A stretch of DNA of 64,000 bases, taken from contig NZ_AP024660.1 of the NCBI RefSeq assembly GCF_019977395.1, forward strand, positions 434,001 to 498,000, written 5' to 3'. How positions within the stretch are numbered: the stretch's first letter is position 1; each line of letters begins with the position of its first letter. The translations under genes and the position numbers were made by a program. The notes below the pieces were generated by a model. That model was not told the DNA's origin and did no database searches. It saw only the letters and a program-made list of their open reading frames with translations. The stretch comes from Arthrobacter sp. NicSoilC5 (GTDB taxonomy: Bacteria > Actinomycetota > Actinomycetes > Actinomycetales > Micrococcaceae). Below are positions 1-64,000 of the stretch, piece after piece.

Positions 1-247
1 GCGACAGCACCTCGGACGAAGAAGACAGTGCCGAGACCGAGAAGATCAGCAACGGAGGGTCCGCACTCACCGACACGACCGACGATACCGTCAGCGCCAC
101 AGGCCCTTCGCCGGCATCGGCCGTGACGACGGCGACACCTCCCGGGTGCCCACGGAACAGTGCTTTGAATTCATCGGCCGAGAGGGAAGACGGGAAGCTT
201 TGCTGCGGAGCCTCGAGCCAAGTGTCTGCGGGGTAGGCGTGAAACAC
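1..247 (-). CDS. Flavin reductase family protein, partial (N-terminal part; runs off left edge)
   Basis: Reading the minus strand from a GTG at 247 gives an open frame to the window edge. Residues around 30-75 contain FKALFRGHPGGVAVVTAD followed by a VALTVSSVVSVSADPPLL stretch, the N-terminal hallmark of the split-barrel flavin reductase (DIM6/NTAB) family, which reduces FMN or FAD with NAD(P)H. It starts two bases after the stop codon of the methionine synthase gene on the same strand, with AAGGTG upstream of the GTG, so it is almost certainly the third gene of the mesX-mesD operon. Inference: it may supply reduced flavin to the oxygen-dependent MesD/MesX reaction. The C-terminal half lies outside the window. 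Confidence 0.8.
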   Translation of the reverse strand, partial: MFHAYPADTWLEAPQQSFPSSLSADEFKALFRGHPGGVAVVTADAGEGPVALTVSSVVSVSADPPLLIFSVSALSSSSEVLS

Positions 248-249
248 CG

Positions 250-1296
250 TTATGACACCTTGGGGGTGGAGCGGGCCAGTTCTTCGCGAACGATGGTCGT
301 CCCTGCGCTGAGAGCACTCAGCTTGGCCAGTGCGACATCCCGGGGGAACGGTGCCATGCCGCAGTTCGAGCTGGGCAGGAGCTTGTCCGCATCGACGAAC
401 TGCAGGGCCTTGCGGAGGGTGTCGGCGACCTCCTCCGGGGTCTCGATGGTCTCGCTTGCGACGTCGATTGCCCCGAGCATGACTTTCTTGCCCCGGAGGA
501 GCTCGATGAGGTCCATGGGCACGTGGGAGTTCTGCGATTCCAGCGAGATGATGTCGATGCTGGAGCTCTGGAGCAGCGGGAACGTTTCCTCGTACTGCCG
601 CCACTGTGAGCCGAGCGTCGCCTTCCATTCATTATTCGCCTTGATCCCGTATCCGTAGCAGATGTGCACGGCGGTCTCCGCACGCAGGCCTTCTGCCGCT
701 CTCTCAAGCGCAGCCACGCCCCAGTCCTTGACCTCATCGAGGAAGACATTGAACGCGGGCTCGTCGAACTGGATGATGTCCACGCCGGCCGCCTCGAGTT
801 CCTTTGCCTCCTGGTTCAGGATCGCGGCGAACTCCCAAGCGAGCTTCTCGCGGCTCTTGTAGTGGTCATCGTAAAGCGTATCCACCATCGTCATCGGACC
901 GGGAAGAGTCCATTTGATCGGCTTGTCGGTAGTTGAGCGGAGGAATTTGGCGTCTTCGACGAATACCGGCCGTTCGCGGCGCACCGGCCCGACGACGGTT
1001 GGCACGCTCGCGTCGTAACGGTCACGGATGCGCACGGTCTTGCGCTGTTCAAAGTCCACCCCGACGAGATGCTCGATGAAGGTGGTGACGAAGTGCTGGC
1101 GGGTTTGCTCGCCGTCGCTGACGATGTCGATGCCTCGCCGACTCTGCTCCTGGATGGCAATGCGCAGCGCATCCTGCTTTCCCTCGAGCAACGACTCTCC
1201 CTCAAGTTTCCAAGGGGACCAAAGAGTCTCCGGCTGTGCGAGCCAGGATGGTTTGGGCAGGCTTCCGACAACGGTGGTGGGCAAAAGTGTGTTCAT
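250..1296 (-). CDS. mesD: Core methionine synthase, MesD type (folate-independent MetE-like)
   Basis: A 348-residue protein homologous only to the C-terminal catalytic barrel of MetE; the N-terminal folate-binding half is absent. Zinc-site elements are visible: an HICYGYG motif near residue 220 and a late SSNCGMAP motif with the cysteine ligand, plus the N-terminal TTVVGSLPKP. It should transfer a methyl group to homocysteine to make methionine. Its immediate neighbour is a DUF1852 protein (MesX), and established work on folate-independent methionine synthases describes an aerobic family, MesD, that needs MesX and oxygen. The ATG at 1296 follows GGAGAA; longer upstream reading is only overlap with mesX. 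It lies 20 bases downstream of mesX, in one operon. The methyl donor is not evident from sequence. Confidence 0.85.
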   Translation of the reverse strand: MNTLLPTTVVGSLPKPSWLAQPETLWSPWKLEGESLLEGKQDALRIAIQEQSRRGIDIVSDGEQTRQHFVTTFIEHLVGVDFEQRKTVRIRDRYDASVPTVVGPVRRERPVFVEDAKFLRSTTDKPIKWTLPGPMTMVDTLYDDHYKSREKLAWEFAAILNQEAKELEAAGVDIIQFDEPAFNVFLDEVKDWGVAALERAAEGLRAETAVHICYGYGIKANNEWKATLGSQWRQYEETFPLLQSSSIDIISLESQNSHVPMDLIELLRGKKVMLGAIDVASETIETPEEVADTLRKALQFVDADKLLPSSNCGMAPFPRDVALAKLSALSAGTTIVREELARSTPKVS

Positions 1297-1316
1297 GATT
1301 GACGATTCTCCGTGGG

Positions 1317-2309
1317 TCAGTTGACGAGTGCGGGGTATTTGGCGGTCCACCGGTCCAATAGATCCTTGTGGGGCGTAATGAAGTGTTCCTCGGTGTACTT
1401 CGCCTGGGTGATCGCGAGCTGACTGCGCTCGACGCGGTCGTAGGCGATCTGGGTCCGCGAGAAATCCTGCTCGCCCAGGCTCGGCTGGTAGACGGCGGCG
1501 GCGGCGGAGTTCGCGTTGTAGACCTCCGGGCGGTAGATCTTCTGGAACGTCTCCATGGTGCTGATCGTGCCGATGAGCTGCAGGTTGGAGTAGTCGTTGA
1601 GCAGGTCGCCGCGGAAATAGAAGGCGAGGGGAGCCACGCTGCCGCGTGGCATGAAGTAGCGAACCTGCAGCCCCATCTTTGCGAAGTACGCGTCCGTCAG
1701 CGAGAACTCGTCCTGTGAGTACTCGACGCCCAGGACCGGGTGATGGTTTTCCGTCCGCCGGTACGTCTTGCTCGTGGAGACGCTGATGCACACCACTGGC
1801 GGCTGCGGGAAGCGTTCCTGGCAGGCGGGCGAATCGAGGAATTGCTGGAACAGCTTGCCGTGAAGGTCTCCGAAGTCCTCGGGTACGGTGGGCTTGCCCG
1901 AGTCAGCTGCTGCCGCCGGCAGTACCACGCTGAAGTCGAAGTCGCGGACGTAGGAGGAGAAGTTGTTTCCCACGATCCCCTGGTGGCGGACCCCGTTCAG
2001 TTGGTCGACGATCTGGATGTCGAGGACCTCGAACAGGGGGAACTGCCGATCCGTACCTTCGGCAGTGAAATCTATCTGCACGGAAACGATCTCAAGCTCC
2101 AGCGTGTAGCGGTCCCGGTCCGGGTTGTCCCAGCTTGCGAGATCGTTGAAGCGGCGCCGAATCATGGTCAAGGCGTTGCGGAGGTTCTCCTGGCGGTGCT
2201 CGCCCCGTGCGAGGTTGGCGAAATTCGTGGTGATCCGCGAGCCTTCCGAGGGGGAGTAGTCCTCGTCGAAGGGCGTGGTGGTGATGCTGAAGGTGAAGTC
2301 GTCTGCCAT
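1317..2309 (-). CDS. mesX: DUF1852 protein, MesX (partner of core methionine synthase)
   Basis: A 330-residue protein starting MADDFTFSITTTPFDEDY and ending WTAKYPALVN, recognised as the DUF1852 family by overall sequence and by its position directly before a core MetE gene. No signal peptide or membrane segment is seen, so it is cytosolic. MesX is reported to be required, together with oxygen, for MesD activity; its chemistry is unknown. The ATG at 2309 was chosen because the family begins at this MADDF segment; an in-frame extension to 2390 would run into the palindrome in front of the divergent LysR gene. First gene of the mesX-mesD-flavin reductase operon. Confidence 0.85.
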   Translation of the reverse strand: MADDFTFSITTTPFDEDYSPSEGSRITTNFANLARGEHRQENLRNALTMIRRRFNDLASWDNPDRDRYTLELEIVSVQIDFTAEGTDRQFPLFEVLDIQIVDQLNGVRHQGIVGNNFSSYVRDFDFSVVLPAAAADSGKPTVPEDFGDLHGKLFQQFLDSPACQERFPQPPVVCISVSTSKTYRRTENHHPVLGVEYSQDEFSLTDAYFAKMGLQVRYFMPRGSVAPLAFYFRGDLLNDYSNLQLIGTISTMETFQKIYRPEVYNANSAAAAVYQPSLGEQDFSRTQIAYDRVERSQLAITQAKYTEEHFITPHKDLLDRWTAKYPALVN

Positions 2310-2389
2310 GTGATGCCAATCCGTTGATGGGCCGGAGACGGCCTTTCCGAAGGGGATGTATCCATGGTGCAGCTTTTCGCAGGGTATCA

Positions 2390-2406
2390 AGTAACCAGTG
2401 GTTACT
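2390..2406. promoter_or_regulatory. Palindromic operator candidate between mesX and lysR
   Basis: AGTAACCA-G-TGGTTACT is a perfect 8-1-8 inverted repeat in the 120-base divergent spacer, 24 bases before the LysR start codon. Position and symmetry fit a LysR-type binding site controlling both directions. Not tested; the call rests on symmetry alone. Confidence 0.6.
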
Positions 2407-2429
2407 ATGCTCCCATATAGAATTTCCCT

Positions 2430-3371
2430 ATGGCCCAGATTTCGAGTGGATTGACCCTGCAGCAGCTCCGCTACTTCATAGAAGTTGCAGCGGAGGGTTC
2501 GATCTCGGCGGCTGCAGATCTCCTCTACGTAGCGCAGCCCACCATGTCCGCCTCGATGAAGGATTTGGAGGCCCGGGTAGGCCGGGCGCTCCTGGTCCGC
2601 TCCGCCCGCGGAGTCACCCTCACCGAGGACGGAGCGGAGTTCCTCGGCTACGCGAGGCAGGTGGTGGAGCAGTTCGCCCTCCTCGAGCAGCGCTACCTTG
2701 GCAGGCCACCGCGGCGACGCCTGCTCGGGGTGTCAACGCAGCACTACTCGTTCGCGGTGGACGCCTTCGTCCGGATGGTCAAGGCCACTGATGTGGCCGA
2801 ATACGAGTTCTCACTGCGTGAGTCCCGAACCTGGGACATTATCGAGGATGTCCGGACGCTCCGCAGCGAAGTTGGCATCCTCTACCGGAACGATTTCAAC
2901 CGGAAGGTCATCGACAAGCTGCTCCGGGAATCCGGGCTCGCGTTTACGCCGCTTTTCCTCGCCGATCCGCACATTTTTGTTTCACGAAAAAACCCGCTCG
3001 CGTCAAAAGAGCGTGCCACTCTCGATGATCTCGCGGGCTTGCCGCGGCTAACCTTCGATCAAGGTGCGAACAACTCCTTCTACTTCGCCGAGGAAATTCT
3101 TTCCACCTTGTCCAGTAAGCAGGAGATCCGGGTCTCTGACCGTGCGACAATCTTCAACCTCATGATCGGGCTCCACGGTTACACGATCTCGACGGGCATC
3201 ATCAGCGGGCAGCTCGACCCGGAGATCGTCGCCATCCCACTCGACGTTGACGAACGCATCGAGATCGGCTGGATCGGTCACGCCGCGATTCCGCTTACCG
3301 ACCAAGCGCAGCGCTACCTCAGGGAACTGCGCGCCGTCGTCGCTGAGTTCGGCCTAGCGCTACTCGACTGA
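2430..3371 (+). CDS. LysR-family transcriptional regulator of the mes operon
   Basis: A 313-residue protein with an N-terminal winged helix-turn-helix at about residues 8-66 (LQQLRYFIEVAAEGSISAAADLLYV, then QPTMSASMKDLEARVG) and a periplasmic-binding-protein-like effector domain from about residue 90. It is divergent from mesX, the usual arrangement for a LysR regulator and its target, and the 8-1-8 palindrome lies between them. LysR proteins of sulfur and methionine metabolism commonly sense homocysteine or related metabolites; that is a family-level guess here. The ATG at 2430 gives the standard start point of the domain. Confidence 0.9.
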   Translation: MAQISSGLTLQQLRYFIEVAAEGSISAAADLLYVAQPTMSASMKDLEARVGRALLVRSARGVTLTEDGAEFLGYARQVVEQFALLEQRYLGRPPRRRLLGVSTQHYSFAVDAFVRMVKATDVAEYEFSLRESRTWDIIEDVRTLRSEVGILYRNDFNRKVIDKLLRESGLAFTPLFLADPHIFVSRKNPLASKERATLDDLAGLPRLTFDQGANNSFYFAEEILSTLSSKQEIRVSDRATIFNLMIGLHGYTISTGIISGQLDPEIVAIPLDVDERIEIGWIGHAAIPLTDQAQRYLRELRAVVAEFGLALLD

Positions 3372-3654
3372 CTGCAATTGAGCGGGCGGGTCTGATCTGC
3401 TCAGGCGCCATGAGGACGCGTGACGGCATGCCGGGACCTCGAGCATGCCCTTCAAGTAGTCGATCGGTACGGCTTCCATGTCGATGAGGTCCGTTTGTTG
3501 GCCGAGCGTTGGCCAGGCCGGCGACGACTGTCAAGGAGGATGCCGAGGCTTACCCGGAACTGGTGTCGTCGGAGTCGCCGCGGGAACTATTGACTTGCTG
3601 GACTCTGCCGCCCAAGTTCACGGCATCTGCTGCCCCGGCAATACTTTGCCATCT
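3372..3654. other. Gene-free spacer before the repeat block
   Basis: No convincing reading frame. Frames on both strands are short, lack ribosome sites and match no family. It leads into three successive copies of the dispersed palindrome element (3655-4460); between 4461 and 4765 nothing further is recognisable. Confidence 0.5.
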
Positions 3655-3815
3655 CCGAAAACGGGTGTGGACAATGTCCGCACTTTTGGTCTCGTACTGC
3701 CGCGTAGAGCCTTCGGGCCGGTCCGGATTCCGCATGTTTTCGCGGGTTCGCAGTGTTTGCAGGGCCACGAATGTAGTTCGAGTCCCACCTCGGGCACAGT
3801 GTTTCCGCAGGTCAG
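3655..3815 (+). repeat. Dispersed palindromic repeat, copy A
   Basis: Contains GTGTGGACA-A-TGTCCGCAC at 3665-3683 (one mismatch in the 9-1-9 palindrome). About 45 bases on it has a GGATTCCGCAT...CGCGGGTTCGCAGTG block, then a tail TTCGAGTCCCACCTCGGGCA at 3778-3797 and CAGTGTTTCCGCAGG. The same order of blocks recurs in copies B, E and F, all in the same orientation, and the centre base of the palindrome varies between copies. The tail resembles a tRNA T-loop (TTCGAGTC) but its stem does not pair properly. Confidence 0.8.
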
Positions 3816-3889
3816 CCGCGTATTGGCGCGCGTAGCGCTGACAAATCTTGACCGCGGCTGCGATAGCAGCGTTCAGGATGACAAAGGAC

Positions 3890-4315
3890 GACAACGGTCC
3901 CAGGTGGCCTAAGACCGTTTGTTGGGGTGTGGACAGTGTCCACACTTTGGCCTTTGGACTGGGGAGGAGATCGCTCGGACCCGCCCGGATTCCGCGTATT
4001 TCCGCCACTTCCCCGTGTTTGCTGGGGGTGGAATGAAAGTTCGAGTCCCACCTCGGACACGACAGATTCCCTCGTCAGAGGCGATTATGCTTTGACTTGT
4101 TAACAAAGCTTGTGGTCGCGTCGCTCTGACGGCTGGTTTGCGGTCCCTGGCCTGGCTGCCGCGATGGCCTCTTCAGGTGTGTGGGGTGGCGGGTTCAAGA
4201 CCCTGGCTAGTTGGCCTTCCGCCTGCTGAAGTGGTTTATATGGTTCCTCGTTCCGGTGCTGTCGGGTGGGCCGGGATGGCCTACACCTATTCATGGGCCG
4301 GGGGAGCGGGGACGA
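3890..4315 (+). repeat. Dispersed palindromic repeat, copy B (long form)
   Basis: A roughly 420-base copy. It opens with an inverted repeat AACGGTC...GACCGTT, then the perfect 9-1-9 palindrome GTGTGGACA-G-TGTCCACAC at 3927-3945, the CTTTGGACTGGGGAGGAGAT block, the tRNA-T-arm-like tail TTCGAGTCCCACCTCGGACA, and a long 3' section through GGTGCTGTCGGGTGGGCC. It matches copy E (49660-50075) over nearly its whole length and in the same orientation, so the pair forms long direct repeats about 45.8 kb apart. Confidence 0.85.
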
Positions 4316-4394
4316 CATGACTTCGGCGCTCTGGCTTAAGAGCGCCCCTGGAGTCGGTCTCACGGCGTGCCCGCGCAGTCGCGCCTCAACGTTT

Positions 4395-4460
4395 GTCCTG
4401 CCAAAGAGGGTGTGGACAATGTCCACACTTACGTCTGCTTTATCGGGGGGCCGTGAGGAC
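4395..4460 (+). repeat. Dispersed palindromic repeat, copy C (short, degenerate)
   Basis: The perfect palindrome GTGTGGACA-A-TGTCCACAC lies at 4410-4428, preceded by CCAAAGAGG as in copy D. A decayed tail (ACTCGAGTCCTATGCC) follows, but the GGATTCCGC block is missing. The palindrome is intact although its surroundings have degraded. Confidence 0.7.
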
Positions 4461-4765
4461 TCGAGTCCTATGCCTGGTTGGGCCATAAACCTTTCGATCA
4501 AGGTCCCTGAAAAGTTGGTTCTTGGAGCACAATGTGACTGTGATTTGGGGTGGTTTGGTCCGATGAACGGCGGTGCTTCAGCCCCCTATGTGGCGACTTC
4601 CGATGCCCCTCCGCGGGTGTAAGAGGCAGTCAGGTCAGCTCTCGCCTGCAGGCCGGTTGTCTCGAAAGGCTAGGGTTTCGAAACACTGAGGCTATTAGTC
4701 ACCCAGGTGGGGTCAGAGAAGGAGTCGGCGCCCGCTGGCTGGCTTTCATCTATCGCATTAGCTTG

Positions 4766-5554
4766 TCACTTGCCGGACCTGAATACTATCGAGTCGAAGA
4801 CGGCGCGTGCCTCGCTCGTCAGCTCCGGATTGATCGATGTGTGGAATTGGACCACCCAGATCACACCGCGCTGGCCGTTCAAGTCGACCACGCGGTAGGT
4901 TTCGCGCTCAGCGGCGCTCGAGTACCAGCGTGTGCATTCGTTTGAAAGGTCTGAGTGGATGCAGAACTTGCCGCGGTCGCAGGCTTTGATGTCCATGTCG
5001 CCTTCGACGGAGTGGTCGAACTCGAAGCCGGAGTAATCGCCCAACATGACTTCGACGGGAGCAGTGCTCACCGTTGGCGTCTGCGCCGTCATCGCGTCGA
5101 CGAAGACTTCAGGCGACGGACCGACCTCGACGAGGGCGTCCTCCCACGCGCATGCGTCCGTCGGCACATATTTGGCGGGCCACCAACCCACGAAGACCCC
5201 CCATTCATCAGGGTCATCCGGGTCGTCCTTGGCCAGACCTTCGCCGTCTGTGCTCGACCAGCCATCTGGGACGGTGATCTCGAAAGGCACCGCGAAGCCG
5301 GTGGCTGGGACGAGGTATGTGCCGGCAGCGATGTTGCCATTCTCCGGCAGCAGTGGGACGGTGCCGGTGTCGCCGCCGTACGGAAGCGGTGGGACGGTGT
5401 GGGCTTCCGTAGTGGGAAGACTGGCGGACGGCAGCGGGACGTCATTGGACTCATACTCGCATCCGCCGAGACACCCAATTAGTGCGATAGCCAGCAGGGA
5501 CAGGATATGGCGCGACCGCTGAGCGCCCTTTCCGGGGGGTGCCATGGAGCTCAT
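4766..5554 (-). CDS. Putative secreted lipoprotein, unknown function
   Basis: A 262-residue protein with a lipoprotein signal: basic N-terminus, hydrophobic ILSLLAIALIGCL, then lipobox LGGC with the cysteine near residue 32. The mature part starts with a low-complexity Ser/Pro/Thr linker and then a globular region rich in Trp, Asp and Gly with several cysteines (DACAW, KACDRGKFCIH, NECTRW) that could form disulfides. It should be anchored outside the membrane. No family is recognised. The ATG at 5554 is preferred because GGTGG lies upstream; ATG 5545 would also keep the signal. It stands alone, after the repeat block. Confidence 0.7.
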   Translation of the reverse strand: MSSMAPPGKGAQRSRHILSLLAIALIGCLGGCEYESNDVPLPSASLPTTEAHTVPPLPYGGDTGTVPLLPENGNIAAGTYLVPATGFAVPFEITVPDGWSSTDGEGLAKDDPDDPDEWGVFVGWWPAKYVPTDACAWEDALVEVGPSPEVFVDAMTAQTPTVSTAPVEVMLGDYSGFEFDHSVEGDMDIKACDRGKFCIHSDLSNECTRWYSSAAERETYRVVDLNGQRGVIWVVQFHTSINPELTSEARAVFDSIVFRSGK

Positions 5555-5870
5555 CGATCCACCAGGCCGCTACCGGGTACTGTGAGGCCCCGCAGCCGGG
5601 TGGCCCCGCGGGCGGCCCGAGATGGGGTGCCGTACCCTAAAGTCTCCTCCGGCACAGAACCCGTGACAATGACGAGTTGTACGAAGATCGGTTCCGATTC
5701 AAGTAATCCCCCGAAATGTGACTCGAGACGGGAAGGTTTCGAGTCACCGGGTGACATTCGGCTTTCGACAGTAGCGCAGTAACTCGCCCGGGGGCTGCGT
5801 CTGGCTCATCAGCCTAGGACCCCACACGCATGCTTTGAGGTTTACTTTGTGGGGATTGCAGTTGTGCTCG
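5555..5870. other. Intergenic spacer without a recognisable gene
   Basis: The spacer between the lipoprotein start (5554) and the hairpin at 5871 holds no supported gene. It must contain the lipoprotein promoter, but no clear -35/-10 pair could be chosen. Confidence 0.4.
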
Positions 5871-5902
5871 CGACTAAGGCTCTGGGGTCCGAGCCTTAGT
5901 CG
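5871..5902. terminator. Strong hairpin overlapping the stop codon of the 5896-6633 gene
   Basis: CGACTAAGGCTC - 8-base loop - GAGCCTTAGTCG pairs perfectly over 12 bp. It includes the TAA of the minus-strand membrane protein gene. In the minus direction no U-tract follows; in the plus direction TTTT follows four bases later. Probably a transcription end or mRNA 3' stabiliser. Confidence 0.6.
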
Positions 5903-6633
5903 GCTTTTGACGCCGGGTAGAGGAAGACGTCCACCGAGTGTCCGCGGTAGTGGAACCGGGCGATGCTCCCGTCTGGGAGACCTGGGATACCTTCAATAAG
6001 GTCGTGGTTCTGCAACGGCCACGTACCAACGTCAGCAAAAAGATCCACCCCAGGCGGTACGCAAGTTGGGTTAGGCGCCCCGTAACCTGGTCCGAAAATC
6101 CTTAAGCACTGGTAGCCCCGCCTATCCATGTGGAACACCGGCTGGCGTCCCCGATACGGCTGGTAGCCGCGAATAGTGGACTCATCGGCGTTCGATGAAT
6201 AGAAGCTCAGCGTCTTGAACACCGCGTTCTCTGCCTCGTCTGCGATTGGTTGCAGTATGGCATCGGGACGCGGCTGTCCGACGAGGAACCCCATGGTGTA
6301 AGAGAAAGCCAAAAAGACCACCATCGCGCCGGCCACTAACCAGCTGCGGCGGGCACGTGTAGCAATAACGCGACGCCAAAGCGACCGCGGCGCGCCCCCG
6401 CGCGAGGCAGTCCGGGCGGGATCGGGGCTGGGCGCGCCATCCGCGGCTGCAGCAGGTTCGCCAAGGCCATTGTCCGCGGCGTCGAGCGGGACCGCTTTGC
6501 GTGCCGCTTCCAGTTCCTCCAGCCTTGCCAGAGCAGCGGGGTCAGCCTGGATATCGGGATTCGGACCATATGCCCTCCTGCGGAGCGCATCCAGTTCTCG
6601 CTTATCGTCTGAGGGCTGCGAGGATGTGTCCAT
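5896..6633 (-). CDS. Membrane protein, tandem paralog 1 (RRRAYGP N-terminal motif)
   Basis: A 245-residue protein. The N-terminal cytosolic part has LDALRRRAYGPNPDIQADPAALARLEELE (about residues 14-44), a motif seen in many actinobacterial membrane proteins. A Pro/Ala linker follows, then one transmembrane segment at about 98-116 (SWLVAGAMVVFLAFSYTMGF) and an extracytoplasmic C-terminal domain of about 125 residues with two cysteines. Its ATG overlaps the stop codon of the upstream paralog (ATGA at 6633), so the two are translationally coupled. The paralogs share both the N-terminal motif and the end pattern (DGSIARFHYRGHSVDVFLYP versus DGIIRFIRRGDTVDAYVYLLP). Function unknown. Confidence 0.75.
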   Translation of the reverse strand: MDTSSQPSDDKRELDALRRRAYGPNPDIQADPAALARLEELEAARKAVPLDAADNGLGEPAAAADGAPSPDPARTASRGGAPRSLWRRVIATRARRSWLVAGAMVVFLAFSYTMGFLVGQPRPDAILQPIADEAENAVFKTLSFYSSNADESTIRGYQPYRGRQPVFHMDRRGYQCLRIFGPGYGAPNPTCVPPGVDLFADVGTWPLQNHDLIEGIPGLPDGSIARFHYRGHSVDVFLYPASKAD

Positions 6634-7461
6634 CAGTCGGCCTCTGGCAAGAGGTAGACGTAGGCGTCCACCGTGTCGCCACGACGTATGAACCTAATGA
6701 TGCCGTCGCCGGTGGGTATGTCGAGTCCCTCGCCTGACGAAGAGACGTCCACAACGAGGTCTGCCGGAAACGGAGCGCAGCGCGCTCTTGAGAGGTAGTC
6801 GAATGCCCGGTGCACTGCCACGAGACACGGAGAGCCAAAAGCATTCACGCCCGACCAGACATTGAAACCATGGTACGACCCGTATGCGCGGAGCGTTGAG
6901 GGGTCGATTTCGTACCCACCAGCTCGCTCCGCGGAAGTCACCAGGGTGCGGACCTGGTCGTCAGCCTCGACCGCCGTTAAACGCAAGGTAGCGTCGGGTC
7001 GTGGCGTAAAAATCAGTAGGGCTGCCACGACGATGGCGGCAGCGACTACCAACATGCCAGCCCCCCCCCGCGAGGCGACCCCACCACGTCCTCATCGCGC
7101 GTCGCAGGAGCGACCGCAACGAACTGTCCTTTACTGGCTGCGACAGCGGCGCGATCGCCCGTCCGGGCTCCGGCGACCCCTGTGCTTCAGCTAAGGCGAC
7201 GGCGGGAACCGCCACTTTCCCGGTTTCCGTACCGGCCGAGCTTTCGCTCGCGGCCGCGTCCGCCCGGCGTTCGACGTTGGCGAGGTGCGCAGCCTCAAGT
7301 TCGCGCAACCTCGCGAGAGCCCGAGGATCACCATCGATGTCGTGATCCGGACCGTATGCCCTCACGCGTAGTTCATCTAGCTCGCGGCCGGCGTCAGAAG
7401 GGTGGGTGAAACCTTCCACAGCTGAAAGTACACCCGCCGCTAGATGCGAGTCCATACGCAA
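6633..7461 (-). pseudogene. Membrane protein, tandem paralog 2, frameshifted at a G9 tract
   Basis: Two minus-strand frames together make one paralog of the 5896-6633 protein. The N-terminal part (to about 7060) has LDELRVRAYGPDHDIDGDPRALARLRELE, and the C-terminal part starts at MLVVAAAIVVAALLIF, the expected transmembrane segment. The break falls exactly at nine consecutive G residues on the coding strand (C9 at 7061-7069). Removing one G joins RLAGG directly to AGMLVVAAA and restores a full-length protein of about 275 residues. It may be a sequencing error, a real null allele or a slippage-controlled on/off switch. The start lies near 7455-7461. Confidence 0.75.
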
Positions 7462-7789
7462 TCACGGATGGGCCACTCCCAGACGCGTCAAGTAATGGAG
7501 AAGCTGGTGGTTCCCAAGAGCTTCGTCTCGAAACCCTTGGGAGACGAGACGTCTCGACGAGCGAATAGTCGTCTGACCTGAACAGTTGCAGATCTTCTGC
7601 GGAATGTGAATGCGGGAGGGCAACGGTGATTCTCGTAACTATGTCTCATAACCTCGTGGCAAAATCGATTACCCAGCCTTAGTTATGAGGCAGGTGAGCG
7701 GGGATCGGCTGGAGCCGATTGGAGCGAGGCGTGGAAGCAAAAACAATTCTTAGTTCGGCTGCCTCGCGTCTTGTAAACAACAGCGTTTC

Positions 7790-8378
7790 AGTGTCCGGGG
7801 GTGTCGGCTGGGTAGGCGGAAGGTCAGAAGTCCCTGCGGCTCGGAAACACGTTTCACCAGAAAACTGTCGCGTCCGCACCGTGCCGGCATTTCGAGTAAA
7901 AATGGCCTCGGGGAGCACTGACGACAACCGGTGCCAGTACGTCCACCAGCGCCTCAAGCTGCAAGTGGAGGAGTACTCGAAAGACCCGACGCTTGATGCT
8001 TCCCAGGTAGGGTCCCTGACAGCTCCAAGCCACGCTCCATCGTCGGGAGAGGACGGGGCGGAAGTCAACATCGACAGGCAGCGCATCGTCGGCCTCGGGC
8101 ATCCCGGCTGTGTGGCTGAGCAGTTGCCGCACGGTGATCGGACCTGGAAGCTTGAGGACAGTTGTGAATTCTGGAAAGACATCGGTGACGGGGTCGTCGA
8201 GTCCGATGAGGTGGCCGTCGGCAAACCTGAGCACGGCCACGGCTGTCATGGTTTTGGTAACGCTGGCGGCCTGCACCCGGTCATAGGTTGCGCCTGCGTC
8301 TTGGTCTCCAGGTCGCGCACGCCGTAGGCCCTGGGCCTTCCCCCTCGGGCCACCTGACTTGCACAACGGCGGATACAT
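7790..8378 (-). pseudogene. Serine hydrolase (beta-lactamase/esterase family) remnant
   Basis: On the minus strand, the frame around 8060-8290 gives AASVTKTMTAVAVLRFADG, with the catalytic Ser-x-x-Lys, then LDDPVTDVFPEF and ITVRQLLSHTAGMPE, the standard order in class C beta-lactamase-like hydrolases. After about 8060 the match continues in another frame as FEYSSTCSLRRWW, the degraded Tyr-x-Asn/Thr region. No signal peptide, start codon or C-terminal half remains. The gene is therefore truncated and frameshifted. The exact ends are approximate. Confidence 0.75.
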
Positions 8379-8682
8379 CGCCCTCCGCCGACGGTTCGGA
8401 TCTCGTCGACCGAATCCCTTCGGTTCGTCAGGCTACGGAGAATGATTTCCGGTGATGCCCCAAGTAGGAAAAAGCGCTACCTTGTCCCGTGGCGGAAGGG
8501 CGATATGAACAGTGGTCTGCCAGACCACCCCATCACAGATAAGAAACGCACAGTTGCCTGAGTATGGCCAAGCGGCCAGGCCGGCCGCGGCGGTCCAAGC
8601 GGAACCAGCCGGAGGGCCCTTGTCCTAGTCGGCGACATTTCGGCAGGTTCGGCGGTCGAAGATCAGCCTGCAGGGACCCTCC
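8379..8682. other. Gene-free spacer with an orphan palindrome
   Basis: About 300 bases between the serine hydrolase remnant and the amidohydrolase stop. Apart from the palindrome at 8512-8528 nothing is supported; an open frame on the plus strand here has no ribosome site and runs antisense into the amidohydrolase. Confidence 0.4.
8512..8528. promoter_or_regulatory. Orphan GntR/FadR-like operator
   Basis: GTGGTCTG-C-CAGACCAC is a perfect 8-1-8 palindrome with the TGGTC...GACCA core typical of FadR-subfamily (FCD) GntR operators. No FCD regulator lies nearby (the next regulator has a UTRA domain), so the site may be left over from a lost catabolic gene or be read by a distant regulator. Confidence 0.45.
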
Positions 8683-9531
8683 TCACAAATGGAGCATCGG
8701 CTTTGAGGCTGGGTCATCGGATGGAGCCGGCCATCCGAGGAGGGAAGCTGGGTTTGTTGTCATCATGTTCCGGAGGAGATCGTCCCCTGCCAGGGCTTGG
8801 GCCCAGTCCAGGACATCCGTGAATCTATGTTCTTCGTGCCTGGTGAATGGCCAATCGCTGCCGAAGACGAGTCTGGCTGCGCAACCTTGCTCCAAGAGTT
8901 CGGCGAACACCATCGCGGCGTGTTGGCGGGAGGACCGGTACGGGCCGGAGACTTTGACCCAGACATGTCCGAGGAGGGCGAGCTCAAGCACCGTGCGAAG
9001 CGCTTCGGGATATTCAGAGTGTGGTAGTCCCAGGTGGTCTATGACCAGTTTTCCTGGCCAGGCTCGGAGGGCCGGTGCGAGATGAAGCCATTGCTGCCCG
9101 ATAGCCTGGATTTCCAGGTGCCATCCGTGCTGTGCCATCGTGACCGCCGCGGATTGCCATGCCGGAGAAGAGAGGTCCGGCAGTGGCTGGCCGATGAGAT
9201 TCAGCCGGACACCGCGGACCCCTGCCTTGTGCAGGTCTTCCACTCTCCCTTCGGAGAGTTCGGAGCAAACGTGTTCTGGTGACACCACGATAACTCCGCG
9301 AAGCCTCGCCGGTGCGGCTGCGAGGGCGGACAGAAGATAGCTGTTGTCCGATCCCAGAAAGCTCGGCTGCACCAGAACGCCCCGATCCACTCCGTGGGCG
9401 GTCAGCATGTCGAGATACTGCTCCAAGGTGGCGGCGTAATCCGGCACGTACCTGGCATCAGCGACGGACATTAGGGTCGGTTCAAAGATATGCGCGTGGG
9501 TATCAGTCGCAGCGGCGGGCAATCCAATCAT
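8683..9531 (-). CDS. Amidohydrolase-family lactonase (2-pyrone-4,6-dicarboxylate hydrolase-like)
   Basis: A 282-residue TIM-barrel hydrolase. The N-terminal TDTHAHIFEP holds the His-x-His metal motif (about residues 11-13), a later LVIDHLGLP supplies the next His, and LVFGSDWPFTRHE supplies the catalytic Asp, matching the LigI/sugar-lactonase branch of the amidohydrolase superfamily. Members open pyrone or sugar-acid lactone rings. It is divergent from the GntR regulator and MatC-like permease, which suggests that imported carboxylate or lactone is hydrolysed here. The exact substrate cannot be told. The ATG at 9531 is directly downstream of the divergent regulatory region. Confidence 0.75.
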   Translation of the reverse strand: MIGLPAAATDTHAHIFEPTLMSVADARYVPDYAATLEQYLDMLTAHGVDRGVLVQPSFLGSDNSYLLSALAAAPARLRGVIVVSPEHVCSELSEGRVEDLHKAGVRGVRLNLIGQPLPDLSSPAWQSAAVTMAQHGWHLEIQAIGQQWLHLAPALRAWPGKLVIDHLGLPHSEYPEALRTVLELALLGHVWVKVSGPYRSSRQHAAMVFAELLEQGCAARLVFGSDWPFTRHEEHRFTDVLDWAQALAGDDLLRNMMTTNPASLLGWPAPSDDPASKPMLHL

Positions 9532-9559
9532 GGCAACAACTCTAACCCAAACCCATAAA

Positions 9560-9585
9560 CCTTTATAGGACTAGACCTATATAGG
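9560..9585. promoter_or_regulatory. Tandem CCTWTATAGG operator/promoter
   Basis: CCTTTATAGG (9560-9569) and CCTATATAGG (9576-9585) lie 16 bases apart in the 76-base divergent spacer. The second is a perfect palindrome. They are likely binding sites for the adjacent UTRA-domain GntR protein and cover the promoter region of both directions. Confidence 0.6.
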
Positions 9586-9607
9586 AATTTGATCTACGCT
9601 GTGAGGC

Positions 9608-10354
9608 ATGACACAAGCTTCCAGCTCCCCGGCGTTGGCCCAGACGGATCAGCGACTGCCGCTTCACGCCCGGGTCAAAGACGACCTGATCCGGCGCGTC
9701 CGGGCAAACGAATGGGCCAGCACAACACCGCTGCCGCCCGAGTCTGCTTTGGCTGAGGAGTACGGCATATCAGTAGGAACGCTGCGGCGTGTCCTTGCCG
9801 AACTGGCGGCGGACGGGATTCTTGAACGCCACCAGGGACGGGGCACGTACGTTCGTCGGGCTACATTCCAGCACTCCTTGTTCCGTTTCTTCCGGATGCA
9901 GGGTGGAGCCGGGCAGACCCCCGGCAGCCGCATCCTTGAGCGGACCACGCAGGACGCACCCTCCCACGTCGCCGCCGCCCTGCAGATCCACGAACATTCC
10001 CCCGTATTGCACCTTCACCGTCTTCGTTTGTGGCAGGACACCCCTTTCCTGGTCGAAGACATCTGGCTCCCGCTGCCGCAGTTTCAGGCCATCGCCGACA
10101 TTGAACTCAAGGAGCTGGGCAACCTGCTGTATCCGGAATACGAAAACCGGATCGGCCTCATCATCGGCTCAGCAACCGAGGAACTCTCCGTCACCCAGAC
10201 AACAGACGCGCAGGCCGCACTTCTGGGCTGCAAAACCGGGGACCCCCTCGTCAAAATCAACCGCACCGCACGAACCCACACCGGCGACGTCGCCGAGTAC
10301 CGCGAGTCCTATGGACTGGCATCAACATTCCGATACCAAGTGGAGATCAACTAA
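9608..10354 (+). CDS. GntR-family regulator with UTRA effector domain
   Basis: A 248-residue protein: winged helix at about residues 20-85 (PLHARVKDDLIRR, ALAEEYGISVGTLRRVLAELAADGILERHQGRGTYV) and a UTRA ligand domain from about 95 to the end (VLHLHRLRLWQDTPFLVEDIWLP, DPLVKINRTARTHTGDVAEYRESYGLA). It belongs to the HutC/UbiC-associated subfamily. Three bases separate it from the permease gene, so it is the first gene of an operon with the transporter and probably autoregulates and controls the divergent lactonase through the CCTWTATAGG sites. Confidence 0.9.
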   Translation: MTQASSSPALAQTDQRLPLHARVKDDLIRRVRANEWASTTPLPPESALAEEYGISVGTLRRVLAELAADGILERHQGRGTYVRRATFQHSLFRFFRMQGGAGQTPGSRILERTTQDAPSHVAAALQIHEHSPVLHLHRLRLWQDTPFLVEDIWLPLPQFQAIADIELKELGNLLYPEYENRIGLIIGSATEELSVTQTTDAQAALLGCKTGDPLVKINRTARTHTGDVAEYRESYGLASTFRYQVEIN

Positions 10355-10357
10355 GCC

Positions 10358-11629
10358 ATGCAAGAACTCGTGGCCGTTTCCGGCCTTGTCCTCATCTTCG
10401 GCCTCTCAATGTGGCGCAACATCAACATGGGCGCCGTCGCCCTGGTTGTTGCCTTCCTGCTCGGCGTACTCTATTTCGGCCAAACGGCCACCGACATCGC
10501 CTCCGGCTTCCCGGGCAGCCTCCTGATCACCCTGCTGGGCGTGACCTACCTCTTCGGCATGGCACGGGCCAACGGCACCATCGACCAAATCGTCGGCGGC
10601 GCCGTCGGGGCAGTCCGGGGGCGGGTTGCCCTCGTTCCGTGGGTCTTCTTCATCCTCGCCGCCATCATCACCGGATCCGGGGCGCTGTCTGCAGCCACCA
10701 ACGCCATTCTCATCCCCGTGGGCCTGGCCTTCGCCCAGCGCTACAGGATTAACCCGCTGCTGGTCGGGCTGTGCATCATCAACGGCACCAATGCCGGCGG
10801 CTTTTCCCCCATCGCCGTGTACTACAACATCGTCAACGGCGTCCTGGCGAAAGTGGGCGTCTCCGTGGACGCCGGTCAGCTCTTCCTCTGGACCTTCATC
10901 GCCAACGTTGTCATCAACGCGGTCGCGTTCATTCTCCTTGGGGGACCGGAACTGATGCGCCGCGGTCGCGAGGAAGACACCGCGGACTCCACCACCTCCT
11001 ACCTCGGCGGCGGCACCGCCACCATCACTAGAACCGCTACCTGGACCGGCGAGAAAATCGTCACCGTGGTCCTCATGGTCAGCATCCTGGTCGGCGCCCT
11101 GGGCTTCAAACTCGACGTCGGATTCCTCGCCCTCGCCGCAGCCGTCGTTCTCTCCGCCCTGTACCCGCAACACTCCAAGGAGGCCCTGGGACACATCGGC
11201 TGGAACGTCATCCTGCTGATCGGCGGAATCGTCACCTACATCAGCGTGCTGGAATCCGCGGGTGTCATCAAAGAACTCGCCCACTCCGTCGCGGGCATCG
11301 GCACGCCACTGCTCGCCGCACTCATGATGCTCGTAGTGGCAGGCGTCGTATCAGCCTTCGCCTCCACCAACGCCATGTTCGTCGTCCTGGTCCCCCTCGC
11401 AGCCCCGCTGCTTGTCACAGGCTCCGTCGCGGTTCTGGGCTTCGTGATCGCGCTCTGCATCGCAGCATCGGCTGTGGACTCCAGTCCCTTCTCCACCGGT
11501 GGCGCACTCGTCATCGCCAACACCGAAGAAGACAAACGCGACAAGACCTTCCGCGGCATGATGATCTGGGGCATGTCCATGATCGTGGCAGCACCCCTGC
11601 TGGCCTGGCTCCTGTTCGTAGTGATCTAA
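10358..11629 (+). CDS. MatC/SLC13-like carboxylate permease
   Basis: A 423-residue integral membrane protein with about ten hydrophobic segments in two related halves. The N-terminal LVAVSGLVLIFGLSMWRNINMGAVALVVAF matches the dicarboxylate-carrier MatC N-terminal domain, and motifs such as GTNAGGFSPIAVYYNIV resemble the anion-binding regions of the ion-transporter superfamily. It should import a di- or tricarboxylate-type substrate. It is cotranscribed with the GntR regulator and followed by a strong hairpin. Together with the divergent lactonase it forms a small import-and-hydrolysis unit. The ATG at 10358 has GGAG about 12 bases upstream. Confidence 0.8.
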   Translation: MQELVAVSGLVLIFGLSMWRNINMGAVALVVAFLLGVLYFGQTATDIASGFPGSLLITLLGVTYLFGMARANGTIDQIVGGAVGAVRGRVALVPWVFFILAAIITGSGALSAATNAILIPVGLAFAQRYRINPLLVGLCIINGTNAGGFSPIAVYYNIVNGVLAKVGVSVDAGQLFLWTFIANVVINAVAFILLGGPELMRRGREEDTADSTTSYLGGGTATITRTATWTGEKIVTVVLMVSILVGALGFKLDVGFLALAAAVVLSALYPQHSKEALGHIGWNVILLIGGIVTYISVLESAGVIKELAHSVAGIGTPLLAALMMLVVAGVVSAFASTNAMFVVLVPLAAPLLVTGSVAVLGFVIALCIAASAVDSSPFSTGGALVIANTEEDKRDKTFRGMMIWGMSMIVAAPLLAWLLFVVI

Positions 11630-11646
11630 CCCTTAAACACCAACAG

Positions 11647-11674
11647 AAGGAGGGCTGAGTTCTCAGCCCTCCTT
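11647..11674 (+). terminator. Rho-independent-type hairpin after the permease
   Basis: AAGGAGGGCTGAG and CTCAGCCCTCCTT pair over 13 bp with a two-base loop, 18 bases after the permease stop. There is no long U-tract, as is common in high-GC actinobacteria. Confidence 0.75.
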
Positions 11675-11749
11675 CATCACTCCCGAGTTATCACAACAAC
11701 GACATCAAATATCAGTCTCACCCCTTCAGGCAGGACAAGAAGGACGGCC

Positions 11750-11962
11750 GTGCCAGCTCCGTTACAAGAACCGGTCCCGAATTGGACCAAACTACGACGT
11801 GGGGATCGAGTAGCAGTCTCCAAAAACGGGACACTTCTGGCGTCGGGAATCGTCGATATGGTCGCGTTGGACGGCAGCGTCTTCTGGCTAAACCAAGACG
11901 GCGTCGCCGGCCGCAGCCTGCTCCTCTACGCAGACAAACTCACGGTCCTAAAACGACCGTAG
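11750..11962 (+). CDS. Small SH3-like beta-barrel protein, paralog 1
   Basis: A 70-residue protein from a GTG at 11750, with AGAAGGACGG just upstream. Its core NWTKLRRGDRVAVSKNG, then VFWLNQDG and a late DKLTVLK closely follow the pattern of the 60981-61232 protein (NWVHLNPGDRVLVKRHG, YFWVWIDG, DGATIHK). The GDxV beta-hairpin pattern suggests an SH3-like or KOW-like barrel; no enzymatic motif is present. It lies just beyond the terminator of a permease operon, as its paralog does after the KdgT-type permease. Function unknown. Confidence 0.7.
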   Translation: MPAPLQEPVPNWTKLRRGDRVAVSKNGTLLASGIVDMVALDGSVFWLNQDGVAGRSLLLYADKLTVLKRP

Positions 11963-12249
11963 GAGTGCCCTTAAGGGATACGACTATCGTCTCGTCCTCA
12001 GGACACTGGCCCGGTTTTCCACCACGCAGGGTGAAAGGTGGTGCCGCCCAAGGAGGACCACGCCTGCGTCAGGAAGCCGAGCTCGGCGTTGGCCCCTTGC
12101 GCCTGTGGGGACAGGACCTTCAACACGTCCTGCAACGCCCGCTCGCTGGACGGGATGAGGGAGTTGTTCCACGCGGCGCAGGCCGCTACCGGCAAGAAGG
12201 GCCTTGTGCGGGTAGCCAACACCTGCCACTTCGCGTACGACGGCACCCT
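11963..12249. other. Spacer of degraded coding-like sequence
   Basis: Frames on both strands here are short and match nothing I recognise. The block lies between the small SH3-like gene and a MarR remnant, and is probably decayed gene sequence. Confidence 0.35.
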
Positions 12250-12536
12250 TACTCTTTGAACGCCACGAACGGCGGCTGAGGGTAAGACCCGCGGCGACCA
12301 AAAGGATCAACAAACTGGTCGCCGCCGGTTTGGTGACCCGGGAAAGCAATCCGCGGGACGGTCGCGGGGCTTTGATTCGTTTGACCCCGAAGGGTCAGGA
12401 AACCATCCTTCCTGTGCTCCGCTCCGTGTCCGACTTTGAAGCAAAGCTCGTTGGCTTCGTGCCGCCTGAGGACCGAAATGCCCTCACCGAACGGCTCCGC
12501 AGCCTCCTAACCAACGTCGAAGCGGTGGAGCGCTAG
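12250..12536 (+). pseudogene. MarR-family regulator, 5'-truncated remnant
   Basis: The plus frame reads LLFERHERRLRV, then ATKRINKLVAAGLVTRESNPRDGRGALIRLTPKG, and on to the stop at 12536. This is the recognition helix, wing and C-terminal dimer helix of a MarR protein. The first two helices and part of the turn are missing and there is no credible start codon (only a TTG inside the wing). It may once have regulated the adjacent hydroxyphenylethanone cluster. Confidence 0.7.
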
Positions 12537-12548
12537 GCCGCAACGATA

Positions 12549-12581
12549 CCGGTCCGGCCGTCCTGTGGATGGCCGGACCGG
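12549..12581. terminator. Bidirectional terminator hairpin at the end of the kinase-carboxylase operon
   Basis: CCGGTCCGGCC and GGCCGGACCGG pair over 11 bp around an 11-base loop, 21 bases beyond the minus-strand stop at 12603 and 12 bases after the MarR remnant's stop. It can end transcripts from both sides. Confidence 0.65.
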
Positions 12582-12602
12582 CTGTCCGGAGCGTCGGAGA
12601 CT

Positions 12603-13688
12603 CTAGTGTTGGTGTGAGGCTCCGTGCGCGTGTGCAGGCGGGGTGGCCGTGCCGGAGATGCTGCCGGTAATCCAGGACATCATGCCCGCCGCGGCGTCGA
12701 AAGCCGGCTTCCGGTCTGCGTTGGACCAGACTGTCTCTGGACGGCACTGAAGCAGGATCACGTTACTGCCCTCGGGGAGTTCTTCGTCCACGGCAAACTC
12801 GATGTCCTGGGGTGCCTGATGGATCCGTTCGAGCTTCTTGCCGAGCGTGGCCAGGGCAACTACTTCGTCGTCCTGCAGGCACAGGATGTTCCGGCGTTCA
12901 GCAGGAACGTCCACCGGCGCGTCTCCGCTGCGGTATTCGATGATCTTGTTACCCAGTGACCGGTCGGCAATGCCCAGACCCACCTTGTCCACCACGAACC
13001 GGTCAGGTGTCACCTCACCACCGACCACCGACAGCCCCAGGCCCCAGCTGGCTTCCAGCACGATTTTGGAGCGGTCACCGCTGGTGGGGCTGAGGGTGAA
13101 CATCACGCCTGCCGCGCGTGCCCGCACGGTCTTCTGGATCACCACAGCCATCTCGATGGCGTGGGGATCGATGTCCTTCTCGGAGAGGTAGGACAGGACC
13201 CGCCCGGCAAAGACGCTGACGTAGCACTCATGCACGTACTTCAGGACCTCGTCCGCACCCACGATGTCCACCCAGGTTTCGAACTCGCCCGCAAAACTGG
13301 CGCCCACGGAATCCTCAGCCGTTGCGCTGGAGCGCACGGCCACCGCGATGTTCTCCACCCCTGTTTCGGTGCACAGCTTCGTGTAAGCCCCGCGCACTGC
13401 GTCTGCCACCTCTGCCGGGATGGGCACGTCGGCGAACCGTTGGCTGATGCGGTGCGCGGCGTCGTCGAACGCTGCCTGGTCCCGCCCGCTGCCCAGCCCG
13501 TCCAGCACGCGTCGGGTGAACTCCTTCAGTCCATCCGCCTCAAGGTAGGCCCGGTAGGCCGCAGCGGTCACGGCGAAGCCGGGTGCCACGGGCAGCCCTT
13601 CGGCCGTCATCTGGGCGAGGCCGGCGGCCTTGCCGCCCACTTACCTGACGTCCTGGCAGGCGGGGTCGGTGAATTCGTGGATATACAC
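12603..13688 (-). pseudogene. Hydroxyphenylethanone kinase, ATP-grasp (PEP/pyruvate-binding) subunit, interrupted by an in-frame stop
   Basis: From a GTG at 13688 (GGAG seven bases upstream) the frame reads VYIHEFTDPACQDVR, meets TAA (13643-13641), then continues at once with GTG: VGGKAAGLAQMTAEGLPVAPGFAVT, the ATP-grasp N-terminal motif of PEP synthase. The remaining 345 residues carry the ATP-binding domain (AVRSSATAEDSVGASFAGEFETW) and end with LLQCRPETVWS and a His-rich tail. It would be the ATP-binding half of a two-subunit kinase of the phenylphosphate synthase/HpeHI type, acting on 4-hydroxyacetophenone or acetovanillone. The stop removes only the first strand, so reinitiation at GTG 13640 could still give a nearly complete protein. 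Last gene of the operon, 10 bases after the partner subunit. Confidence 0.7.
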
Positions 13689-13698
13689 AGTCAAGCTC

Positions 13699-15579
13699 CT
13701 AGCTGACCACTGCAGCGGTGTCGGTGGCGTGAACGGTTTCGGGGGCGGGTTCAAGTACGACGACGGTGCCCGCCTTGCCGTCGATCCTTACCCTTTGGCC
13801 GGTGGTCAGGCGGGCGGTGGCGAAGCCAGTGCCGACCACGGCAGGTATGCCATACTCGCGGCAGACAATGGCGGCGTGGCACATCATGCCTCCAATGTCG
13901 GTGATGACGCCGGTGGCTACGGCGAAGGCCGCTGCCCACGACGGCGCGGTAATCGGAGCCACCAGGATTTCGCCGGTCTGCAGGAGCGGAAGGTCCTTTT
14001 CGGAACGCAGGACCCTAACGGTGCCTTCGACGATGCCGAGGGACCCCGGGATGCCGTTGAGCTTGTCCGTGGCGCCGTCGGAGGCGCCGAGCCAGTCCTG
14101 CACGCGTTCGGTGGTGACACCGTAGTTCATCACGGCAAACGGGTCCGTGACCTGCTGCGGCGGGATGCCGTAGGCGGGCGGGGCGCTGGCTGCCTGGAGC
14201 GCTGCGACGATGGGCCGGCGGCGGGCGATTTCTGCCTGCCAGCGCTTCTTGCCGCGGGCAGGAACGCCGATGGCCCATGAGTCCACCACGTCAAAGAGAG
14301 CGGTGTCCAGCTCGAAACGGTTCAGGTAGAACATGTCTTCGGCGGTGTCGAGGAAGCCGGCATCGACCAGGAAGCGCGCCAGGTCCCACGCTTTTTCCCA
14401 AAAGACTTTGTGGGACCAGTGCTCTACGTAGATGTTGTGTTCCTCGATGTAGGGGAAGACCTTTCGGGCCAGTCCGAGCAGTTCGTCGAACTGTCGTGCT
14501 TCATCGCCGGTGAGGAGGGCCCGGTATTCGTCCACGATCTCGTCCCGCTCTTCGCGGAGCCGCTCGATGGGCCGGGAGATGTCTTCGCCGTTGGCAATCT
14601 TGAGCGCGTACCGTGAGATGCCCTGCAGCGGGATGGAGAGGTCGCTGGCCCAGGTTTCCTGGTCATGGGTGAACCCGTACTCGGCGAAGTAGTTGAACCA
14701 GGGGTCCTGGGCCTCTTCGAACGCCGCCAGCCAGGTCCGGCCGTTGGTGGATTCGGCCAGCGCGGCGAGGATGGCGTCGGGGCCGGTGTCCCCGGTGATG
14801 ATGCTGTTCAGGCCGAGTTCGTGGGAGAGCGCCGCGAGCTTGCGCAGTTCGTCGTCCGGGCGGAAGGCGAGGACATCGACGCCGGCCACCATGCGGGAGA
14901 TGGACTGCTCGCTGATGAGCGGGAAGGCCTGCTTGCAGAACTGGAAGAAGGTGATGTAGCCGCCGTAGCCCAGGTTCAGGAATTCGAAGTGGTACTGCCA
15001 GATGGAGAAGAATTCATCGATCAGCCGGTGGTAATTCTCGATGACGGCCATGGCCGAGGACCGGCCGCGTGCTTCCGAGACCACCTCGGCGGGGTCGTAT
15101 TCGGTGAGCCGGGGGAATTCGATGGTGCGAAGGGAATCGATGGCGCCTTCCATCTTGGTCTTCCACTTTCCGTACAGCTCGTCCCAGTTGGCGTAGTAGT
15201 AGCCGGCGCGTTCCTGGAAGATGGCCACGCGCTCCCGGATCCGGGCCGGGTCCTCCACGCCAAGCGGCGAGATGTAGACATACCCGTTGACAACCCGGAC
15301 GTCCAGTCCCAGCGACACGGGCAGCGCGAAGATGCGGGTGCTGAACGTTCCCACGCCCAGGTACACGGCCTCGGCGCCGATGCTGTCGAACGGGTGGCAG
15401 CCGCGCGACCAGTGCATGGTGTCGGCGAACCAGAACTGGGCATTCTCGTGTTCAGTAGTTTCCTCGCTGGGGACGAGGTAATAGGGATACATCGACTCCC
15501 AGCCCTCACCCCCGGCCGGGGAGGTGGACTCGCTGAAGAACGGGAAGCGGGCTGCGCTGCCCGGCGTGGTTTCGGTCAT
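13699..15579 (-). CDS. Hydroxyphenylethanone kinase, phosphohistidine (PEP-utilizing) subunit
   Basis: A 626-residue protein. The C-terminal swivelling domain has GGMMCHAAIVCREYGIPAVVGTG with the phosphorylated His at about residue 568, the signature of PEP-utilizing enzymes; the N-terminal 480 residues form a substrate-binding region without PEP-synthase barrel motifs. Size and split match PpsA of phenylphosphate synthase, CreH/CreI of 4-cresol catabolism and HpeHI of acetovanillone catabolism, in which ATP phosphorylates a phenolic hydroxyl. Context supports HpeHI: the next upstream genes are a phosphatase and a biotin carboxylase. It overlaps the HAD gene by four bases (ATGA). Which of the names HpeH or HpeI applies is not decided here. 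Confidence 0.8.
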   Translation of the reverse strand: MTETTPGSAARFPFFSESTSPAGGEGWESMYPYYLVPSEETTEHENAQFWFADTMHWSRGCHPFDSIGAEAVYLGVGTFSTRIFALPVSLGLDVRVVNGYVYISPLGVEDPARIRERVAIFQERAGYYYANWDELYGKWKTKMEGAIDSLRTIEFPRLTEYDPAEVVSEARGRSSAMAVIENYHRLIDEFFSIWQYHFEFLNLGYGGYITFFQFCKQAFPLISEQSISRMVAGVDVLAFRPDDELRKLAALSHELGLNSIITGDTGPDAILAALAESTNGRTWLAAFEEAQDPWFNYFAEYGFTHDQETWASDLSIPLQGISRYALKIANGEDISRPIERLREERDEIVDEYRALLTGDEARQFDELLGLARKVFPYIEEHNIYVEHWSHKVFWEKAWDLARFLVDAGFLDTAEDMFYLNRFELDTALFDVVDSWAIGVPARGKKRWQAEIARRRPIVAALQAASAPPAYGIPPQQVTDPFAVMNYGVTTERVQDWLGASDGATDKLNGIPGSLGIVEGTVRVLRSEKDLPLLQTGEILVAPITAPSWAAAFAVATGVITDIGGMMCHAAIVCREYGIPAVVGTGFATARLTTGQRVRIDGKAGTVVVLEPAPETVHATDTAAVVS

Positions 15580-16433
15580 GATCTGGCTCCTTGCGACAGT
15601 GAAAGGGAGGGTGTGAGGAATTCAAGCAGTTCGGCGACATCCGCCAAGGCGAGATCCGGCCTGGCAGCTCCTTCGAGCGTGGCAATCAGCCCGGGAGAGG
15701 TTGCGCCGGAGAGGACCAGGGCGCTGTTGGCACCCATCGACCGGGCGAGGTCGATTTCGACGGTGGCATCGCCGACCACGGTGACCTCTGCGGCGGGAAG
15801 GCCCAGCCGGCGCAGCAGGGTTTCGCCCAGGGCAGCCGAGGGTTTTCCCAGCACCTGGGGAACGGCCCCGGCAGCCCAGCCGACGGCATTGGCAATGGCG
15901 GCCGAGACGCACACGGATTTACCGAGTCCGCCGTAAAACCACGGCACGTCGACTGTGGTGTAGAGCGGGGCGCCGGCGTCGACGGCCAGGCTGGCCGCGT
16001 TAATCATTTCCGTGCTGTACCCGTTCGCTGCCCCGACGACCACGACGTCGGCGACGTCAGGATCCCCGGGACCGGCGAGGCTCACGCCCAGGCTGCGCAG
16101 CGGGGCGGTCAGACCCTCCGCGCCGAGCGCCAGCACCCTGGCCCCCGGATGCCGGTGGGCAATGTACCCGGCGGCCGCGCTGCCGGCGGTGGCGAAATCC
16201 TCGTCCCGGATTCCGATTCCCCGTGACCGGAGGTGTGCGGCGTATTCGGCCGGGGTCTTCTCCGAGGCATTGGTACAAACGACGACGGCGTGTCCGGCAG
16301 CGTAGAGCGCTGCCACCAGCTCCGCGGCCCCCGGCATGGCTTCCCCGCCGGCACCACCGGCACGCTTTGTGCGCATCAGGCAACCATCGACATCCAGAAC
16401 CCAGCCGCGCGAATTCCGTATCGGATCATTCAT
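15576..16433 (-). CDS. hpeD: HAD-superfamily (NagD/class IIA) phosphatase, HpeD-like
   Basis: A 285-residue HAD phosphatase: motif I LDVDGCLMRT with the nucleophile Asp14 and acid Asp16, a class IIA cap (VVVGAANGYSTEMINAASLAV), GKPSAALGETLLRRLGL with the motif III Lys, and VVGDATVEIDLARSMGANS as motif IV. Class IIA members include 4-nitrophenylphosphatases. In the Hpe pathway HpeD removes the phosphate from the carboxylated 4-phospho-acetophenone; the position between kinase and carboxylase genes, with ATGA overlaps on both sides, fits that role. A general phosphoglycolate-type role is the alternative, but this is less likely given the coupling. Confidence 0.75.
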   Translation of the reverse strand: MNDPIRNSRGWVLDVDGCLMRTKRAGGAGGEAMPGAAELVAALYAAGHAVVVCTNASEKTPAEYAAHLRSRGIGIRDEDFATAGSAAAGYIAHRHPGARVLALGAEGLTAPLRSLGVSLAGPGDPDVADVVVVGAANGYSTEMINAASLAVDAGAPLYTTVDVPWFYGGLGKSVCVSAAIANAVGWAAGAVPQVLGKPSAALGETLLRRLGLPAAEVTVVGDATVEIDLARSMGANSALVLSGATSPGLIATLEGAARPDLALADVAELLEFLTPSLSLSQGARS

Positions 16434-17932
16434 GCTGTAGCCCCCTGTGCGGCACTGTCGACTGCGGTACCAACCTTGTTGGAGGGCCCGCGTTGAATGG
16501 AAAATTTCGTGGTGCCGTCGCTGACGGATACGGAGGTGGAGGGCCGGTCATCCACTGCTGCGAGCAACCGCTGCAGCGTTGACGTGGCCGAATCCTTCTT
16601 CGCGGCGTACATGGTGTCCACCTGCTCGGCCGGCATGACCGCCCGGAGCAGCAGTTCCTCGTCGCTGATCGTGGCCCCAAAGCGCCGCCGCAAATCAGAG
16701 ATGGTTACCTCGCCGCCGTCGTTAATAGGCTGTTGTCCGCGTTTGGTGGCCATGGCCCTGTCCATCAGTTCGGGATTCACGGCGCCGGGCAACGGTCCAA
16801 AGTCACCGCGGAGCAGGTCGATGACCTCATCGGAGATCTGCTTGTACCGCTCACCCGTAATAACGTTGAGGGTGGCCTGGGTGACGATGTACTGCGCAAA
16901 CGGGGTCATCACGATCGGCCAGCCCAGGTCTTCACGGACCTGCACGGACTCCTCGATCACCTGGTCAAACAGGTCGGCGCGCCGGATTTCTCCGAGCTGC
17001 CGGCGGGTGGTGGACTGCACCCCGCCGGGAATGGTGTGCCGGTAGTAGGCTTCGTCGTACTCATTGGGGCTGCCGGCGGGCAGGTTCTTGATCCGCCCCT
17101 GGCGTTGCAGGTAGGCGGACGCGTTGGCCATGGCCTCCAGATCCACGTTGACGTTGTGGCCGCGGGCCCGCAGGTTATGGACCAGCCGCTGGGCTTCCGG
17201 GTGCGAGCTTCCGTTGGCCAGCGGCGGCAGGGCGCAGTGGATGGTTTCGATGCCGAGGTCCGCCGCGTCCAGGACGGTGATGGGGGACAAACCGGTGGTG
17301 CTGTGCGAGTGGATCTCGTTCAGCCGGGTGCTGGTGAGGCTGGACCGCAGCAGCGGAACCAGGCTCTTCACCCGGTCCGGTGTCAGCAGCCCTGCCGGGT
17401 CCTTCAAATAGACGCTGTCGATGGCGTTGCAGTCGTCGAGTTCCTTGGCCTTCATTGCGAAGTACTCGTCCGTGTGGACGGGGCTGGTGGTGTAACAGAT
17501 ACCGCCGATCACCTCCTCGAACCCCACCCGCTTGGCCATTTCAGCTGTCCGTTTCGCGCCCTCCATGTCATGCATCGGATCGATCACCCAAAGCCGTTTG
17601 ACGCCGTTGCGGGCCAGCAGTCGGAAGGCAAGTTCGAAGACGGCGTCCGGGGTGCGGTGGAACGTGATGAACCTTTTCCCCGTGGTGAGGAAGCCGAGCT
17701 GTGTGTTGGGCATCAGGTCGCGGGCGACCCGCAGCCGCTCCCACGGGTCCTCCTGGTGATACCGCACGGCCGTGGCCATCAAGGTGCTGGAGGCCAGCTC
17801 GATGGCGTGGTATCCCACCTGGTCCAGCAGCGGAGCGACGCCCCGGACCATGCGGGTGGTGACTCCGGTGGCACCCCAAATGCTTTGGTTGCCGTCCCGG
17901 AGGGAGACATCGACAAGTTTGACCTCGGTCAT
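16430..17932 (-). CDS. Biotin-dependent carboxylase, carboxyltransferase (5S-like) subunit, Hpe type
   Basis: A 500-residue protein related to the transcarboxylase 5S subunit and the pyruvate carboxylase/oxaloacetate decarboxylase alpha carboxyltransferase barrel: VDVSLRDGNQSIWGATG at the N-terminus, IDSVYLKDPAGLLTPDRV with the metal/carbamylated-lysine region at about 180-200, and a C-terminal helical domain. It should move CO2 from carboxybiotin to the methyl group of a phosphorylated acetophenone, as HpeCBA does, giving a benzoylacetate. A pyruvate substrate would be the default guess for the family but does not explain the kinase and ligase genes. The ATG at 17932 overlaps the biotin carboxylase stop (ATGA); the apparent extension to 18277 is overlap. 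Confidence 0.8.
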   Translation of the reverse strand: MTEVKLVDVSLRDGNQSIWGATGVTTRMVRGVAPLLDQVGYHAIELASSTLMATAVRYHQEDPWERLRVARDLMPNTQLGFLTTGKRFITFHRTPDAVFELAFRLLARNGVKRLWVIDPMHDMEGAKRTAEMAKRVGFEEVIGGICYTTSPVHTDEYFAMKAKELDDCNAIDSVYLKDPAGLLTPDRVKSLVPLLRSSLTSTRLNEIHSHSTTGLSPITVLDAADLGIETIHCALPPLANGSSHPEAQRLVHNLRARGHNVNVDLEAMANASAYLQRQGRIKNLPAGSPNEYDEAYYRHTIPGGVQSTTRRQLGEIRRADLFDQVIEESVQVREDLGWPIVMTPFAQYIVTQATLNVITGERYKQISDEVIDLLRGDFGPLPGAVNPELMDRAMATKRGQQPINDGGEVTISDLRRRFGATISDEELLLRAVMPAEQVDTMYAAKKDSATSTLQRLLAAVDDRPSTSVSVSDGTTKFSIQRGPSNKVGTAVDSAAQGATA

Positions 17933-19281
17933 GAATTCACCTTTTCCATCATGAGTTCGTTCAGCCAGTGGGTGGTCACCGTGTTGTCCCGGAAAACCGG
18001 ATGGGCCAGGATCCGGCGCAGCAGCGGCAGCGAGGTGGTGACACCTTCGATCTCGAACGCTGCGAGGGCCTGCTCCATCCGTTCGATGGCGGCGGCACGG
18101 TCCGGCGCCCACGCAACCTGCTTGGCCATCAACGCGTCGTAGAACGGCGGGAAGCGGTAGCCCTCGTAAATGTGCGTATCGAGCCTGAGTCCGCCGGCGG
18201 CCGAAGGACGCCACCGGGTGACGGTTCCCGGCGAAGGCTGCAGGTCGTTCTCCGGGTCCTGCGCCGTGATGCGGCATTCGATGGCGTTGCCGGTCAGGGT
18301 GACCTCTGCCTGGGTAAAGGACAGTGGCTCGCCAAGCGCCGCCAGGAGTTGTTCGCGGACAAGGTCGACGCCGGTGATCGCCTCGGTGACAGGGTGCTCC
18401 ACCTGTACGCGCGGATTCACCTCGAGGAAGGCCAGCGAATCACGCTGAACGTCGTAGAGGAACTCCACGGTTCCCAGGCCCACATAGTCCAGGGCTTCGG
18501 CGATGCGCAGAGCGCTCTGGTACAGCAGCGCGCGGGTTGGTCCCGGGAGGGCGGTACAGGGAGCTTCCTCCACCACTTTCTGATAGCGGTACTGCACCGA
18601 ACATTCCCGTTCACCGAGGTGGACGCGGTGGCCGTGGCGGTCCCCGAGGATCTGGACCTCCACGTGCTTGGCATCCTGGACAAACCGCTCCAGGAACACG
18701 GTGCCGTCCCCGAAGGACGCTTCCGCCTCGGAGGATGCCAATTGCCAGGCCTCGGCCAGTTCCGCAGTACTTTCCACGAGTTTCATGCCGCGGCCGCCGC
18801 CGCCATGGGCTGCCTTGATGAGAGTCGGGTAGCCGATCCGTTCGGCCAGCTGCCGCACTTCCTCCGCCGTTTGCGCGGTGCCGCCCGCAGAGACGGGAAC
18901 GTCCACGGACTCGGCAAGCTGCCGGGCCGTCAGCTTGTCACCGAGTGCCCGCAGCGCCTCGGGCGACGGACCAATAAAGGTCAGGCCGTTTGCAGCGCAC
19001 AGTTCGGCGAAGGCCGGACGTTCGGAGAGGAATCCGTAGCCCGGGTGGACCGCCGTGCAGCCGGTGGACAGGGCAGCCTGGATCACAGCGTTCATGTTGA
19101 GGTAGCTGTCGGCAGGCCGGGGCCCACCGATGGTCACGACCCGGTTGGCCCGTTTAGCGGCCAGGGTGTCCTTGTCCGCCTTTGAGACGCCGAGAACAGT
19201 GTCGTAGCCCAGTCGGTCGCAGGCCTCAATGATGCGGACCGCGATCTCGCCGCGGTTGGCAACGAAGATCCGGTGGTTCAT
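17929..19281 (-). CDS. Biotin carboxylase subunit, Hpe type
   Basis: A 450-residue ATP-grasp biotin carboxylase of normal length: N-terminal IFVANRGEIAVRIIEA, HPGYGFLSE, the ATP-binding KAAHGGGGRGMK near residue 160, and catalytic FLEVNPRVQVEHPVTE near 290. It carboxylates the biotin on the next gene's carrier protein using ATP and bicarbonate. The start ATG at 19281 overlaps the carrier gene's stop (ATGA). Gene order carrier, carboxylase, transferase, phosphatase, kinase subunits is a six-gene tightly coupled operon. Confidence 0.88.
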   Translation of the reverse strand: MNHRIFVANRGEIAVRIIEACDRLGYDTVLGVSKADKDTLAAKRANRVVTIGGPRPADSYLNMNAVIQAALSTGCTAVHPGYGFLSERPAFAELCAANGLTFIGPSPEALRALGDKLTARQLAESVDVPVSAGGTAQTAEEVRQLAERIGYPTLIKAAHGGGGRGMKLVESTAELAEAWQLASSEAEASFGDGTVFLERFVQDAKHVEVQILGDRHGHRVHLGERECSVQYRYQKVVEEAPCTALPGPTRALLYQSALRIAEALDYVGLGTVEFLYDVQRDSLAFLEVNPRVQVEHPVTEAITGVDLVREQLLAALGEPLSFTQAEVTLTGNAIECRITAQDPENDLQPSPGTVTRWRPSAAGGLRLDTHIYEGYRFPPFYDALMAKQVAWAPDRAAAIERMEQALAAFEIEGVTTSLPLLRRILAHPVFRDNTVTTHWLNELMMEKVNS

Positions 19282-19820
19282 GACGTGGCCCGGATGGCGA
19301 AGAGCGGCTGCTCGAACTCCACCAGTTCTCCGTCCTTCACGAATACGGCAGCCACCTCGCCGGCCGCGCCGGCGGTCACGGAGTTCATAAGCTTCATGAC
19401 CTCCACGATGCACAGCACGGCATCGGCGGTCACGGCATCGCCCACCTGGACGAAAGCGGGCTCGCCGGGCTTGGGTGCCCCATAGTATGTGCCGAGCATC
19501 GGTGCGGTGACGAGCATGTGACCGGCCGGAAGCGCATCAGGTCTGAGGGCGGGGGAGTGGCTATTGGGCGCAGGGGAATTTACGACGACGGGTGCCGGCG
19601 CCGGGGGTTTTGGTGCGACTGCGTCTGGTGCCGGCTCACCGGCCACCGGTGGTGCCGCAGCGGCGACGGCGGATGCAGGCGACTGGATTGCGCCGTCCGG
19701 AATGTGTCCGCCCCTGCGCACATGCAGCCGCAGTTCGCCCTTTTCGTACAAAAAATCCGTGAACTCGGTCTTGTCCAGCTGCTCGATAACAGCCGCGAGT
19801 TCTTCCAGGTCGATGTCCAT
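19278..19820 (-). CDS. Biotin carboxyl carrier protein, Hpe type
   Basis: A 180-residue protein with an AccB-like N-terminal region, a Pro/Ala linker at about 45-95 and a C-terminal biotinyl domain with CIVEVMKLMNSV, biotin attached at about Lys143, and the FAPMLG-like TAPMLGTYYGAP thumb region. The ATG at 19820 has AGAAGGA upstream; the longer frame to 19949 overlaps the regulatory region. First gene of the carboxylase-kinase operon. Confidence 0.85.
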   Translation of the reverse strand: MDIDLEELAAVIEQLDKTEFTDFLYEKGELRLHVRRGGHIPDGAIQSPASAVAAAAPPVAGEPAPDAVAPKPPAPAPVVVNSPAPNSHSPALRPDALPAGHMLVTAPMLGTYYGAPKPGEPAFVQVGDAVTADAVLCIVEVMKLMNSVTAGAAGEVAAVFVKDGELVEFEQPLFAIRATS

Positions 19821-19919
19821 GTGCGGAATGTCCTTCTGTAACGCCTGTCCTCGTTGATCAGGCCCGAATGTGGGCTGTGCCACTTGGTTCAGCGTAGGAA
19901 GGCATCCCGGTGTCCGCAA

Positions 19920-19939
19920 CGGAATGGGAAGAGATTCCG
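19920..19939. promoter_or_regulatory. Inverted repeat upstream of the carrier gene, candidate IclR operator
   Basis: CGGAAT-8 bases-ATTCCG lies in the 130-base spacer between the IclR gene and the carboxylase operon. Read on the minus strand it contains GGAATCTCT, which is also found at 20865-20873 in front of the divergent transporter operon, suggesting one regulator binds both. Confidence 0.55.
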
Positions 19940-19950
19940 CTCTGCGCAAT

Positions 19951-20730
19951 CTAGGCCCTAATGTTTGCTGCTCTCAGGAGGCCCTTTTCCGTCATCGATG
20001 CCGCCTCCTGGAGCGCCTGCACGTGATCGGCAACCATCGATTTCTGGAATCGTGCGGTGGGGATGGCCGTCGTGTAGGCCGCGATGGGCTTGCCCGTCGA
20101 GTCCCTGACGCATACGCCAAGGCCGCTGACGCCCTGCTCCGTTTCCTCAAAATTTGTTGCATAGCCTGCCTTGCGCACTGCTGCCAGCTGGCGCTTGAGG
20201 GCTGGCAGGGCGTGAATCCTGGCGGTGGGCCAGGGGGTCAGGCCACCCCGGTAGATCTTCTCAAGCTCAATATTTCCGAGTTCGGCCAGGATTGCCTTGC
20301 CGCCTGCTGAGCAGTAGGCCGGCATGAGATCGCCCATCCTGGCTTTGACGTGAAGGGCCGCCTCGGACTCGATGCCATCAATGAAGCGGATGTGAGGCCC
20401 CGTCAGAACCATGAGCTGAACGGTGTCGTTGATATCGGCATAAAGCTTCTGCAGGGCCGGCCGGCCGACCTGCCGCAACTGGTTGACCGAGAAATTGGCC
20501 TCGCCATGAGGGGTCAACTGCGGACCTGCACGGTACCGCCGCTCCCGGTCCTGGACGGCAAAGTCCCGCGCGACCAGCGCACCCAGAAGCCGGTGCGCCG
20601 TGGATGGGGCGACACCTAGTCGTTCTCCGGCGGCCTTGACGCTGATGGATTCACCCCCGCGCAGGAGCATCAGCAGTTGGAGTGCGCGGTCAACGGATTC
20701 GAGCCTGGAGGGGCTTTCGGAATTTTGCAT
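19951..20730 (-). CDS. IclR-family regulator of the hydroxyphenylethanone cluster
   Basis: A 259-residue single-unit IclR protein: winged helix at about residues 8-70 (VDRALQLLMLLRGGESISVKAAGERLGVAPSTAHRLLGALVARDF) and a GAF-like effector domain (HIRFIDGIESEAALHVKARMGDLMPAYCSAGGKAILAEL, GYATNFEETEQGVSGLGVCVRD). It lies between the carboxylase operon and the divergent MFS operon and is the obvious regulator of both. Unlike the two large IclR proteins further on, it has only one unit. IclR proteins of aromatic catabolism are often activators. Confidence 0.9.
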   Translation of the reverse strand: MQNSESPSRLESVDRALQLLMLLRGGESISVKAAGERLGVAPSTAHRLLGALVARDFAVQDRERRYRAGPQLTPHGEANFSVNQLRQVGRPALQKLYADINDTVQLMVLTGPHIRFIDGIESEAALHVKARMGDLMPAYCSAGGKAILAELGNIELEKIYRGGLTPWPTARIHALPALKRQLAAVRKAGYATNFEETEQGVSGLGVCVRDSTGKPIAAYTTAIPTARFQKSMVADHVQALQEAASMTEKGLLRAANIRA

Positions 20731-20932
20731 AGGAGAATACTGACACTCGACTTAGCGCTTGACTAGCACTCAAACTCGCCCCGGCTATAACTACAATGCT
20801 GCAAATGCCTGGCGCCACGCTTGCGGCCCATAATTCTGCTGATCGAAATCTCTGACATTCTTGTGGAATCTCTCCTACGCGCGTGACTACGCTCACTGCA
20901 TACCCTCATCTTTAGGCACCAAGGAAGAAGAC
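20731..20932. promoter_or_regulatory. Divergent promoter region with GGAATCTCT motif
   Basis: A 202-base spacer between the IclR gene and the MFS operon. GGAATCTCT at 20865-20873, with a related AAATCTCT 19 bases before, shares its core with the inverted repeat at 19920-19939. AAGGAAGAAG directly before 20933 is the ribosome site of the transporter. Confidence 0.5.
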
Positions 20933-22285
20933 ATGGACGTCTTGACCCAAATCCGCCAGTCGCGGATGACCCGTTTCCAGGTGATGGCAGTTGCGATTGC
21001 CTTGACCCTGATCCTCATTGACGGATTCGACGTGGCCGTGATGGCCTACGCCGCGCCCAGCCTGTCGAAAGCGTGGGGGCTGGACCCCGTGACGCTTGGC
21101 TTCCTCCTCAGCGCCAGCCTGTTCGGGATGGCCGCCGGCTCCATCTTCCTGACTCCGCTCGCGGACAAGATCGGCCGCCGGAAACTGGCGCTGATCTCGC
21201 TGGTCATCATCAGCATCGGCATGGTACTCTCCATCTTCGCCGGTGACCCCATCCAACTGATGGCGTTCCGGATCATCACCGGCCTTGGCGTAGGCGGCAT
21301 GATGGCCAACCTGAACGTGCTCGTCTCTGAATACTCCTCGGACAAGCGCCGCGGCACCATAATCGGCATTTACGCGGCCGGCTACCCGATCGGCGCCACC
21401 GTGGGCGGTCTCGTGGCAGGTCCCATGATCCCCGTTTTTGGCTGGCACTCGGTCTTTATTGTCGGCGCGGCACTGACGGTTATGATGCTCCTCACTTCCT
21501 GGCGTTTCCTGCCGGAGTCCCTTGACTACCTCCTCGTCCGCCGCCCGGGGAACGCGCTGCTGAAGGTCAACGGCATCCTCGCCAAGATCGGCCGGCCGGC
21601 TTTGGCAGCGCTGCCCGCTCTCCCGGCAGCCGTCCGGGAGCAGGGAGCCGTGGCAGAGATCCTGAGCCGTCCCACGCGCTTCCGCACATTGGCACTCTGG
21701 ATCGGCTATGCCTGCCTGGTGGCGGCCTACTACTTCGCCAACACCTGGACCCCGAAGATCGTTGCGGCAGCCTCGGGCAGTGATTCCCTCGGCGTGACTA
21801 TCGGCGTAATCGCCAACGCCGGCGGCATCCTGGGCTGCTTCATCTTCAGCGGCCTTGCCATCAAGTACCGTAGCCGCCCCCTGCTCGTCTGGGCACTTGG
21901 CCTGGCCGCGGCCGCATACCTGCTCTTCGGTCTGGTCTTCACCCAAATCAGCGTCGCCGTCGTCGTCGCCCTCTTCCTGGGCATCCTCACCACCGCGGGG
22001 ATCGCAGGCTTTTACGCCGTAGCACCTGAGGTATATACCGCCAAAGCACGGGCCACCGGCATCGGCTGGATGATCGGCCTGGGTCGCCTGGTATCCATCA
22101 TTGCCCCCATCCTCGTGGGCTACCTGATCTCAGGCGGCTGGCAGCCGGAACGGATCTTTTTCCTCTTCGCCATCCCGCTCGCGGCCTCCGCCCTGTGCAT
22201 TGTGTCGCTGGGCGTATCACTGAAGCGGACACAGCCTCCGGCAGTCGCGGACACCACCCTGGCCCCCAGCACACCTGCCGCCTAA
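20933..22285 (+). CDS. MFS transporter, aromatic acid:H+ symporter type
   Basis: A 450-residue protein with 12 predicted transmembrane segments. Early LILIDGFDVAVMAYAAPSL is the DGxD signature of the aromatic-acid:proton symporter group, and LADKIGRRKLALI is the MFS loop 2-3 motif. It should import the hydroxyphenylethanone or a related aromatic. Strong ribosome site AAGGAAGAAG; 43 bases before the ligase gene. First gene of the plus-strand half of the Hpe-like cluster. Confidence 0.85.
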   Translation: MDVLTQIRQSRMTRFQVMAVAIALTLILIDGFDVAVMAYAAPSLSKAWGLDPVTLGFLLSASLFGMAAGSIFLTPLADKIGRRKLALISLVIISIGMVLSIFAGDPIQLMAFRIITGLGVGGMMANLNVLVSEYSSDKRRGTIIGIYAAGYPIGATVGGLVAGPMIPVFGWHSVFIVGAALTVMMLLTSWRFLPESLDYLLVRRPGNALLKVNGILAKIGRPALAALPALPAAVREQGAVAEILSRPTRFRTLALWIGYACLVAAYYFANTWTPKIVAAASGSDSLGVTIGVIANAGGILGCFIFSGLAIKYRSRPLLVWALGLAAAAYLLFGLVFTQISVAVVVALFLGILTTAGIAGFYAVAPEVYTAKARATGIGWMIGLGRLVSIIAPILVGYLISGGWQPERIFFLFAIPLAASALCIVSLGVSLKRTQPPAVADTTLAPSTPAA

Positions 22286-22328
22286 GCGGAACCCACACTC
22301 TCCTCGTCAAGACTCAGAAGGAAAACGA

Positions 22329-24317
22329 ATGCGTTCAGTTGAAACCGGCACCCTCCTGCGGGCCGCCCCCCAGCGCGAGGAATGGTCCGCATCCCGGATG
22401 GGACGCTTCCTGGCCGACGTCGAGCGGAAGACAGGGCGGACTTTCGCCTCCTATGAGGATGCCTGGCAGTGGTCCGTGGACAACCTCGAAGAATTTTGGG
22501 CCGAAGTTTGGGACCACTTCGAAATCATCTCCCATACGCCGTACGAGGCAGTTTTGGGCGACCGCAGGATGCCGGGTGCGGACTGGTTCCCAGGTGCCAC
22601 CATTAACTACACCGAACACATTGTCCGTGCGGTCCGGGGCCGCCAGGACGACGTCATGGTCAAGGCCCGGAGCCAGACCGCCGGCAGTTCCGATTGGACG
22701 GGCAGACGGCTACTGGCGGAGACCGGACGCATCCAACAGGGCCTGATTCGGCAAGGCATCGTGGCAGGGGACCGCGTGGCCGGATACTTGCCCAACATCC
22801 CGCAGACCCTGGCCGCCTACCTGGCCACAACCGCCCTCGGCGCCATCTGGTGCTCCGTCCCGCCCGAAATGGGCCCCAAATCAGTGGTGGACCGCATCAG
22901 CCAGCTGGACCCGAAACTGATCATCGCTATCGACGGCTACCGCTGGGGCAAGAAAGACCTGTCCCGGGCGGACGACCTGCTGCGGGTCCGCATGGAGTTG
23001 CCGGACACCCAGGTGGTCCTGCTGCCATACCTCGACCAGGACTGCCCGATGCCGGCCAACACCATTGCCTACGCCGACTTCACGCGTGAGAACGCCGACA
23101 TCCGCTTCGAGGCCGTGCCGTTCTCCCACCCGCTGACCATCCTGTTCTCGTCCGGAACCACGGGCAAGCCCAAAGCGATCGTGCACTCACACGGGGGCCT
23201 CCTGCTTGAGCATTTCAAGGCCATGGGGCTGCACTTTGACATGGGCCCCAAGGACACCGCGTTCTGGTTCACCACCACGGGCTGGATGGTCTGGACCCTG
23301 GGAATTTCCACCCTGCTGACCGGCGCCGCCGTCGTCCTCATGGACGGGGATCCCAACTGGCCCTCTCTCGATAGCGAATGGTCCCAGTGGGCCGTGCTGG
23401 CTGAAACCGAGGCCACGTACCTCGGTACGGGGTCCGCCTACCTCGCGGCCTGCGCCCACGCCGGGCTCACGCCCGGCAAGACCTGGGACCTCAGCCGCCT
23501 CCGCGAGATCCAGTGCTCCGGCTCGCCGCTCGCAGCGGACGTTGCGGGGTGGGTGTACGACGACGTCAGCCCGGACCTGGTGCTTGCCCCCACCTCCGGG
23601 GGTACTGATATCTGCGCCGCGTTCCTGGGCGCCAGCCCACTGACCGGTGTCTACGCCGGCGAAATGTCCTGCCGGCCACTCGGCGTGGCTGTGGAATCCT
23701 GGGACCGGGACGGACAGCCGTTGCACGGCACGGCGGGCGAGCTCGTGGCCACCAAACCCATGCCATCCATGCCGGTGTTCTTCTGGGGGGACAAGGACAA
23801 CGAACGGTACACCGACAGCTATTTCAGCGCGTACCCGGGGGTCTGGCGACACGGCGACTGGCTCATCGAGACCGAACGTGGCACCTGGGTGATTTCCGGC
23901 AGGTCCGACGCCACCCTCAACCGGGGCGGCGTGCGCCTGGGCACGGCAGAGTTCTACGCAGTGCTCGATGGCCTGCCACAGGTCAACGACAGCATGGTGC
24001 TGCACTTTGAGGATCCCGCCGGGGGAATGGGCCGTCTCGCGCTGCTCGTTGAAGCCCAGGAAGGTGCCGATACGGCACAACTGGAGTCCGCTGTCCGCCG
24101 TGCCCTGCGGACGGAACTGTCGCCCCGCCACGTTCCCGACGACGTCGTCTTCGTCCCCAGCATCCCACGCAACCCCTCAGGAAAGCGGCTCGAAATCCCA
24201 CTCAAGCGCATCATCCAGGGCGCCGTGCTGGGCGATGCCCTGGACCCAGGCGTGCTGGTGAAGCCCAATGATGTCGGCGAGACAGTACGGCTCATCAAGG
24301 AAGCATTCGCCGCATGA
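22329..24317 (+). CDS. Acetoacetyl-CoA synthetase-like ligase, probably aroylacetate-CoA ligase
   Basis: A 662-residue adenylate-forming enzyme with the length and N-terminal region (WQWSVDNLEEFWAEVWDHF) of acetoacetyl-CoA synthetases, the P-loop TILFSSGTTGKPKAIVHS at about 270-288, and C-terminal SGRSDATLNRGGVRLGTAEFY and NPSGKRLEIPLK with the catalytic lysine. Acetoacetate is a beta-keto acid, and the carboxylase next door makes beta-keto acids of the benzoylacetate type. Inference: it activates 4-hydroxybenzoylacetate or vanilloylacetate with CoA. A plain acetoacetate role is the alternative. Its TGA overlaps the next gene's ATG. Confidence 0.8.
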   Translation: MRSVETGTLLRAAPQREEWSASRMGRFLADVERKTGRTFASYEDAWQWSVDNLEEFWAEVWDHFEIISHTPYEAVLGDRRMPGADWFPGATINYTEHIVRAVRGRQDDVMVKARSQTAGSSDWTGRRLLAETGRIQQGLIRQGIVAGDRVAGYLPNIPQTLAAYLATTALGAIWCSVPPEMGPKSVVDRISQLDPKLIIAIDGYRWGKKDLSRADDLLRVRMELPDTQVVLLPYLDQDCPMPANTIAYADFTRENADIRFEAVPFSHPLTILFSSGTTGKPKAIVHSHGGLLLEHFKAMGLHFDMGPKDTAFWFTTTGWMVWTLGISTLLTGAAVVLMDGDPNWPSLDSEWSQWAVLAETEATYLGTGSAYLAACAHAGLTPGKTWDLSRLREIQCSGSPLAADVAGWVYDDVSPDLVLAPTSGGTDICAAFLGASPLTGVYAGEMSCRPLGVAVESWDRDGQPLHGTAGELVATKPMPSMPVFFWGDKDNERYTDSYFSAYPGVWRHGDWLIETERGTWVISGRSDATLNRGGVRLGTAEFYAVLDGLPQVNDSMVLHFEDPAGGMGRLALLVEAQEGADTAQLESAVRRALRTELSPRHVPDDVVFVPSIPRNPSGKRLEIPLKRIIQGAVLGDALDPGVLVKPNDVGETVRLIKEAFAA

Positions 24318-25210
24318 CTACCACCAGAAACGCAAATCCCATGAATATTTCCGACCTCGTCGCCATCGACATGCACGTCCATATCGAAGCCGACGGCCAC
24401 GGTCACACCGACATGCCTGAGGACTTCCGCGAAGCCGCCCGCAAGCACTTCGGCACCTCACACGAACCGGTGAACGTCGACAGCGTGGCCGCGCATTACC
24501 GCGAACGCAACATGGCCGCCGTCGTCTTCACCGTAGACCACGAATCACAGACCGGGCACCCACCCATCTCCAACCGTGAGATCGCCCGCCAGGCCGCAGC
24601 GCACCCGGACGTCCTCATTCCCTTCGCCAGCATCAACCCAGCCCGCGGGGAAAACGGCGTCCGGGAAGCGAAAATCCTCGTTGAGGAATATGGAGTCAAA
24701 GGCTTCAAATTCCACCCCAACCTGCAAGGATTCTTCCCGAACGATCAAGTGGCCTACCCCCTTTACGAGGCCATCCAGGAACTCGGGGTTCCCGCGCTGT
24801 TCCACACGGGACAGAGCGGAATCGGGTCCGGAATGCCAGGCTCGGGCGGAATCCGGTTGAAATACTCCAACCCGATTGTGCTCGATGACGTGGCCGTGGA
24901 TTTCCCGGACCTGAAGATCATCATGGCCCACCCGTCGTTTCCCTGGCAGGACGAGGCACTGGCCGTCGCGGCGCGGCACACCAACGTTTACATCGACCTC
25001 TCGGGATGGTCCCCGAAATACTTCCCGCCGCAGCTTGTGCAGTACGCCAACTCACTCCTGCGGACCAAAGTCCTGTTCGGCTCCGACTACCCGATGATCC
25101 CACCGGACCGCTGGATCGCCGATTTTGAGAAACTGGCCATCAAGCCCGAAGTCAGGCCGCTGATCATGCGCGAGAACGCCATCCGGCTGCTTGGCCTCGC
25201 CGGAGCCTGA
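24314..25210 (+). CDS. Amidohydrolase-2 family enzyme, CouO-like beta-ketoacyl-CoA hydrolase candidate
   Basis: A 298-residue TIM-barrel enzyme: IDMHVHIE with the His-x-His metal site (residues 21 and 23), VKGFKFHPNLQGF, ALFHTGQSG, IIMAHPSFPWQDEAL and LFGSDYPM with the catalytic Asp. The family includes decarboxylases and hydrolases; CouO, an actinobacterial member, cleaves 4-hydroxyphenyl-beta-ketoacyl-CoA to 4-hydroxybenzoate and acetyl-CoA. Directly behind a beta-keto-acid CoA ligase, that is the reaction the pathway needs. The ATG at 24314 overlaps the ligase stop (ATGA); an ATG at 24341 lacks a ribosome site. Confidence 0.75.
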   Translation: MTTTRNANPMNISDLVAIDMHVHIEADGHGHTDMPEDFREAARKHFGTSHEPVNVDSVAAHYRERNMAAVVFTVDHESQTGHPPISNREIARQAAAHPDVLIPFASINPARGENGVREAKILVEEYGVKGFKFHPNLQGFFPNDQVAYPLYEAIQELGVPALFHTGQSGIGSGMPGSGGIRLKYSNPIVLDDVAVDFPDLKIIMAHPSFPWQDEALAVAARHTNVYIDLSGWSPKYFPPQLVQYANSLLRTKVLFGSDYPMIPPDRWIADFEKLAIKPEVRPLIMRENAIRLLGLAGA

Positions 25211-25241
25211 GCCTGCCCCAACTACCGACGAGGAAAAAGCC

Positions 25242-26003
25242 ATGTCACAACGCGTACTTATCACTGCCGGAGCCAACGGGATCGGCATGGCCACCGCCAG
25301 GGCCTTCACTGCCGCCGGCGCCCAGGTCCACATCGCCGACATCGACGCCGACGCCGTCAAGGCCGTCACCGGCGAATTCGAGAACATCACCGGATCCGTC
25401 ACAGACGTCAGCAATCCTGACGCCGTCGCCTCCCTTTTCGCTAATGTCGTCAATGAACTAGGCGGCCTGGACGTCCTGGTCAACAACGCGGGCATCGCCG
25501 GCCCCACCGCCCCGGTAGAGGAATACGACGCCGCCGCGTTCGCCGCCGTCGTCGGCGTGAACCTTCAGGGGACATTCAACGTGACCCAGCAGGCCATCCC
25601 GCTGCTAAAGAAATCCGATGCTGCGTCCATCATCACCATGTCCTCCCTGGCCGGACGCTTCGGGTACCCCAACCGGGTTGCCTACTCCACCACGAAGTGG
25701 GGCCTGGTCGGCTTCGCCAAAACCCTCGCCATGGAGCTTGGCCCGTTCGGCATCACCTCGAACACCATCCATCCCGGCGCCGTGGACGGCCCCCGCATCA
25801 TGAGCGTCTTCGAAGGCCGCGCTTCCGTCTCCGGCCGCACCGTCCAGGAAGAAATCGACTCAGCCATGGTGAACCAGTCCGTGAAGAAGTTCATCAACCC
25901 GGACGACATCGGCGCCCTGATCCTGTTCCTCGCAGGCCCGCACGCCCGCACCATCTCCGGCCAGATGTTCCCCATCGATGCCGACTCCAAGGCAGCCGTC
26001 TAA
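25242..26003 (+). CDS. Short-chain dehydrogenase/reductase
   Basis: A 253-residue classical SDR: nucleotide-binding TAGANGIGMATA at residues 6-17, NNAGIAGP, catalytic Ser in MSSLAGR and YSTTK (about 147-151). The Asp after the second strand (HIADID) suggests NAD(H). Ribosome site GAGGAAAAAGCC before ATG 25242. Last gene of the transporter-ligase-hydrolase operon. A possible role is oxidising 1-(4-hydroxyphenyl)ethanol-type alcohols to the ketone that enters the pathway; this is inference only. Confidence 0.8.
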   Translation: MSQRVLITAGANGIGMATARAFTAAGAQVHIADIDADAVKAVTGEFENITGSVTDVSNPDAVASLFANVVNELGGLDVLVNNAGIAGPTAPVEEYDAAAFAAVVGVNLQGTFNVTQQAIPLLKKSDAASIITMSSLAGRFGYPNRVAYSTTKWGLVGFAKTLAMELGPFGITSNTIHPGAVDGPRIMSVFEGRASVSGRTVQEEIDSAMVNQSVKKFINPDDIGALILFLAGPHARTISGQMFPIDADSKAAV

Positions 26004-26099
26004 GCACTGCCCTGATCCACCGCAGACGCTCCAGCCACGGACACATACACCCGAAACTCCAAGCCCTCCCGCCGGGCGGCCGGCTGTTGGTATGGACGA

Positions 26100-26265
26100 G
26101 GGCGTGCTCACGGTGGGCTTGCGGTTCTGGGGACAATGTCCACGCTTTTCGTCGCGGACTGCCTCGTAATGCCTTTGGACTGCTCCGGGCCCGCCAAAGA
26201 GGGTGTGAACACTGTTGCCTGCCCGGCGCGGGCCTGAAGTTCGGGTGCTCGTTTGATCTGCCAAA
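26100..26265 (+). repeat. Dispersed palindromic repeat, copy D (degenerate)
   Basis: The core GGACA-A-TGTCC at 26131-26141 is perfect; the outer arm positions are partly lost. A related CCAAAGAGGGTGTGAACACTGTTG at about 26195-26218 looks like a second decayed palindrome with the same left flank as copy C. The copy lies between the end of the Hpe-like operon and the first tandem IclR gene. Confidence 0.6.
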
Positions 26266-26284
26266 ATCCAATCAGCTTTGGCTT

Positions 26285-27871
26285 TCAGCGGGTTAGGTTG
26301 ACCGATTGAATGCAGTCGTCTGGTGCGCCAAAATATCTTGAAAGCTGTCGTGCTCCATCGCAGGCCAATTCGATGATGCCGGGAGAGGATTCCGGTTGAT
26401 GGAGTATGGCGTCTCGGAGGCCGCTGACCGAGAGGGAGGCGATGACATGGCCACGGTGATCAAAGATTGGGGCACCGACGGCTGCCATCCCGGTGGTTAC
26501 TTCGTCGTCGCTCAAGGCGAAGCCGGCATCGCGGATTTCTTTGAGCTTTCCATAGAACTCCGTTCGGGATCGAGCGCCCAAACTAAATTCCGCGCTTTGG
26601 CTCAGGAGCGCAGCATATTCCTCCCAGGATGGGGGAGTGTCGAAAGCCAACAGTGCGCGCGGGGCGGCACCGATATGTAACGGCAAAGAGCTTCCAAGGG
26701 CCAACCGGCGACTGTTCACTCGCCTACCGTCTATGCGCTCGATGCACACGGCCCGGGTACCGCTCCTGATGCACAGGAGTACTGTCTCCCCGGTTTCATT
26801 GTGGATTTCGCGAAGCACGGGTATCGCAGCCCGGCGCAAGTCTAGTTGGCTTAGGAGACTTCCCGCCAAGGAAATCATCTTACTGCCGACGCGATAGGAA
26901 CCGCGGTGGCCGATCTGTTCTATCCAGCCTGCCTCAACAAGGGTTCCCAGCATGCGGTAGACCGAGCTGATGTGTTCGCCTGTGAGGCTGGCCAGTCTGG
27001 CCGAGGTTGCGACTCGTTCGCGAGCCAACGCGTCCATCAGCGAGCTGGCCTTCGTCAGAACCGATTCCTTCGACTCTGGCGCATCAGACTGCTCATTGGC
27101 GCTTGGGACCACCCTGAAGTCTTTCATAAGATCGGTCAGGGTCTGCGCGGCGGCTGCGAGCACGGTCTTGGCTTCTTCCTGCAGCTTGACTACGTGGTCC
27201 ACCAGGCCCGCCGCCGTCAGCGCGCCGAAGATGCTGCCGTCCGCATTGAATACGGGAAATCCCACGGCTGCGATCCCATCGACAATCTCGTTGGATTCCA
27301 TCCTCCAGCCCTCGCGTTTGGTATCTGCAACCAGTTGGCGGAGTGTCTCGGCGTCAACGGGCGTCCTTGACGCCAATTTTTTGTAGGGGGCTTGGGCGAG
27401 GACCTCTTCGAGTATTTCCGGGGATTGCCATGCCAGGAGGACATGTGATGCGGCACTAGTGTGAAGGGGCAGGATCCGGCCGGATGAAAGCTCGTGGAGA
27501 TCAACTTCAGTGGAATCTACCTGCTCCAAGCAGACGGCTGTGCCGTTGCGTGGTATCCAGAATGCAGCAGTTAGACCAAGCGAAGACTGGATCCCCTCGA
27601 GCAACGTGATAAGGGCTTCATGATCGAGGAGAGCGTCGGTTGCCGCGTCCGCCAACCGCAAGATCCCCGTGCCCAATTCAACGAGTCCGCCAGGTGCACG
27701 GCGGAGGATTCCAGACTCTTCCAGTGATCCGATGATCCTATACACCGAGGGCCGCGGTTCATCGATAGCTTTTGCCAGATCTGCCGGGGTCGAGGGGCCG
27801 AGAACGGATGCTTTATCCACCAATTGTGTGGCCTTAAGGACCAGCTGAATCAGGTTTGCTGATTGTGGCAT
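26285..27871 (-). CDS. Tandem (double) IclR-family regulator, paralog 1
   Basis: A 528-residue protein containing two complete IclR units. Unit 1 (about 1-245): winged helix LVLKATQLVDKASVLGPSTPADLAKAID, EPRPSVYRIIGSLEESGILR and an effector domain (TAVCLEQVDSTEVDL, GIAAVGFPVFNADGSIFGALTAAGL). Unit 2 (about 270-528): LMDALARERVATSARLASLTGEHISSVYRMLGTLVEAGWIEQIGHRGSYRVGSK and a second effector domain (GTRAVCIERIDGRRVNSRR, GMAAVGAPIFDHRGHVIASLSVSGL). Ordinary IclR proteins are about 250 residues, so this is a fused dimer-like chain. A homologous double protein lies at 37679. ATG 27871 has GAGAGGTG upstream. It likely regulates the hydroxyquinol locus. Confidence 0.88.
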   Translation of the reverse strand: MPQSANLIQLVLKATQLVDKASVLGPSTPADLAKAIDEPRPSVYRIIGSLEESGILRRAPGGLVELGTGILRLADAATDALLDHEALITLLEGIQSSLGLTAAFWIPRNGTAVCLEQVDSTEVDLHELSSGRILPLHTSAASHVLLAWQSPEILEEVLAQAPYKKLASRTPVDAETLRQLVADTKREGWRMESNEIVDGIAAVGFPVFNADGSIFGALTAAGLVDHVVKLQEEAKTVLAAAAQTLTDLMKDFRVVPSANEQSDAPESKESVLTKASSLMDALARERVATSARLASLTGEHISSVYRMLGTLVEAGWIEQIGHRGSYRVGSKMISLAGSLLSQLDLRRAAIPVLREIHNETGETVLLCIRSGTRAVCIERIDGRRVNSRRLALGSSLPLHIGAAPRALLAFDTPPSWEEYAALLSQSAEFSLGARSRTEFYGKLKEIRDAGFALSDDEVTTGMAAVGAPIFDHRGHVIASLSVSGLRDAILHQPESSPGIIELACDGARQLSRYFGAPDDCIQSVNLTR

Positions 27872-28355
27872 GTTTGCACCTCTCGATCGAACAACCAAGC
27901 ACTAACAGGCGGTGTGAATCGGGAGAGCCGCAAACGAACATCATTCTGCTTCGCACCAAGTGGAAAACTGCGGTGGGACGAGCACTGTTCCATGGTGGCG
28001 ACACTCGCCGATGGTAGTGCGCGAACATCCTGTCCACTATATGTGATGTGGACCGCCATGAGAGGTCGCTGAACACATAGGCTGTCGCTGCGGTGTCGCT
28101 ATGGCGGTGTCGATACCGGCGTCCTGCTTCCCAATGCGTAGATGGCACCACCTGTTAAGAGCAGGGCTGCAACGGCTAGGGCAACACGCCAAAACCACGG
28201 AAAACAGTTCCGGACGGCGCCAGATAGCGTTGGCGTCAAGCCAGGCCAACACCGTGTCGCGGCTGCGGAACGGAGTTGAGGATGGCGGCCGCCAGCTCAA
28301 GAACGGACGTGGAACGGGACGTCGAGTGGTCCGGATCGCTTAACGCCTTCGCCAT
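27872..28355. other. Intergenic region upstream of tandem IclR 1
   Basis: No supported gene in 484 bases. A weak inverted repeat GTCCAC-10 bases-GTGGAC lies at 28032-28053. A minus-strand stretch near 28115-28225 could encode a short transmembrane fragment without a start, possibly debris. The promoter of the tandem IclR gene must lie here. Confidence 0.4.
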
Positions 28356-29795
28356 CTACTTCGGGTTGCTCAAAGTCCCGGATCTGAAGGTTTCTTCGAA
28401 CTCTTCGAGGCTGCGGCCTTGTGTCTCGGGTAGGTATTTGACGGTGAAGGCGATGGCAACGAATCCAATCACTGCGAACACGAGGAAGGTTCCGAATCCC
28501 ATCACTGCTACGAGCGGCGGGAAGACTAGGGCAACTGCAGCGTTCGTCAACCAAAGCACCAGAACAGACGCGCCGATCATGAGTCCACGCATGCGGAGGG
28601 GGAAGATTTCAGAAATCATGAGCCAGGCCAGCGGCCCGATTGTTGCCTGCATCATGGCGATGAACATGAGGATGAACGCTAGAAGGATCCAGGGGCGGAT
28701 CAGGCTGTCCTGGGGCACGAGGATGCCCACCAGCCCGACGCCGATGTGGGCTGTGGTTGTTCCAATGAATCCCGTGATCATCATGCTGCGGCGGCTGACG
28801 CGGTTGATGATGTAGAGCGCAACGAGCATGGGCAGGACAGATGCGACGCCGTTGAGAACATTGAAGCTGAGGGCGGCATTTCGGTCAAACCCTGCCTGTT
28901 CCAGGACTTGAGTGCCGTAGTACATCATCGAGTTGATGCCCGTGAGCTGTTGGAAGATACCGATGCCGAAGCCGATAAAGAGCAGGCGTCGGGTCCACGG
29001 CGTTGTGAGGACCTCTTTCCAGGAGCCGAGTCGCTCAAGTCGCTCCTCTTCAGCGAGTTCATGGACTTCCGCCATTTCAGCGGCCGCACGCTCAGGGGAG
29101 CGCATGGTTCGAAGAACTTCGTGGGCTTCGGCGTCCCGCCCCTGAGAGACCAGCCAGCGGGGGCTTTCCGGCATCCTAAGCATTCCGAAGAAGAGCACGA
29201 ATGCAGGTATGGCCGCCACTGAAAGCATGTAACGCCATACATCAGGGTTACTGCCGAACGTGTTGCCGATGATTGCGTTGATCAGGAAAGCCAGGAATTG
29301 GCCGGTGACGATCATGAGCTCGTTACGCGAAACCAGGCTGCCTCGTTTTTCGAAGGGTGCCACCTCGGCCAGGTACACGGGTACCGTCACGGATGCACCA
29401 CCAACTGCCAGGCCCAGGACGAACCTGAAGGCAAGCAGTACGTCAAAACGCAGTGAAAATACAGAGCCGGAGGTTCCGATGAAGAAGAGGACCGCGAGGG
29501 CAATGATGAAGCCCCGGCGGCCGTATCGGTCGGAAATTCGTCCGCCGAGGAAGGCGCCGGTTGCAGCGCCGATGAGCAGGACGAAAGTGACCAATCCTTC
29601 TTCCCAGGGAGTGATGTTGAAGTAGCTGCTTATGAAAGAAAGCGCTCCGTTGAGCACACCGGTGTCATAGCCAAAGAGAAGGCCGCCGAAGGTCGCGATG
29701 ACGGCTACCATCCCGAGACGTTTGTTGTAGCTCCCCTTTTCCAGTGGCGGCAAATGCCTGGTGCCGCGTTGAGGGATTGTGTCGAGATGTGCCAT
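28356..29795 (-). CDS. MFS sugar porter (inositol/sugar:H+ symporter type)
   Basis: A 479-residue transporter with 12 transmembrane segments and the sugar-porter signatures: FGGLLFGYDTGVLNGAL in TM1, GGRISDRYGRRGFI, PVYLAEVAPFEKRG, PESPRWLVSQGR, FQQLTGINSMMYYG and PETQGRSLEE near the C-terminus. It is closest in pattern to inositol and xylose porters. It follows the hydroxyquinol dioxygenase gene on the same strand with a 368-base gap. A sugar porter beside an aromatic ring-cleavage gene is unusual and suggests a polyol, cyclitol or glycoside substrate for this locus. Confidence 0.88.
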   Translation of the reverse strand: MAHLDTIPQRGTRHLPPLEKGSYNKRLGMVAVIATFGGLLFGYDTGVLNGALSFISSYFNITPWEEGLVTFVLLIGAATGAFLGGRISDRYGRRGFIIALAVLFFIGTSGSVFSLRFDVLLAFRFVLGLAVGGASVTVPVYLAEVAPFEKRGSLVSRNELMIVTGQFLAFLINAIIGNTFGSNPDVWRYMLSVAAIPAFVLFFGMLRMPESPRWLVSQGRDAEAHEVLRTMRSPERAAAEMAEVHELAEEERLERLGSWKEVLTTPWTRRLLFIGFGIGIFQQLTGINSMMYYGTQVLEQAGFDRNAALSFNVLNGVASVLPMLVALYIINRVSRRSMMITGFIGTTTAHIGVGLVGILVPQDSLIRPWILLAFILMFIAMMQATIGPLAWLMISEIFPLRMRGLMIGASVLVLWLTNAAVALVFPPLVAVMGFGTFLVFAVIGFVAIAFTVKYLPETQGRSLEEFEETFRSGTLSNPK

Positions 29796-30163
29796 GTCAG
29801 CGCTCCTTTAGAGTGCAGTCAGATGAAAATGATGGTCGCGTTTGGTTACGCCGTTGTCCACCGTTCGGTTGCCGTCCGCATTGGAAAACCAGATTCTGAA
29901 TCGGTGATCCCGCCAACCGAGGACCAGCTTCCTACGCCGAAAAAGGACGAAGATCCTTGTGGCGTCTTGGGCGTTACGCCTACCGGTGCCGGTGCGGATG
30001 GAGTGGAGCCGGCCTAAGTTGGGGGATCTGGCCTGAACGCCCGGGAACCGGGCTGGGAGCAGGGGTGCTTGTTCCCGGGCATTCGGCTGCTGTCTCCTTG
30101 CGGAGTCGGCGGCATTTGAACGCGACACCTGGTGGATGAACCACCAGGCAGGGTGGTGCGAAC
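29796..30163. other. Spacer with two inverted repeats between dioxygenase and porter
   Basis: No gene seen in 368 bases. GCCCGGGAAC-22 bases-GTTCCCGGGC is at 30039-30080. CCTGGTGG-ATGAA-CCACCAGG at 30128-30148 sits 16 bases beyond the dioxygenase stop and is a likely terminator or processing hairpin for that operon. Confidence 0.5.
30128..30148 (-). terminator. Hairpin after hydroxyquinol dioxygenase gene
   Basis: CCTGGTGG and CCACCAGG pair perfectly over 8 bp with a five-base loop, just past the stop codon at 30164. No U-tract; it may only attenuate transcription into the porter gene. Confidence 0.5.
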
Positions 30164-31096
30164 CTAGTCCGCTGCCGGCGGCAGGACGATGTCAAAGCGG
30201 GTCCGTGCCCAGGCATGTCCCCCGAGTTCGCGACCGTCGGGAGTGGGAGTACCCGGGTCCTGCTGTACGAAGTCTTTGATCAAGGACTCCTTGACGCCGA
30301 AGACGGTGTCGTATTTCAAAAGCTCATCGCCGCGGACAAAGATGTGGGTAACCAGGGTCCGAAGTCCGGGTTTGGTGACCATAAAGTGAAGGTGTGATGC
30401 GCGCATGGGGGAGCGGCCGACAGCTTCAAGCATCTTTCCGACCGGCCCGTCATGCGGAATGGGGTAGGGGGTCGGGGTCAGTCCCCAGAAGCGGTAGTTT
30501 CCGTCTTCGTCGCTGTAGAGGTGGGCGCGGCCGGAGACGCGCTGGTCGCTGTACTGGACGTCGTAGAAACCGTCTTCGTCGGCTTCCCATACCTCGATGC
30601 GGGCGTTGGGGACGGGGTTTCCGTCGGTGTCCTTGACCGTTCCTTCGACCCAGCAGGGTTCCCCCGGGGCTGCGCCGGCGATGTCTCCGCCGTTTTCAAT
30701 CCGGGGGGCATCTTCGACGAAGAAGGGTCCGAAGACTGTGGCTTCGGTGGCGTCACCGTAGGCTTCGTTGTTGACGTTGATGGTCTGCATCGATGCTCCG
30801 AAGACGTCTGAGAGCAGAATGAACTCTTGTCGCCGGTCGTCGGTTATGTGGCCGACGGCCGTAAGAAACTCGATGGCTTTGTTCCACTCTTCCTCTGTGA
30901 GCCTGACATCACGGATGAAGGCATGCAGGTGGGTTACGAGGGACTGCATCAGCTGCTTCAACCGGGGGTCCTGGCAGTCTTCGAATGAGCGCAGCACGTT
31001 GCGGACCAGTTGTTCCTCGACGTTTTGCTGGGCCGCGGACACCTGCCCGGAGCCGGGGGTGCTTTCGGTTTCTGGGACACGGGTTTGCTGGGTCAT
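30164..31096 (-). CDS. Hydroxyquinol 1,2-dioxygenase (intradiol)
   Basis: A 310-residue intradiol dioxygenase: N-terminal dimerisation helices ([39 protein letters not shown]), the barrel region [15 protein letters not shown], an iron-ligand Tyr in [12 protein letters not shown], another in the [12 protein letters not shown] loop, and the His-x-His pair in ASHLHFMV. The sequence pattern is that of hydroxyquinol rather than catechol dioxygenases, and a maleylacetate reductase lies in the same operon. It cleaves 1,2,4-trihydroxybenzene to maleylacetate. GAGGAA precedes ATG 31096. Confidence 0.9.
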
Positions 31097-31143
31097 TGTG
31101 GGTTCCTCGTTGTTGTTGTGATGTCGAGTATGCGGTCCGGGGC

Positions 31144-32082
31144 TTAGGTTTGCGATGCCTCGTCGAGCAGCTGCAGCTCCTTGTCACTCAACTGCAGATG
31201 CAGTGAGTCGAGAAGGGTGGAGAGCTGGACGGTGGTGCGTGCGCTGGCGATGGGGGCGGCCACTCCTTCCTGGGCGGCAAGCCAGGCCAGCGCGACGGAT
31301 GCCGGCTCGGTGGCGTGTTCTCCGGCAACGGCACGCACCGCTTCAATGACCTTCCGGCCCTGGGGGGTCAGGTACTTCTGCGCATCGGAGGCGCGGGGGC
31401 TTTCGATGTCTTCCTCGCCGGTGTATTTGCCGGTCAGGAATCCGTGCGCCAGGGAGTAGTAAGGCACGACGGCCAGACCGTGGGTGCGCGCCAAGGGCAG
31501 GATGTCGGCTTCTATGCCGCGTTCGACGAGGTTGTATTGGGGTTCAATCACCATGGGGGCATGGAAGCCTTCGTCGGCCGTGATGTTCAGCCAGTCTTCG
31601 ATCCGCTCCGCCGTGTAATTCGATATGCCGACGCAACGGACCTTGCCTTGGTCTACCAGCTCCGACATCGCCGCGATGCTCTCTACGAGGGGCGTGCTCG
31701 GGTCGTCGAAGTGGGCGTAGTAGATGTCGATGACATCGATGTCGAGCCGGGTCAGGGAGGCGTCGATGGCAGCTCGGATCGTCTCCGGGGCCAAACCGGC
31801 GAACTGCGGGTGGTGGCTTACCTTGGTGGCAATGACCAGGTCGTCGCGGTCGGACCGTCCCGCCAACCATTTCCCGATGATTGTCTCTGACTCTCCTCCG
31901 GAGTTACCTTCGGCCCAAAAGGAGTACGAATCAGCGGTGTCCAGGAAATTGCCACCACCGTTTACATAACCGTCGAGGACGGCATGCGATGTTTCGGTGT
32001 CTGCGGTCCATCCAAAGACATTCGTGCCGAGGGCCAATGGGGATACGGCTATTCCTGGGGCAATGGTCCTTTTGGTGACCAA
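31144..32082 (-). CDS. Aldo/keto reductase (hydroxyquinol locus)
   Basis: A 312-residue AKR barrel protein: N-terminal [13 protein letters not shown], catalytic Asp-Tyr pair in [14 protein letters not shown], Lys in VIATKVSHH, and the cofactor loop near ISNYTAERI and [17 protein letters not shown]. It reduces or oxidises a carbonyl/alcohol with NADP(H). It lies between the dioxygenase (47-base gap) and maleylacetate reductase genes, so it probably acts on a pathway intermediate such as a keto-sugar or keto-cyclitol; the substrate is unknown. Confidence 0.82.
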
Positions 32083-32212
32083 GGTCTACCTCCTAGTGTT
32101 TCTGCAAGTTTGCGATTGGGCGGGTGGTTTGCCGGGGGCCGCACGGACCCTCCGATAGTGACTGGCTGGTTCACTACCGAGGGTCCGTGATCCTGCCTTC
32201 TTATCCGGTGGA

Positions 32213-33292
32213 TTAGAAGGTGGGGTTAGCGCTCGGCGGCTTGCCTGCCCATGCTGCATGCAGAATGCCGCGGACATCATCGAAGGTGATCGGGCGGGGG
32301 TTGCCGTAGGACCGGCTGGTCACTTCTTCGGCGATGCGGTCGATGTCTTCTTCCTTCATGCCCAGCTCAGCAAGGGTGCGGGGAGCACCGAGTTCTCCGG
32401 CGATCTGCCACAGTCTCTCGGCGGGGTCTGCAGCCCCACCAAGGGCGCGGGACAAGGCGGCGGTAGCATCGGGGGCTGCCGGTTGGTTGAAGGCCAGAGC
32501 GTGGGGGAGAACGACCGTGTGGGTCTGGGCGTGCGGCAGGTTGAGGGTACCGCCCAGTGCGTGGCACAGCTTGTGGTGCAGGGACATCGTGGTGGCGCCA
32601 AGGCAGGCGCCACAAAGCCAGGAGCCGTAGAGGGCATTGCTTCGGGCTTCAGGGTCAGAGCTGTTGGCTACGATGGCCGGCAGCGCGGCTGCGAGTGCCC
32701 GGACGCCTTCCTCAGCCATCAACGAGATGATCGGTGTGGCATCAGGAGCGTAGAGGGCCTCCACAGCGTGGGCGATGGCATTGATGCCGCTGGTCACCGA
32801 CATGCCGGCAGGCAGGGTAGCTGTCAGTTCGGGGTCGTAAACGACGCTGCGGGGCAGGACCCGGGGATCCTTGCCTGTTTCTTTACGCCCGTCGGTCGTC
32901 AGCCCCCACACGGGGGTCATTTCTGATCCTGCGTAGGTGGTGGGTACGGCAACGATGGGCAGTCCATGTTTGAGTGCGATTGCCTTGCCGAGCCCGATGG
33001 CCGAGCCGCCGCCGACGGCTACGCAGCCGTCCGCACCGACCCTGGCGGCTTCGTCGCTGGCGCGCTGGGCTACCTCGTTCGGGACGTGCATGACAGCTTC
33101 GGGGAGCACCCCGACGCAGCGGTCACCGAGTGCCTGGGCCACCCGGTGGCCGGTGTCTTCCTGTTCCGGAGAGCAAAGGACCAGGACTCGCTTGAGCCCG
33201 ATCTGGTCGAGTTCCTCGGGCAGGGTTGCCAGGGAATTGACGCCGAAACGCACCCGCATGGGGAGGGCTTCGTACACAAACTGGTGGGTCAT
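32213..33292 (-). CDS. Maleylacetate reductase (iron-containing alcohol dehydrogenase family)
   Basis: A 359-residue protein with the Fe-ADH fold: nucleotide loop VAVGGGSAIGLGKAIA, PTTYAGSEMTPVWGLT, SGINAIAHAVEALYAP, HHKLCHALGGTLNLPHAQTHTVVLPHA with the conserved histidines. The pattern (short, AGSEMTP, LPHA) is that of maleylacetate reductases, which make beta-ketoadipate from maleylacetate with NADH. It fits directly after hydroxyquinol cleavage, and PcaIJ/PcaF across the locus finish the route. It lies 69 bases after the ABC permease gene. Confidence 0.9.
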   Translation of the reverse strand: MTHQFVYEALPMRVRFGVNSLATLPEELDQIGLKRVLVLCSPEQEDTGHRVAQALGDRCVGVLPEAVMHVPNEVAQRASDEAARVGADGCVAVGGGSAIGLGKAIALKHGLPIVAVPTTYAGSEMTPVWGLTTDGRKETGKDPRVLPRSVVYDPELTATLPAGMSVTSGINAIAHAVEALYAPDATPIISLMAEEGVRALAAALPAIVANSSDPEARSNALYGSWLCGACLGATTMSLHHKLCHALGGTLNLPHAQTHTVVLPHALAFNQPAAPDATAALSRALGGAADPAERLWQIAGELGAPRTLAELGMKEEDIDRIAEEVTSRSYGNPRPITFDDVRGILHAAWAGKPPSANPTF

Positions 33293-33361
33293 CGGGTGAT
33301 TCTCCTTAGTGGGAACTTCTTTGGTGAACGGGGGTGTTCACCGGTGGTTTTCGAGGAAGGG

Positions 33362-34603
33362 TTAGCGTGAGCCGGCGCGGCGCTTGTTGAAGATGTCGAA
33401 CGCGACGGCGAGCATCAGGACCAGGCCCTTGACGACGGACTGAACCGACTGGTCGATACCCATGAGCTGCATGCCGTTGCTCATCACGGCCATGATGAGA
33501 CCGCCGGCCATGGCGCCGACGACTTTGCCGACGCCGCCGGTAACGGCCGCGCCGCCGATGAACGCTGCAGCGATGGCGTCGAGTTCGAACATGTTGCCGG
33601 CTCCTGGCTGTGCGCCGTTGGAGCGGGAGGAGTAGACGATGCCGGCCACGGCGGACAGGAAGCCCATGTTCACGAAGATCCAGAAGTTGACGCTGCGGAC
33701 CTTGACGCCGGACAGGGCTGCGGCGACGCGGTTGCCGCCGATGGCGTAGACCTGACGGCCGAAGACGCTTCGCTGCATGATGACGCTGTAGACCATGATG
33801 AGGATGGCAAGCATGATCAGCACGACCGGCATGCCGCGGGCGATGGCCAGCTGCCAGGCGAAGACCATGACTGCGATGGCGATGACGAGGATTTTGGCGA
33901 TGAACAACGGAAATGATGGGACGACCTGGTTGTAGCCGATCAGGGTTTTGCGGGTCCGGTACTGGTTGAAGGCGTAGCCGATCACGGCTATGGCGAAGAT
34001 GAGGAGGGTGAAGATGTCGTATCCGGCGCCTCCCAGGAGGCCGTTGAGGAAGCCGGAAGCGATTTGGCCGTAGTCAGCGGGGAAGGGGGAGAGGGAGACG
34101 TTGTTCAGTACGACCAGGGTTAGGCCGCGGAAGAGGAGCATGCCTGCGAGGGTGACGATGAACGCCGGGATGCCGACGTAGGCGACCCAGTAGCCGTGCC
34201 AGGCTCCAATGGCCAGACCCGTGGCGAGGGCGGCGACGACGCCGACCCACCACGGTTGGCCGTGCTGGATCACGACGGTCGCCGAAACGGCGCCGGTCAG
34301 AGCTACGACCGAACCCACCGACAGATCGATGTGCCCTGCGATGATCACGATGACCATGCCGATCGCCAGGATCAGGATGTAGGAGTATTGCAGGACGATG
34401 TTGGTGATGTTTCCCGGGCCCAGCGAGGCGCCGCCGGTGAGCGCGGCGAACAGGGCCACGATCGCCACGAGCGCGATGTAGATCCCGCTGGTGCGCAGGT
34501 TACGGGTGAACAGCTCCCGGATTTCGCTGGTTCCGGTATTGACGACCGCTGCTGCGGCCGGCGCATCTTTCCTTTGGGATCCCCGGGGGGCTGTCACGGT
34601 CAT
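33362..34603 (-). CDS. Sugar ABC transporter permease (XylH/GguB-like)
   Basis: A 413-residue inner-membrane protein with about ten to twelve hydrophobic segments and the permease pattern of ribose/xylose-type systems: [29 protein letters not shown] near residue 85 and a C-terminal [40 protein letters not shown]. The GHIDLSVGS motif marks the BPD_transp_2 family used for monosaccharides. The start overlaps the ATPase stop (ATGA at 34603). Part of a three-gene uptake system placed at the head of the hydroxyquinol operon. Confidence 0.9.
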
Positions 34604-36138
34604 GCTGTGAGTTCCTTCTCTTTGGTCATGAGTGTCATGAGGCGTTCCTCGGAGGCTTCGGCCTTGGGTAGCTGGCCGGTGATTCGGCCTGCAGAAAGCG
34701 CGTAGATGCGGTCGCAGGTGCCGAGCAGTTCGAGCAGGTCCGAGGAGATGACCACGACTGCCTTTCCGGCGTCCACGAAGCTGTTGATGAGTGTGTAGAT
34801 TTCGTATTTCGCGCCGACATCAATGCCGCGGGTGGGTTCGTCCAGGATCAGTACCTCAGGGTCCGTGAGCAACCACTTCGAGAGCACGACTTTCTGCTGG
34901 TTCCCGCCGGAGAGTTTGCCGACGATCGATTTCACGTTGGGGGCCTTGATGTTCATCGATTTCATCGCGAACTCGGCAGCGCGCGCTTCTTCGTGATGGT
35001 TAACGAAGCCCCAGCTCGCCAGTTTTCCCAGTGCTGCGGCTGAGACGTTGCGGGCGATGTCGTCGATGAGGTTCAGGCCGAAGGCTTTGCGGTCTTCGGT
35101 GGCGTAGGCGATCCGGGCCTCGATGGCTGCGGCGACGGATCGGGTGTGGATCTCCTTGCCGTGCATGAAGACTTTGCCTGATACGTACTTGCCGTAGGAG
35201 CGGCCAAACAGACTCATCATCAACTCGGTGCGTCCGGCGCCCATGAGGCCGGCGATGCCGATGACCTCTCCGGCGCGGACTTCGAAGCTCGCCCCATCGA
35301 CGACCAGGCGGTCCTGGGTGGGGTGCTTGACTGTCCAGTCCTCCACCCGAAGAACGACCTCGCCCGGGTTTGAAACGCGGTCGGGGTAGAACGCTTCGAG
35401 GTCCCGGCCTACCATGCCGCGGATAATGCGGTCGACGTCCACGTCGGGATCTGCCATGTCCAGGGTTTCCACAGTCTTTCCATCCCGGATGACGGTGGTG
35501 TGGTCCGCAATCGCTTCAATCTCATTGAGTTTGTGAGAAATGATGATCGAGGTGATGCCACGATCGCGAAGCGCGCGGACCAGGTCAAGCAGGTGGGCGG
35601 AGTCATTGTCGTTGAGCGCAGCGGTCGGCTCGTCGAGGATAAGAAGCTGCACTTCCTTGGACAGTGCCTTAGCGATTTCGACCAGCTGCTGCTTGCCAAC
35701 GCCAAGCTGTCCGACGGGGGTGGTGGGCTCTTCCCGCAGACCGACGGACGCGAGGAGTTCGGCGGCCTCGGCGTTCGTCTTGTGCCAGTCGATCAGTCCT
35801 GAGGCTCCGCGGCGCTCGTTGCCCAGAAAGATGTTCTCGGCGATCGACAGGTCAGGCACGAGGGCCAGTTCCTGATGGATGATCACGATGCCGGCATGTT
35901 CTGAATCTCGGATGCCGGAAAAAGAACACGTCTGCCCCTTGAACAGGATGTCGCCCCCGTAGCTCCCGGCGGGGTAGACGCCGGAGAGGACTTTCATGAG
36001 GGTGGACTTGCCTGCACCGTTCTCGCCGCAGATGGCGTGGACCTCTCCGCGTTCCACAGCCAGCGAAACGCCGGACAGCGCTTTAACGCCGGGGAAGGTC
36101 TTAGTGATGGATTGCATTTCCAGGATGTGGTCGGCCAT
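34600..36138 (-). CDS. Sugar ABC transporter ATP-binding protein (XylG/GguA-like)
   Basis: A 512-residue double-domain ATPase. Domain 1: Walker [10 protein letters not shown] (about 34-42), signature-like [15 protein letters not shown], Walker [12 protein letters not shown]. Domain 2: degenerate Walker [11 protein letters not shown] (about 285), signature [15 protein letters not shown] and [19 protein letters not shown]. This layout is standard for monosaccharide importers. It energises uptake with the permease and the binding protein on either side. Confidence 0.92.
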
Positions 36139-36175
36139 TGGCCCGCCGTCCTATCAGTCTTGTAGGGAGAAAGGG

Positions 36176-36204
36176 CCGGGAGGGGCACTGGGTGCCCCTC
36201 CCGG
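36176..36204 (-). terminator. Intercistronic hairpin between binding-protein and ATPase genes
   Basis: CCGGGAGGGGCAC and GTGCCCCTCCCGG pair over 13 bp with a three-base loop, seven bases past the binding-protein stop. It probably stabilises or partly terminates the transcript so that binding protein is made in excess, a common arrangement in ABC operons. Confidence 0.7.
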
Positions 36205-36210
36205 GGGCAC

Positions 36211-37371
36211 TTACTTAAGGCGGCCGGCTGCAACCTGTTCAGCGGTGTAGTAGCCGGAATCGATCAGGGCGGACTTGGTGTTGTCCTTGTAGATCGGCTG
36301 GATCGGGACCAGGAACGAGGGGACGATCTTGGACCCGTTGTCGTAGGACTTGGTGTCGTTGATCTCAGGGTCTTTTCCAGCCAACAGGTCCTGAGAGGCT
36401 TTCACTGCCTGGGCGGCCAGGGCGCGGGTGTCCTTGAACACCGTGGAGAACTGGACGCCGTCGTTGATGGACTTGATGGAGGCAACCTCGGCGTCCTGGC
36501 CGGTGGTGACAGGCATGGGCTTGGGCTGTGACGAAAGTGTCGGGCCGTATCCGGCGTTGCGAAGGGCGGTGATGACGCCGCGTGCGATGTTGTCGTTGGG
36601 GGTGAGGACACCGTCCAGCTTGGCGCCGCCGCCGTTGTAGCCGGCGGTTAGGAGGTTATCCATGCGCTCCTGCGCCTTTTGTTGCGACCAGTTTTCGGTT
36701 GCCACCTGGGAGAGCTTGTTCTGCCCCGACTTCACCACGAGCGTGCCGTTGTCGATGTACTTCTGCAGCACAGACATGCCGCCGTTGAAGACGAAGGTTG
36801 CGTTGTTGTCATCGAGCGATCCGCCGAAGAGCTCGATGTTAAAGGGGCCCTTTGCGGATCCTTCGGTACCGTCCTTGTTGAGCACGCCCAGCCCAATGAG
36901 GAGCGATGTGGCCTGCTGAGCCCCGACCTTGAAGTTGTCGAAGGTGACGTAGACGTTGACGTTGGGGCTGTTTCGAACGAACCGGTCGTAGGAAACGATC
37001 GGGATCTTCGAGCTTGCCGCCTGCTGCAGTTGCGGGGCCAGTGCCGTTCCGTCGAGCGGAGCCAGGATCAACAGGTTGGCACCTTTGGTCATCATCTGGT
37101 CCACCTGCCGCTGCTGGGTGGGGATGTCGTTGTTGGCGTACTGGAGGTCCACCTGGTATCCGGCCTTTTCAAGGCCATCCTTGATGGCCTTGCCATCGGT
37201 GATCCACCGCTCTTCGTCCTGGCTGGGCAGGGATACGCCGATTCGGGTGTCGCTGGCTGCCTTGGGAGCACTGCCGGCGGCGGCGCCTCCACCGGCACCT
37301 CCACCCGCGCAACCAGCAAGTACCAGTGATGTGACTGCTGTTGCTGCGAACAAGAAAATCTTCTTAAACAC
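36211..37371 (-). CDS. Sugar ABC transporter substrate-binding lipoprotein (ChvE/XylF-like)
   Basis: A 386-residue protein from a GTG at 37371 with a strong AAAGGAGG site. The signal peptide FKKIFLFAATAVTSLVLAGC ends in the lipobox LAGC, then a Gly/Ala linker. The mature part is a periplasmic-binding-protein type I fold: RIGVSLPSQDEERWITDGKAIKDGLEKAGYQVDLQYANND and DQMMTKGANLLILAPLDGTAL are typical of the multiple-monosaccharide binding proteins. It is held at the outer face of the membrane. First gene of the minus-strand operon. The ligand is unknown, which matters for the whole locus. Confidence 0.9.
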   Translation of the reverse strand: MFKKIFLFAATAVTSLVLAGCAGGGAGGGAAAGSAPKAASDTRIGVSLPSQDEERWITDGKAIKDGLEKAGYQVDLQYANNDIPTQQRQVDQMMTKGANLLILAPLDGTALAPQLQQAASSKIPIVSYDRFVRNSPNVNVYVTFDNFKVGAQQATSLLIGLGVLNKDGTEGSAKGPFNIELFGGSLDDNNATFVFNGGMSVLQKYIDNGTLVVKSGQNKLSQVATENWSQQKAQERMDNLLTAGYNGGGAKLDGVLTPNDNIARGVITALRNAGYGPTLSSQPKPMPVTTGQDAEVASIKSINDGVQFSTVFKDTRALAAQAVKASQDLLAGKDPEINDTKSYDNGSKIVPSFLVPIQPIYKDNTKSALIDSGYYTAEQVAAGRLK

Positions 37372-37397
37372 CGTTCTCCTCCTTTGGAGAGCCGCGT

Positions 37398-37412
37398 GAC
37401 GCTTGAAGCGTC
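37398..37412. promoter_or_regulatory. 7-1-7 palindrome before the ABC operon
   Basis: GACGCTT-G-AAGCGTC, perfect, located in the leader of the substrate-binding protein gene. A repressor bound here would block the ABC-hydroxyquinol operon. Confidence 0.5.
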
Positions 37413-37552
37413 TGATCTGCTTCGGCCTTCGCCGAGCCTGAATTGGGGATGTGATTGCGAGCACTTAGTGCCGTACAATGGACATCATGTTCGCACAGTA
37501 CCAGCTATTGAAGCTAGTGGTGTTCCAAATTACATTTCGACGGGCCAGTTGA

Positions 37553-37572
37553 AAGCCTTTCCGGAAAGGCTT
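37553..37572. promoter_or_regulatory. 20-base perfect palindrome before tandem IclR 2
   Basis: AAGCCTTTCCGGAAAGGCTT reads the same on both strands. It lies about 107 bases before the GTG start of the double IclR gene and midway in the divergent spacer. Candidate binding site for a multi-domain IclR regulator. Confidence 0.55.
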
Positions 37573-37678
37573 GAGGGCAGCGAACATCCTTGACTTGAAG
37601 GAGTCAGGCGCGGCGCATCCGCGCGAGCGATGACGCGAGTGCTAACTGTCCCGGGAGGGGCAAGAAAAGAGGCGGTTG

Positions 37679-39286
37679 GTGAACACCATTCAGCTGTTGA
37701 TGAAGGCCAGCCAGGTCATAGACGAACTGGCTCGAATCGGCCAATCAACACCGGCGGAACTGGCCAAAGTAGTGTCCGAGCCCCGGCCGACCGTTTATCG
37801 GATCGTCGCAGCCCTGGAGCAGGAGAAGCTCGTACGGTCGGGCGGTGACGGCAAACTTGAGCTGGGGACTGGAATTCTCAAGCTTGGTGACGCTGCGGCG
37901 GACGCCCTTGTGGACCGCTCAGAGCTGCGGTCGCAGCTGCGGTGGGTCCGCGGGCAGCTTGGCATGAGCGCGTTTTTCTGCGTGCTGCGGGAGTACGGCG
38001 CTGTTTGCCTGGATCAGATCCAAGGGGCGGACGTTGACCTGCTCGGCCTTGCGCCGGGTCGCACCCTCCCTCTGCACGCTGGCGCCGCACCGCAGGCGCT
38101 GCTTGCGTTTGGGTCACCCGAATTCCGCGAGTCCGTGCTGGCCTCGGGGCCATACCCGAGCATCGCTTCACAGACACCGCTGTCCGGCGAACAGTTGCGG
38201 GAAAGAGTGGACCGCACGGCCCGCCGCGGATGGAGCGTTGAGGACAGCGAGGTCATCGAGGGCGTTGCCTCAATCGCCGTTCCTGTGTTCCGCCGGGACG
38301 GCACTCTGCTTGGGGCCATGTCCGTCGCCGGCCTTCGCGCTAATGTCCAGGGGCAGGAAGAGAGAGCTCATCGGATACTCAATGCCGCCGCCAAGACCAT
38401 CGCGGCCTCCATGGCGCAGGAAGACCCCAACGACACGCGGGACGCTTCGCGTCTGGATCCTCCCGAAGGCTCTGAACGGGACTCGCCGCGCGCGCCCGCA
38501 GTAATCGCCAAAGCCAGCGCATTGATGAACGCTCTCGCCGAGGAACGGATTGCCACCTCTACCCGGCTGACGGAACTTCTCGAGGAACCCCCGAGTTCGG
38601 TCTATCGAATGTTGGCCACCCTGGCGGAAGCCGGCTGGGTGGAACAGATCGGACACCGCGGGGCGTACCGCATCGGAAGCAAGCTGCTGTCCCTCTCCAG
38701 CGAACTTACCCAGCGCTTGGATATTCGTCGCGCAGCGGCTCCTGTCCTGCGCGAAATCCATGCAAAGACGGGGGAGACGACCTTCTTGTGCATCCGCAGC
38801 GCTACGCGGGCTGTCTGCATCGAGCGTATCGATGGGATAAGGGTCAACAGCAGGGTCCTGAAACTCGGCGAGTCCCTTCCACTGCATGTCGGCGCGGCAC
38901 CCCGGGCCTTGCTCGCGTTCGAGGACCGCTCGTCCTGGGACGAATACGCAGCAATTGTTGCCAACAGCGGAGAGCCCTGGCGAGATGTCAGAACCCGATC
39001 CGAGTTCTATTCAGGCCTGGAGCAGATCCGGGGCCAGGGCTTTGTGATCAGCGATAACAATGTGACCCCGGGAATCGCGGCCATCGGAGCCCCTGTCTTT
39101 GACCATCGCGGTGGGGTAGCCGCCTCCTTGTCTGTCAGTGGCCTTCGCGAGGGCATGCTGTCCCAGCCGGTGGGCGCTGAACCTATCGTCGATCTCGTCC
39201 TCGCGGGGGCCCGCGCGTTGTCCGAGTACCTTGGGGCGCCGGCTGTAGCCAAAGCGGATGCAGACGTGTCACATGTCATAGCTTGA
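37679..39286 (+). CDS. Tandem (double) IclR-family regulator, paralog 2
   Basis: A 535-residue protein with two IclR units. Unit 1: IQLLMKASQVIDELARIGQSTPAELAKVVSEPRPTVYRIVAALEQEKLVR and effector part GAVCLDQIQGADVDL...GVASIAVPVFRRDGTLLGAMSVAGL. Unit 2 from about residue 285: LMNALAEERIATSTRLTELLEEPPSSVYRMLATLAEAGWVEQIGHRGAYRIGSK and ATRAVCIERIDGIRVNSR...GIAAIGAPVFDHRGGVAASLSVSGL. It aligns along its whole length with the 26285-27871 protein, so the fusion predates their duplication. GTG 37679 (AGAGG six bases upstream) is preferred over TTG 37676. It heads the plus-strand operon and faces the ABC operon. Confidence 0.88.
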   Translation: MNTIQLLMKASQVIDELARIGQSTPAELAKVVSEPRPTVYRIVAALEQEKLVRSGGDGKLELGTGILKLGDAAADALVDRSELRSQLRWVRGQLGMSAFFCVLREYGAVCLDQIQGADVDLLGLAPGRTLPLHAGAAPQALLAFGSPEFRESVLASGPYPSIASQTPLSGEQLRERVDRTARRGWSVEDSEVIEGVASIAVPVFRRDGTLLGAMSVAGLRANVQGQEERAHRILNAAAKTIAASMAQEDPNDTRDASRLDPPEGSERDSPRAPAVIAKASALMNALAEERIATSTRLTELLEEPPSSVYRMLATLAEAGWVEQIGHRGAYRIGSKLLSLSSELTQRLDIRRAAAPVLREIHAKTGETTFLCIRSATRAVCIERIDGIRVNSRVLKLGESLPLHVGAAPRALLAFEDRSSWDEYAAIVANSGEPWRDVRTRSEFYSGLEQIRGQGFVISDNNVTPGIAAIGAPVFDHRGGVAASLSVSGLREGMLSQPVGAEPIVDLVLAGARALSEYLGAPAVAKADADVSHVIA

Positions 39287-39439
39287 CCCGCCGCCCCGTC
39301 CGTGACATGCTTCCGGACAGGGTGTCCACTAGGTGACACTGAAACTCAATTTCTCGGCGTGACAGACATCGCTTACCGAACCTGCACGCCCACCACCGAA
39401 ATCGCACCAACCTGGGTGCTCAGTCGAAGGAGACAAGCG

Positions 39440-40522
39440 TTGGAACCGATCGTCGTAGGACTCTTAGGAATCACACACCCGCACGCTTCTGCCCGGGTTC
39501 GCGCCCTGCGTGAAATCGAGGGCGTTGAGGTACTCGCAGCCGCTGACGAGGATTCCCGGCTGAAATACTTCACCGATAAGTACGATATGGAGCCGCGCGA
39601 CATCGATTCGCTGCTCCAGGATGAGCGCATCAACGCGATCATGGTCCACTCCAAGAGCAAGGACATGGTTCCCCACGCGCTCCGGGCCCTCGCCGCCGGC
39701 AAATCCGTCGTCGTCGAAAAGCCCGGCGGAGGCACCGTCGAGGACCTCGAGCGGTTGGCCGAGGCCGAAGCCAAAGCCGCCCCCGGCCTCGTTGTGCAGG
39801 TCGGTTACAACGTGCGCCTCGCACAGTCCATCGCCGAGGCCAAGAAGCTAATCGCGGACGGCGTCATCGGTGAAGTCGTCTCGGTATCCGCCCGCGGCGC
39901 CGCCCTCGTCGGTGAACACCTGACCGCGCACCTGAACCAACCCGCGGACATGGGCGGCGCCCTCTGGATCATCGGATGCCACATGCTTGACTCCCTGGTC
40001 CACATGTTCGGCGCCCCCGACTCGGTCAACGCGCGCGTCCACAAGTCCGGCCGCCTCTCGGATGAGAAGAGCCGCGAGGACTCTGCCGCCGTCCTGCTGA
40101 ACTACCCGGACATGTCGGTGACCTTCAGCTTTGACGGACACGACCACCTTGAGTGGTTCGAAAGCTCCAGGGTCTCCGTCTACGGGACGGGCGGCATGCT
40201 CGAAATCGGCATACTGCCCCAGAAACTCCGCGTGTACGTGGACCAGGACCGCGCCGGGTGGCGGGCCGGATGGACCGAATGGACCCAGAGCTACTTCACC
40301 CCGCCCTTCGCCCGGACCGAACTCAATAAGTTCTCGGAACTTCCGGAACTGGAAAACATCAGCAACTTTCACCCTGAGATGCGCGGCTGGGTCGACAGCA
40401 TCCGCACAGGCGCGCCGGTCGTCGCGCCCGTCGCTGATGCCCTTGCCGTCGCCCGGATCGTTGAGGCATGCTACCGCTCCGAGAAGGAGCAGGGAGCATC
40501 CGTCGAGGTCGAGAGCGCATGA
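39440..40522 (+). CDS. Gfo/Idh/MocA-family oxidoreductase 1
   Basis: A 360-residue NAD(P)-dependent dehydrogenase: N-terminal Rossmann part IVVGLLGITHPHASARVRAL, the VVVEKPGGGTVEDLERL motif with the EKP lysine (about 93-95), and C-terminal GALWIIGCHMLDSLVHMFG with the conserved DxxxH-like region. The family oxidises sugars, cyclitols or glycosides, often at C3 or at an inositol hydroxyl. Start TTG 39440 has GAAGGAG seven bases upstream; no ATG fits. First structural gene after the tandem IclR. The nucleotide loop lacks the usual GxGxxG (GLLGITHPHA), as in some secreted-sugar or DHP-type members. Confidence 0.82.
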   Translation: MEPIVVGLLGITHPHASARVRALREIEGVEVLAAADEDSRLKYFTDKYDMEPRDIDSLLQDERINAIMVHSKSKDMVPHALRALAAGKSVVVEKPGGGTVEDLERLAEAEAKAAPGLVVQVGYNVRLAQSIAEAKKLIADGVIGEVVSVSARGAALVGEHLTAHLNQPADMGGALWIIGCHMLDSLVHMFGAPDSVNARVHKSGRLSDEKSREDSAAVLLNYPDMSVTFSFDGHDHLEWFESSRVSVYGTGGMLEIGILPQKLRVYVDQDRAGWRAGWTEWTQSYFTPPFARTELNKFSELPELENISNFHPEMRGWVDSIRTGAPVVAPVADALAVARIVEACYRSEKEQGASVEVESA

Positions 40523-40542
40523 ACTCCCAGAACGAGGAAACC

Positions 40543-41409
40543 GTGACTCCACAGCTAATTGCCACCTGCTGGGTGAGTGCAGGGGACACCGCCCCCGGCC
40601 TCCCGGACGAGACCAGCCCCATCCCGATCGAGGAGCGCATCGAACTGATCGCCCAGACCGGATGGTCCGGCATCGGTTTGGTGCACCACGACCTGCTGCA
40701 GGCCCGCCGAACCATCGGCTACGCCGAACTCTCCCGGATCATCCGCGAGGCAGGAATCGACATCGTCGAGGTGGAGTTCCTGAACGGCTGGTGGACCACC
40801 GGTGCCGAGCGCGCCGAATCCGACATCCAGCGCGCCGAATTGTTTGAAGCCGCGAAGGCCCTGGGCGCGCGGCACATCAAGGTCGGAGCCGGCGAGACAG
40901 ACAACCCTCTTCCGCTGTCGACGATGGCCAGCGCCTTCGCTGATTTGGCGGACGAAGCTGCCGAATCCGGCATACGGCTGGCACTGGAGGCCACGCCTTT
41001 CTCCCACCTGCGCACAACCCAGGAAGCGGTCAAGGTCGTCACACACTCCGACAGCCCGGCCGCGGGTCTGATGATCGATATCTGGCACACCCACAGGTCA
41101 GGACTCTCACATGACGACCTCTGGGACGTCGTACCCATGGACAGGGTTTTCGCCGTGGAAATCGATGACGGACACAAGGACGTCGTCGGCAGCCTCTTCG
41201 AAGACACCATCAACAACCGCGCCTACTGCGGCGAAGGGGACTTCGACACCCGCAGGTTCATCCGACGAACACTGGATGCCGGATACAAGGGCCCCTGGGG
41301 TGTGGAGATTATCTCCGCCGAACACCGCAGCCTCCCCGTAGCGGAGGGCCTCAAACGAGCCTATGAGACCGCCATGAACTGCTTCCCCAGTACCGTAAAC
41401 GCCCGCTGA
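40543..41409 (+). CDS. Sugar phosphate isomerase/epimerase-family TIM barrel (IolE/IolH-like)
   Basis: A 288-residue AP-endonuclease-2-type barrel beginning TPQLIATCWVSAGDTAP. Metal-site elements are spread as in this family: VEVEFLNGWW, HIKVGAGE, LALEATPFSHLRT, LMIDIWHTHRSG, FAVEIDDGHK and GPWGVEIISAEH. Relatives include inosose dehydratase, tagatose epimerases and enzymes that beta-eliminate 3-keto-glycosides. GTG 40543 with GAGGAAACC just upstream is preferred; ATG 40519 overlapping the previous stop is possible. Between two dehydrogenases, a dehydratase or eliminase acting on a keto-cyclitol or keto-glycoside is likely. Confidence 0.8.
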   Translation: MTPQLIATCWVSAGDTAPGLPDETSPIPIEERIELIAQTGWSGIGLVHHDLLQARRTIGYAELSRIIREAGIDIVEVEFLNGWWTTGAERAESDIQRAELFEAAKALGARHIKVGAGETDNPLPLSTMASAFADLADEAAESGIRLALEATPFSHLRTTQEAVKVVTHSDSPAAGLMIDIWHTHRSGLSHDDLWDVVPMDRVFAVEIDDGHKDVVGSLFEDTINNRAYCGEGDFDTRRFIRRTLDAGYKGPWGVEIISAEHRSLPVAEGLKRAYETAMNCFPSTVNAR

Positions 41410-41499
41410 CCAGCACCGCGCACGAGGCCGGCCCAGTACGGACCGGCTCTGAACACGCATCGGTGTAAAACCGACTCCAACTTTCTGAAAGGCCACACC

Positions 41500-42513
41500 A
41501 TGTCCAACGACAAGCGCCTGCGTCTGGCCCTTTTCGGCTCCGGCCGCATCGGGCAGGTACATGCACGCAACATCGCAGCACACCCGAACATCGATCTCGT
41601 CCTGATCGCTGACCCCTTCATCGACGGGGCACGCCGTCTGGCGGAAAGCACCGGTGCACTCGCTGTGCAGGACCCCGAAGAAGTCTTCGCAGACACCAGT
41701 CTGGACGGGGTCATCATCGGCTCGCCCACCAGCACTCACGTGGACCTTATTTCCCGCTCGGTAGCCCGAGGCCTTGCCGTGCTCTGCGAAAAGCCCATCG
41801 ATCTGGATATCGACACCGTCCTCGCGTGCCGCGAACAGATCAAAGACTCCACTGTCCCCATCATGCTCGGGTTCAACCGGCGCTTCGATCCCTCCTTCGC
41901 TGCTGTCCGCGCCAGGGTGGAAGCCGGAGAAATCGGCAAGCTGGAACAGCTCACCATCACCAGCCGCGACCCCGAGCCAGCGCCACGGGACTACATCGCC
42001 GGATCAGGCGGCATCTTCAGGGACATGACGATCCACGACCTGGACATGGCCCGTTCCTTTATCCCGAACATCGTCGAAGTCTCCGCAGTGGCGTCCAACG
42101 TCTTCAGCAAAGACATCGAAGAGCTTAACGACTTCGATTCCGCCGTAGTGACTCTGCGCGGCAGCGAAGGCGAGCTCATCACCATTACCAACTCCCGTCA
42201 CTGCGCTTTCGGCTACGACCAGAGGCTGGAAGCATTCGGGCCGGACGGCATGCTCTCGGCGGCCAACGTCGCGCCCACCACCGTCCGCAAATCCGGTGCC
42301 AAAGGTACAGAAGAAGCTGACGCCTACTACCCCTTCTTCCTCGAACGCTACCCGCAGGCCTACTACGCAGAGCTGGATGCATTCGCGCACTCCATCCGGA
42401 GCGGGGCAACCACCTCACCGAGTTTCGCCGACGGGGTTTCCGCCCTGATCCTGGCGAACGCGGCAGCAGAATCCGCCGTCACCGGCAAAACTGTGAGCGT
42501 CGTCGAGCTCTAG
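41500..42513 (+). CDS. Gfo/Idh/MocA-family oxidoreductase 2, inositol 2-dehydrogenase-like
   Basis: A 337-residue protein with the full family pattern: LALFGSGRIGQVHARNIAAHP (GxGxxG), VLCEKPIDLDIDT with the catalytic EKP, IMLGFNRRFDPSFAAV, and GGIFRDMTIHDLDMARSF with the Asp and His of the active site. This is the IolG pattern, which oxidises myo-inositol to 2-keto-myo-inositol or related cyclitols with NAD. It lies 90 bases after the isomerase gene and is followed by a strong hairpin. The actual cyclitol or sugar is unproven. Confidence 0.83.
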   Translation: MSNDKRLRLALFGSGRIGQVHARNIAAHPNIDLVLIADPFIDGARRLAESTGALAVQDPEEVFADTSLDGVIIGSPTSTHVDLISRSVARGLAVLCEKPIDLDIDTVLACREQIKDSTVPIMLGFNRRFDPSFAAVRARVEAGEIGKLEQLTITSRDPEPAPRDYIAGSGGIFRDMTIHDLDMARSFIPNIVEVSAVASNVFSKDIEELNDFDSAVVTLRGSEGELITITNSRHCAFGYDQRLEAFGPDGMLSAANVAPTTVRKSGAKGTEEADAYYPFFLERYPQAYYAELDAFAHSIRSGATTSPSFADGVSALILANAAAESAVTGKTVSVVEL

Positions 42514-42521
42514 CACTCCAC

Positions 42522-42556
42522 ATTGGGGGTTCGCATCGCCGATGCGAACCCCCAAT
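42522..42556 (+). terminator. 17-bp hairpin after the inositol-dehydrogenase-like gene
   Basis: A perfect 17-1-17 inverted repeat running ATTGGGGGTTCGCATCG, one C, then its complement, nine bases after the stop. It should end or strongly attenuate the first plus-strand transcript and separate it from the downstream beta-ketoadipate genes. No U-tract. Confidence 0.75.
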
Positions 42557-42651
42557 CGCAAATCGCTACGTTATTCAGTTCTATCGCTTCAGGCTGCCCG
42601 TCCCCGCCGGCGAATACTGCCGCTATGGGCAGCCCAGGATCAAGGAGACCC

Positions 42652-42900
42652 ATGGCAACCGGTAAATGGGCCTGGACTGTCAGCGAAGGCGACGTCGTCG
42701 CATGGGCTGACAGGAAGCAGCGCCTCCACGGAACAGTCGTGGAAGCTGCACCCGAGCTCGGCGTCGCATGGATCATCGACATCGTATACGGGGAACGCCA
42801 CATGGTGATGATGCAGGATCTCCTTCCTGAATCCCCGGCTGCCCCCGGATTCGCCGTCCCGTTGTCTCAGTTTCAGGCGCCTCAACGGCCGACAAGCTAA
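42652..42900 (+). CDS. Small SH3-like protein, divergent member
   Basis: An 82-residue protein with AAGGAGACCC directly before ATG 42652. The segment WTVSEGDVVAWADRKQRLHGTVVEAAPELG followed by an alternating hydrophobic strand resembles the GDxV hairpins of the two other small proteins in this window (11750 and 60981), but similarity is low. It lies past a terminator hairpin within a catabolic locus, as they do. No catalytic motif; function unknown. Confidence 0.65.
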   Translation: MATGKWAWTVSEGDVVAWADRKQRLHGTVVEAAPELGVAWIIDIVYGERHMVMMQDLLPESPAAPGFAVPLSQFQAPQRPTS

Positions 42901-42968
42901 TAAGAATCCGGGGTAATTCGGCACCTTCCCATCACTGAGAAGCACCACGAGAAAGAAACGAACCCCTA

Positions 42969-43655
42969 GTGAAAGTCTTTAGCTCTCCGGCCGTCAAAAA
43001 GGCCCTCGATGAAGTCATCGATCTGTTCCAACAGGCAACATCAGTCGACGTTAAGGCTGTCTTTGAGCCAACAGGCCAGCTGCTTGGACGCATAGAAGCC
43101 CGTGAACCGTTCGATGCGATGATCGCGGTAAGCGGCTCGTTCGCGTCGTTGGGGCCCGTAATCGATGCCAGTACCCTGACACCTGTGGCTCGCGCCGGCA
43201 TCGGTGTCGCCGTCAACGGCGGCACTTCAGCTCCTGACATCTCGACGGCCGAATCCTTCATCAAGACCATCCGCGGCGCCAGGTCGGTAGCCTACTCCGG
43301 TATCGGAGCCAGCGGAGCCTACTTCGCGACACTGCTGGAAGTCCTGGGCCTCAGCGAAGAAGTCGGCTCCCACGCCACCATCGTCAAAAAGGGTTACGTC
43401 GCCGAAGCCGTCGTGGACGGCACCGCGGATATAGCAATCCAGCAGCTCAGCGAACTGCTGTTCGTACCCCAAGCCCACATCGTCGGTCCACTGCCCCCCG
43501 AGTTCCAGCACTACACAGAATTCTCTGCGGCAGTAAGCGCCGACTCCACTACACCAGTGGAAGCGCAGTCCTTCGTATCCTTCCTAGCCTCCCCGGCAGC
43601 ACAAGCCAAATACCTGCAAACGATGCTCGAACTGCCAACGGCCCCCGGCAAATAG
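42969..43655 (+). CDS. ModA-like substrate-binding protein without signal peptide
   Basis: A 228-residue protein related to periplasmic molybdate/type 2 binding proteins (ModA): MKVFSSPAVKKALDEVIDLFQQATSVDVKAVFEPTGQLLGRI and ARSVAYSGIGASGAYFATLLEVLGL, then TADIAIQQLSELL. It lacks any signal peptide or lipobox, and no ABC partner genes are present. Several catabolic clusters carry such cytosolic ModA-like proteins, some annotated as enzymes or sensors; its role here is open. GTG 42969 has only a weak ribosome site (AGAAAG). It lies between the small SH3-like gene and the thiolase. Confidence 0.75.
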   Translation: MKVFSSPAVKKALDEVIDLFQQATSVDVKAVFEPTGQLLGRIEAREPFDAMIAVSGSFASLGPVIDASTLTPVARAGIGVAVNGGTSAPDISTAESFIKTIRGARSVAYSGIGASGAYFATLLEVLGLSEEVGSHATIVKKGYVAEAVVDGTADIAIQQLSELLFVPQAHIVGPLPPEFQHYTEFSAAVSADSTTPVEAQSFVSFLASPAAQAKYLQTMLELPTAPGK

Positions 43656-43751
43656 AGCGCCCTTCCGGAGCTGACCTTCCAGGCCCGGCCGAAACGGCCC
43701 ACCGCCGACATTTTGTCTTCTCCACCATGACAGCGAAAAGAGACAACCCCG

Positions 43752-44966
43752 ATGAACCAGGCTTTTGTGTACGACGCTGTGCGCACCCCCTTTGGAAAGT
43801 TCGGCTCCGGCCTCGCCGCCGTCCGCCCGGACGACCTTGCTGCGCACGTGATCAAGGAATCCGTCAAGCGGGCGCCGTCCCTCGACGTCGAGCGGATCGA
43901 TGAGGTGGTGTTCGGCAACGCCAACGGTGCCGGTGAGGAGAACCGCAACATCGCCCGGATGGGCACGCTGCTGGCCGGGCTCCCGGTTTCCATCCCGGGC
44001 ACCACGGTGAACCGGCTCTGCGGGTCCTCCCTGGATGCCGCCATTATTGCCTCCCGCCAGATCAATGCCGGTGATGCCGACCTGATGTTGGTCGGTGGCG
44101 CCGAGTCGATGTCCCGCGCGCCCTGGGTGCTGCCGAAGACGGAGAAGCCGTATCCGGCCGGGGACATGACCCTGGCGTCCACGACGCTGGGCTGGCGCCT
44201 GGTGAACAAGGCGATGCCGAAGGAGTGGACCATCTCCCTGGGCGAGGCCACCGAGAGGCTCCGCGAGAAGTACGGCGTGACCCGGGAGGCGCAGGATGAG
44301 TTCGCCGCTGCCTCGCACAACCTGTCCGCGGCCGCCTGGGACGAGGGCTTCTACGACAACCTGGTCGCCCCGGTGCCGGGCACGGACCTGGTGCGCGACG
44401 AGGGCATCCGGGCGGGTTCTTCGGCGGAGAAGCTCGCCGGGCTCAAGACCGTGTTCCGGGCAGAGAACGGCACGGTCACCGCGGGGAACGCGTCCCCGTT
44501 GTCCGACGGCGCCTCCGCGGCCTGGATCGGGTCCGAGGCGGCCGCGGGGCTGCTGGGCCTGGACCCGCTGGCGCGTATCGCCGGGCGTGGCGCGCACGCC
44601 AACGATCCGCAGTACTTTGGCTACGCCCCGGTCGAGGCGGCGAACAAGGCCCTCGAAAAGGCGGGCATCGGCTGGGAGCAGGTGGGCGCTGTCGAACTTA
44701 ACGAAGCGTTCGCCGCGCAGTCCCTGGCCTGCATCAACGCCTGGGGCGTCGACCACTCGATCGTGAACCGGCACGGCGGGGCGATTGCCATGGGCCACCC
44801 GCTGGGTGCTTCCGGGACCCGGATCCTGGGCACCCTGGCCCGGTCCCTGCAGGCCTCCGGCGAACGCTGGGGTGTCGCTGCGATCTGCATCGGCGTGGGC
44901 CAGGGCCTGGCCGTCGTGCTCGAAAACGTGACCGCCGCCGGAACCAACACTGGAAAGGACCAGTAA
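43752..44966 (+). CDS. pcaF: Beta-ketoadipyl-CoA thiolase
   Basis: A 404-residue thiolase of the PcaF type: YDAVRTPFGKFGSGLAAVRPDDLAAH at the start, nucleophile Cys in VNRLCGSSLDAAII (about 90), VELNEAFAAQSLA with the His-containing region, GGAIAMGHPLGASGTRI with the catalytic His, and CIGVGQGLAVVLE with the second Cys. It splits beta-ketoadipyl-CoA into succinyl-CoA and acetyl-CoA. TAATG overlap with pcaI shows coupling. It completes the hydroxyquinol route. Confidence 0.92.
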   Translation: MNQAFVYDAVRTPFGKFGSGLAAVRPDDLAAHVIKESVKRAPSLDVERIDEVVFGNANGAGEENRNIARMGTLLAGLPVSIPGTTVNRLCGSSLDAAIIASRQINAGDADLMLVGGAESMSRAPWVLPKTEKPYPAGDMTLASTTLGWRLVNKAMPKEWTISLGEATERLREKYGVTREAQDEFAAASHNLSAAAWDEGFYDNLVAPVPGTDLVRDEGIRAGSSAEKLAGLKTVFRAENGTVTAGNASPLSDGASAAWIGSEAAAGLLGLDPLARIAGRGAHANDPQYFGYAPVEAANKALEKAGIGWEQVGAVELNEAFAAQSLACINAWGVDHSIVNRHGGAIAMGHPLGASGTRILGTLARSLQASGERWGVAAICIGVGQGLAVVLENVTAAGTNTGKDQ

Positions 44967-45655
44967 TGCTGAACTTCGTAGATTCGGTCCAGGACGCCGT
45001 CGCCGGCATCAAGGACGGCTCCACCGTGATGATCGGCGGGTTCGGCAACGCCGGCCAGCCGTTCGAACTGATCGACGCGCTGCTGGAGTGCGGCGCCACG
45101 GACCTGACCGTGGTGAACAACAACGCCGGCCAGGGGGATCAGGGCCTGGCCCTGCTGATCAAGGAGGGCCGGGTGAAGAAGATGATCTGTTCCTTCCCGC
45201 GGCAGTCCGATTCCTGGCATTTCGACGCCAAGTACAAGGCCGGCGAGATCGAGCTCGAACTCGTCCCGCAGGGCAACCTCGCCGAACGCATCCGCGCCGC
45301 GGGGGCCGGGATCGGCGGGTTCTTCACCCCCACCGGCTACGGCACCATGCTCGCCGAGGGCAAGGAAACCCGGATCATCGACGGCCGCGGCCACGTGTTC
45401 GAAACCCCCATCCACGCCGACGTCGCCCTCATCAAGGCCCTGAAGGCTGACGGCAAGGGCAACCTCGTCTACCGCAAGACCGCCCGGAACTTTGGCCCCA
45501 TCATGGCAGCGGCCGCGAAGCACACCATCGTCCAGGTCTCCGGGATCGTGCCCACCGGGGCGCTGGACCCGGAGAACGTGGTCACCCCGGGCATCTACGT
45601 CAACAGCATCGTCAAAGTTGCCGGGAGCGGCAGCACAGCAGGAAAGGCGGCCTGA
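44966..45655 (+). CDS. pcaI: 3-oxoadipate CoA-transferase subunit A
   Basis: A 229-residue alpha subunit of a class I CoA-transferase: VMIGGFGNAGQPFELIDALLE (oxyanion GGFG motif), NNNAGQGDQGLALLIKEGRVKKMICSFPR, and GGFFTPTGYGTMLAEGKE. With PcaJ it moves CoA from succinyl-CoA to beta-ketoadipate. ATG 44966 overlaps the thiolase stop by one base; GGAAAGGAC precedes it. Confidence 0.92.
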   Translation: MLNFVDSVQDAVAGIKDGSTVMIGGFGNAGQPFELIDALLECGATDLTVVNNNAGQGDQGLALLIKEGRVKKMICSFPRQSDSWHFDAKYKAGEIELELVPQGNLAERIRAAGAGIGGFFTPTGYGTMLAEGKETRIIDGRGHVFETPIHADVALIKALKADGKGNLVYRKTARNFGPIMAAAAKHTIVQVSGIVPTGALDPENVVTPGIYVNSIVKVAGSGSTAGKAA

Positions 45656-45656
45656 C

Positions 45657-46352
45657 ATGAGCGTGCAGTCCAACGAAAAGTCCCTCCAGACCTCGGCGAC
45701 GCCCCTGGGCCGGGATGACCTGGCCCGGCTGGTGGCAAAGGACATCGCCCCCGGGTCCTTCGTGAACCTCGGCATCGGCCAGCCCACCCTGGTGTCCAAC
45801 TACCTCACCGAGGACCAGAACATCACCCTCCACACGGAGAACGGGATGCTGGGCATGGGCCCGGAAGCCAAGGGCGACGAGATCGACGAGGACCTGATCA
45901 ACGCCGGCAAGATCCCCGTCACCGAACTCCCGGGCGCGTCCTACTTCCACCACGCCGACTCGTTCGCGATCATGCGCGGCGGGCACCTGGACATCTGCGT
46001 CCTGGGCGCCTTCCAGGTCTCCGCCACCGGCGACCTCGCCAACTGGCACACCGGCGCACCCGGGGCGATTCCCGCCGTCGGCGGTGCCATGGACCTGGCC
46101 ACCGGCGCCAAGGACGTCTTCGTGATGATGACCCTCCTGACCCGCGAAGGCGCATCCAAGATCGTGGACGCCTGCACCTACCCCATCACCGGCGTCGGCT
46201 GCGTCACCCGCGTCTACACGGACAAAGCCATCTTCCTCACCGGCCCGGACGGCGTCACCGTCCGCGAAACCTTCGGCTGCACCCTCGAGGAACTCCAGGA
46301 CCTGGTACCCGTCCCGCTCAAGGCCACGCCCGGTGCCATGGATCAAAGGTAA
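45657..46352 (+). CDS. pcaJ: 3-oxoadipate CoA-transferase subunit B
   Basis: A 231-residue beta subunit: LVAKDIAPGSFVNLGIGQPTLVSNYL, the catalytic glutamate in LHTENGMLGMGP (about 63), GGHLDICVLGAFQVS and ASKIVDACTYPITGVGCVTRVYTD. One base after the pcaI stop, with GGAAAGGCGG upstream of ATG 45657. Last gene of the plus-strand operon of the hydroxyquinol locus. The frame is open further upstream, but that is overlap with pcaI. Confidence 0.92.
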   Translation: MSVQSNEKSLQTSATPLGRDDLARLVAKDIAPGSFVNLGIGQPTLVSNYLTEDQNITLHTENGMLGMGPEAKGDEIDEDLINAGKIPVTELPGASYFHHADSFAIMRGGHLDICVLGAFQVSATGDLANWHTGAPGAIPAVGGAMDLATGAKDVFVMMTLLTREGASKIVDACTYPITGVGCVTRVYTDKAIFLTGPDGVTVRETFGCTLEELQDLVPVPLKATPGAMDQR

Positions 46353-46533
46353 CGCCGGCAGACAACGATAGGTCGCTCCTCCCGGTCTTCTGGAATGGGC
46401 ACGGTGTGCTTGGATACCAAACTTTCCGTTGAGCAGCGTCACAACCACTCAACTGACGGCCGAGCCGGAAGGGGAGCGGCCCACCTTAGCTTGACGCCGT
46501 TAAACGCACTCAACCGACGAAGACCTGCCAGGG

Positions 46534-47886
46534 CTAGAAGCTGAAATCCTCGTGGTGGAGTTGCCTCCGCGGAACGCCGGCCTGCCTTAGAGCCAATGTC
46601 GCGGCGGAGGAGAGTCGTGGTGAGGCGCACATGTAGACGTCTCGGGTGGCAAGGTCCGGGACCATAGCCAGCAGGTTTTGCGCTGACATCGCGTTCCGCG
46701 GGTCGGAGGCAGATCCGGTCAGGAAGATCAGTTGCGCCCCGCGCTGCCGAGCGATGTGCTCGAGCTCGTCGCGGAAGAGAATCTCTTCCACGGAGGAGGC
46801 CCGATACAGCAGGGTCAGTTCCCGTCCGTGGACCGGGAGTGTCTCGAAGAGGGCCCTCATAGGGGTGATTCCCACCCCGCCACCGATTAGAAGGACTCCC
46901 CGGCCTTCGCGTCGCTCATTCGTCATGGCACCATACGGGCCCGCGCCGAGGACCCTTGTTCCGGGTTTCACGGCGTGAATGAGGCGGGTGCCGTCGCCTA
47001 CCGCCTTGACGGTTATCCGGAGGAATTGGGGGTGCGGCGGCGCTGACAGCGAGAAGGGGTGGGAAGACAGCCAGAGGGGTCCAGCCAGGAATCGCCACCG
47101 AAAGAATTGGCCGGATTCGGCGTTGAGTTCTTCGAGGTGGCGGCCTCGAAGGATGATGCTGACCACGCCTGCTCCCTCGTGGACGATGTGATCTACGCGC
47201 AGCCGGTGCCGCCACATCTGCGTGAGCGGGGCAAGCACCCGGTACCGGAGTACCAGCCCGAAACTTAGGGTGTAGAGCAGGCTCCATGCGATCTGTACGA
47301 GGGGCATCCCCGCCAGGTCCGGGCCTGCCAGTTCGTGGGCGAAGGACAGCGCGATGGCCACGTAAGTGAGGAGATGCACTAAGTGCCAGGACTCGTACTG
47401 CATCCTGCGCCGCACGTTTCGCGTAGACACGTAGCCGACTCCGATGAACAGCAATGTTCCGGCTGTGGCAGTAACAAGTCCGGGCATCCGAAGAACGTCC
47501 ACTGTGGCCGCACTCAACGGGATCCGTTGAACCATTGACCAGGCCACGGTCGCGGCTACGCCGTGAATGAGCATCAGCACGAAGATGGCCCTGCCGCCCA
47601 AGCCGTGCCATCGGGATAGCCGGTCAGCACCGACTCCACGTTCCAGCCCAGGTGCGCGTGACATCAGGCCCATCATGACGGTGACACCGTAGCCGGCCAA
47701 CAGTCCGGACATGTGGGCCACCAGGGGAAGGTTGAACTGCACCGGATGGGGGGCCTTGATCACTCCCAGGGCCATGACTGCGACCGCACCGGCCATAATC
47801 AGCCACAGCGCCAGGGCAGGTGAGACGCTCCCGGACGCCCCCGCTTCTGACCGGGCAGCTCCGGGATGGTCGGCTGTTGCTGTCAT
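46534..47886 (-). CDS. Ferric-reductase-like transmembrane flavoprotein (ferredoxin reductase domain)
   Basis: A 450-residue protein. The N-terminal half has about six transmembrane helices with histidines suited to heme (RWHGLGGRAIFVLMLIHG; YESWHLVHLLTYVAIALSFAHEL). The C-terminal half is a ferredoxin-NADP reductase fold: FAD motif HPFSLS, NAD(P) motif GVLLIGGGVGITPMRALFE and the end YMCASPRLSSAAT. It should pass electrons from NAD(P)H through FAD and heme across the membrane. It is cotranscribed with a small membrane protein and a secreted PepSY-like repeat protein, a grouping seen in actinobacterial extracellular reductase systems. Confidence 0.85.
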   Translation of the reverse strand: MTATADHPGAARSEAGASGSVSPALALWLIMAGAVAVMALGVIKAPHPVQFNLPLVAHMSGLLAGYGVTVMMGLMSRAPGLERGVGADRLSRWHGLGGRAIFVLMLIHGVAATVAWSMVQRIPLSAATVDVLRMPGLVTATAGTLLFIGVGYVSTRNVRRRMQYESWHLVHLLTYVAIALSFAHELAGPDLAGMPLVQIAWSLLYTLSFGLVLRYRVLAPLTQMWRHRLRVDHIVHEGAGVVSIILRGRHLEELNAESGQFFRWRFLAGPLWLSSHPFSLSAPPHPQFLRITVKAVGDGTRLIHAVKPGTRVLGAGPYGAMTNERREGRGVLLIGGGVGITPMRALFETLPVHGRELTLLYRASSVEEILFRDELEHIARQRGAQLIFLTGSASDPRNAMSAQNLLAMVPDLATRDVYMCASPRLSSAATLALRQAGVPRRQLHHEDFSF

Positions 47887-47946
47887 CGTTTTTCCTTTGT
47901 GGCAGCCAAGCGGCGCCGGTAAGTCATCAAATAGCTATGAGGAGTC

Positions 47947-48240
47947 CTAGCGCCTTCCTCTGTTGCCGCCAGGCGTCGTCGCACCCCTGGCGGGCCCGGT
48001 CCGTCCTTGTTGATTCGGGGTGGCCGCCGCGGCAGGTCCGACTGTATCGGCGGCCATAACGGTGGTCTGGACGGGGGAGACGGCGGGCCCGTTCAGGCCC
48101 AGCTGCACGCCGATAATCACGGCTGCGGCGACGATGGCGGCGGATAGCACCTTCTGGAACCATCCCCAGGCAGCAGCGCGGTTCCCTGTTGGACGCCGGG
48201 CGGCGATGTGTTGGGTGCCGGCAGGTGCGGTGCTATTCAT
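47947..48240 (-). CDS. Small membrane-anchored protein with Pro/Gly/Arg-rich tail
   Basis: A 97-residue protein: cytosolic N-terminus with TAARRPTGNRAAAWGW-like basic residues, one transmembrane segment (VLSAAIVAAAVIIGVQLGL, about 32-50) and a short low-complexity tail ending in GGNRGRR. Not recognised. Between the reductase and the repeat protein on the same strand, so possibly part of the same membrane system. Confidence 0.55.
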   Translation of the reverse strand: MNSTAPAGTQHIAARRPTGNRAAAWGWFQKVLSAAIVAAAVIIGVQLGLNGPAVSPVQTTVMAADTVGPAAAATPNQQGRTGPARGATTPGGNRGRR

Positions 48241-48475
48241 GGCGCGAATGTTTCGGTAATGGGGGCATGGGCGGTGGAGCGCCCGCGGTCTGTCATCGGC
48301 GGGACCAGCGGGAGTTTGACGGCGGTCATCAGCGTCTTTCTTGTGCGAGGGCCGGCAGGGATTACCTCAAACGACGGGCCCTGGACATGAATGAAGGTCG
48401 ATTCAGCTTTGAGGTGACGTTGTTGTTCGGGCGGACGCCGGTGGTCAGCGTCCGCCCGAAGAAGCACGCTTCGGC

Positions 48476-49315
48476 TCAGTGGCCGCCGGTTTCGGTGGCG
48501 GTGATGGTGAAGTTGGTGTCGAGCTTGACGGTGGCGTGGGTGTTGTCGGATTTGGTGATGTGGGCTTCGTAGGCGGCGGAGCCGTCGTCTTCGGTGGTCA
48601 TGGCATCGATGGTGGCGCCGGCGTTGGCGGCCAGGACGGCGGCCTTGACCTTGTCCGCGGTGTCCCCGGTGAGGGCTGTTTCGTTTCCATCGTGTCCATG
48701 GCCGCCAGGGCCACCGCCAGGGCCGCCGGTTTCGGTGGCGGTGATGGTGAAGTTGGTGTCGAGCTTGACGGTGGCGTGGGTGTTGTCGGATTTGGTGATG
48801 TGGGCTTCGTAGGCGGCGGAGCCGTCGTCTTCGGTGGTCATGGCATCGATGGTGGCGCCGGCGTTGGCGGCCAGGACGGCGGCCTTGACCTTGTCCGCGG
48901 TGTCCCCGGTGAGGGCTGTTTCGTTTCCATCGTGTCCATGGCCGCCACGGCCACCGCCAGGGCCGCCGGTTTCGGTGGCGGTGATGGTGAAGTTGGTGTC
49001 GAGCTTGACGGTGGCGTGGGTGTTGTCGGACTTGGTGATGTGGGCTTCGTAGGCGGCGGAGCCGTCGTCTTCGGTGGTCATGGCATCGATGGTGGCGCCG
49101 GCATTGGCGGCCAGGACGGCGGCCTTGACCTTGTCCGCGGTGTCCCCGGTGAGGGCTGTTTCGTTTCCATGGGCGGCACCGGCTTGGGCGGTGCTGGACG
49201 GGCTGGGCGCCGTGGTGGCAGCGTTGGCCGGCAGTGCGGCTGCAGTGAGGGCGCCGCCTCCGATCAGTGCACCGACAAGGCTGGCCCCTGCCGCGATTCT
49301 CCGGACGTTCTTCAT
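48476..49315 (-). CDS. Secreted protein of three near-identical PepSY-like repeats
   Basis: A 279-residue protein with a Sec signal (MKNVRRIAAGASLVGALIGGGALTAAALPANA, cleavage after ANA). Then follow three copies of an 80-residue unit beginning ETALTGDTADKVKAAVLAANAG and ending VKLDTNFTITATETGG, separated by Gly/His linkers (GHGHDG). The unit matches the PepSY pattern (helix, then DDGSAAYEAHI and VKLD strands). AAGGAG precedes ATG 49315. The DNA units are almost identical, so copy number can change by recombination. It lies at the head of the reductase gene group; the role may be binding or modulating at the cell surface. Confidence 0.85.
   Translation of the reverse strand: MKNVRRIAAGASLVGALIGGGALTAAALPANAATTAPSPSSTAQAGAAHGNETALTGDTADKVKAAVLAANAGATIDAMTTEDDGSAAYEAHITKSDNTHATVKLDTNFTITATETGGPGGGRGGHGHDGNETALTGDTADKVKAAVLAANAGATIDAMTTEDDGSAAYEAHITKSDNTHATVKLDTNFTITATETGGPGGGPGGHGHDGNETALTGDTADKVKAAVLAANAGATIDAMTTEDDGSAAYEAHITKSDNTHATVKLDTNFTITATETGGH
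48479..49195. repeat. Three tandem 240-base repeats inside the PepSY-like gene
   Basis: The pattern returns at exactly 240-base spacing (48481, 48721, 48961), differing at only a few positions (for example GATTTGG versus GACTTGG at 49030, and CCACGG versus CCAGGG). Recent duplication or gene conversion within the gene is the likely origin. Confidence 0.92.
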
Positions 49316-49659
49316 CAGTTTTCTCCTTGTTGATGCCACTCCGTATTTCGAAGTTGTTCCAATCCTGCGGGGGCGCGCTGTCCAGGTCCTTTCCCTCTCC
49401 TGTGGGTGAACTGTGAGCTGTTTCAGGGCTGCTCCACAAAATTTGAAACCACCATTGCTGCCCGGCAGGATCGATTCACTGCCAGCCCGCACCCTAGACA
49501 GCCGTCGACCGCCCATTCGACGACAGGAATCAGCGTCGGGTTAAAAGAGCCGAGAATGGTGATTCTGTTCGCTTGGCAGAAGGTACATGGTGCACCGTCT
49601 GAAGGGGACGAACTCCGAACCTGGACGTGTCCTGGCGAAGGGCTTAGTCGCGACGAATT
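49316..49659. other. Gene-free spacer upstream of the PepSY-like gene
   Basis: About 340 bases hold the promoter side of the repeat-protein gene. No gene is supported. It runs into repeat copy E. Confidence 0.4.
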
Positions 49660-50075
49660 CGGACGGTCCCAGGTGGCCTAAAGACCGTTTGTTGGGGTGT
49701 GGACATTGTCCACACTTTGGCCTTTGGACTGGGGAGGAGATCGCTCGGACCCGCTCGGATTCCGCGTATTTCCGCCACTTCCCCGTGCTTGCAGGGCTGG
49801 ACTGTAGTTCGAGTCCCACCTCGGGCACAGTGTTTCCCCTCGTCAGAGGGATCTTTGCTTTTCCGTGTTGACAAAGCTCGCGGTCGCGTCGCCTGACGGG
49901 TTGGGCCGCGGGCTGTGGCCTGGCCGCCGCGGGGCCAATTCAGGTGTGCGGGGGTGGCGGGTACAGGACCCTGGCCCCTGGGCCTTCCGCCTGCGGGGTG
50001 TGGGTCATTGTGGTTCCTCGTTTCCGGTGCTGTCGGGTGGGCCCGGGGTGGCATATACCCACGCTGCTGACCGGA
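49660..50075 (+). repeat. Dispersed palindromic repeat, copy E (long form)
   Basis: A roughly 415-base copy nearly collinear with copy B: inverted repeat ACGGTC...GACCGT, perfect palindrome GTGTGGACA-T-TGTCCACAC at 49697-49715, CTTTGGACTGGGGAGGAGAT, the tail TTCGAGTCCCACCTCGGGCA, the CTCGTCAGAG and ACAAAGCT blocks, and GTGCTGTCGGGTGGGCCC at the end. The palindrome centre differs from copy B (T versus G) while both arms are kept. It ends exactly where an IclR pseudogene begins. Confidence 0.85.
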
Positions 50076-50810
50076 CTGTCCCTGGTGCATCTCGTCTCCG
50101 GCGGCGCCAAGGAGGCTTCAGAGCTGCCGCGCATCACCGGGCCGCCGCTCAGCACGGTGCATCGGCTCCCGCAGGTACTTAAAAGCGAAGGCTACCTCCG
50201 GGACGCACTCGTGGGTCTCGGCCTGGGACCAACCCTGATCGTGCTGGGGTTCAACGCCCTCTCGTCCAACCCGCTGGCCGCCGTCGCAACACCTCATCTG
50301 GACACCCTGGCTGGCCAGGTGCTGGACACCGTGCACATGGCCGTCCCCGATCACGGCTCGGTTCTCTACCTCGTCAAAATTCCCGGCTATCAGTGAGCGG
50401 AGATGCGCTCACGGGTCGGCCTGCGCATGCCTCTGACGCGCACGGGTATCGGTAGGGCAATGTTGTTAACTGATGATCCCGCTGCCTGGGTGCAGCGCTG
50501 GCGCGCGGAGGCACCGGCTGACGACACCGGCGCCCCCGCGCCAGCACTGCAGGCCCCAATGCCGATGATGACTTCGTCGGGTGCATTCACCACTACCGCA
50601 AGGGCGGCTACTCATACGACATGGACGAGAACGAACCGGGGATCCGCTGTGTCGCAGCACCCGTCCGGGACGCTCAGGATCCATCGAGGGGGCCATCAGC
50701 GTCTCGGCAACCCCCTTACAGGCCAGCGCACCGCATGCGGGGAACTCCTTCCCTCGGTGCAGCGCGTTGCCGCCGCCATTTCGGGGGAGAGGGGCTTCAG
50801 GCCGGCGCGC
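50066..50810 (+). pseudogene. IclR-family regulator pseudogene
   Basis: Starting at the end of copy E: LVHLVSGGAKEASELPRITGPPLSTVHRLPQVLKSEGYLRDA (winged helix) and ATPHLDTLAGQVLDTVHMAVPDHGSVLYLVKIPGYQ, then a stop; the match resumes in other frames with MRSRVGLRMPLTRTGIGRAMLL and YRKGGYSYDMDENEPGIRCVAAPVRDA and ISVSATP. Several frameshifts and at least one stop make it non-functional. The start was lost at the repeat junction. Confidence 0.8.
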
Positions 50811-51030
50811 TAGACCGCTTGCGCAAGGACCCGAAACACCCCGCTTGCCCTGGGCGGGGGGCTAACTGGTCGCGTCCTGCCCCGAATCGATTCCCGAGCG
50901 CAGCGAATAGCGAATCTGACCAGGCTGTCGGCTGGCGGCCTGCAAAGGCCTGGCGCGCATCAGGCCCGGCGGCGAGACTGCGGGTGTTGTTGAGCGGTTG
51001 CTCGTTTGCGGGTCGCCGCTGGCGGTGGAA

Positions 51031-51618
51031 CTAGGTCATGGCAGCGCGTGGCGCGCAGGCGCTGGTGATGAGGCGCCGGGCCAGCTCGACGGCGCGTTTT
51101 CCGTACGTGCCACCGTCAAGGACGGACGCGGTGGCGTAGGCCCCATTGAGGACGATGAGGAGTTCTTCGGCGAGCTGGTCGGGTTCGTCGGCGCCAGCCT
51201 CAGCCGCCAAGGAGTAGAACCAGTCTCGGATTTGTTGTTTGTGGGTAACGGCTGCCTGGTGTGCAGGGTGATGGCCTTCTGGAAACTCAGTGTTGGTATT
51301 CAGCATGGGGCATCCCCGGTAGGTGCTGCGGGCGCAGTCCGTGGCGAGTACTTCGAAAATGGCGATGAGCTTGTCCCGTGGGTCCGCGTGTTCCCCGGCG
51401 GTGTTGCGCATGCGCTCGAACCAGGCGTCTGCGCGGCCTTCCACGTAGGCCGTGGCGAGGGCATCCTTGGTGGGGAATTGACGGTAAACGGTGGCGTTGC
51501 CAACGCCGCACTCCTTGATGACCGTATCCATCCCCACTGCCCTGATACCCCGCGTGTAGAACAGGCGCGTGGCCACCTCAAGAATATTGCGGCGGTTTTC
51601 CTCACCCGTTCTGCGCAT
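51031..51618 (-). CDS. TetR-family repressor
   Basis: A 195-residue TetR protein: N-terminal HTH NRRNILEVATRLFYTRGIRAVGMDTVIKECGVGNATVYRQFPTKDALATAYV at about 9-60 and a C-terminal ligand domain with two cysteines (DCARSTYRGCPML). ATG 51618 has GAAGGAG six bases upstream, better than ATG 51633. It is divergent from the NADP-binding oxidoreductase gene and repeats lie in between. Confidence 0.88.
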   Translation of the reverse strand: MRRTGEENRRNILEVATRLFYTRGIRAVGMDTVIKECGVGNATVYRQFPTKDALATAYVEGRADAWFERMRNTAGEHADPRDKLIAIFEVLATDCARSTYRGCPMLNTNTEFPEGHHPAHQAAVTHKQQIRDWFYSLAAEAGADEPDQLAEELLIVLNGAYATASVLDGGTYGKRAVELARRLITSACAPRAAMT

Positions 51619-51662
51619 CGCACACTCCTTCAATTCCTACGTTGCCTGATCCTAGTTTGACA

Positions 51663-51702
51663 GACGGAACGATCCGTCACAAACTTGAGAACGATCCGTC
51701 AC
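51663..51702. promoter_or_regulatory. TetR operator: two direct AACGATCCGTCAC repeats
   Basis: AACGATCCGTCAC occurs at 51668-51680 and 51690-51702, spaced 22 bases (about two helical turns). The first is part of the inverted repeat GACGG-6 bases-CCGTC (51663-51678). The position between TetR and its divergent target fits an operator. Confidence 0.7.
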
Positions 51703-51745
51703 GTAGGGTCTCGTGCCCTGAACCTTAAAACACCGGGAGAACATC

Positions 51746-52423
51746 ATGAAGACAGCAGTCCTTGGAACCGGAATGGTCGGCCGCACCATCGCGGCACGGT
51801 TGGCCGAGCTGGGCCACTCAGTCACCGTAGGCACCCGCGATGCCGAAGCTACGCTGGCCCGCGTTGACGCGGACGCCATGGGCACCCCGCCCTTCGCCAC
51901 ATGGGCTGCAGAAAACCCGGGCATCAATGTCGCGAGCTTCGCTGACGCCGCCCTGGGGGCGGAACTCATCGTCAACGCCACCAACGGCGGCGCATCCCTC
52001 GAAGTGCTGGGCGCGGCAGGGGAGGAAAACCTCGAAGGCAAGATCATTCTCGACATCGCCAACCCACTCGACTTCAGCAACGGCATGCCCCCAACCCTGT
52101 TCGTCAAAGACACCGACTCCCTGGGCGAGCAGATCCAACGCGCCTTCCCCGGAGCCCGCGTAGTGAAGTCCCTCAACACGATGAACGCCGACCTGATGGC
52201 CCGCCCGGGACAGCTCTCCGATCCCGGCACGGTCTTCGTTTCCGGCAACGATGCCGAGGCCAAGACCATCGTCAGCGGCCTGTTGAAGGACTTTGGCCAC
52301 CAGGATGTCATCGACCTCGGCGACATCACCACAGCCCGCGGAACCGAAATGCTCCTGCCCGTCTGGCTCCGCCTCTGGGGCGCCCTCGGAACACCGGCAT
52401 TCAACTTCAAAATCGTGCGCTGA
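51746..52423 (+). CDS. NADP-dependent oxidoreductase, F420-NADP-oxidoreductase/ketopantoate-like Rossmann protein
   Basis: A 225-residue protein with N-terminal Rossmann motif MKTAVLGTGMVGRTIAARLAELGHSVTVGTRD, then LIVNATNGGASLEVL, DIANPLDF and VVKSLNTMNADLM, the pattern of NADP oxidoreductase, coenzyme F420-dependent (NPD) family. These act on small carbonyls or on F420. It is under the divergent TetR gene; a role in detoxifying an inducer is possible. Good ribosome site GGGAGAACATC. Confidence 0.82.
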   Translation: MKTAVLGTGMVGRTIAARLAELGHSVTVGTRDAEATLARVDADAMGTPPFATWAAENPGINVASFADAALGAELIVNATNGGASLEVLGAAGEENLEGKIILDIANPLDFSNGMPPTLFVKDTDSLGEQIQRAFPGARVVKSLNTMNADLMARPGQLSDPGTVFVSGNDAEAKTIVSGLLKDFGHQDVIDLGDITTARGTEMLLPVWLRLWGALGTPAFNFKIVR

Positions 52424-52496
52424 CCGGCAACACCGTCGCGCCCCGTCCTACGGGCTGCTGACCACTCTCCTGCACCGACGAAAGGCACCGTCACCA

Positions 52497-52846
52497 TGAA
52501 AGCCGCCTCGACATCGAAAACCACCACTGCCAACTCGCAGGAATGGAGAACAAGGCGGCCCCGCTGCTTCAGGGCTACATCGACAAAGGGCGGATGGGCG
52601 TCAAGAGCGGCCGCGGGTTCTACAGCGACTACGCCGATCCGGCCACCGGCGAAATCCTTGAAGGTGCGGCCAGCGGTGAGCTCCTGGTGGGCGGCCTGGG
52701 ACGAGGACGGCGCACCGCCGGTCGAGGGAGCAAGACCCGAGGTACCCGAAGCAGTATTTGAAGAAATGATGCAGTTCATGGAGCGGGGCCTTGCTCCTGA
52801 CGCCGCCACCATAACCACCCCGCCCCAGGAAGGGACGTTGCCATGA
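52497..52846 (+). pseudogene. 3-hydroxyacyl-CoA dehydrogenase C-terminal remnant
   Basis: One frame gives MENKAAPLLQGYIDKGRMGVKSGRGFYSDY, the C-terminal signature of 3-hydroxyacyl-CoA dehydrogenases (GKKGVKSGRGFY pattern). It soon shifts frame, and another frame continues to the stop at 52846. The Rossmann half is gone. The last bases overlap the hydrolase start codon (ATGA), a vestige of a former operon. Confidence 0.65.
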
Positions 52847-53748
52847 CCCAGACAGCCAGCCAGGGAACCTACCGCACGACGGAAGTGGCGGTACGCGGCG
52901 GAACACTCCACACTGCCATCTGGGGCCCGGATGATCCTGCCGCTCCAACCGTCCTTGCTGTCCATGGTGTCACCGCTTCCCACAAGTCCTGGGCCTGTCT
53001 CGCCGAAGCCCTGCCCGACGTCCGGATCATCGCTCCGGACCTGCGCGGGCGCGGGCGCAGCAACCAGTTGCCCGGACCATACGGAATGACCACGCACGCA
53101 CAGGACCTGGCGGCCGTCCTCGAGGACCTGGCGGATGGGCCCTTGGTCGTGGTGGGGCACTCCATGGGCGGCTTCGCATCGCTTGTCCTTGCGGACCTGT
53201 TCCCGGAACGCGTCCGTTCGCTGGTACTGGTGGACGGGGGCCTGCCTCTGCAGGTTCCGGCCGGCCTTTCGGACGAAGAAGTCATCTCCTCGGTCCTGGG
53301 TCCTGCTGCCGAGCGGCTCAATGCCACCTTCCCAAGCCGCGAGGTTTACCGTTCCTTCTGGAGGGAGCACCCCGCCTTCAGCGCCGACTGGGGTCCGCTC
53401 GTGGATGCATATGTGGACTACGACCTCACCGGCGAAGAACCGGAACTTCGGCCCGCCACGCGGTACGAGGCGATGGCGGAAGATACGGCGGACCTGCACC
53501 GCGGTGCTTCGCTGTTGGCGGCACTGGACGGCCTGACGGTAAACACCGATGTCCTCCGGGCGCCCCGGGGACTGCTGAACGAACCGACGGCCCTCTATGC
53601 CCCCGGATACCTGGAGTCGTGGGCAGCGAAGCTTCCCGCGCTGCGAGTCACGCAGGTGCCGGACGTCAACCACTACACCATCATCATGGGCCAGTCGGGC
53701 GCTGCTGCTGTTGCCGAGAGTGTCCGCGCCGCCCTGGCCGGAATGTGA
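52843..53748 (+). CDS. Alpha/beta-hydrolase
   Basis: A 301-residue alpha/beta-hydrolase fold protein: VLAVHGVTASHKSW with the HG oxyanion motif (about 40), PDLRGRGRSNQLPGPYG, nucleophile elbow VVGHSMGG with Ser about 106, and a late VPDVNHYTIIMG with the catalytic His. Aromatic ring-fission hydrolases and esterases share this pattern. It overlaps the remnant dehydrogenase by four bases. The substrate is unknown; the GRGRS motif is common in meta-cleavage-product and lactone hydrolases. Confidence 0.85.
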   Translation: MTQTASQGTYRTTEVAVRGGTLHTAIWGPDDPAAPTVLAVHGVTASHKSWACLAEALPDVRIIAPDLRGRGRSNQLPGPYGMTTHAQDLAAVLEDLADGPLVVVGHSMGGFASLVLADLFPERVRSLVLVDGGLPLQVPAGLSDEEVISSVLGPAAERLNATFPSREVYRSFWREHPAFSADWGPLVDAYVDYDLTGEEPELRPATRYEAMAEDTADLHRGASLLAALDGLTVNTDVLRAPRGLLNEPTALYAPGYLESWAAKLPALRVTQVPDVNHYTIIMGQSGAAAVAESVRAALAGM

Positions 53749-53891
53749 GCGGCGCCAGCACGTGAAAAGGTCAATGGCCGGGAGTTCTGACTGCCGTCTC
53801 TCCGAGCGATTTTCGAGCGCCGATAATGGTGATTCCGTAAAGGCGGCTTTGCGCCTCGACGAGCCTTCGCCCCCTGCTCGACTGCGCGGAC

Positions 53892-54203
53892 TTACTCCGC
53901 GGTGGCGACCCCGAGGTCCGCGGCGTGGCCGCTGATGGTGCGGGCGAGGTCGATGTCGCGGCTGGTGATGCCGCCGACGTCATGGCTTGAGAGCATGACG
54001 CCTACATGGGGGTAGGTGAGCGTGATGTCGGGGTGGTGGTTGGCCTCCTCGGCGGAGGCGCCGATGCGGTTCACGAGCTCCAGCCCGGTGGAGAACTTCC
54101 GGGTCTTGAAGGTGGCCGTGATGGCCTCGCCGGTCAGGCGCCAGCCCGTAAGTCCTGCTTCGGTGAGTTCGGCGGCGGACAGCTTCCGTTGGGGATCAGT
54201 CAT
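53892..54203 (-). CDS. 4a-hydroxytetrahydrobiopterin dehydratase (pterin-4-alpha-carbinolamine dehydratase)
   Basis: A 103-residue protein with the PCD/DCoH signature: GWRLTGEAITATFKTRKFSTGLELVNRIGASAEEANHHPDITLTYPHVGVMLSSHDVGGITSRDIDLA. The HHPD motif holds the active-site histidines. It dehydrates 4a-hydroxypterin formed by pterin-dependent hydroxylases. It is a stand-alone gene; no phenylalanine hydroxylase is in the window. Confidence 0.9.
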   Translation of the reverse strand: MTDPQRKLSAAELTEAGLTGWRLTGEAITATFKTRKFSTGLELVNRIGASAEEANHHPDITLTYPHVGVMLSSHDVGGITSRDIDLARTISGHAADLGVATAE

Positions 54204-54559
54204 AGTGCCATCATGGCTCCGGAGGGCCGCCGCGGGCTACCCCTAGAGGCAGCACGCCCCCTAAGGGTGATGGCGGGCACCGGCGACGGCGGTTTCAGCT
54301 CGGCATTTGGTGGGGATGACGCCGTCGCGCCGGGGCGGTTGGGGGAAGGTTCAGTCTCGATGCCAGGCGCGTCCTTCTCTGAGCCCCTAGACACTATGTG
54401 AGGGCCCTGCAGCGTATCTTCCGTCAATTGCCAGTGAGAGTTGGGCTGATGCCGGTGCCATCGGGTGGAATCGTTGGCCGGCACCGTTATTGGAGCTACG
54501 TGGTGATGGGCGTATGAATTCGCTCTGAAGGCGACCGGCGGAGTTCGAAAGTTGGCCCC
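54204..54559. other. Gene-free spacer before repeat copy F
   Basis: About 350 bases, nothing recognisable. The promoter of the pterin dehydratase gene probably lies at the left end. Confidence 0.35.
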
Positions 54560-54725
54560 TGCTGAGGGTGTCGACAATGTCCACAATTCTCATATCGGAG
54601 TGCCTCGGTACCGCCGGCGAACTGCTTCGGATTCCGCATATTTTCGCGGATTCGCAGTGCCTGCAGGGGATGGAATGTGGTTCGAGTTCCACCTCGGGCA
54701 AAGTGTTTCCGCAGGACAAGGGCCT
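54560..54725 (+). repeat. Dispersed palindromic repeat, copy F
   Basis: GTGTCGACA-A-TGTCCACAA at 54568-54586 is a palindrome with two changed pairs. The GGATTCCGCATATTTTCGCGG block, the TTCGCAGTGCCTGCAGGG block and the tail TTCGAGTTCCACCTCGGGCA, then AAGTGTTTCCGCAGG, follow in the same order as copy A. Copies A and F form a short subfamily, B and E a long one. Confidence 0.8.
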
Positions 54726-54960
54726 GTCGTCTTGCGCCACGCCTCCAAGCATCTCTTACGCAGACCGTTGTTGCGTTTGAGCCGCATCCAGTTCCGGGTG
54801 CATTAAAGCGTCGCCTCGAGTACACGCAGAAAAATTAGGACACTCGGGCGCGAGGCGGGGTAAGTATTCCGCAACTTATCTTTTCTTCAGCTGCGCTCCC
54901 GCGGGGTGCTGGACTTCAACGTTTCCGCCAAGATGCGTCTGTGCGGCGGTCTCGCAGCCT

Positions 54961-55827
54961 TTAGGGTGCCCCTCGCTCAAGATCTGATAGTTCAGATTCC
55001 AGTTGCTGGGTCAGGGTCCGAAGGCGGCGGATGTGCTCTTGGGAGACGCGTCCGGGTTGGGTTGTGACTTGTGCGTCGACGTCGAAGACTGTGTTGGGGC
55101 TGTGCCAGACGTTGAACCATTCCAGACCATGGCCCAGGGCGTCGCGGGTAACGCCCTGGAGCAGGAGCAGCGGTTCGCGCGTGTTGATGTTGAGCTTCCC
55201 GGCCAGGTCGGGATCCGATGAGACTGCCTGTACTTGGCGGGGTCCGCCGGCGGGGTGGTAGCCGTGGTCCCGCATCAGGTTCAGGAGTGAGGCGTTTTCC
55301 AGCAGTTCTGCGGTGAAGTGCGGGAAGAAGTCGCGAGGGACCCAGGTTCGCATGAAGGCCACGGGAAGGTCGTCGAGATAGCGAACCCGCTCGATCTTCC
55401 AGGTATTCGAGGTGTTGAGGGCCTCGACGCCGGCCTTGGGTGGCTCGGATGGTTCCACGCTGAGGACGTGAGTGCGCAAGCGCTGGCCGTGTGCTGCGGC
55501 TTGTTCGTCGAGGCCGCCGGCGCGCTGTACGTGCCGGCGAAGGACAGGTGTTGCAGCTACGACGCTGCCGCGGCCGCGCTGGCGGCGAATCAGGCCCAGG
55601 TCGGCGAGGCCGGACAACGCTTGGCGCACGACGCTCCGAGAGACGCCGAACTGCCTCGTCAGCTCATCCTCGGTAGGGAGTGAAGATCCCGGGGAAAGTC
55701 CCATCTCTGCGATTTGCCGGTGGAGGATGTCCCGGATTTGGGCGTGGAGAGGACCTCCGTCTTCCCGGTTCAGAGGGCTGGTGCGTCCCGCCTGCTCTGC
55801 CGATGTTACTGCTGGTTCCGAACTCAC
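54961..55827 (-). CDS. GntR-family regulator with UTRA domain, acid-sugar operon
   Basis: A 288-residue protein: winged helix LHAQIRDILHRQIAEMGLSPGSSLPTEDELTRQFGVSRSVVRQALSGLADLGLIRRQRGRGSVV at about 30-95 and UTRA effector domain VLSVEPSEPP...NTWKIERVRYLDDLPVAFMRTWVPRDFFPHF, ending in a helical tail (RRLRTLTQQLESELSDLE). GTG 55827 has AGAGGAGACAAC upstream. It is divergent from the RuBisCO-like gene with a perfect 9-bp inverted repeat between. Confidence 0.9.
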   Translation of the reverse strand: MSSEPAVTSAEQAGRTSPLNREDGGPLHAQIRDILHRQIAEMGLSPGSSLPTEDELTRQFGVSRSVVRQALSGLADLGLIRRQRGRGSVVAATPVLRRHVQRAGGLDEQAAAHGQRLRTHVLSVEPSEPPKAGVEALNTSNTWKIERVRYLDDLPVAFMRTWVPRDFFPHFTAELLENASLLNLMRDHGYHPAGGPRQVQAVSSDPDLAGKLNINTREPLLLLQGVTRDALGHGLEWFNVWHSPNTVFDVDAQVTTQPGRVSQEHIRRLRTLTQQLESELSDLERGAP

Positions 55828-55924
55828 GTTGTCTCCTCTGCCCTGTTCAAATCTTAGCCCTCGCCTTCCTGCCCCTCGGCTGGACAACAATAAGCGGCCT
55901 TGACGTGACCCACACCACCGATTA

Positions 55925-55949
55925 TTGTACGTATCAAAGGTACGTACAA
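55925..55949. promoter_or_regulatory. Perfect 9-7-9 operator before the RuBisCO-like gene
   Basis: TTGTACGTA-TCAAAGG-TACGTACAA. Each arm holds the GTAC step typical of HutC-type GntR sites. It lies midway between the GntR start and the RuBisCO-like start, so one protein could control both. Confidence 0.75.
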
Positions 55950-56093
55950 CTTCGGTTCCGGATCACAGAAGCTGCTCTGAACGCGAAGTCCCGAGTCACC
56001 TGCTTGAGCCCGCATCGGCGCGTGAGCGAAGTGAAAGTACCTGCAGGTGACAGTCGGATACGTAAGTTTCAAACCCCCACATTGGAGAGTTCC

Positions 56094-57359
56094 ATGCGCG
56101 ACCCGCGCTCGGTGCGTTGCACCTACTACCTAGAATCCGAAATTGACCCGGAAAAGGCCGCCGCCATCATGGCTGGCGAACAGTCCAGCGGCACCTTCCT
56201 GCCGGTCCCGGGCGAATCCGCCCGGATCCGGGAGCGGCACGCGGCCCGGATCTCGGATGTGCAGGAACTCGGCTTTTGCCGCCCTTCCCTGCCATCACGG
56301 GCGAACCCGGAAAAGGTCCGTGCAGCATTGGTCACTGTTGATTTCCCTATGGAGAACGTCGGAACCGACCTGGCAACGCTGCAGACAGCCATTGCAGGCA
56401 ATCTTTTCGAACTCGGCGATCTTTACGCCTGCCGTCTTCAGGACATCCAGTTGCCGGAGGACTTCGTCGCCGCCCACCCGGGTCCGGCCTTCGGTATCGA
56501 CGGGACCCGCAAGCTCATCAGCAATGTCCAGGGCGTGATGGTTGGCACCATCGTCAAGCCCAACGTCGGGCTTTCCGAAGAGGAGTTCCGGCTGGTTGTC
56601 CGCGATCTGGCGATGGCGTCCATCGACCTGATCAAGGACGATGAACTCATGACTGATCCGGCCTATCTGCCGCTGGAACGCAGGGTCGCAGTCGCCACCG
56701 AAGAGATCCGGGCCGCCGAGCAGGTCACCGGCCACTCGACCATGTATGCCTTCAACATCACCGGTGACCTCGCCGGCCTTCAGAAGCGCCACGACCTGGT
56801 CGTCGAGGCCGGGGGCCACTGCGTAATGCTGAACATTCCCGTGATGGGGCTGCCGGCCCTGGCGCTGTTGCGCAGCTTCGCCGAGGTTCCCATTCACGGC
56901 CACCGGGCGGGTCTCGCGGCCTCCATGAGGTCCAAGGCCCTGGGCATGGATTACCGGGTGTGGCAGCAGATGGCCCGTCTGGCCGGTGCCGACCACCTGC
57001 ACGCCAGCGGGTTGGGCAGCAAGTTCTACGAACTCGACGAAGAAGTAGCCTCTAACATCCGCAGCCTGCTCGAACCGCTCGGCCAAACCATCACACCGCT
57101 TCCCGTATTGTCGTCCGGGCAGAACGTCACCACCCCGGGCCCCACGTTCGACGCGGTGGGTTCCACCGATCTGATGATGCTCGCCGGAGGCGGAGTCGCC
57201 GCCCACCCGGACGGACCAGGAGCCGGAGTGCGCAGCCTCCGCCAGGCCTGGGAAGCAGCCGTCGACGGAGTGCCCCTGCAGAGCGCAGCGGACAAACTCG
57301 CCCACACCGGGGACGAGGCTCTCCTGCACGCAGTCCAGACATTCGCGAAAGGTGCCTGA
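56094..57359 (+). CDS. RuBisCO-like protein (acid-sugar decarboxylase/transcarboxylase type)
   Basis: A 421-residue member of the RuBisCO large-subunit superfamily. Catalytic elements remain: GTIVKPNVGLSEEE with Lys155 (RuBisCO Lys175) but Asn157 where Lys177 stands, LIKDDELMTDP with the carbamylated Lys181 and metal ligands Asp183/Glu184, HGHR (268-271), and loop-6-like HASGLGSK with Lys310. It is therefore an active enzyme, not RuBisCO. Relatives in apionate catabolism process 3-oxo-isoapionate 4-phosphate, made by a DUF1537 kinase like the next gene. ATG 56094 has GGAGAG; an open frame back to 55680 is overlap with the regulator. Confidence 0.85.
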   Translation: MRDPRSVRCTYYLESEIDPEKAAAIMAGEQSSGTFLPVPGESARIRERHAARISDVQELGFCRPSLPSRANPEKVRAALVTVDFPMENVGTDLATLQTAIAGNLFELGDLYACRLQDIQLPEDFVAAHPGPAFGIDGTRKLISNVQGVMVGTIVKPNVGLSEEEFRLVVRDLAMASIDLIKDDELMTDPAYLPLERRVAVATEEIRAAEQVTGHSTMYAFNITGDLAGLQKRHDLVVEAGGHCVMLNIPVMGLPALALLRSFAEVPIHGHRAGLAASMRSKALGMDYRVWQQMARLAGADHLHASGLGSKFYELDEEVASNIRSLLEPLGQTITPLPVLSSGQNVTTPGPTFDAVGSTDLMMLAGGGVAAHPDGPGAGVRSLRQAWEAAVDGVPLQSAADKLAHTGDEALLHAVQTFAKGA

Positions 57360-57360
57360 C

Positions 57361-58659
57361 ATGCCCGCTTTCGGTTTCGTCGCCGACGACCTCACCGGAG
57401 CCGCCGATGTCCTCGCCCAAGCCCACCGTTATGGGCTCGAAGCCGCGCTCGTCATCGGAGACGCCCCACTGCCCTTGGACACCGACGTCGTCGGGTTCGC
57501 CGGGCCGGCCCGTTCCCTGTCCGGCACGGCCTTCGACAACCTGGTCACCCGTGACCTTGCAGGCATCGCCACGCTGAACCTGGAGGTCCTGCTCTACAAG
57601 GTCTGCTCCACCTTCGACAGTTCCACCACCATCGGGAGCATCGGCCGCGGTATCCAACTGCTCCACCAGCAGTTCCCGCTGCATGGACCCATCCCGGTAG
57701 TACCGGCCCAACCCGCTTTCGGCCGATACACCGCCTTCAGCAACCATTACGCAACCTACGCAGGCAAGATCTACCGGCTGGACCGTCACCCGGTCATGTC
57801 CCGCCACCCTTCAACGCCCATGTCCGAAGCAGACCTGCGTCAGGTCCTGGCTGAACAGTTCGGCGACTACGAGGTACCGGGGGCCATCCATCTGCCGGCT
57901 TATGACGACGGAACCTTCAAGGACGCCTGGGCGGACCGGAGGCGGGAACCCGGGGCGCAGGCCTTCGTGGTCGACGCCGTCGACGAACACCACATGGACG
58001 CCGTCGCAGAAGCACTTACCCGGGAAGAACACGGTCACGGTCCCTCGATCGTGGTCGGATCCGGGGGCATCATGGCCGCGCTGGCCCGGTCCAATTCGGA
58101 CCAGGCTGCACGCACCCCCGGCCCGCAGAAGCCCTCAGGACCCGTGCTGGCCGTCAGCGCCTCGGCCTCCAGCACCACAGCGGAGCAGATCAACGACGCA
58201 ACCTCCAATGGCTGGGAGGACGTCCCGGTCCCTGCCGAGCTGCTGCAGCGCGACGACACCGCATTGGTTGCGGCTCTGGATGAGCGGGTTTCCGCCGCGC
58301 TCCAGGCAGGGCGCAATGTCGTCGTTCACACCACCCGCGGCGCGGCAGACCCACGCTACGGAGCAAGCACACCAGTGGACGCCGGCTACGTAGGCACCTT
58401 GATCGGCGGCATCGCTGCCCGCATGGCCGTTGCCGGGCTCACACGGGACATCGCCGTCTGTGGCGGCGATACCTCCAGCCACGCACTCATCGCCATGGGC
58501 GTGCGCCAACTCCGGGTATCGGACCAGTTCGTCACCGCCGGCCCCATCCTCCGCGCCGATGGCGCTTCCGCCGTCGGCGGATGCCGGCTGCTGCTCAAAG
58601 GCGGACAAGTGGGACCCACTGACATCCTGCGCCGCTTCGCCGGCCAGCTCCCGAGCTGA
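57361..58659 (+). CDS. DUF1537 (four-carbon acid sugar kinase family) kinase
   Basis: A 432-residue protein: N-terminal AFGFVADDLTGAADVLAQAHRYGLEAALV (DDLTGA is the DUF1537 N-terminal signature), CSTFDSSTTIGSIGRG, and C-terminal AVCGGDTSSHALIAMGVRQL with GGDTSSH at the nucleotide-binding domain (NBD_C), plus LKGGQVGPTDILRRF at the end. These kinases phosphorylate acid sugars such as threonate, erythronate, 3-oxo-tetronate or 3-oxo-isoapionate. One base follows the RuBisCO-like stop. ATG 57361 fits a GAAAGG site; the frame is open nine bases earlier. Confidence 0.88.
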   Translation: MPAFGFVADDLTGAADVLAQAHRYGLEAALVIGDAPLPLDTDVVGFAGPARSLSGTAFDNLVTRDLAGIATLNLEVLLYKVCSTFDSSTTIGSIGRGIQLLHQQFPLHGPIPVVPAQPAFGRYTAFSNHYATYAGKIYRLDRHPVMSRHPSTPMSEADLRQVLAEQFGDYEVPGAIHLPAYDDGTFKDAWADRRREPGAQAFVVDAVDEHHMDAVAEALTREEHGHGPSIVVGSGGIMAALARSNSDQAARTPGPQKPSGPVLAVSASASSTTAEQINDATSNGWEDVPVPAELLQRDDTALVAALDERVSAALQAGRNVVVHTTRGAADPRYGASTPVDAGYVGTLIGGIAARMAVAGLTRDIAVCGGDTSSHALIAMGVRQLRVSDQFVTAGPILRADGASAVGGCRLLLKGGQVGPTDILRRFAGQLPS

Positions 58660-58712
58660 CACCCCACACGAATTCCCTCCACGCATCAAGAACCAGTGAA
58701 AGGCGGCCCCCA

Positions 58713-59756
58713 ATGCGGGCAGTAGTCAAAAATGCAGCCGAACGAGGCGTAACGTACGTCACGGACGCCGGCGACCCCAAGGCAACAGAAGGCTCCGTCG
58801 TCATCGAAGTCGGCGCAGCCTCCCTGTGCGGCACGGACCGTGAACTTTACGAATGGACCCCCTCCGCCCAGGCCTTCAACCTCAACCTCCCGGTCATCCT
58901 CGGCCACGAAGGCGCAGGAACCATCGTCGAGGTTGGCCCCGGCGTCACCGGCCTGAACGTGGGCGACCAGGTCGCCCTCGAAAGCCACCTGACCTGCGGC
59001 CAGTGCTTCCCGTGCCGCACCGGAGACGCCCACACCTGCGAACGCACCGGCATCCTCGGTATGCACATCGACGGCGTCTTCGCCGAATACGCCGCCGTCC
59101 CCCAGGACATCTGCGTCAAACTTCCCACCGGCCTGTCCCTCGAATCCGGTGCCCTACTCGAAGCCGCCGGCGTCGCCGTCCACGCCATCCAGCGCGCCAA
59201 CTACTCCGTCGCGGGCAGGGCAGTGCTCGTCAGCGGTGCCGGCCCCGTCGGCCTTGTTGTTGTAAACCTGGCACTGCTCATGGGCGCCTCCCACGTCATC
59301 GCCGTCGACCCCAACCCCTACCGCCGCGCGCAAGCCGAAAAGCTCGGCGCGACCGCCCTTCACCCCAACGACGGCATCGTTGAGCGCTGCCGCGAACTCA
59401 CCGGCCGCCGCGGCGGATTCGACGTTGCCTTCGAATGCTCCGGAGCCCCCGGCACCCTGACTACTCTCTTCGAAGCCGTCCGCCGCGAGGCCACCGTCAT
59501 CACCGTCGGACACCCCAGCCGCCCGGCAGAGGTCGACATCGCCGCCTACATCAACAAAAAGGGCATCACCCTGCGCGGCATCTTCGGCCGCAGGCTCTGG
59601 GAAACCTGGGAACAGAGCCTGCTGCTGCTGGACTCAGGAAAGCTCGAGCTCGACTGGCTCATCACCCACCGCAAGAAGCTCAGCGAGATCGACGACGCAG
59701 TGGAACTGCTCACCGGCGACGCCTGCAAAGTCCTGCTCATCCCTGGCCTCGGCTAA
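58713..59756 (+). CDS. Zinc-dependent medium-chain dehydrogenase (threonine/sorbitol dehydrogenase-like)
   Basis: A 347-residue MDR protein: zinc ligand Cys in AASLCGTDRELYEW, GHEGAGTIVEVG, structural-zinc cysteines CGQCFPCRTGDAHTC, and the nucleotide motif VLVSGAGPVGLVVVNLALLMGA (about 170). It oxidises a hydroxy group of a sugar or sugar acid with NAD(P). It should make the 3-oxo acid that the DUF1537 kinase phosphorylates. It lies 53 bases after the kinase gene with GTGAAAGG upstream. Confidence 0.85.
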   Translation: MRAVVKNAAERGVTYVTDAGDPKATEGSVVIEVGAASLCGTDRELYEWTPSAQAFNLNLPVILGHEGAGTIVEVGPGVTGLNVGDQVALESHLTCGQCFPCRTGDAHTCERTGILGMHIDGVFAEYAAVPQDICVKLPTGLSLESGALLEAAGVAVHAIQRANYSVAGRAVLVSGAGPVGLVVVNLALLMGASHVIAVDPNPYRRAQAEKLGATALHPNDGIVERCRELTGRRGGFDVAFECSGAPGTLTTLFEAVRREATVITVGHPSRPAEVDIAAYINKKGITLRGIFGRRLWETWEQSLLLLDSGKLELDWLITHRKKLSEIDDAVELLTGDACKVLLIPGLG

Positions 59757-59827
59757 CCCCACAAGCAACGGAACTGACGGACCGAACGGCAGTTCCCAAC
59801 CGCTCAGCTATTCAATAGGAGAAATCA

Positions 59828-60865
59828 ATGTCGATTCCCATCAAGAAAGCTCTGGAGAAGGTCCCCGGCGGCATGATGCTGGTGCCCCTCGGCATCGGTG
59901 CCGTCATCCACACCCTGGCCCCGGACGCCGGTAAGTTCTTCGGATCCTTCACAGGAGCCTTCTTCACCGGCCTGGCGCCGCTGCTGGCCGTGTTCTTCGT
60001 CTGCCTCGGCGCCACTCTCGAGGTCAAATCAACGCCCTACATCCTCAAAAAGGGCGGCGTGCTCCTCGGCTCCAAAATCCTCTTCGCGATCCTCATCGGC
60101 GTGATCGCCGGGCGCTTCCTCGGCGAAGCCCCCATCGACTCCGGAATCCTCGCCGGCCTGTCCACCCTCGCGTTGGTTGCTGCCCTTAACGACACCAACG
60201 GCGGGCTCTACATCTCCCTCATGGGCCAGTTCGGCCGCAAGCGCGACGCTGGCGCCTACTCCATCCTGTCCTTGGAATCGGGCCCCTTCCTGACCATGGT
60301 CACCCTTGGCATCGCCGGCCTGTCAGCCTTCCCCTGGCAGGCACTCGTCGGCGCCATCCTCCCGCTGGCACTGGGCATGCTCCTCGGGAACCTGGATAAA
60401 AATATGAGGAGCCTCCTGGCCCCACTGGTACCGGCCATGGTCCCGTTCCTGGGCCTGGCCCTCGGCCTGACCATCAACCTCAACGCAGTCGTTGAAGCAG
60501 GCCTGCTCGGCATCGCCCTCGGCCTGTTCGTGGTCTTCGTCGGCGGAGCAGTGCTGCTCCTCGCCGACAAACTCACCGGTGGCGACGGCGTCGCCGGCCT
60601 CGCCGCAGCAACCACCGCCGGCAACGCAGCCCTCGTCCCCGCCATCATCGCCACAGCCAACCCTGTTTACGCCCCGGCCGCCGACCACGCCACCGTCCTC
60701 GTGGCAGCATCAGTCGTCGTCTCCGCTGTGCTCTGCCCGATCGTAACCTCAGCATGGGCAAAAAGGGTGCAGAAAAGGGCCCGTCTCCAGGAGTCAGATG
60801 ACAACTCCCGTGAACGGGAGGCACCAACCCCCAAGCACGCAGGTAGTACTCCGGAACTGACCTAG
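59828..60865 (+). CDS. 2-keto-3-deoxygluconate permease-type transporter (KdgT family)
   Basis: A 345-residue membrane protein: start [31 protein letters not shown] is the KdgT signature, followed by about ten hydrophobic segments and a hydrophilic C-terminal tail. KdgT family proteins carry acid sugars with protons. It is last in the operon; GGAGAA precedes ATG 59828. It imports the acid sugar that the dehydrogenase, kinase and RuBisCO-like enzyme break down. Confidence 0.88.
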
Positions 60866-60882
60866 CAGTACTAAAGGACATG

Positions 60883-60911
60883 AGCGGGGCGTGCAAAGAG
60901 CACGCCCCGCT
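60883..60911 (+). terminator. Terminator hairpin after the KdgT-type permease
   Basis: AGCGGGGCGTGC and GCACGCCCCGCT pair over 12 bp with loop AAAGA, followed by TTCCTTATAT. A strong intrinsic-type terminator 18 bases after the stop. Confidence 0.85.
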
Positions 60912-60980
60912 TCCTTATATCCACATCTGTCCCTACTGAAGCTGGGCACCAGGCGGAATACCAGTATGAAAGGAACAACA

Positions 60981-61232
60981 ATGATTGCGGACGCACAAAT
61001 GGCTGACTTGTCAACGGTGACAGTCGGAGCCCGCCCATTGAGCTATCACAACTGGGTCCACCTAAACCCCGGCGACCGAGTGCTTGTGAAACGACACGGA
61101 TTCGCACCCGAACAAGGCACCTTGGACGAAATCAGCGAGGACGCCAGCTACTTCTGGGTCTGGATCGACGGCCAAAGCCGAATCCTGATCTTCCACGGCG
61201 ACGGAGCAACCATCCACAAACAGCTTGGCTAG
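60981..61232 (+). CDS. Small SH3-like beta-barrel protein, paralog 3
   Basis: An 83-residue protein; ATG 60981 with GAAAGGAACAACA upstream is preferred to ATG 60966. Core NWVHLNPGDRVLVKRHG, YFWVWIDG, IFHGDG and HKQLG align along the whole length with the 11750 protein. It lies just beyond a permease operon's terminator, as that protein does. No catalytic residues are evident. It may be a regulatory or ligand-binding barrel tied to catabolic islands, unproven. Confidence 0.72.
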   Translation: MIADAQMADLSTVTVGARPLSYHNWVHLNPGDRVLVKRHGFAPEQGTLDEISEDASYFWVWIDGQSRILIFHGDGATIHKQLG

Positions 61233-61295
61233 AGGTTCCCTTTCGCATTCCTGGGTGAGTACCAAGGCGCGTCGGTTTGCCAGGAGCCCACCTGG

Positions 61296-62351
61296 TTACC
61301 GGGAGCGGCTCTGCGCGCTGGGGCTCACGTCGTCAGCGCGGCAGCATGACTTGAACTTGGTCCGTGATGTCTTGACGTAGGAAGTTGCTGCTCTATGCGG
61401 ATGCTCATGTGTAAGTGAGGGTAGCTCGACAGCAGATGTCAGTTCGTCCAGGGTCGGCGGCTTCGCTCCGGGGCGCTGCACGGTGATCGCCGCTGCTGTG
61501 GCTGCGGTTCGTCCGAGTTGCTCCATGACGGTGGGGGCGAAGCCTTCGGTGCCGCGGGTGAGGAGGCCCATAATGAGTGCGGCCATGAAAGAGTCACCGG
61601 CGCCTATGGTGTCCGCGACCGTGGCTTTGACGGCGGGGATGGTGATGCGTGCGTCCGGGGAGGTGAACTGGGAGCCTTCGGCTCCCTTGGTGATCACTGC
61701 CAACCCGGCGCCCAGTCGGAGGATGTGGTCAGCGGTTTCCTCCAATGTTCGCCGGGGGTAGAGCCAGCGGGCGTCCTCGTCGCTGAGTTTGACGACGTCG
61801 GTCAGGGAGACGAGTTCTTCAAAGATCCCCTTCGCTTCGGCGTGGCTGCCGAGCAGGGAGGGCCTGATATTCGGATCGTAGGTGATGGTGGACTGCGTGT
61901 GGGCTTGTTCGAGCAGGGCTTTGACCGCACCGGCCCCGGGGTCCAGGAAGGTGGCTATGGAACCGGTGTGCAGAATTCTGGGAAAGCAGGCGGGCGTAGT
62001 TGTTGGCAGGTCCCAGTGGATGTCGAAGTCGTATGCGGCGGATCCGCCGGGTGCAAGGGTTACGGTTGCTGTTGCCGTGCGGGTGAGGGATTTTGATCCG
62101 GGCAGGAGAGCTACTCCTGCCCGCCGGAGGTGGTCCTCTATCGATACTCCCCGGGCGTCGGGTGCGATGGCCGTGAGCAGGCCGGTATGCACGCCAAGAC
62201 GTCCGAGTCCGTAGGCCACATTGGCGGGAGATCCGCCGGGATGCTCCACCTGGCTGTCCGGGGTGGTGACCACGTCGATCAGTGCTTCACCGACAACGAC
62301 GGCGTCAAGGGGCTTCTGGGCTTCTTGGCGGGCTGCTTTGAGGTGTTCCAT
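61296..62351 (-). CDS. PfkB-family sugar kinase (fructokinase-like)
   Basis: A 351-residue ribokinase-family protein: N-terminal VVVGEALIDVV, GGSPANVAYGLGRLGV substrate motif, and ATVADTIGAGDSFMAALIMGL with the catalytic Asp and anion hole. It should phosphorylate fructose, consistent with the GH32 hydrolase gene beside it. An unusual basic C-terminal tail of about 35 residues (SYVKTSRTKFKSCCRADD...) extends past the domain. ATG 62351 has GAGAGG upstream. Confidence 0.85.
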   Translation of the reverse strand: MEHLKAARQEAQKPLDAVVVGEALIDVVTTPDSQVEHPGGSPANVAYGLGRLGVHTGLLTAIAPDARGVSIEDHLRRAGVALLPGSKSLTRTATATVTLAPGGSAAYDFDIHWDLPTTTPACFPRILHTGSIATFLDPGAGAVKALLEQAHTQSTITYDPNIRPSLLGSHAEAKGIFEELVSLTDVVKLSDEDARWLYPRRTLEETADHILRLGAGLAVITKGAEGSQFTSPDARITIPAVKATVADTIGAGDSFMAALIMGLLTRGTEGFAPTVMEQLGRTAATAAAITVQRPGAKPPTLDELTSAVELPSLTHEHPHRAATSYVKTSRTKFKSCCRADDVSPSAQSRSR

Positions 62352-62450
62352 GCTGTGCCTCTCGGGACAGGAGTCGGGGTCATCTGGCGGTCGTGGTCGG
62401 ACCGCGGAAGGCGGCGCCGAATCGTGGGTCCAAGGTCTGGCTGTCAGTTT

Positions 62451-63449
62451 TCAAGGGCGCGTAAGGAAGGACTCGACCTTTTCCGGGTCCCTCTCGACCA
62501 CGGGGCCGAGGATCTCATCGGCTTCTGCGAGCAGCTTCGGGTCCAGCCTTGCCCCGGACGCCTTCGTGTTGTCGACGAGTTGTTCGGGGCGTGAGGCGCC
62601 GACAATCGCCGCGGACACGTTGGGGTTCTGCAGCACCCAGGCGACGGCGAATGCCGCCATGGACAGGCCGGCTTCCGCGGCCAGCGGCAGGAGTCGCTGG
62701 ACGCGGGTGAGGATGTCGTGGCCAAGAAAGCGGTGGTCATCCTTGAGTTTTCCGTCGGGGCCGCGGAAACGGGAGCCTTGTGAAACTGCTGCGCCGGGTG
62801 CGTATTTGCCGGTGAGGACTCCCTGGGCGAGGGGAGGCCAGCAGATTTGTCCAATCCCCAGGTCCTCGCTGAGGGGGACAACCTGTGCTTCGATGACGCG
62901 CCAGAGCATGGAGTACTGGGGCTGGTTGGAGACGAGCTGAACGCCGTGTTCCTTTGCCAGGGCAGCCCCGGCGCTGATTTCGTCGGCCGTCCATTCGGAC
63001 ACTCCGATGTAGTGTGCTTTTCCGGCCCTGACGATGTCGGCGAAGGCCTGCATGGTCTCTTCCAGCGGCGTCTCGTAGTCGTAGCGGTGTGCCTGGTAGA
63101 GGTCCACGTACTCGGTCTGGAGCCGGCGAAGGGAGCCGTTCATTGACTCCATGATGTGTTTGCGTGAAAGGCCGCGGTCGTTTCGGCCTTCGCCGGTGGG
63201 GAAGTAGACCTTGGTACAGATTTCAACGCTCTCGCGCCTGACCCCCGCAAGTGCCTCGCCGAGAGTTGATTTCGCCCGGGTTCCGGCGTATGCGTCGGCG
63301 GTGTCGAAGGTGGTGATTCCCAGGTCCAGAGCCTGCTGGACACAAGCGGTGGCGGTGTCCTGGTCGATTTGCTCCCCGTGGGTGTACCAGTTGCCGTAGG
63401 CGATCTCACTGAGGTACATGCCGGACGAGCCAAGCTTGCGGTATTCCAC
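62451..63449 (-). CDS. Aldo/keto reductase (Kv-beta/YhdN-like)
   Basis: A 332-residue AKR: RKLGSSGMYLSEIAYGNW, TFDTADAYAGTRAKSTLGEAL with catalytic Asp/Tyr, EICTKVYFPTG with Lys, DLYQAHRYDYETPLEET with His, and the C-terminal cofactor site AAIVGASRPEQLVDN. Its pattern is that of the aldo/keto reductases related to potassium-channel beta subunits. GTG 63449 overlaps the stop of the GH32 gene (TAGTG), so the two are coupled. Confidence 0.85.
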   Translation of the reverse strand: MEYRKLGSSGMYLSEIAYGNWYTHGEQIDQDTATACVQQALDLGITTFDTADAYAGTRAKSTLGEALAGVRRESVEICTKVYFPTGEGRNDRGLSRKHIMESMNGSLRRLQTEYVDLYQAHRYDYETPLEETMQAFADIVRAGKAHYIGVSEWTADEISAGAALAKEHGVQLVSNQPQYSMLWRVIEAQVVPLSEDLGIGQICWPPLAQGVLTGKYAPGAAVSQGSRFRGPDGKLKDDHRFLGHDILTRVQRLLPLAAEAGLSMAAFAVAWVLQNPNVSAAIVGASRPEQLVDNTKASGARLDPKLLAEADEILGPVVERDPEKVESFLTRP

Positions 63450-64000
63450 TACGCGTTGCCCTGTCCGACTGCAGCCAGCTGTAGAAGTGCCTCGGCTGAA
63501 CCGTTGGCGGAGAACAGGGTGATGGCCGTTTGGGCCGGGTCCGGGAAGACCAACTCGGTAAGAGTCACGAGGCCGTCCTGCGCGAAGACCTCGACGGAGC
63601 AGCGGTCAATAAAGATCCGCAGCGAATAGGTACCGTCCAGTGCCCGCAAGGGTGCTTTGCTGACAGAAGGAAATGCCGGGTGGAAGCCGGAGTTGCCGGA
63701 GTTCGTCCGGTCCAGCACCAGTTCGCCCGCTCCAGGGCTGATGCTGATCCGGGTGCCGGAGGACCCGGCCGCTCCGTCAGTTGCGCCACGGACCACGAGA
63801 CCGAACTCGTCGGCCGTTCCGGGCGTAAAGGTGACGTCGACCAGCTGCACTGCTGCGCCGCCGTCGACCGCCACCGTCCCGCTCAGGGACACCCGCTGTG
63901 CCGGCCCGGGCCGCGACCCTGCGGTGCACTCGGGGGCTGGTTGTTGCACAAGCCGCGGCTGTCCGTCCACCATGGCCAGGGAAACTTCCCGGACAAGGCT
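63449..64000 (-). CDS. Glycoside hydrolase family 32 (sucrose/fructan hydrolase), C-terminal part; runs off right edge
   Basis: The minus-strand frame from the window edge ends at TAG 63449. It is the C-terminal beta-sandwich of GH32: QLVDVTFTPGTADEFGLVVR, LDGTYSLRIFIDRCSVEVFAQDG and LTELVFPDPAQTAITLFS. The catalytic five-bladed propeller lies outside. With the fructokinase and AKR genes it forms a sucrose or levan utilisation group. Confidence 0.88.
   Translation of the reverse strand, partial: SLVREVSLAMVDGQPRLVQQPAPECTAGSRPGPAQRVSLSGTVAVDGGAAVQLVDVTFTPGTADEFGLVVRGATDGAAGSSGTRISISPGAGELVLDRTNSGNSGFHPAFPSVSKAPLRALDGTYSLRIFIDRCSVEVFAQDGLVTLTELVFPDPAQTAITLFSANGSAEALLQLAAVGQGNA

Follow-up and report, generated by a model that had tools for sequence, protein, structure and literature searches.

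The window analysed here is a 64 kb stretch of the Arthrobacter sp. NicSoilC5 genome, and positions 28356–46352 hold a divergent locus in which family and profile scans recovered all of the genes named previously. On the minus strand lie a sugar porter family MFS transporter (28356–29795; TIGR00879, 365 bits, cut-off 237.8), a hydroxyquinol 1,2-dioxygenase (HQDO, 30164–31096; PDB 1tmx, E = 8e-146), an accessory aldo/keto reductase (AKR, 31144–32082; PF00248), a maleylacetate reductase (MAR, 32213–33292; PDB 3w5s and 3hl0) and the three components of a monosaccharide ABC importer, each above its NCBIfam cut-off: a GguB-type permease (33362–34603; NF040906, 510.5 bits, cut-off 450), a GguA-type ATP-binding protein (34600–36138; NF040905, 820.3 bits, cut-off 810) and a ChvE-type substrate-binding protein (36211–37464; NF040907, 465.5 bits, cut-off 460). 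The coordinates of the last are those of the open reading frame as listed, and its real start is probably more internal. On the plus strand follow a double IclR regulator (37676–39286; two stretches each of PF01614 and PF09339), the Gfo/Idh/MocA protein GfoC (39440–40522, for which we chose a TTG start after AAGGAG), a TIM barrel of the AP_endonuc_2 family (40519–41409), an inositol 2-dehydrogenase family protein, IolG (41500–42513; TIGR04380), an SBP_bac_11 family protein (42969–43655; PF13531), a PcaF-like thiolase (43752–44966) and the PcaI-type subunit A (44966–45655; TIGR02429) and PcaJ-type subunit B (45657–46352; TIGR02428) of a 3-oxoacid CoA-transferase. Both subunits score over their cut-offs, and the PcaJ start was picked within the open reading frame 45492–46352.

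Family or PDB matches thus bear out the importer, sugar porter, paired Gfo/Idh/MocA proteins, AKR, HQDO, MAR and PcaIJ of the initial annotation. Its PcaF stands in part, 3-oxoadipyl-CoA thiolase being the best name for a protein that scores 437 bits against a model cut-off of 605. The SBP_bac_11 reading frame was missing from the first gene list; a protein of this family also sits between IolG and PcaF in three other loci (L005–L007).

The ‘IolE-type’ label given earlier to the TIM barrel does not hold. At E ≤ 1e-3 the protein (G000:C1:474519) is absent from the genome-wide matches to the IolE family model (TIGR04379), and we rejected this reading. The best curated model is that of QuiC (NF042435), which describes a two-domain protein and is matched over the N-terminal domain only, at 70 bits against a cut-off of 1200; a full-length QuiC-like protein encoded in this genome reaches 556 bits on it, and the nearest paralogue of the TIM barrel in this genome is QuiC-like. 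QuiC, a 3-dehydroshikimate dehydratase, is an aromatising dehydratase, and in the quinate/shikimate route (QuiC, QsuB, AsbF) a keto-cyclitol is aromatised by metal-dependent TIM-barrel dehydration. Glu134, Asp165, His168, Arg210 and Glu239 of QuiC1, which include the metal ligands and the catalytic histidine, are kept in 62 of 62 rows of the TIM alignment (61 distinct proteins). Ser206 is changed to Thr and Gln191 to Glu, Arg64, Leu97 and Leu136 are also altered, with an invariant Lys at the Leu97 position, and, unlike QuiC, the protein has no fused HPPD-like domain. From these sequence features we propose that the TIM barrel is a keto-cyclitol dehydratase/aromatase, presumably metal-dependent, whose expected substrate, in contrast to that of QuiC, would lack a carboxylate and whose expected product would be hydroxyquinol rather than protocatechuate.

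The locus has a close counterpart in Corynebacterium glutamicum, where oxiC-cg3390-oxiD-oxiE (cluster iol2) and cg3388/ihtR lie divergent to iolT2-rhcM2D2. The order IclR-OxiC-cg3390-OxiD, divergent from MAR, HQDO and the sugar porter, is found in the window too, with identities of 75% for GfoC (OxiC), 63% for the TIM barrel (cg3390), 68% for IolG (OxiD) and 72% for HQDO. Unlike C. glutamicum, the window carries the ABC importer, the AKR, the Pca genes and a MAR of another clade, and has no OxiE at the locus. The counterpart of the sugar porter, beside the same genes, is the inositol importer IolT2 (PMC9603128). IolG exceeds the TIGR04380 inositol 2-dehydrogenase cut-off (373 versus 355 bits) and keeps all of the docked inositol contacts of OxiD (K94, D153, H175, Y235, Y280), a described inositol dehydrogenase of C. 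glutamicum. OxiC, according to the same study, is without a catalytic Asp and without inositol dehydrogenase activity (PMC9603128). As described for C. glutamicum, a strain lacking cg3390 and oxiC grows on inositols once given iolG, oxiD or oxiE, and therefore neither gene is needed for myo-, scyllo- or D-chiro-inositol.

The regulator is 46% identical to Cg3388/IhtR, described as a hydroxyquinol-responsive repressor that is released by 1,2,4-trihydroxybenzene above 0.05 mM, inositol and resorcinol being hardly effective (PMC7764795). The divergent promoter region contains a GGACA-N3-TGTTC dyad (37480–37492, plus strand), which recurs in all 21 divergent regions examined, C. glutamicum included (the window, L006–L019 and L076–L081, with L005 and L082–L087 left out), and is likely to be the operator of the IclR regulator; in C. 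glutamicum it falls inside the intergenic region bound by IhtR (PMC7764795). A perfect palindrome, GGACAGGGTGTCC (39315–39327), lies ahead of the dehydrogenase/TIM operon and is a likely second operator, a palindrome of this type preceding GfoC in 15 of the 21 loci. No operator-like site is present in the 300 bases upstream of the PcaF-like thiolase, so the Pca genes may be ordinary neighbours, and we rejected them as members of the regulon.

The shared divergent set (double IclR, two Gfo/Idh/MocA proteins, TIM barrel, MAR, HQDO and a sugar/inositol importer) is found again in Sinomonas, Rhodococcus, Mycobacterium, Corynebacterium (C. glutamicum among them) and Arthrobacter-type genera, and because the arrangement is kept across genera the grouping is more than chance. 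The order IclR-GfoC-TIM-IolG is preserved in all 15 named loci with a TIM match of at least 60%. The AKR is present in the Micrococcaceae loci and not in those of Rhodococcus, Mycobacterium or Corynebacterium. HQDO was found in 22/22 TIM genomes searched, although in G003 just a fragment of it is present at a contig end and in G447 it lies away from the locus; in the family sample it occurs in 12 of 12 genomes with the TIM barrel and 26 of 283 without (the Fisher test ignores relatedness). Among 396 genomes of the phylum only the source genome and two weak matches were found, and the locus is therefore rare. Two loci (L088, L089) keep TIM, MAR and HQDO with a Zn-ADH and an SDR in place of the Gfo/Idh proteins; BLAST finds no Gfo/Idh protein between their TIM and MAR/HQDO genes. 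IolD is encoded near 4 of the 15 named loci and away from the locus in the window's own genome, and scores above cut-off in 15 of 16 genomes, the match in G003 being broken by a contig end.

HQDO and MAR lie in one gene group, the arrangement of a hydroxyquinol lower pathway, and this HQDO is the sole copy found in the genome at E ≤ 1e-50. In the MAR tree, the window's protein falls in a clade of 19 rows, all TIM-linked, with 100/100 support; the forks of the HQDO tree are poorly supported. The same gene pair characterises the resorcinol/hydroxyquinol operons (the rol operon, C. glutamicum and relatives), in which a FAD hydroxylase commonly adjoins, whereas the window has a cyclitol dehydrogenase and the TIM barrel instead. 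The initial annotation's observation that no hydroxylase or monooxygenase is present is upheld, with none among the proteins of 28356–46352 scanned against Pfam, and a purpose-built HMM detects no FAD hydroxylase anywhere in the 64 kb; ten FAD hydroxylase-type proteins are encoded elsewhere in the genome. Within 4 kb of HQDO, a FAD hydroxylase occurs in 0/21 TIM-linked loci and 23/38 other regions, a contrast that is partly circular because the HMM was trained on 15 hydroxylases from the comparison regions. In 9 of the 21 TIM-linked loci (L010 being added through its duplicate stretch, L085) and 37 of the 38 comparison regions the sequence reaches 3.5 kb or more to either side of HQDO, and none of these nine has the hydroxylase (p = 0.0016, Fisher, relatedness ignored). 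The 21 exclude L005 (a near copy of the window), the duplicates L083–L086, and L007, L012, L078 and L082, whose stretches are without the dioxygenase; some are closely related, the MARs of L017 and L087 being identical. The 38 comprise 36 of the 41 non-TIM dioxygenase places plus L107 and L127 from the HQDO search of TIM genomes. For other oxygenase classes, Pfam was applied to single neighbours of some loci, and the nine proteins screened include no oxygenase and three without any match. A resorcinol-type operon was rejected because the window contains no FAD hydroxylase, and so was a resorcylate decarboxylase route through the Amidohydro_2 gene at 24314, which is next to genes for an acetoacetate-CoA ligase and an SDR.

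Perhaps the most serious rival is that one switch serves two jobs, namely inositol-isomer scavenging by the importer, OxiD/OxiE and an isomerase, and breakdown of hydroxyquinol that is imported or made by a hydroxylase encoded elsewhere, since plant material supplies both. OxiD and IolT2 truly act on inositols, genes of the two C. glutamicum iol clusters are reported to rise on myo-inositol, and the regulator senses hydroxyquinol, not inositol; the ten hydroxylase-type proteins and the classical IolD near four loci also fit. We nevertheless consider it unlikely. The dispensability of cg3390 and oxiC on the three inositols, the upstream site that GfoC-TIM-IolG possesses of its own in 15/21 loci, the TIM-linked HQDO without a FAD hydroxylase seen nearby, and the TIM gene adjoining MAR and HQDO in L088 and L089 all argue against it. 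A further reading, in which the TIM barrel is an IolI-like inosose isomerase feeding unusual inositol isomers into the normal iol pathway and the hydroxyquinol genes are separate, seems to us more doubtful still. With iolG or oxiD supplied, the published strain without cg3390 grows as fast as the control on D-chiro-inositol; the TIM profile is closer by sequence to QuiC1 (1e-17) than to IolI (1e-9); and HQDO occurs together with the close TIM type.

The alternative raised by the initial annotation was an aryl glycoside of hydroxyquinol, its sugar oxidised by the Gfo/Idh proteins and released through β-elimination by the TIM barrel, as in 3-keto-glycoside systems, with hydroxyquinol as the aglycone. 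Gfo/Idh/MocA and AP_endonuc_2 proteins together make up the DgpA/DgpC-type and levoglucosan systems, the importer is ChvE-type, and GfoC matches DgpA weakly (2e-9), as one of many matches. However, the DgpABC/CarABC systems are defined by a small DgpB-type partner and sugar-half enzymes, and neither appears among the Pfam matches of the scanned locus proteins or of the small open reading frame 42652–42900. The TIM profile matches seven PDB sequences, none of which is named DgpC. This reading is further weakened because OxiD, the orthologue of IolG, is a true inositol dehydrogenase and because two loci carry Zn-ADH and SDR proteins, and we regard it as improbable, on a par with the isomerase.

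We favour, by a modest balance of probability, the view that the locus encodes an actinobacterial pathway turning a cyclitol into hydroxyquinol and then catabolising it. A cyclitol would be taken in by the sugar/inositol importer, and one of its hydroxyls would be oxidised to a ketone by the OxiD-type dehydrogenase. The QuiC-like TIM barrel may then remove water, with 1,2,4-trihydroxybenzene as the aromatised product; should two waters have to leave, the enzyme may take both, or one may be lost spontaneously. HQDO would open the ring to maleylacetate, MAR would reduce this to 3-oxoadipate, PcaIJ/PcaF-type enzymes would finish the degradation, and hydroxyquinol would lift the IclR repressor. 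The original cyclitol-to-hydroxyquinol idea is supported by the conservation, the operator-like sites, the QuiC-like character of the TIM barrel, the fact that no hydroxylase is seen close by and the C. glutamicum data, while we infer both the TIM reaction and the substrate. The first step is of the IolG family, as in the classical myo-inositol pathway (IolG, IolE, IolD); that pathway hydrolyses the ring, whereas the one predicted here would aromatise it and then open it by a dioxygenase. A deoxyinositol (quercitol) fits the atoms most simply, by one oxidation and two dehydrations; conduritol fits too (one oxidation, one dehydration), and an inositol would need three dehydrations with zero net oxidation. 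Myo-inositol is probably not on this route, being disfavoured as the main substrate by the published essentiality of iolD and by IolD scoring over cut-off in most of the genomes. The broader proposition, that aerobic actinobacteria including C. glutamicum break down neutral cyclitols, of which quercitols or other deoxyinositols are the likeliest, by NAD+-dependent oxidation, aromatising TIM dehydration, hydroxyquinol and 3-oxoadipate with no ring hydroxylase, we put only slightly above an even chance.

The claim of newness needs qualifying, as the gene set is already present in C. glutamicum; in the open-licence literature, as far as its text was available, we found no proposal that the locus acts as a single pathway. 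A link between sugar and aromatic catabolism is a strong hypothesis, and, if true, it would join sugar-alcohol and aromatic breakdown and add, beside quinate/shikimate, a second route by which a saturated carbocycle is catabolised to an aromatic compound. Such a route would take cyclitols to 1,2,4-trihydroxybenzene with one or two enzymes; a review describes the preparation of this compound from myo-inositol by multi-step chemistry (PMC11467972). It would also give functions to the unexplained cg3390 and oxiC and the second copies rhcM2 and rhcD2 of C. glutamicum, account for a hydroxyquinol-sensing repressor controlling an inositol transporter gene, and provide a fate in soil for quercitols and similar plant cyclitols.

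The initial annotation had described a locus that joins sugar or cyclitol oxidation genes with hydroxyquinol cleavage genes, and gene identification confirms this, all of the genes it named being genuine and present at 28356..46352. Leftward from the divergent promoter lie a ChvE/GguA/GguB-type ABC importer, maleylacetate reductase (MAR), an aldo/keto reductase (AKR), hydroxyquinol 1,2-dioxygenase (HQDO; match to PDB 1tmx, E 8e-146) and a sugar porter. Rightward follow a double IclR regulator, a first Gfo/Idh/MocA protein (GfoC), an AP_endonuc_2 TIM barrel (TIM), an IolG-type Gfo/Idh/MocA protein, an SBP_bac_11 protein, a thiolase and a PcaI/PcaJ-type CoA-transferase. The SBP_bac_11 family ORF (42969-43655), which is also found in L005-L007, separates the cyclitol operon from the Pca genes; between it and IolG is a putative 82-residue gene (42652-42900) with a good ribosome-binding site ahead and no Pfam match. 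Elsewhere in the window, positions 54961-60865 look like an acid sugar catabolic cluster, with a RuBisCO-like protein, a sugar-kinase-type protein (PF07005/PF17042), Zn-ADH, KdgT permease and GntR regulator. At 12603-19949, PPDK-type ATP-binding and mobile domains are encoded by separate genes, adjoining carboxylase subunits (biotin carboxylase, PYC_OADA, biotinyl domain) and a HAD hydrolase.

The host genome is a single contig of 4.69 Mb, and the arrangement recurs well beyond it. A scan of named genomes returned 34 loci, 15 of them (L005-L019) with TIM identity of at least 60%, from Pseudarthrobacter, Arthrobacter, Sinomonas, Rhodococcus, Mycobacterium, Paeniglutamicibacter and Corynebacterium; the TIM of L005 (Pseudarthrobacter enclensis) is identical to that of the window. 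The order IclR-GfoC-TIM-IolG is kept in all 15. HQDO was seen in 13; in L012 it lies about 5 kb outside the stretch, and the locus L007 is truncated by its contig end. Importers and AKR vary. The TIM type is sparse: it occurs in 13 of 395 Micrococcaceae genomes (counted at 60% identity) and 4 of 242 Corynebacterium genomes (E<=1e-50), and a phylum sample of 396 genomes (E<=1e-30) gave only the own genome and two weak matches. L076 (genome G474) was taken as C. glutamicum, its TIM being the same as P0074, which its source assigns to that species, and the published OxiD residue numbers falling on the expected residues; against it, window GfoC is 75% identical, more than IolG (68%) and TIM (63%).

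All 22 searched genomes with this TIM have an HQDO match (a contig-end fragment in G003, off-locus in G447), and in a family sample of 295 genomes HQDO was present in 12/12 with TIM versus 26/283 without, relatedness being ignored. Of 40 HQDOs whose surroundings were fetched, two were TIM-linked; among the 38 others, 23 had an FAD hydroxylase within 4 kb (score >150) and three more had weak matches (53-60). No FAD hydroxylase was found in the visible sequence of the 21 TIM-linked HQDO loci, nine of which are visible for 3.5 kb on both sides; for these two-sided loci the comparison is 0/9 versus 23/38 (p 0.0016, relatedness ignored). In the MAR tree, 19 of 22 TIM-linked MARs form one clade (100/100). 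The remaining three, from Corynebacterium, group with the MAR of L107, the other HQDO locus in C. glutamicum (99/92), so MAR was exchanged there and the arrangement retained. Among the listed rows of the HQDO tree, TIM-linked and other HQDOs intermix with weak resolution. The Corynebacterium locus L078 (G447) has neither MAR nor HQDO; there the regulator, GfoC and TIM remain together with the sugar porter and a pair of IolG genes, and an HQDO lies elsewhere in that genome (L127), accompanied by an FAD hydroxylase. Loci L088 and L089 come from two further genera, neither of them the window's. In them TIM (47-48%), MAR (64-65%) and HQDO (83% and 47%) stand with ABC importer genes of sugar type, and a Zn-ADH and an SDR take the place of the Gfo/Idh proteins. 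The constant core is TIM, MAR, HQDO and some dehydrogenase. On reading the sequences, both loci also carry a PrpF-like protein.

The dyad GGACA-N3-TGTTC occurs in all 21 divergent regions, among them the C. glutamicum intergenic region bound by Cg3388/IhtR in gel shifts; simple shuffles gave a match in a fraction of 0.0003. The perfect palindrome GGACA-N3-TGTCC precedes GfoC in 15 of 21, and is missing in L014, L018 and the four Corynebacterium loci. Allowing one mismatch gives 16 matches in the window against 3.8 expected, several within genes, so lone imperfect sites carry little weight. With up to three mismatches, the 22-base form matches the own genome three times (two at the locus) versus five for a reversed-pattern control, and therefore the perfect match alone is informative. 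No operator-like site was found within 300 bases upstream of the window's PcaF, SBP_bac_11 gene or sugar porter, nor in L088, L089 or L107. A second double IclR gene (26285-27898) adjoins the sugar porter, has its own GGACA-N3-TGTTC site upstream (28023-28035) and may control the acetoacetate-CoA ligase, Amidohydro_2 and SDR genes at 22329-26003. This upstream site is the second of the 22-base matches at the locus.

Published C. glutamicum work bears on both substrate and switch. OxiD, the IolG counterpart, is a dehydrogenase of myo- and D-chiro-inositol, and OxiE is one of scyllo- and myo-inositol. OxiC, the GfoC counterpart, has no inositol-oxidising activity, catalytic Asp or known function, and IolT2 imports inositols (PMC9603128). 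A strain deleted for cg3390, the TIM counterpart, and for every one of the seven dehydrogenase genes grew on the three inositols once single dehydrogenases were restored (PMC9603128), so that cg3390 and oxiC are dispensable for these; the word 'hydroxyquinol' is absent from that paper. Cg3388/IhtR is described as repressor of rhcM2 and, by that paper's inference, of iolT2-rhcM2D2. Compounds that interfere with the binding of IhtR to DNA are 1,2,4-trihydroxybenzene (>0.05 mM), hydroquinone (>0.5 mM) and indole (>4 mM); inositol and resorcinol have hardly any effect (PMC7764795).

Window IolG retains OxiD residues K94, D153, H175, Y235 and Y280. Atom counting bears out the initial proposal that a deoxyinositol reaches trihydroxybenzene by one oxidation and two dehydrations: quercitol needs 1 + 2, conduritol 1 + 1 and inositol 0 + 3. 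Since the published essentiality of iolD argues against myo-inositol, a deoxyinositol is the favoured candidate substrate; GfoC may provide a second redox step or be a partner of TIM. There is chemical precedent: an inosose is dehydrated by acid to 1,2,3,4-tetrahydroxybenzene, and 1,2,4-trihydroxybenzene has been made from myo-inositol in several steps (both in PMC11467972).

IolD genes located in the stretches L012, L015, L016 and L017 or no further than about 7 kb from them (4/15 named loci, assuming the same contig behind both names), and an IolB-family gene adjoining HQDO in L086 (a duplicate stretch of L017), fit a cyclitol substrate. They also agree with two neighbouring jobs under one switch, a reading we consider unlikely. 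Distant TIMs (37-46% identity, L020-L038) occur in other cyclitol-like settings, which supports action of the family on keto-cyclitols: L023 has an HpaI-type aldolase together with IolD, which scores over its cut-off, and a rhizopine-type binding protein, which scores under its own, and L037 and L038 (Propionibacteriaceae) have two IolG-type genes beside thiolase and CoA-type degradation genes, perhaps an alternative degradation of the same ring. An IolE homologue, under its cut-off, beside the TIMs of L031 and L034 leaves space for an isomerase function; that the window TIM is an IolI-like inosose isomerase we regard as distinctly improbable. L037 additionally has CoA-transferase, acyl-CoA dehydrogenase and enoyl-CoA hydratase, along with an HpaB-family protein that may be a 4-hydroxybutyryl-CoA dehydratase; L038 has ETF genes. 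L027 (Rhodococcus ruber), where TIM accompanies a class III aminotransferase, Gfo/Idh protein, aldehyde dehydrogenase and thiamine enzyme, is a possible aminocyclitol degradation locus.

As to novelty, no paper proposing a cyclitol-to-hydroxyquinol route, or treating quercitol together with hydroxyquinol, appeared in the search listings for the open-licence PMC literature; the gene set itself had already been mapped in C. glutamicum. Conversion of a cyclitol to hydroxyquinol is a strong, testable hypothesis that we hold to be somewhat more probable than otherwise, our confidence being slightly lowered because 12 of the 21 loci are visible on one side only. Dehydrative aromatisation of a cyclitol would be common to this route and quinate catabolism, from which it would nevertheless differ in enzyme subfamily, substrate class and product.
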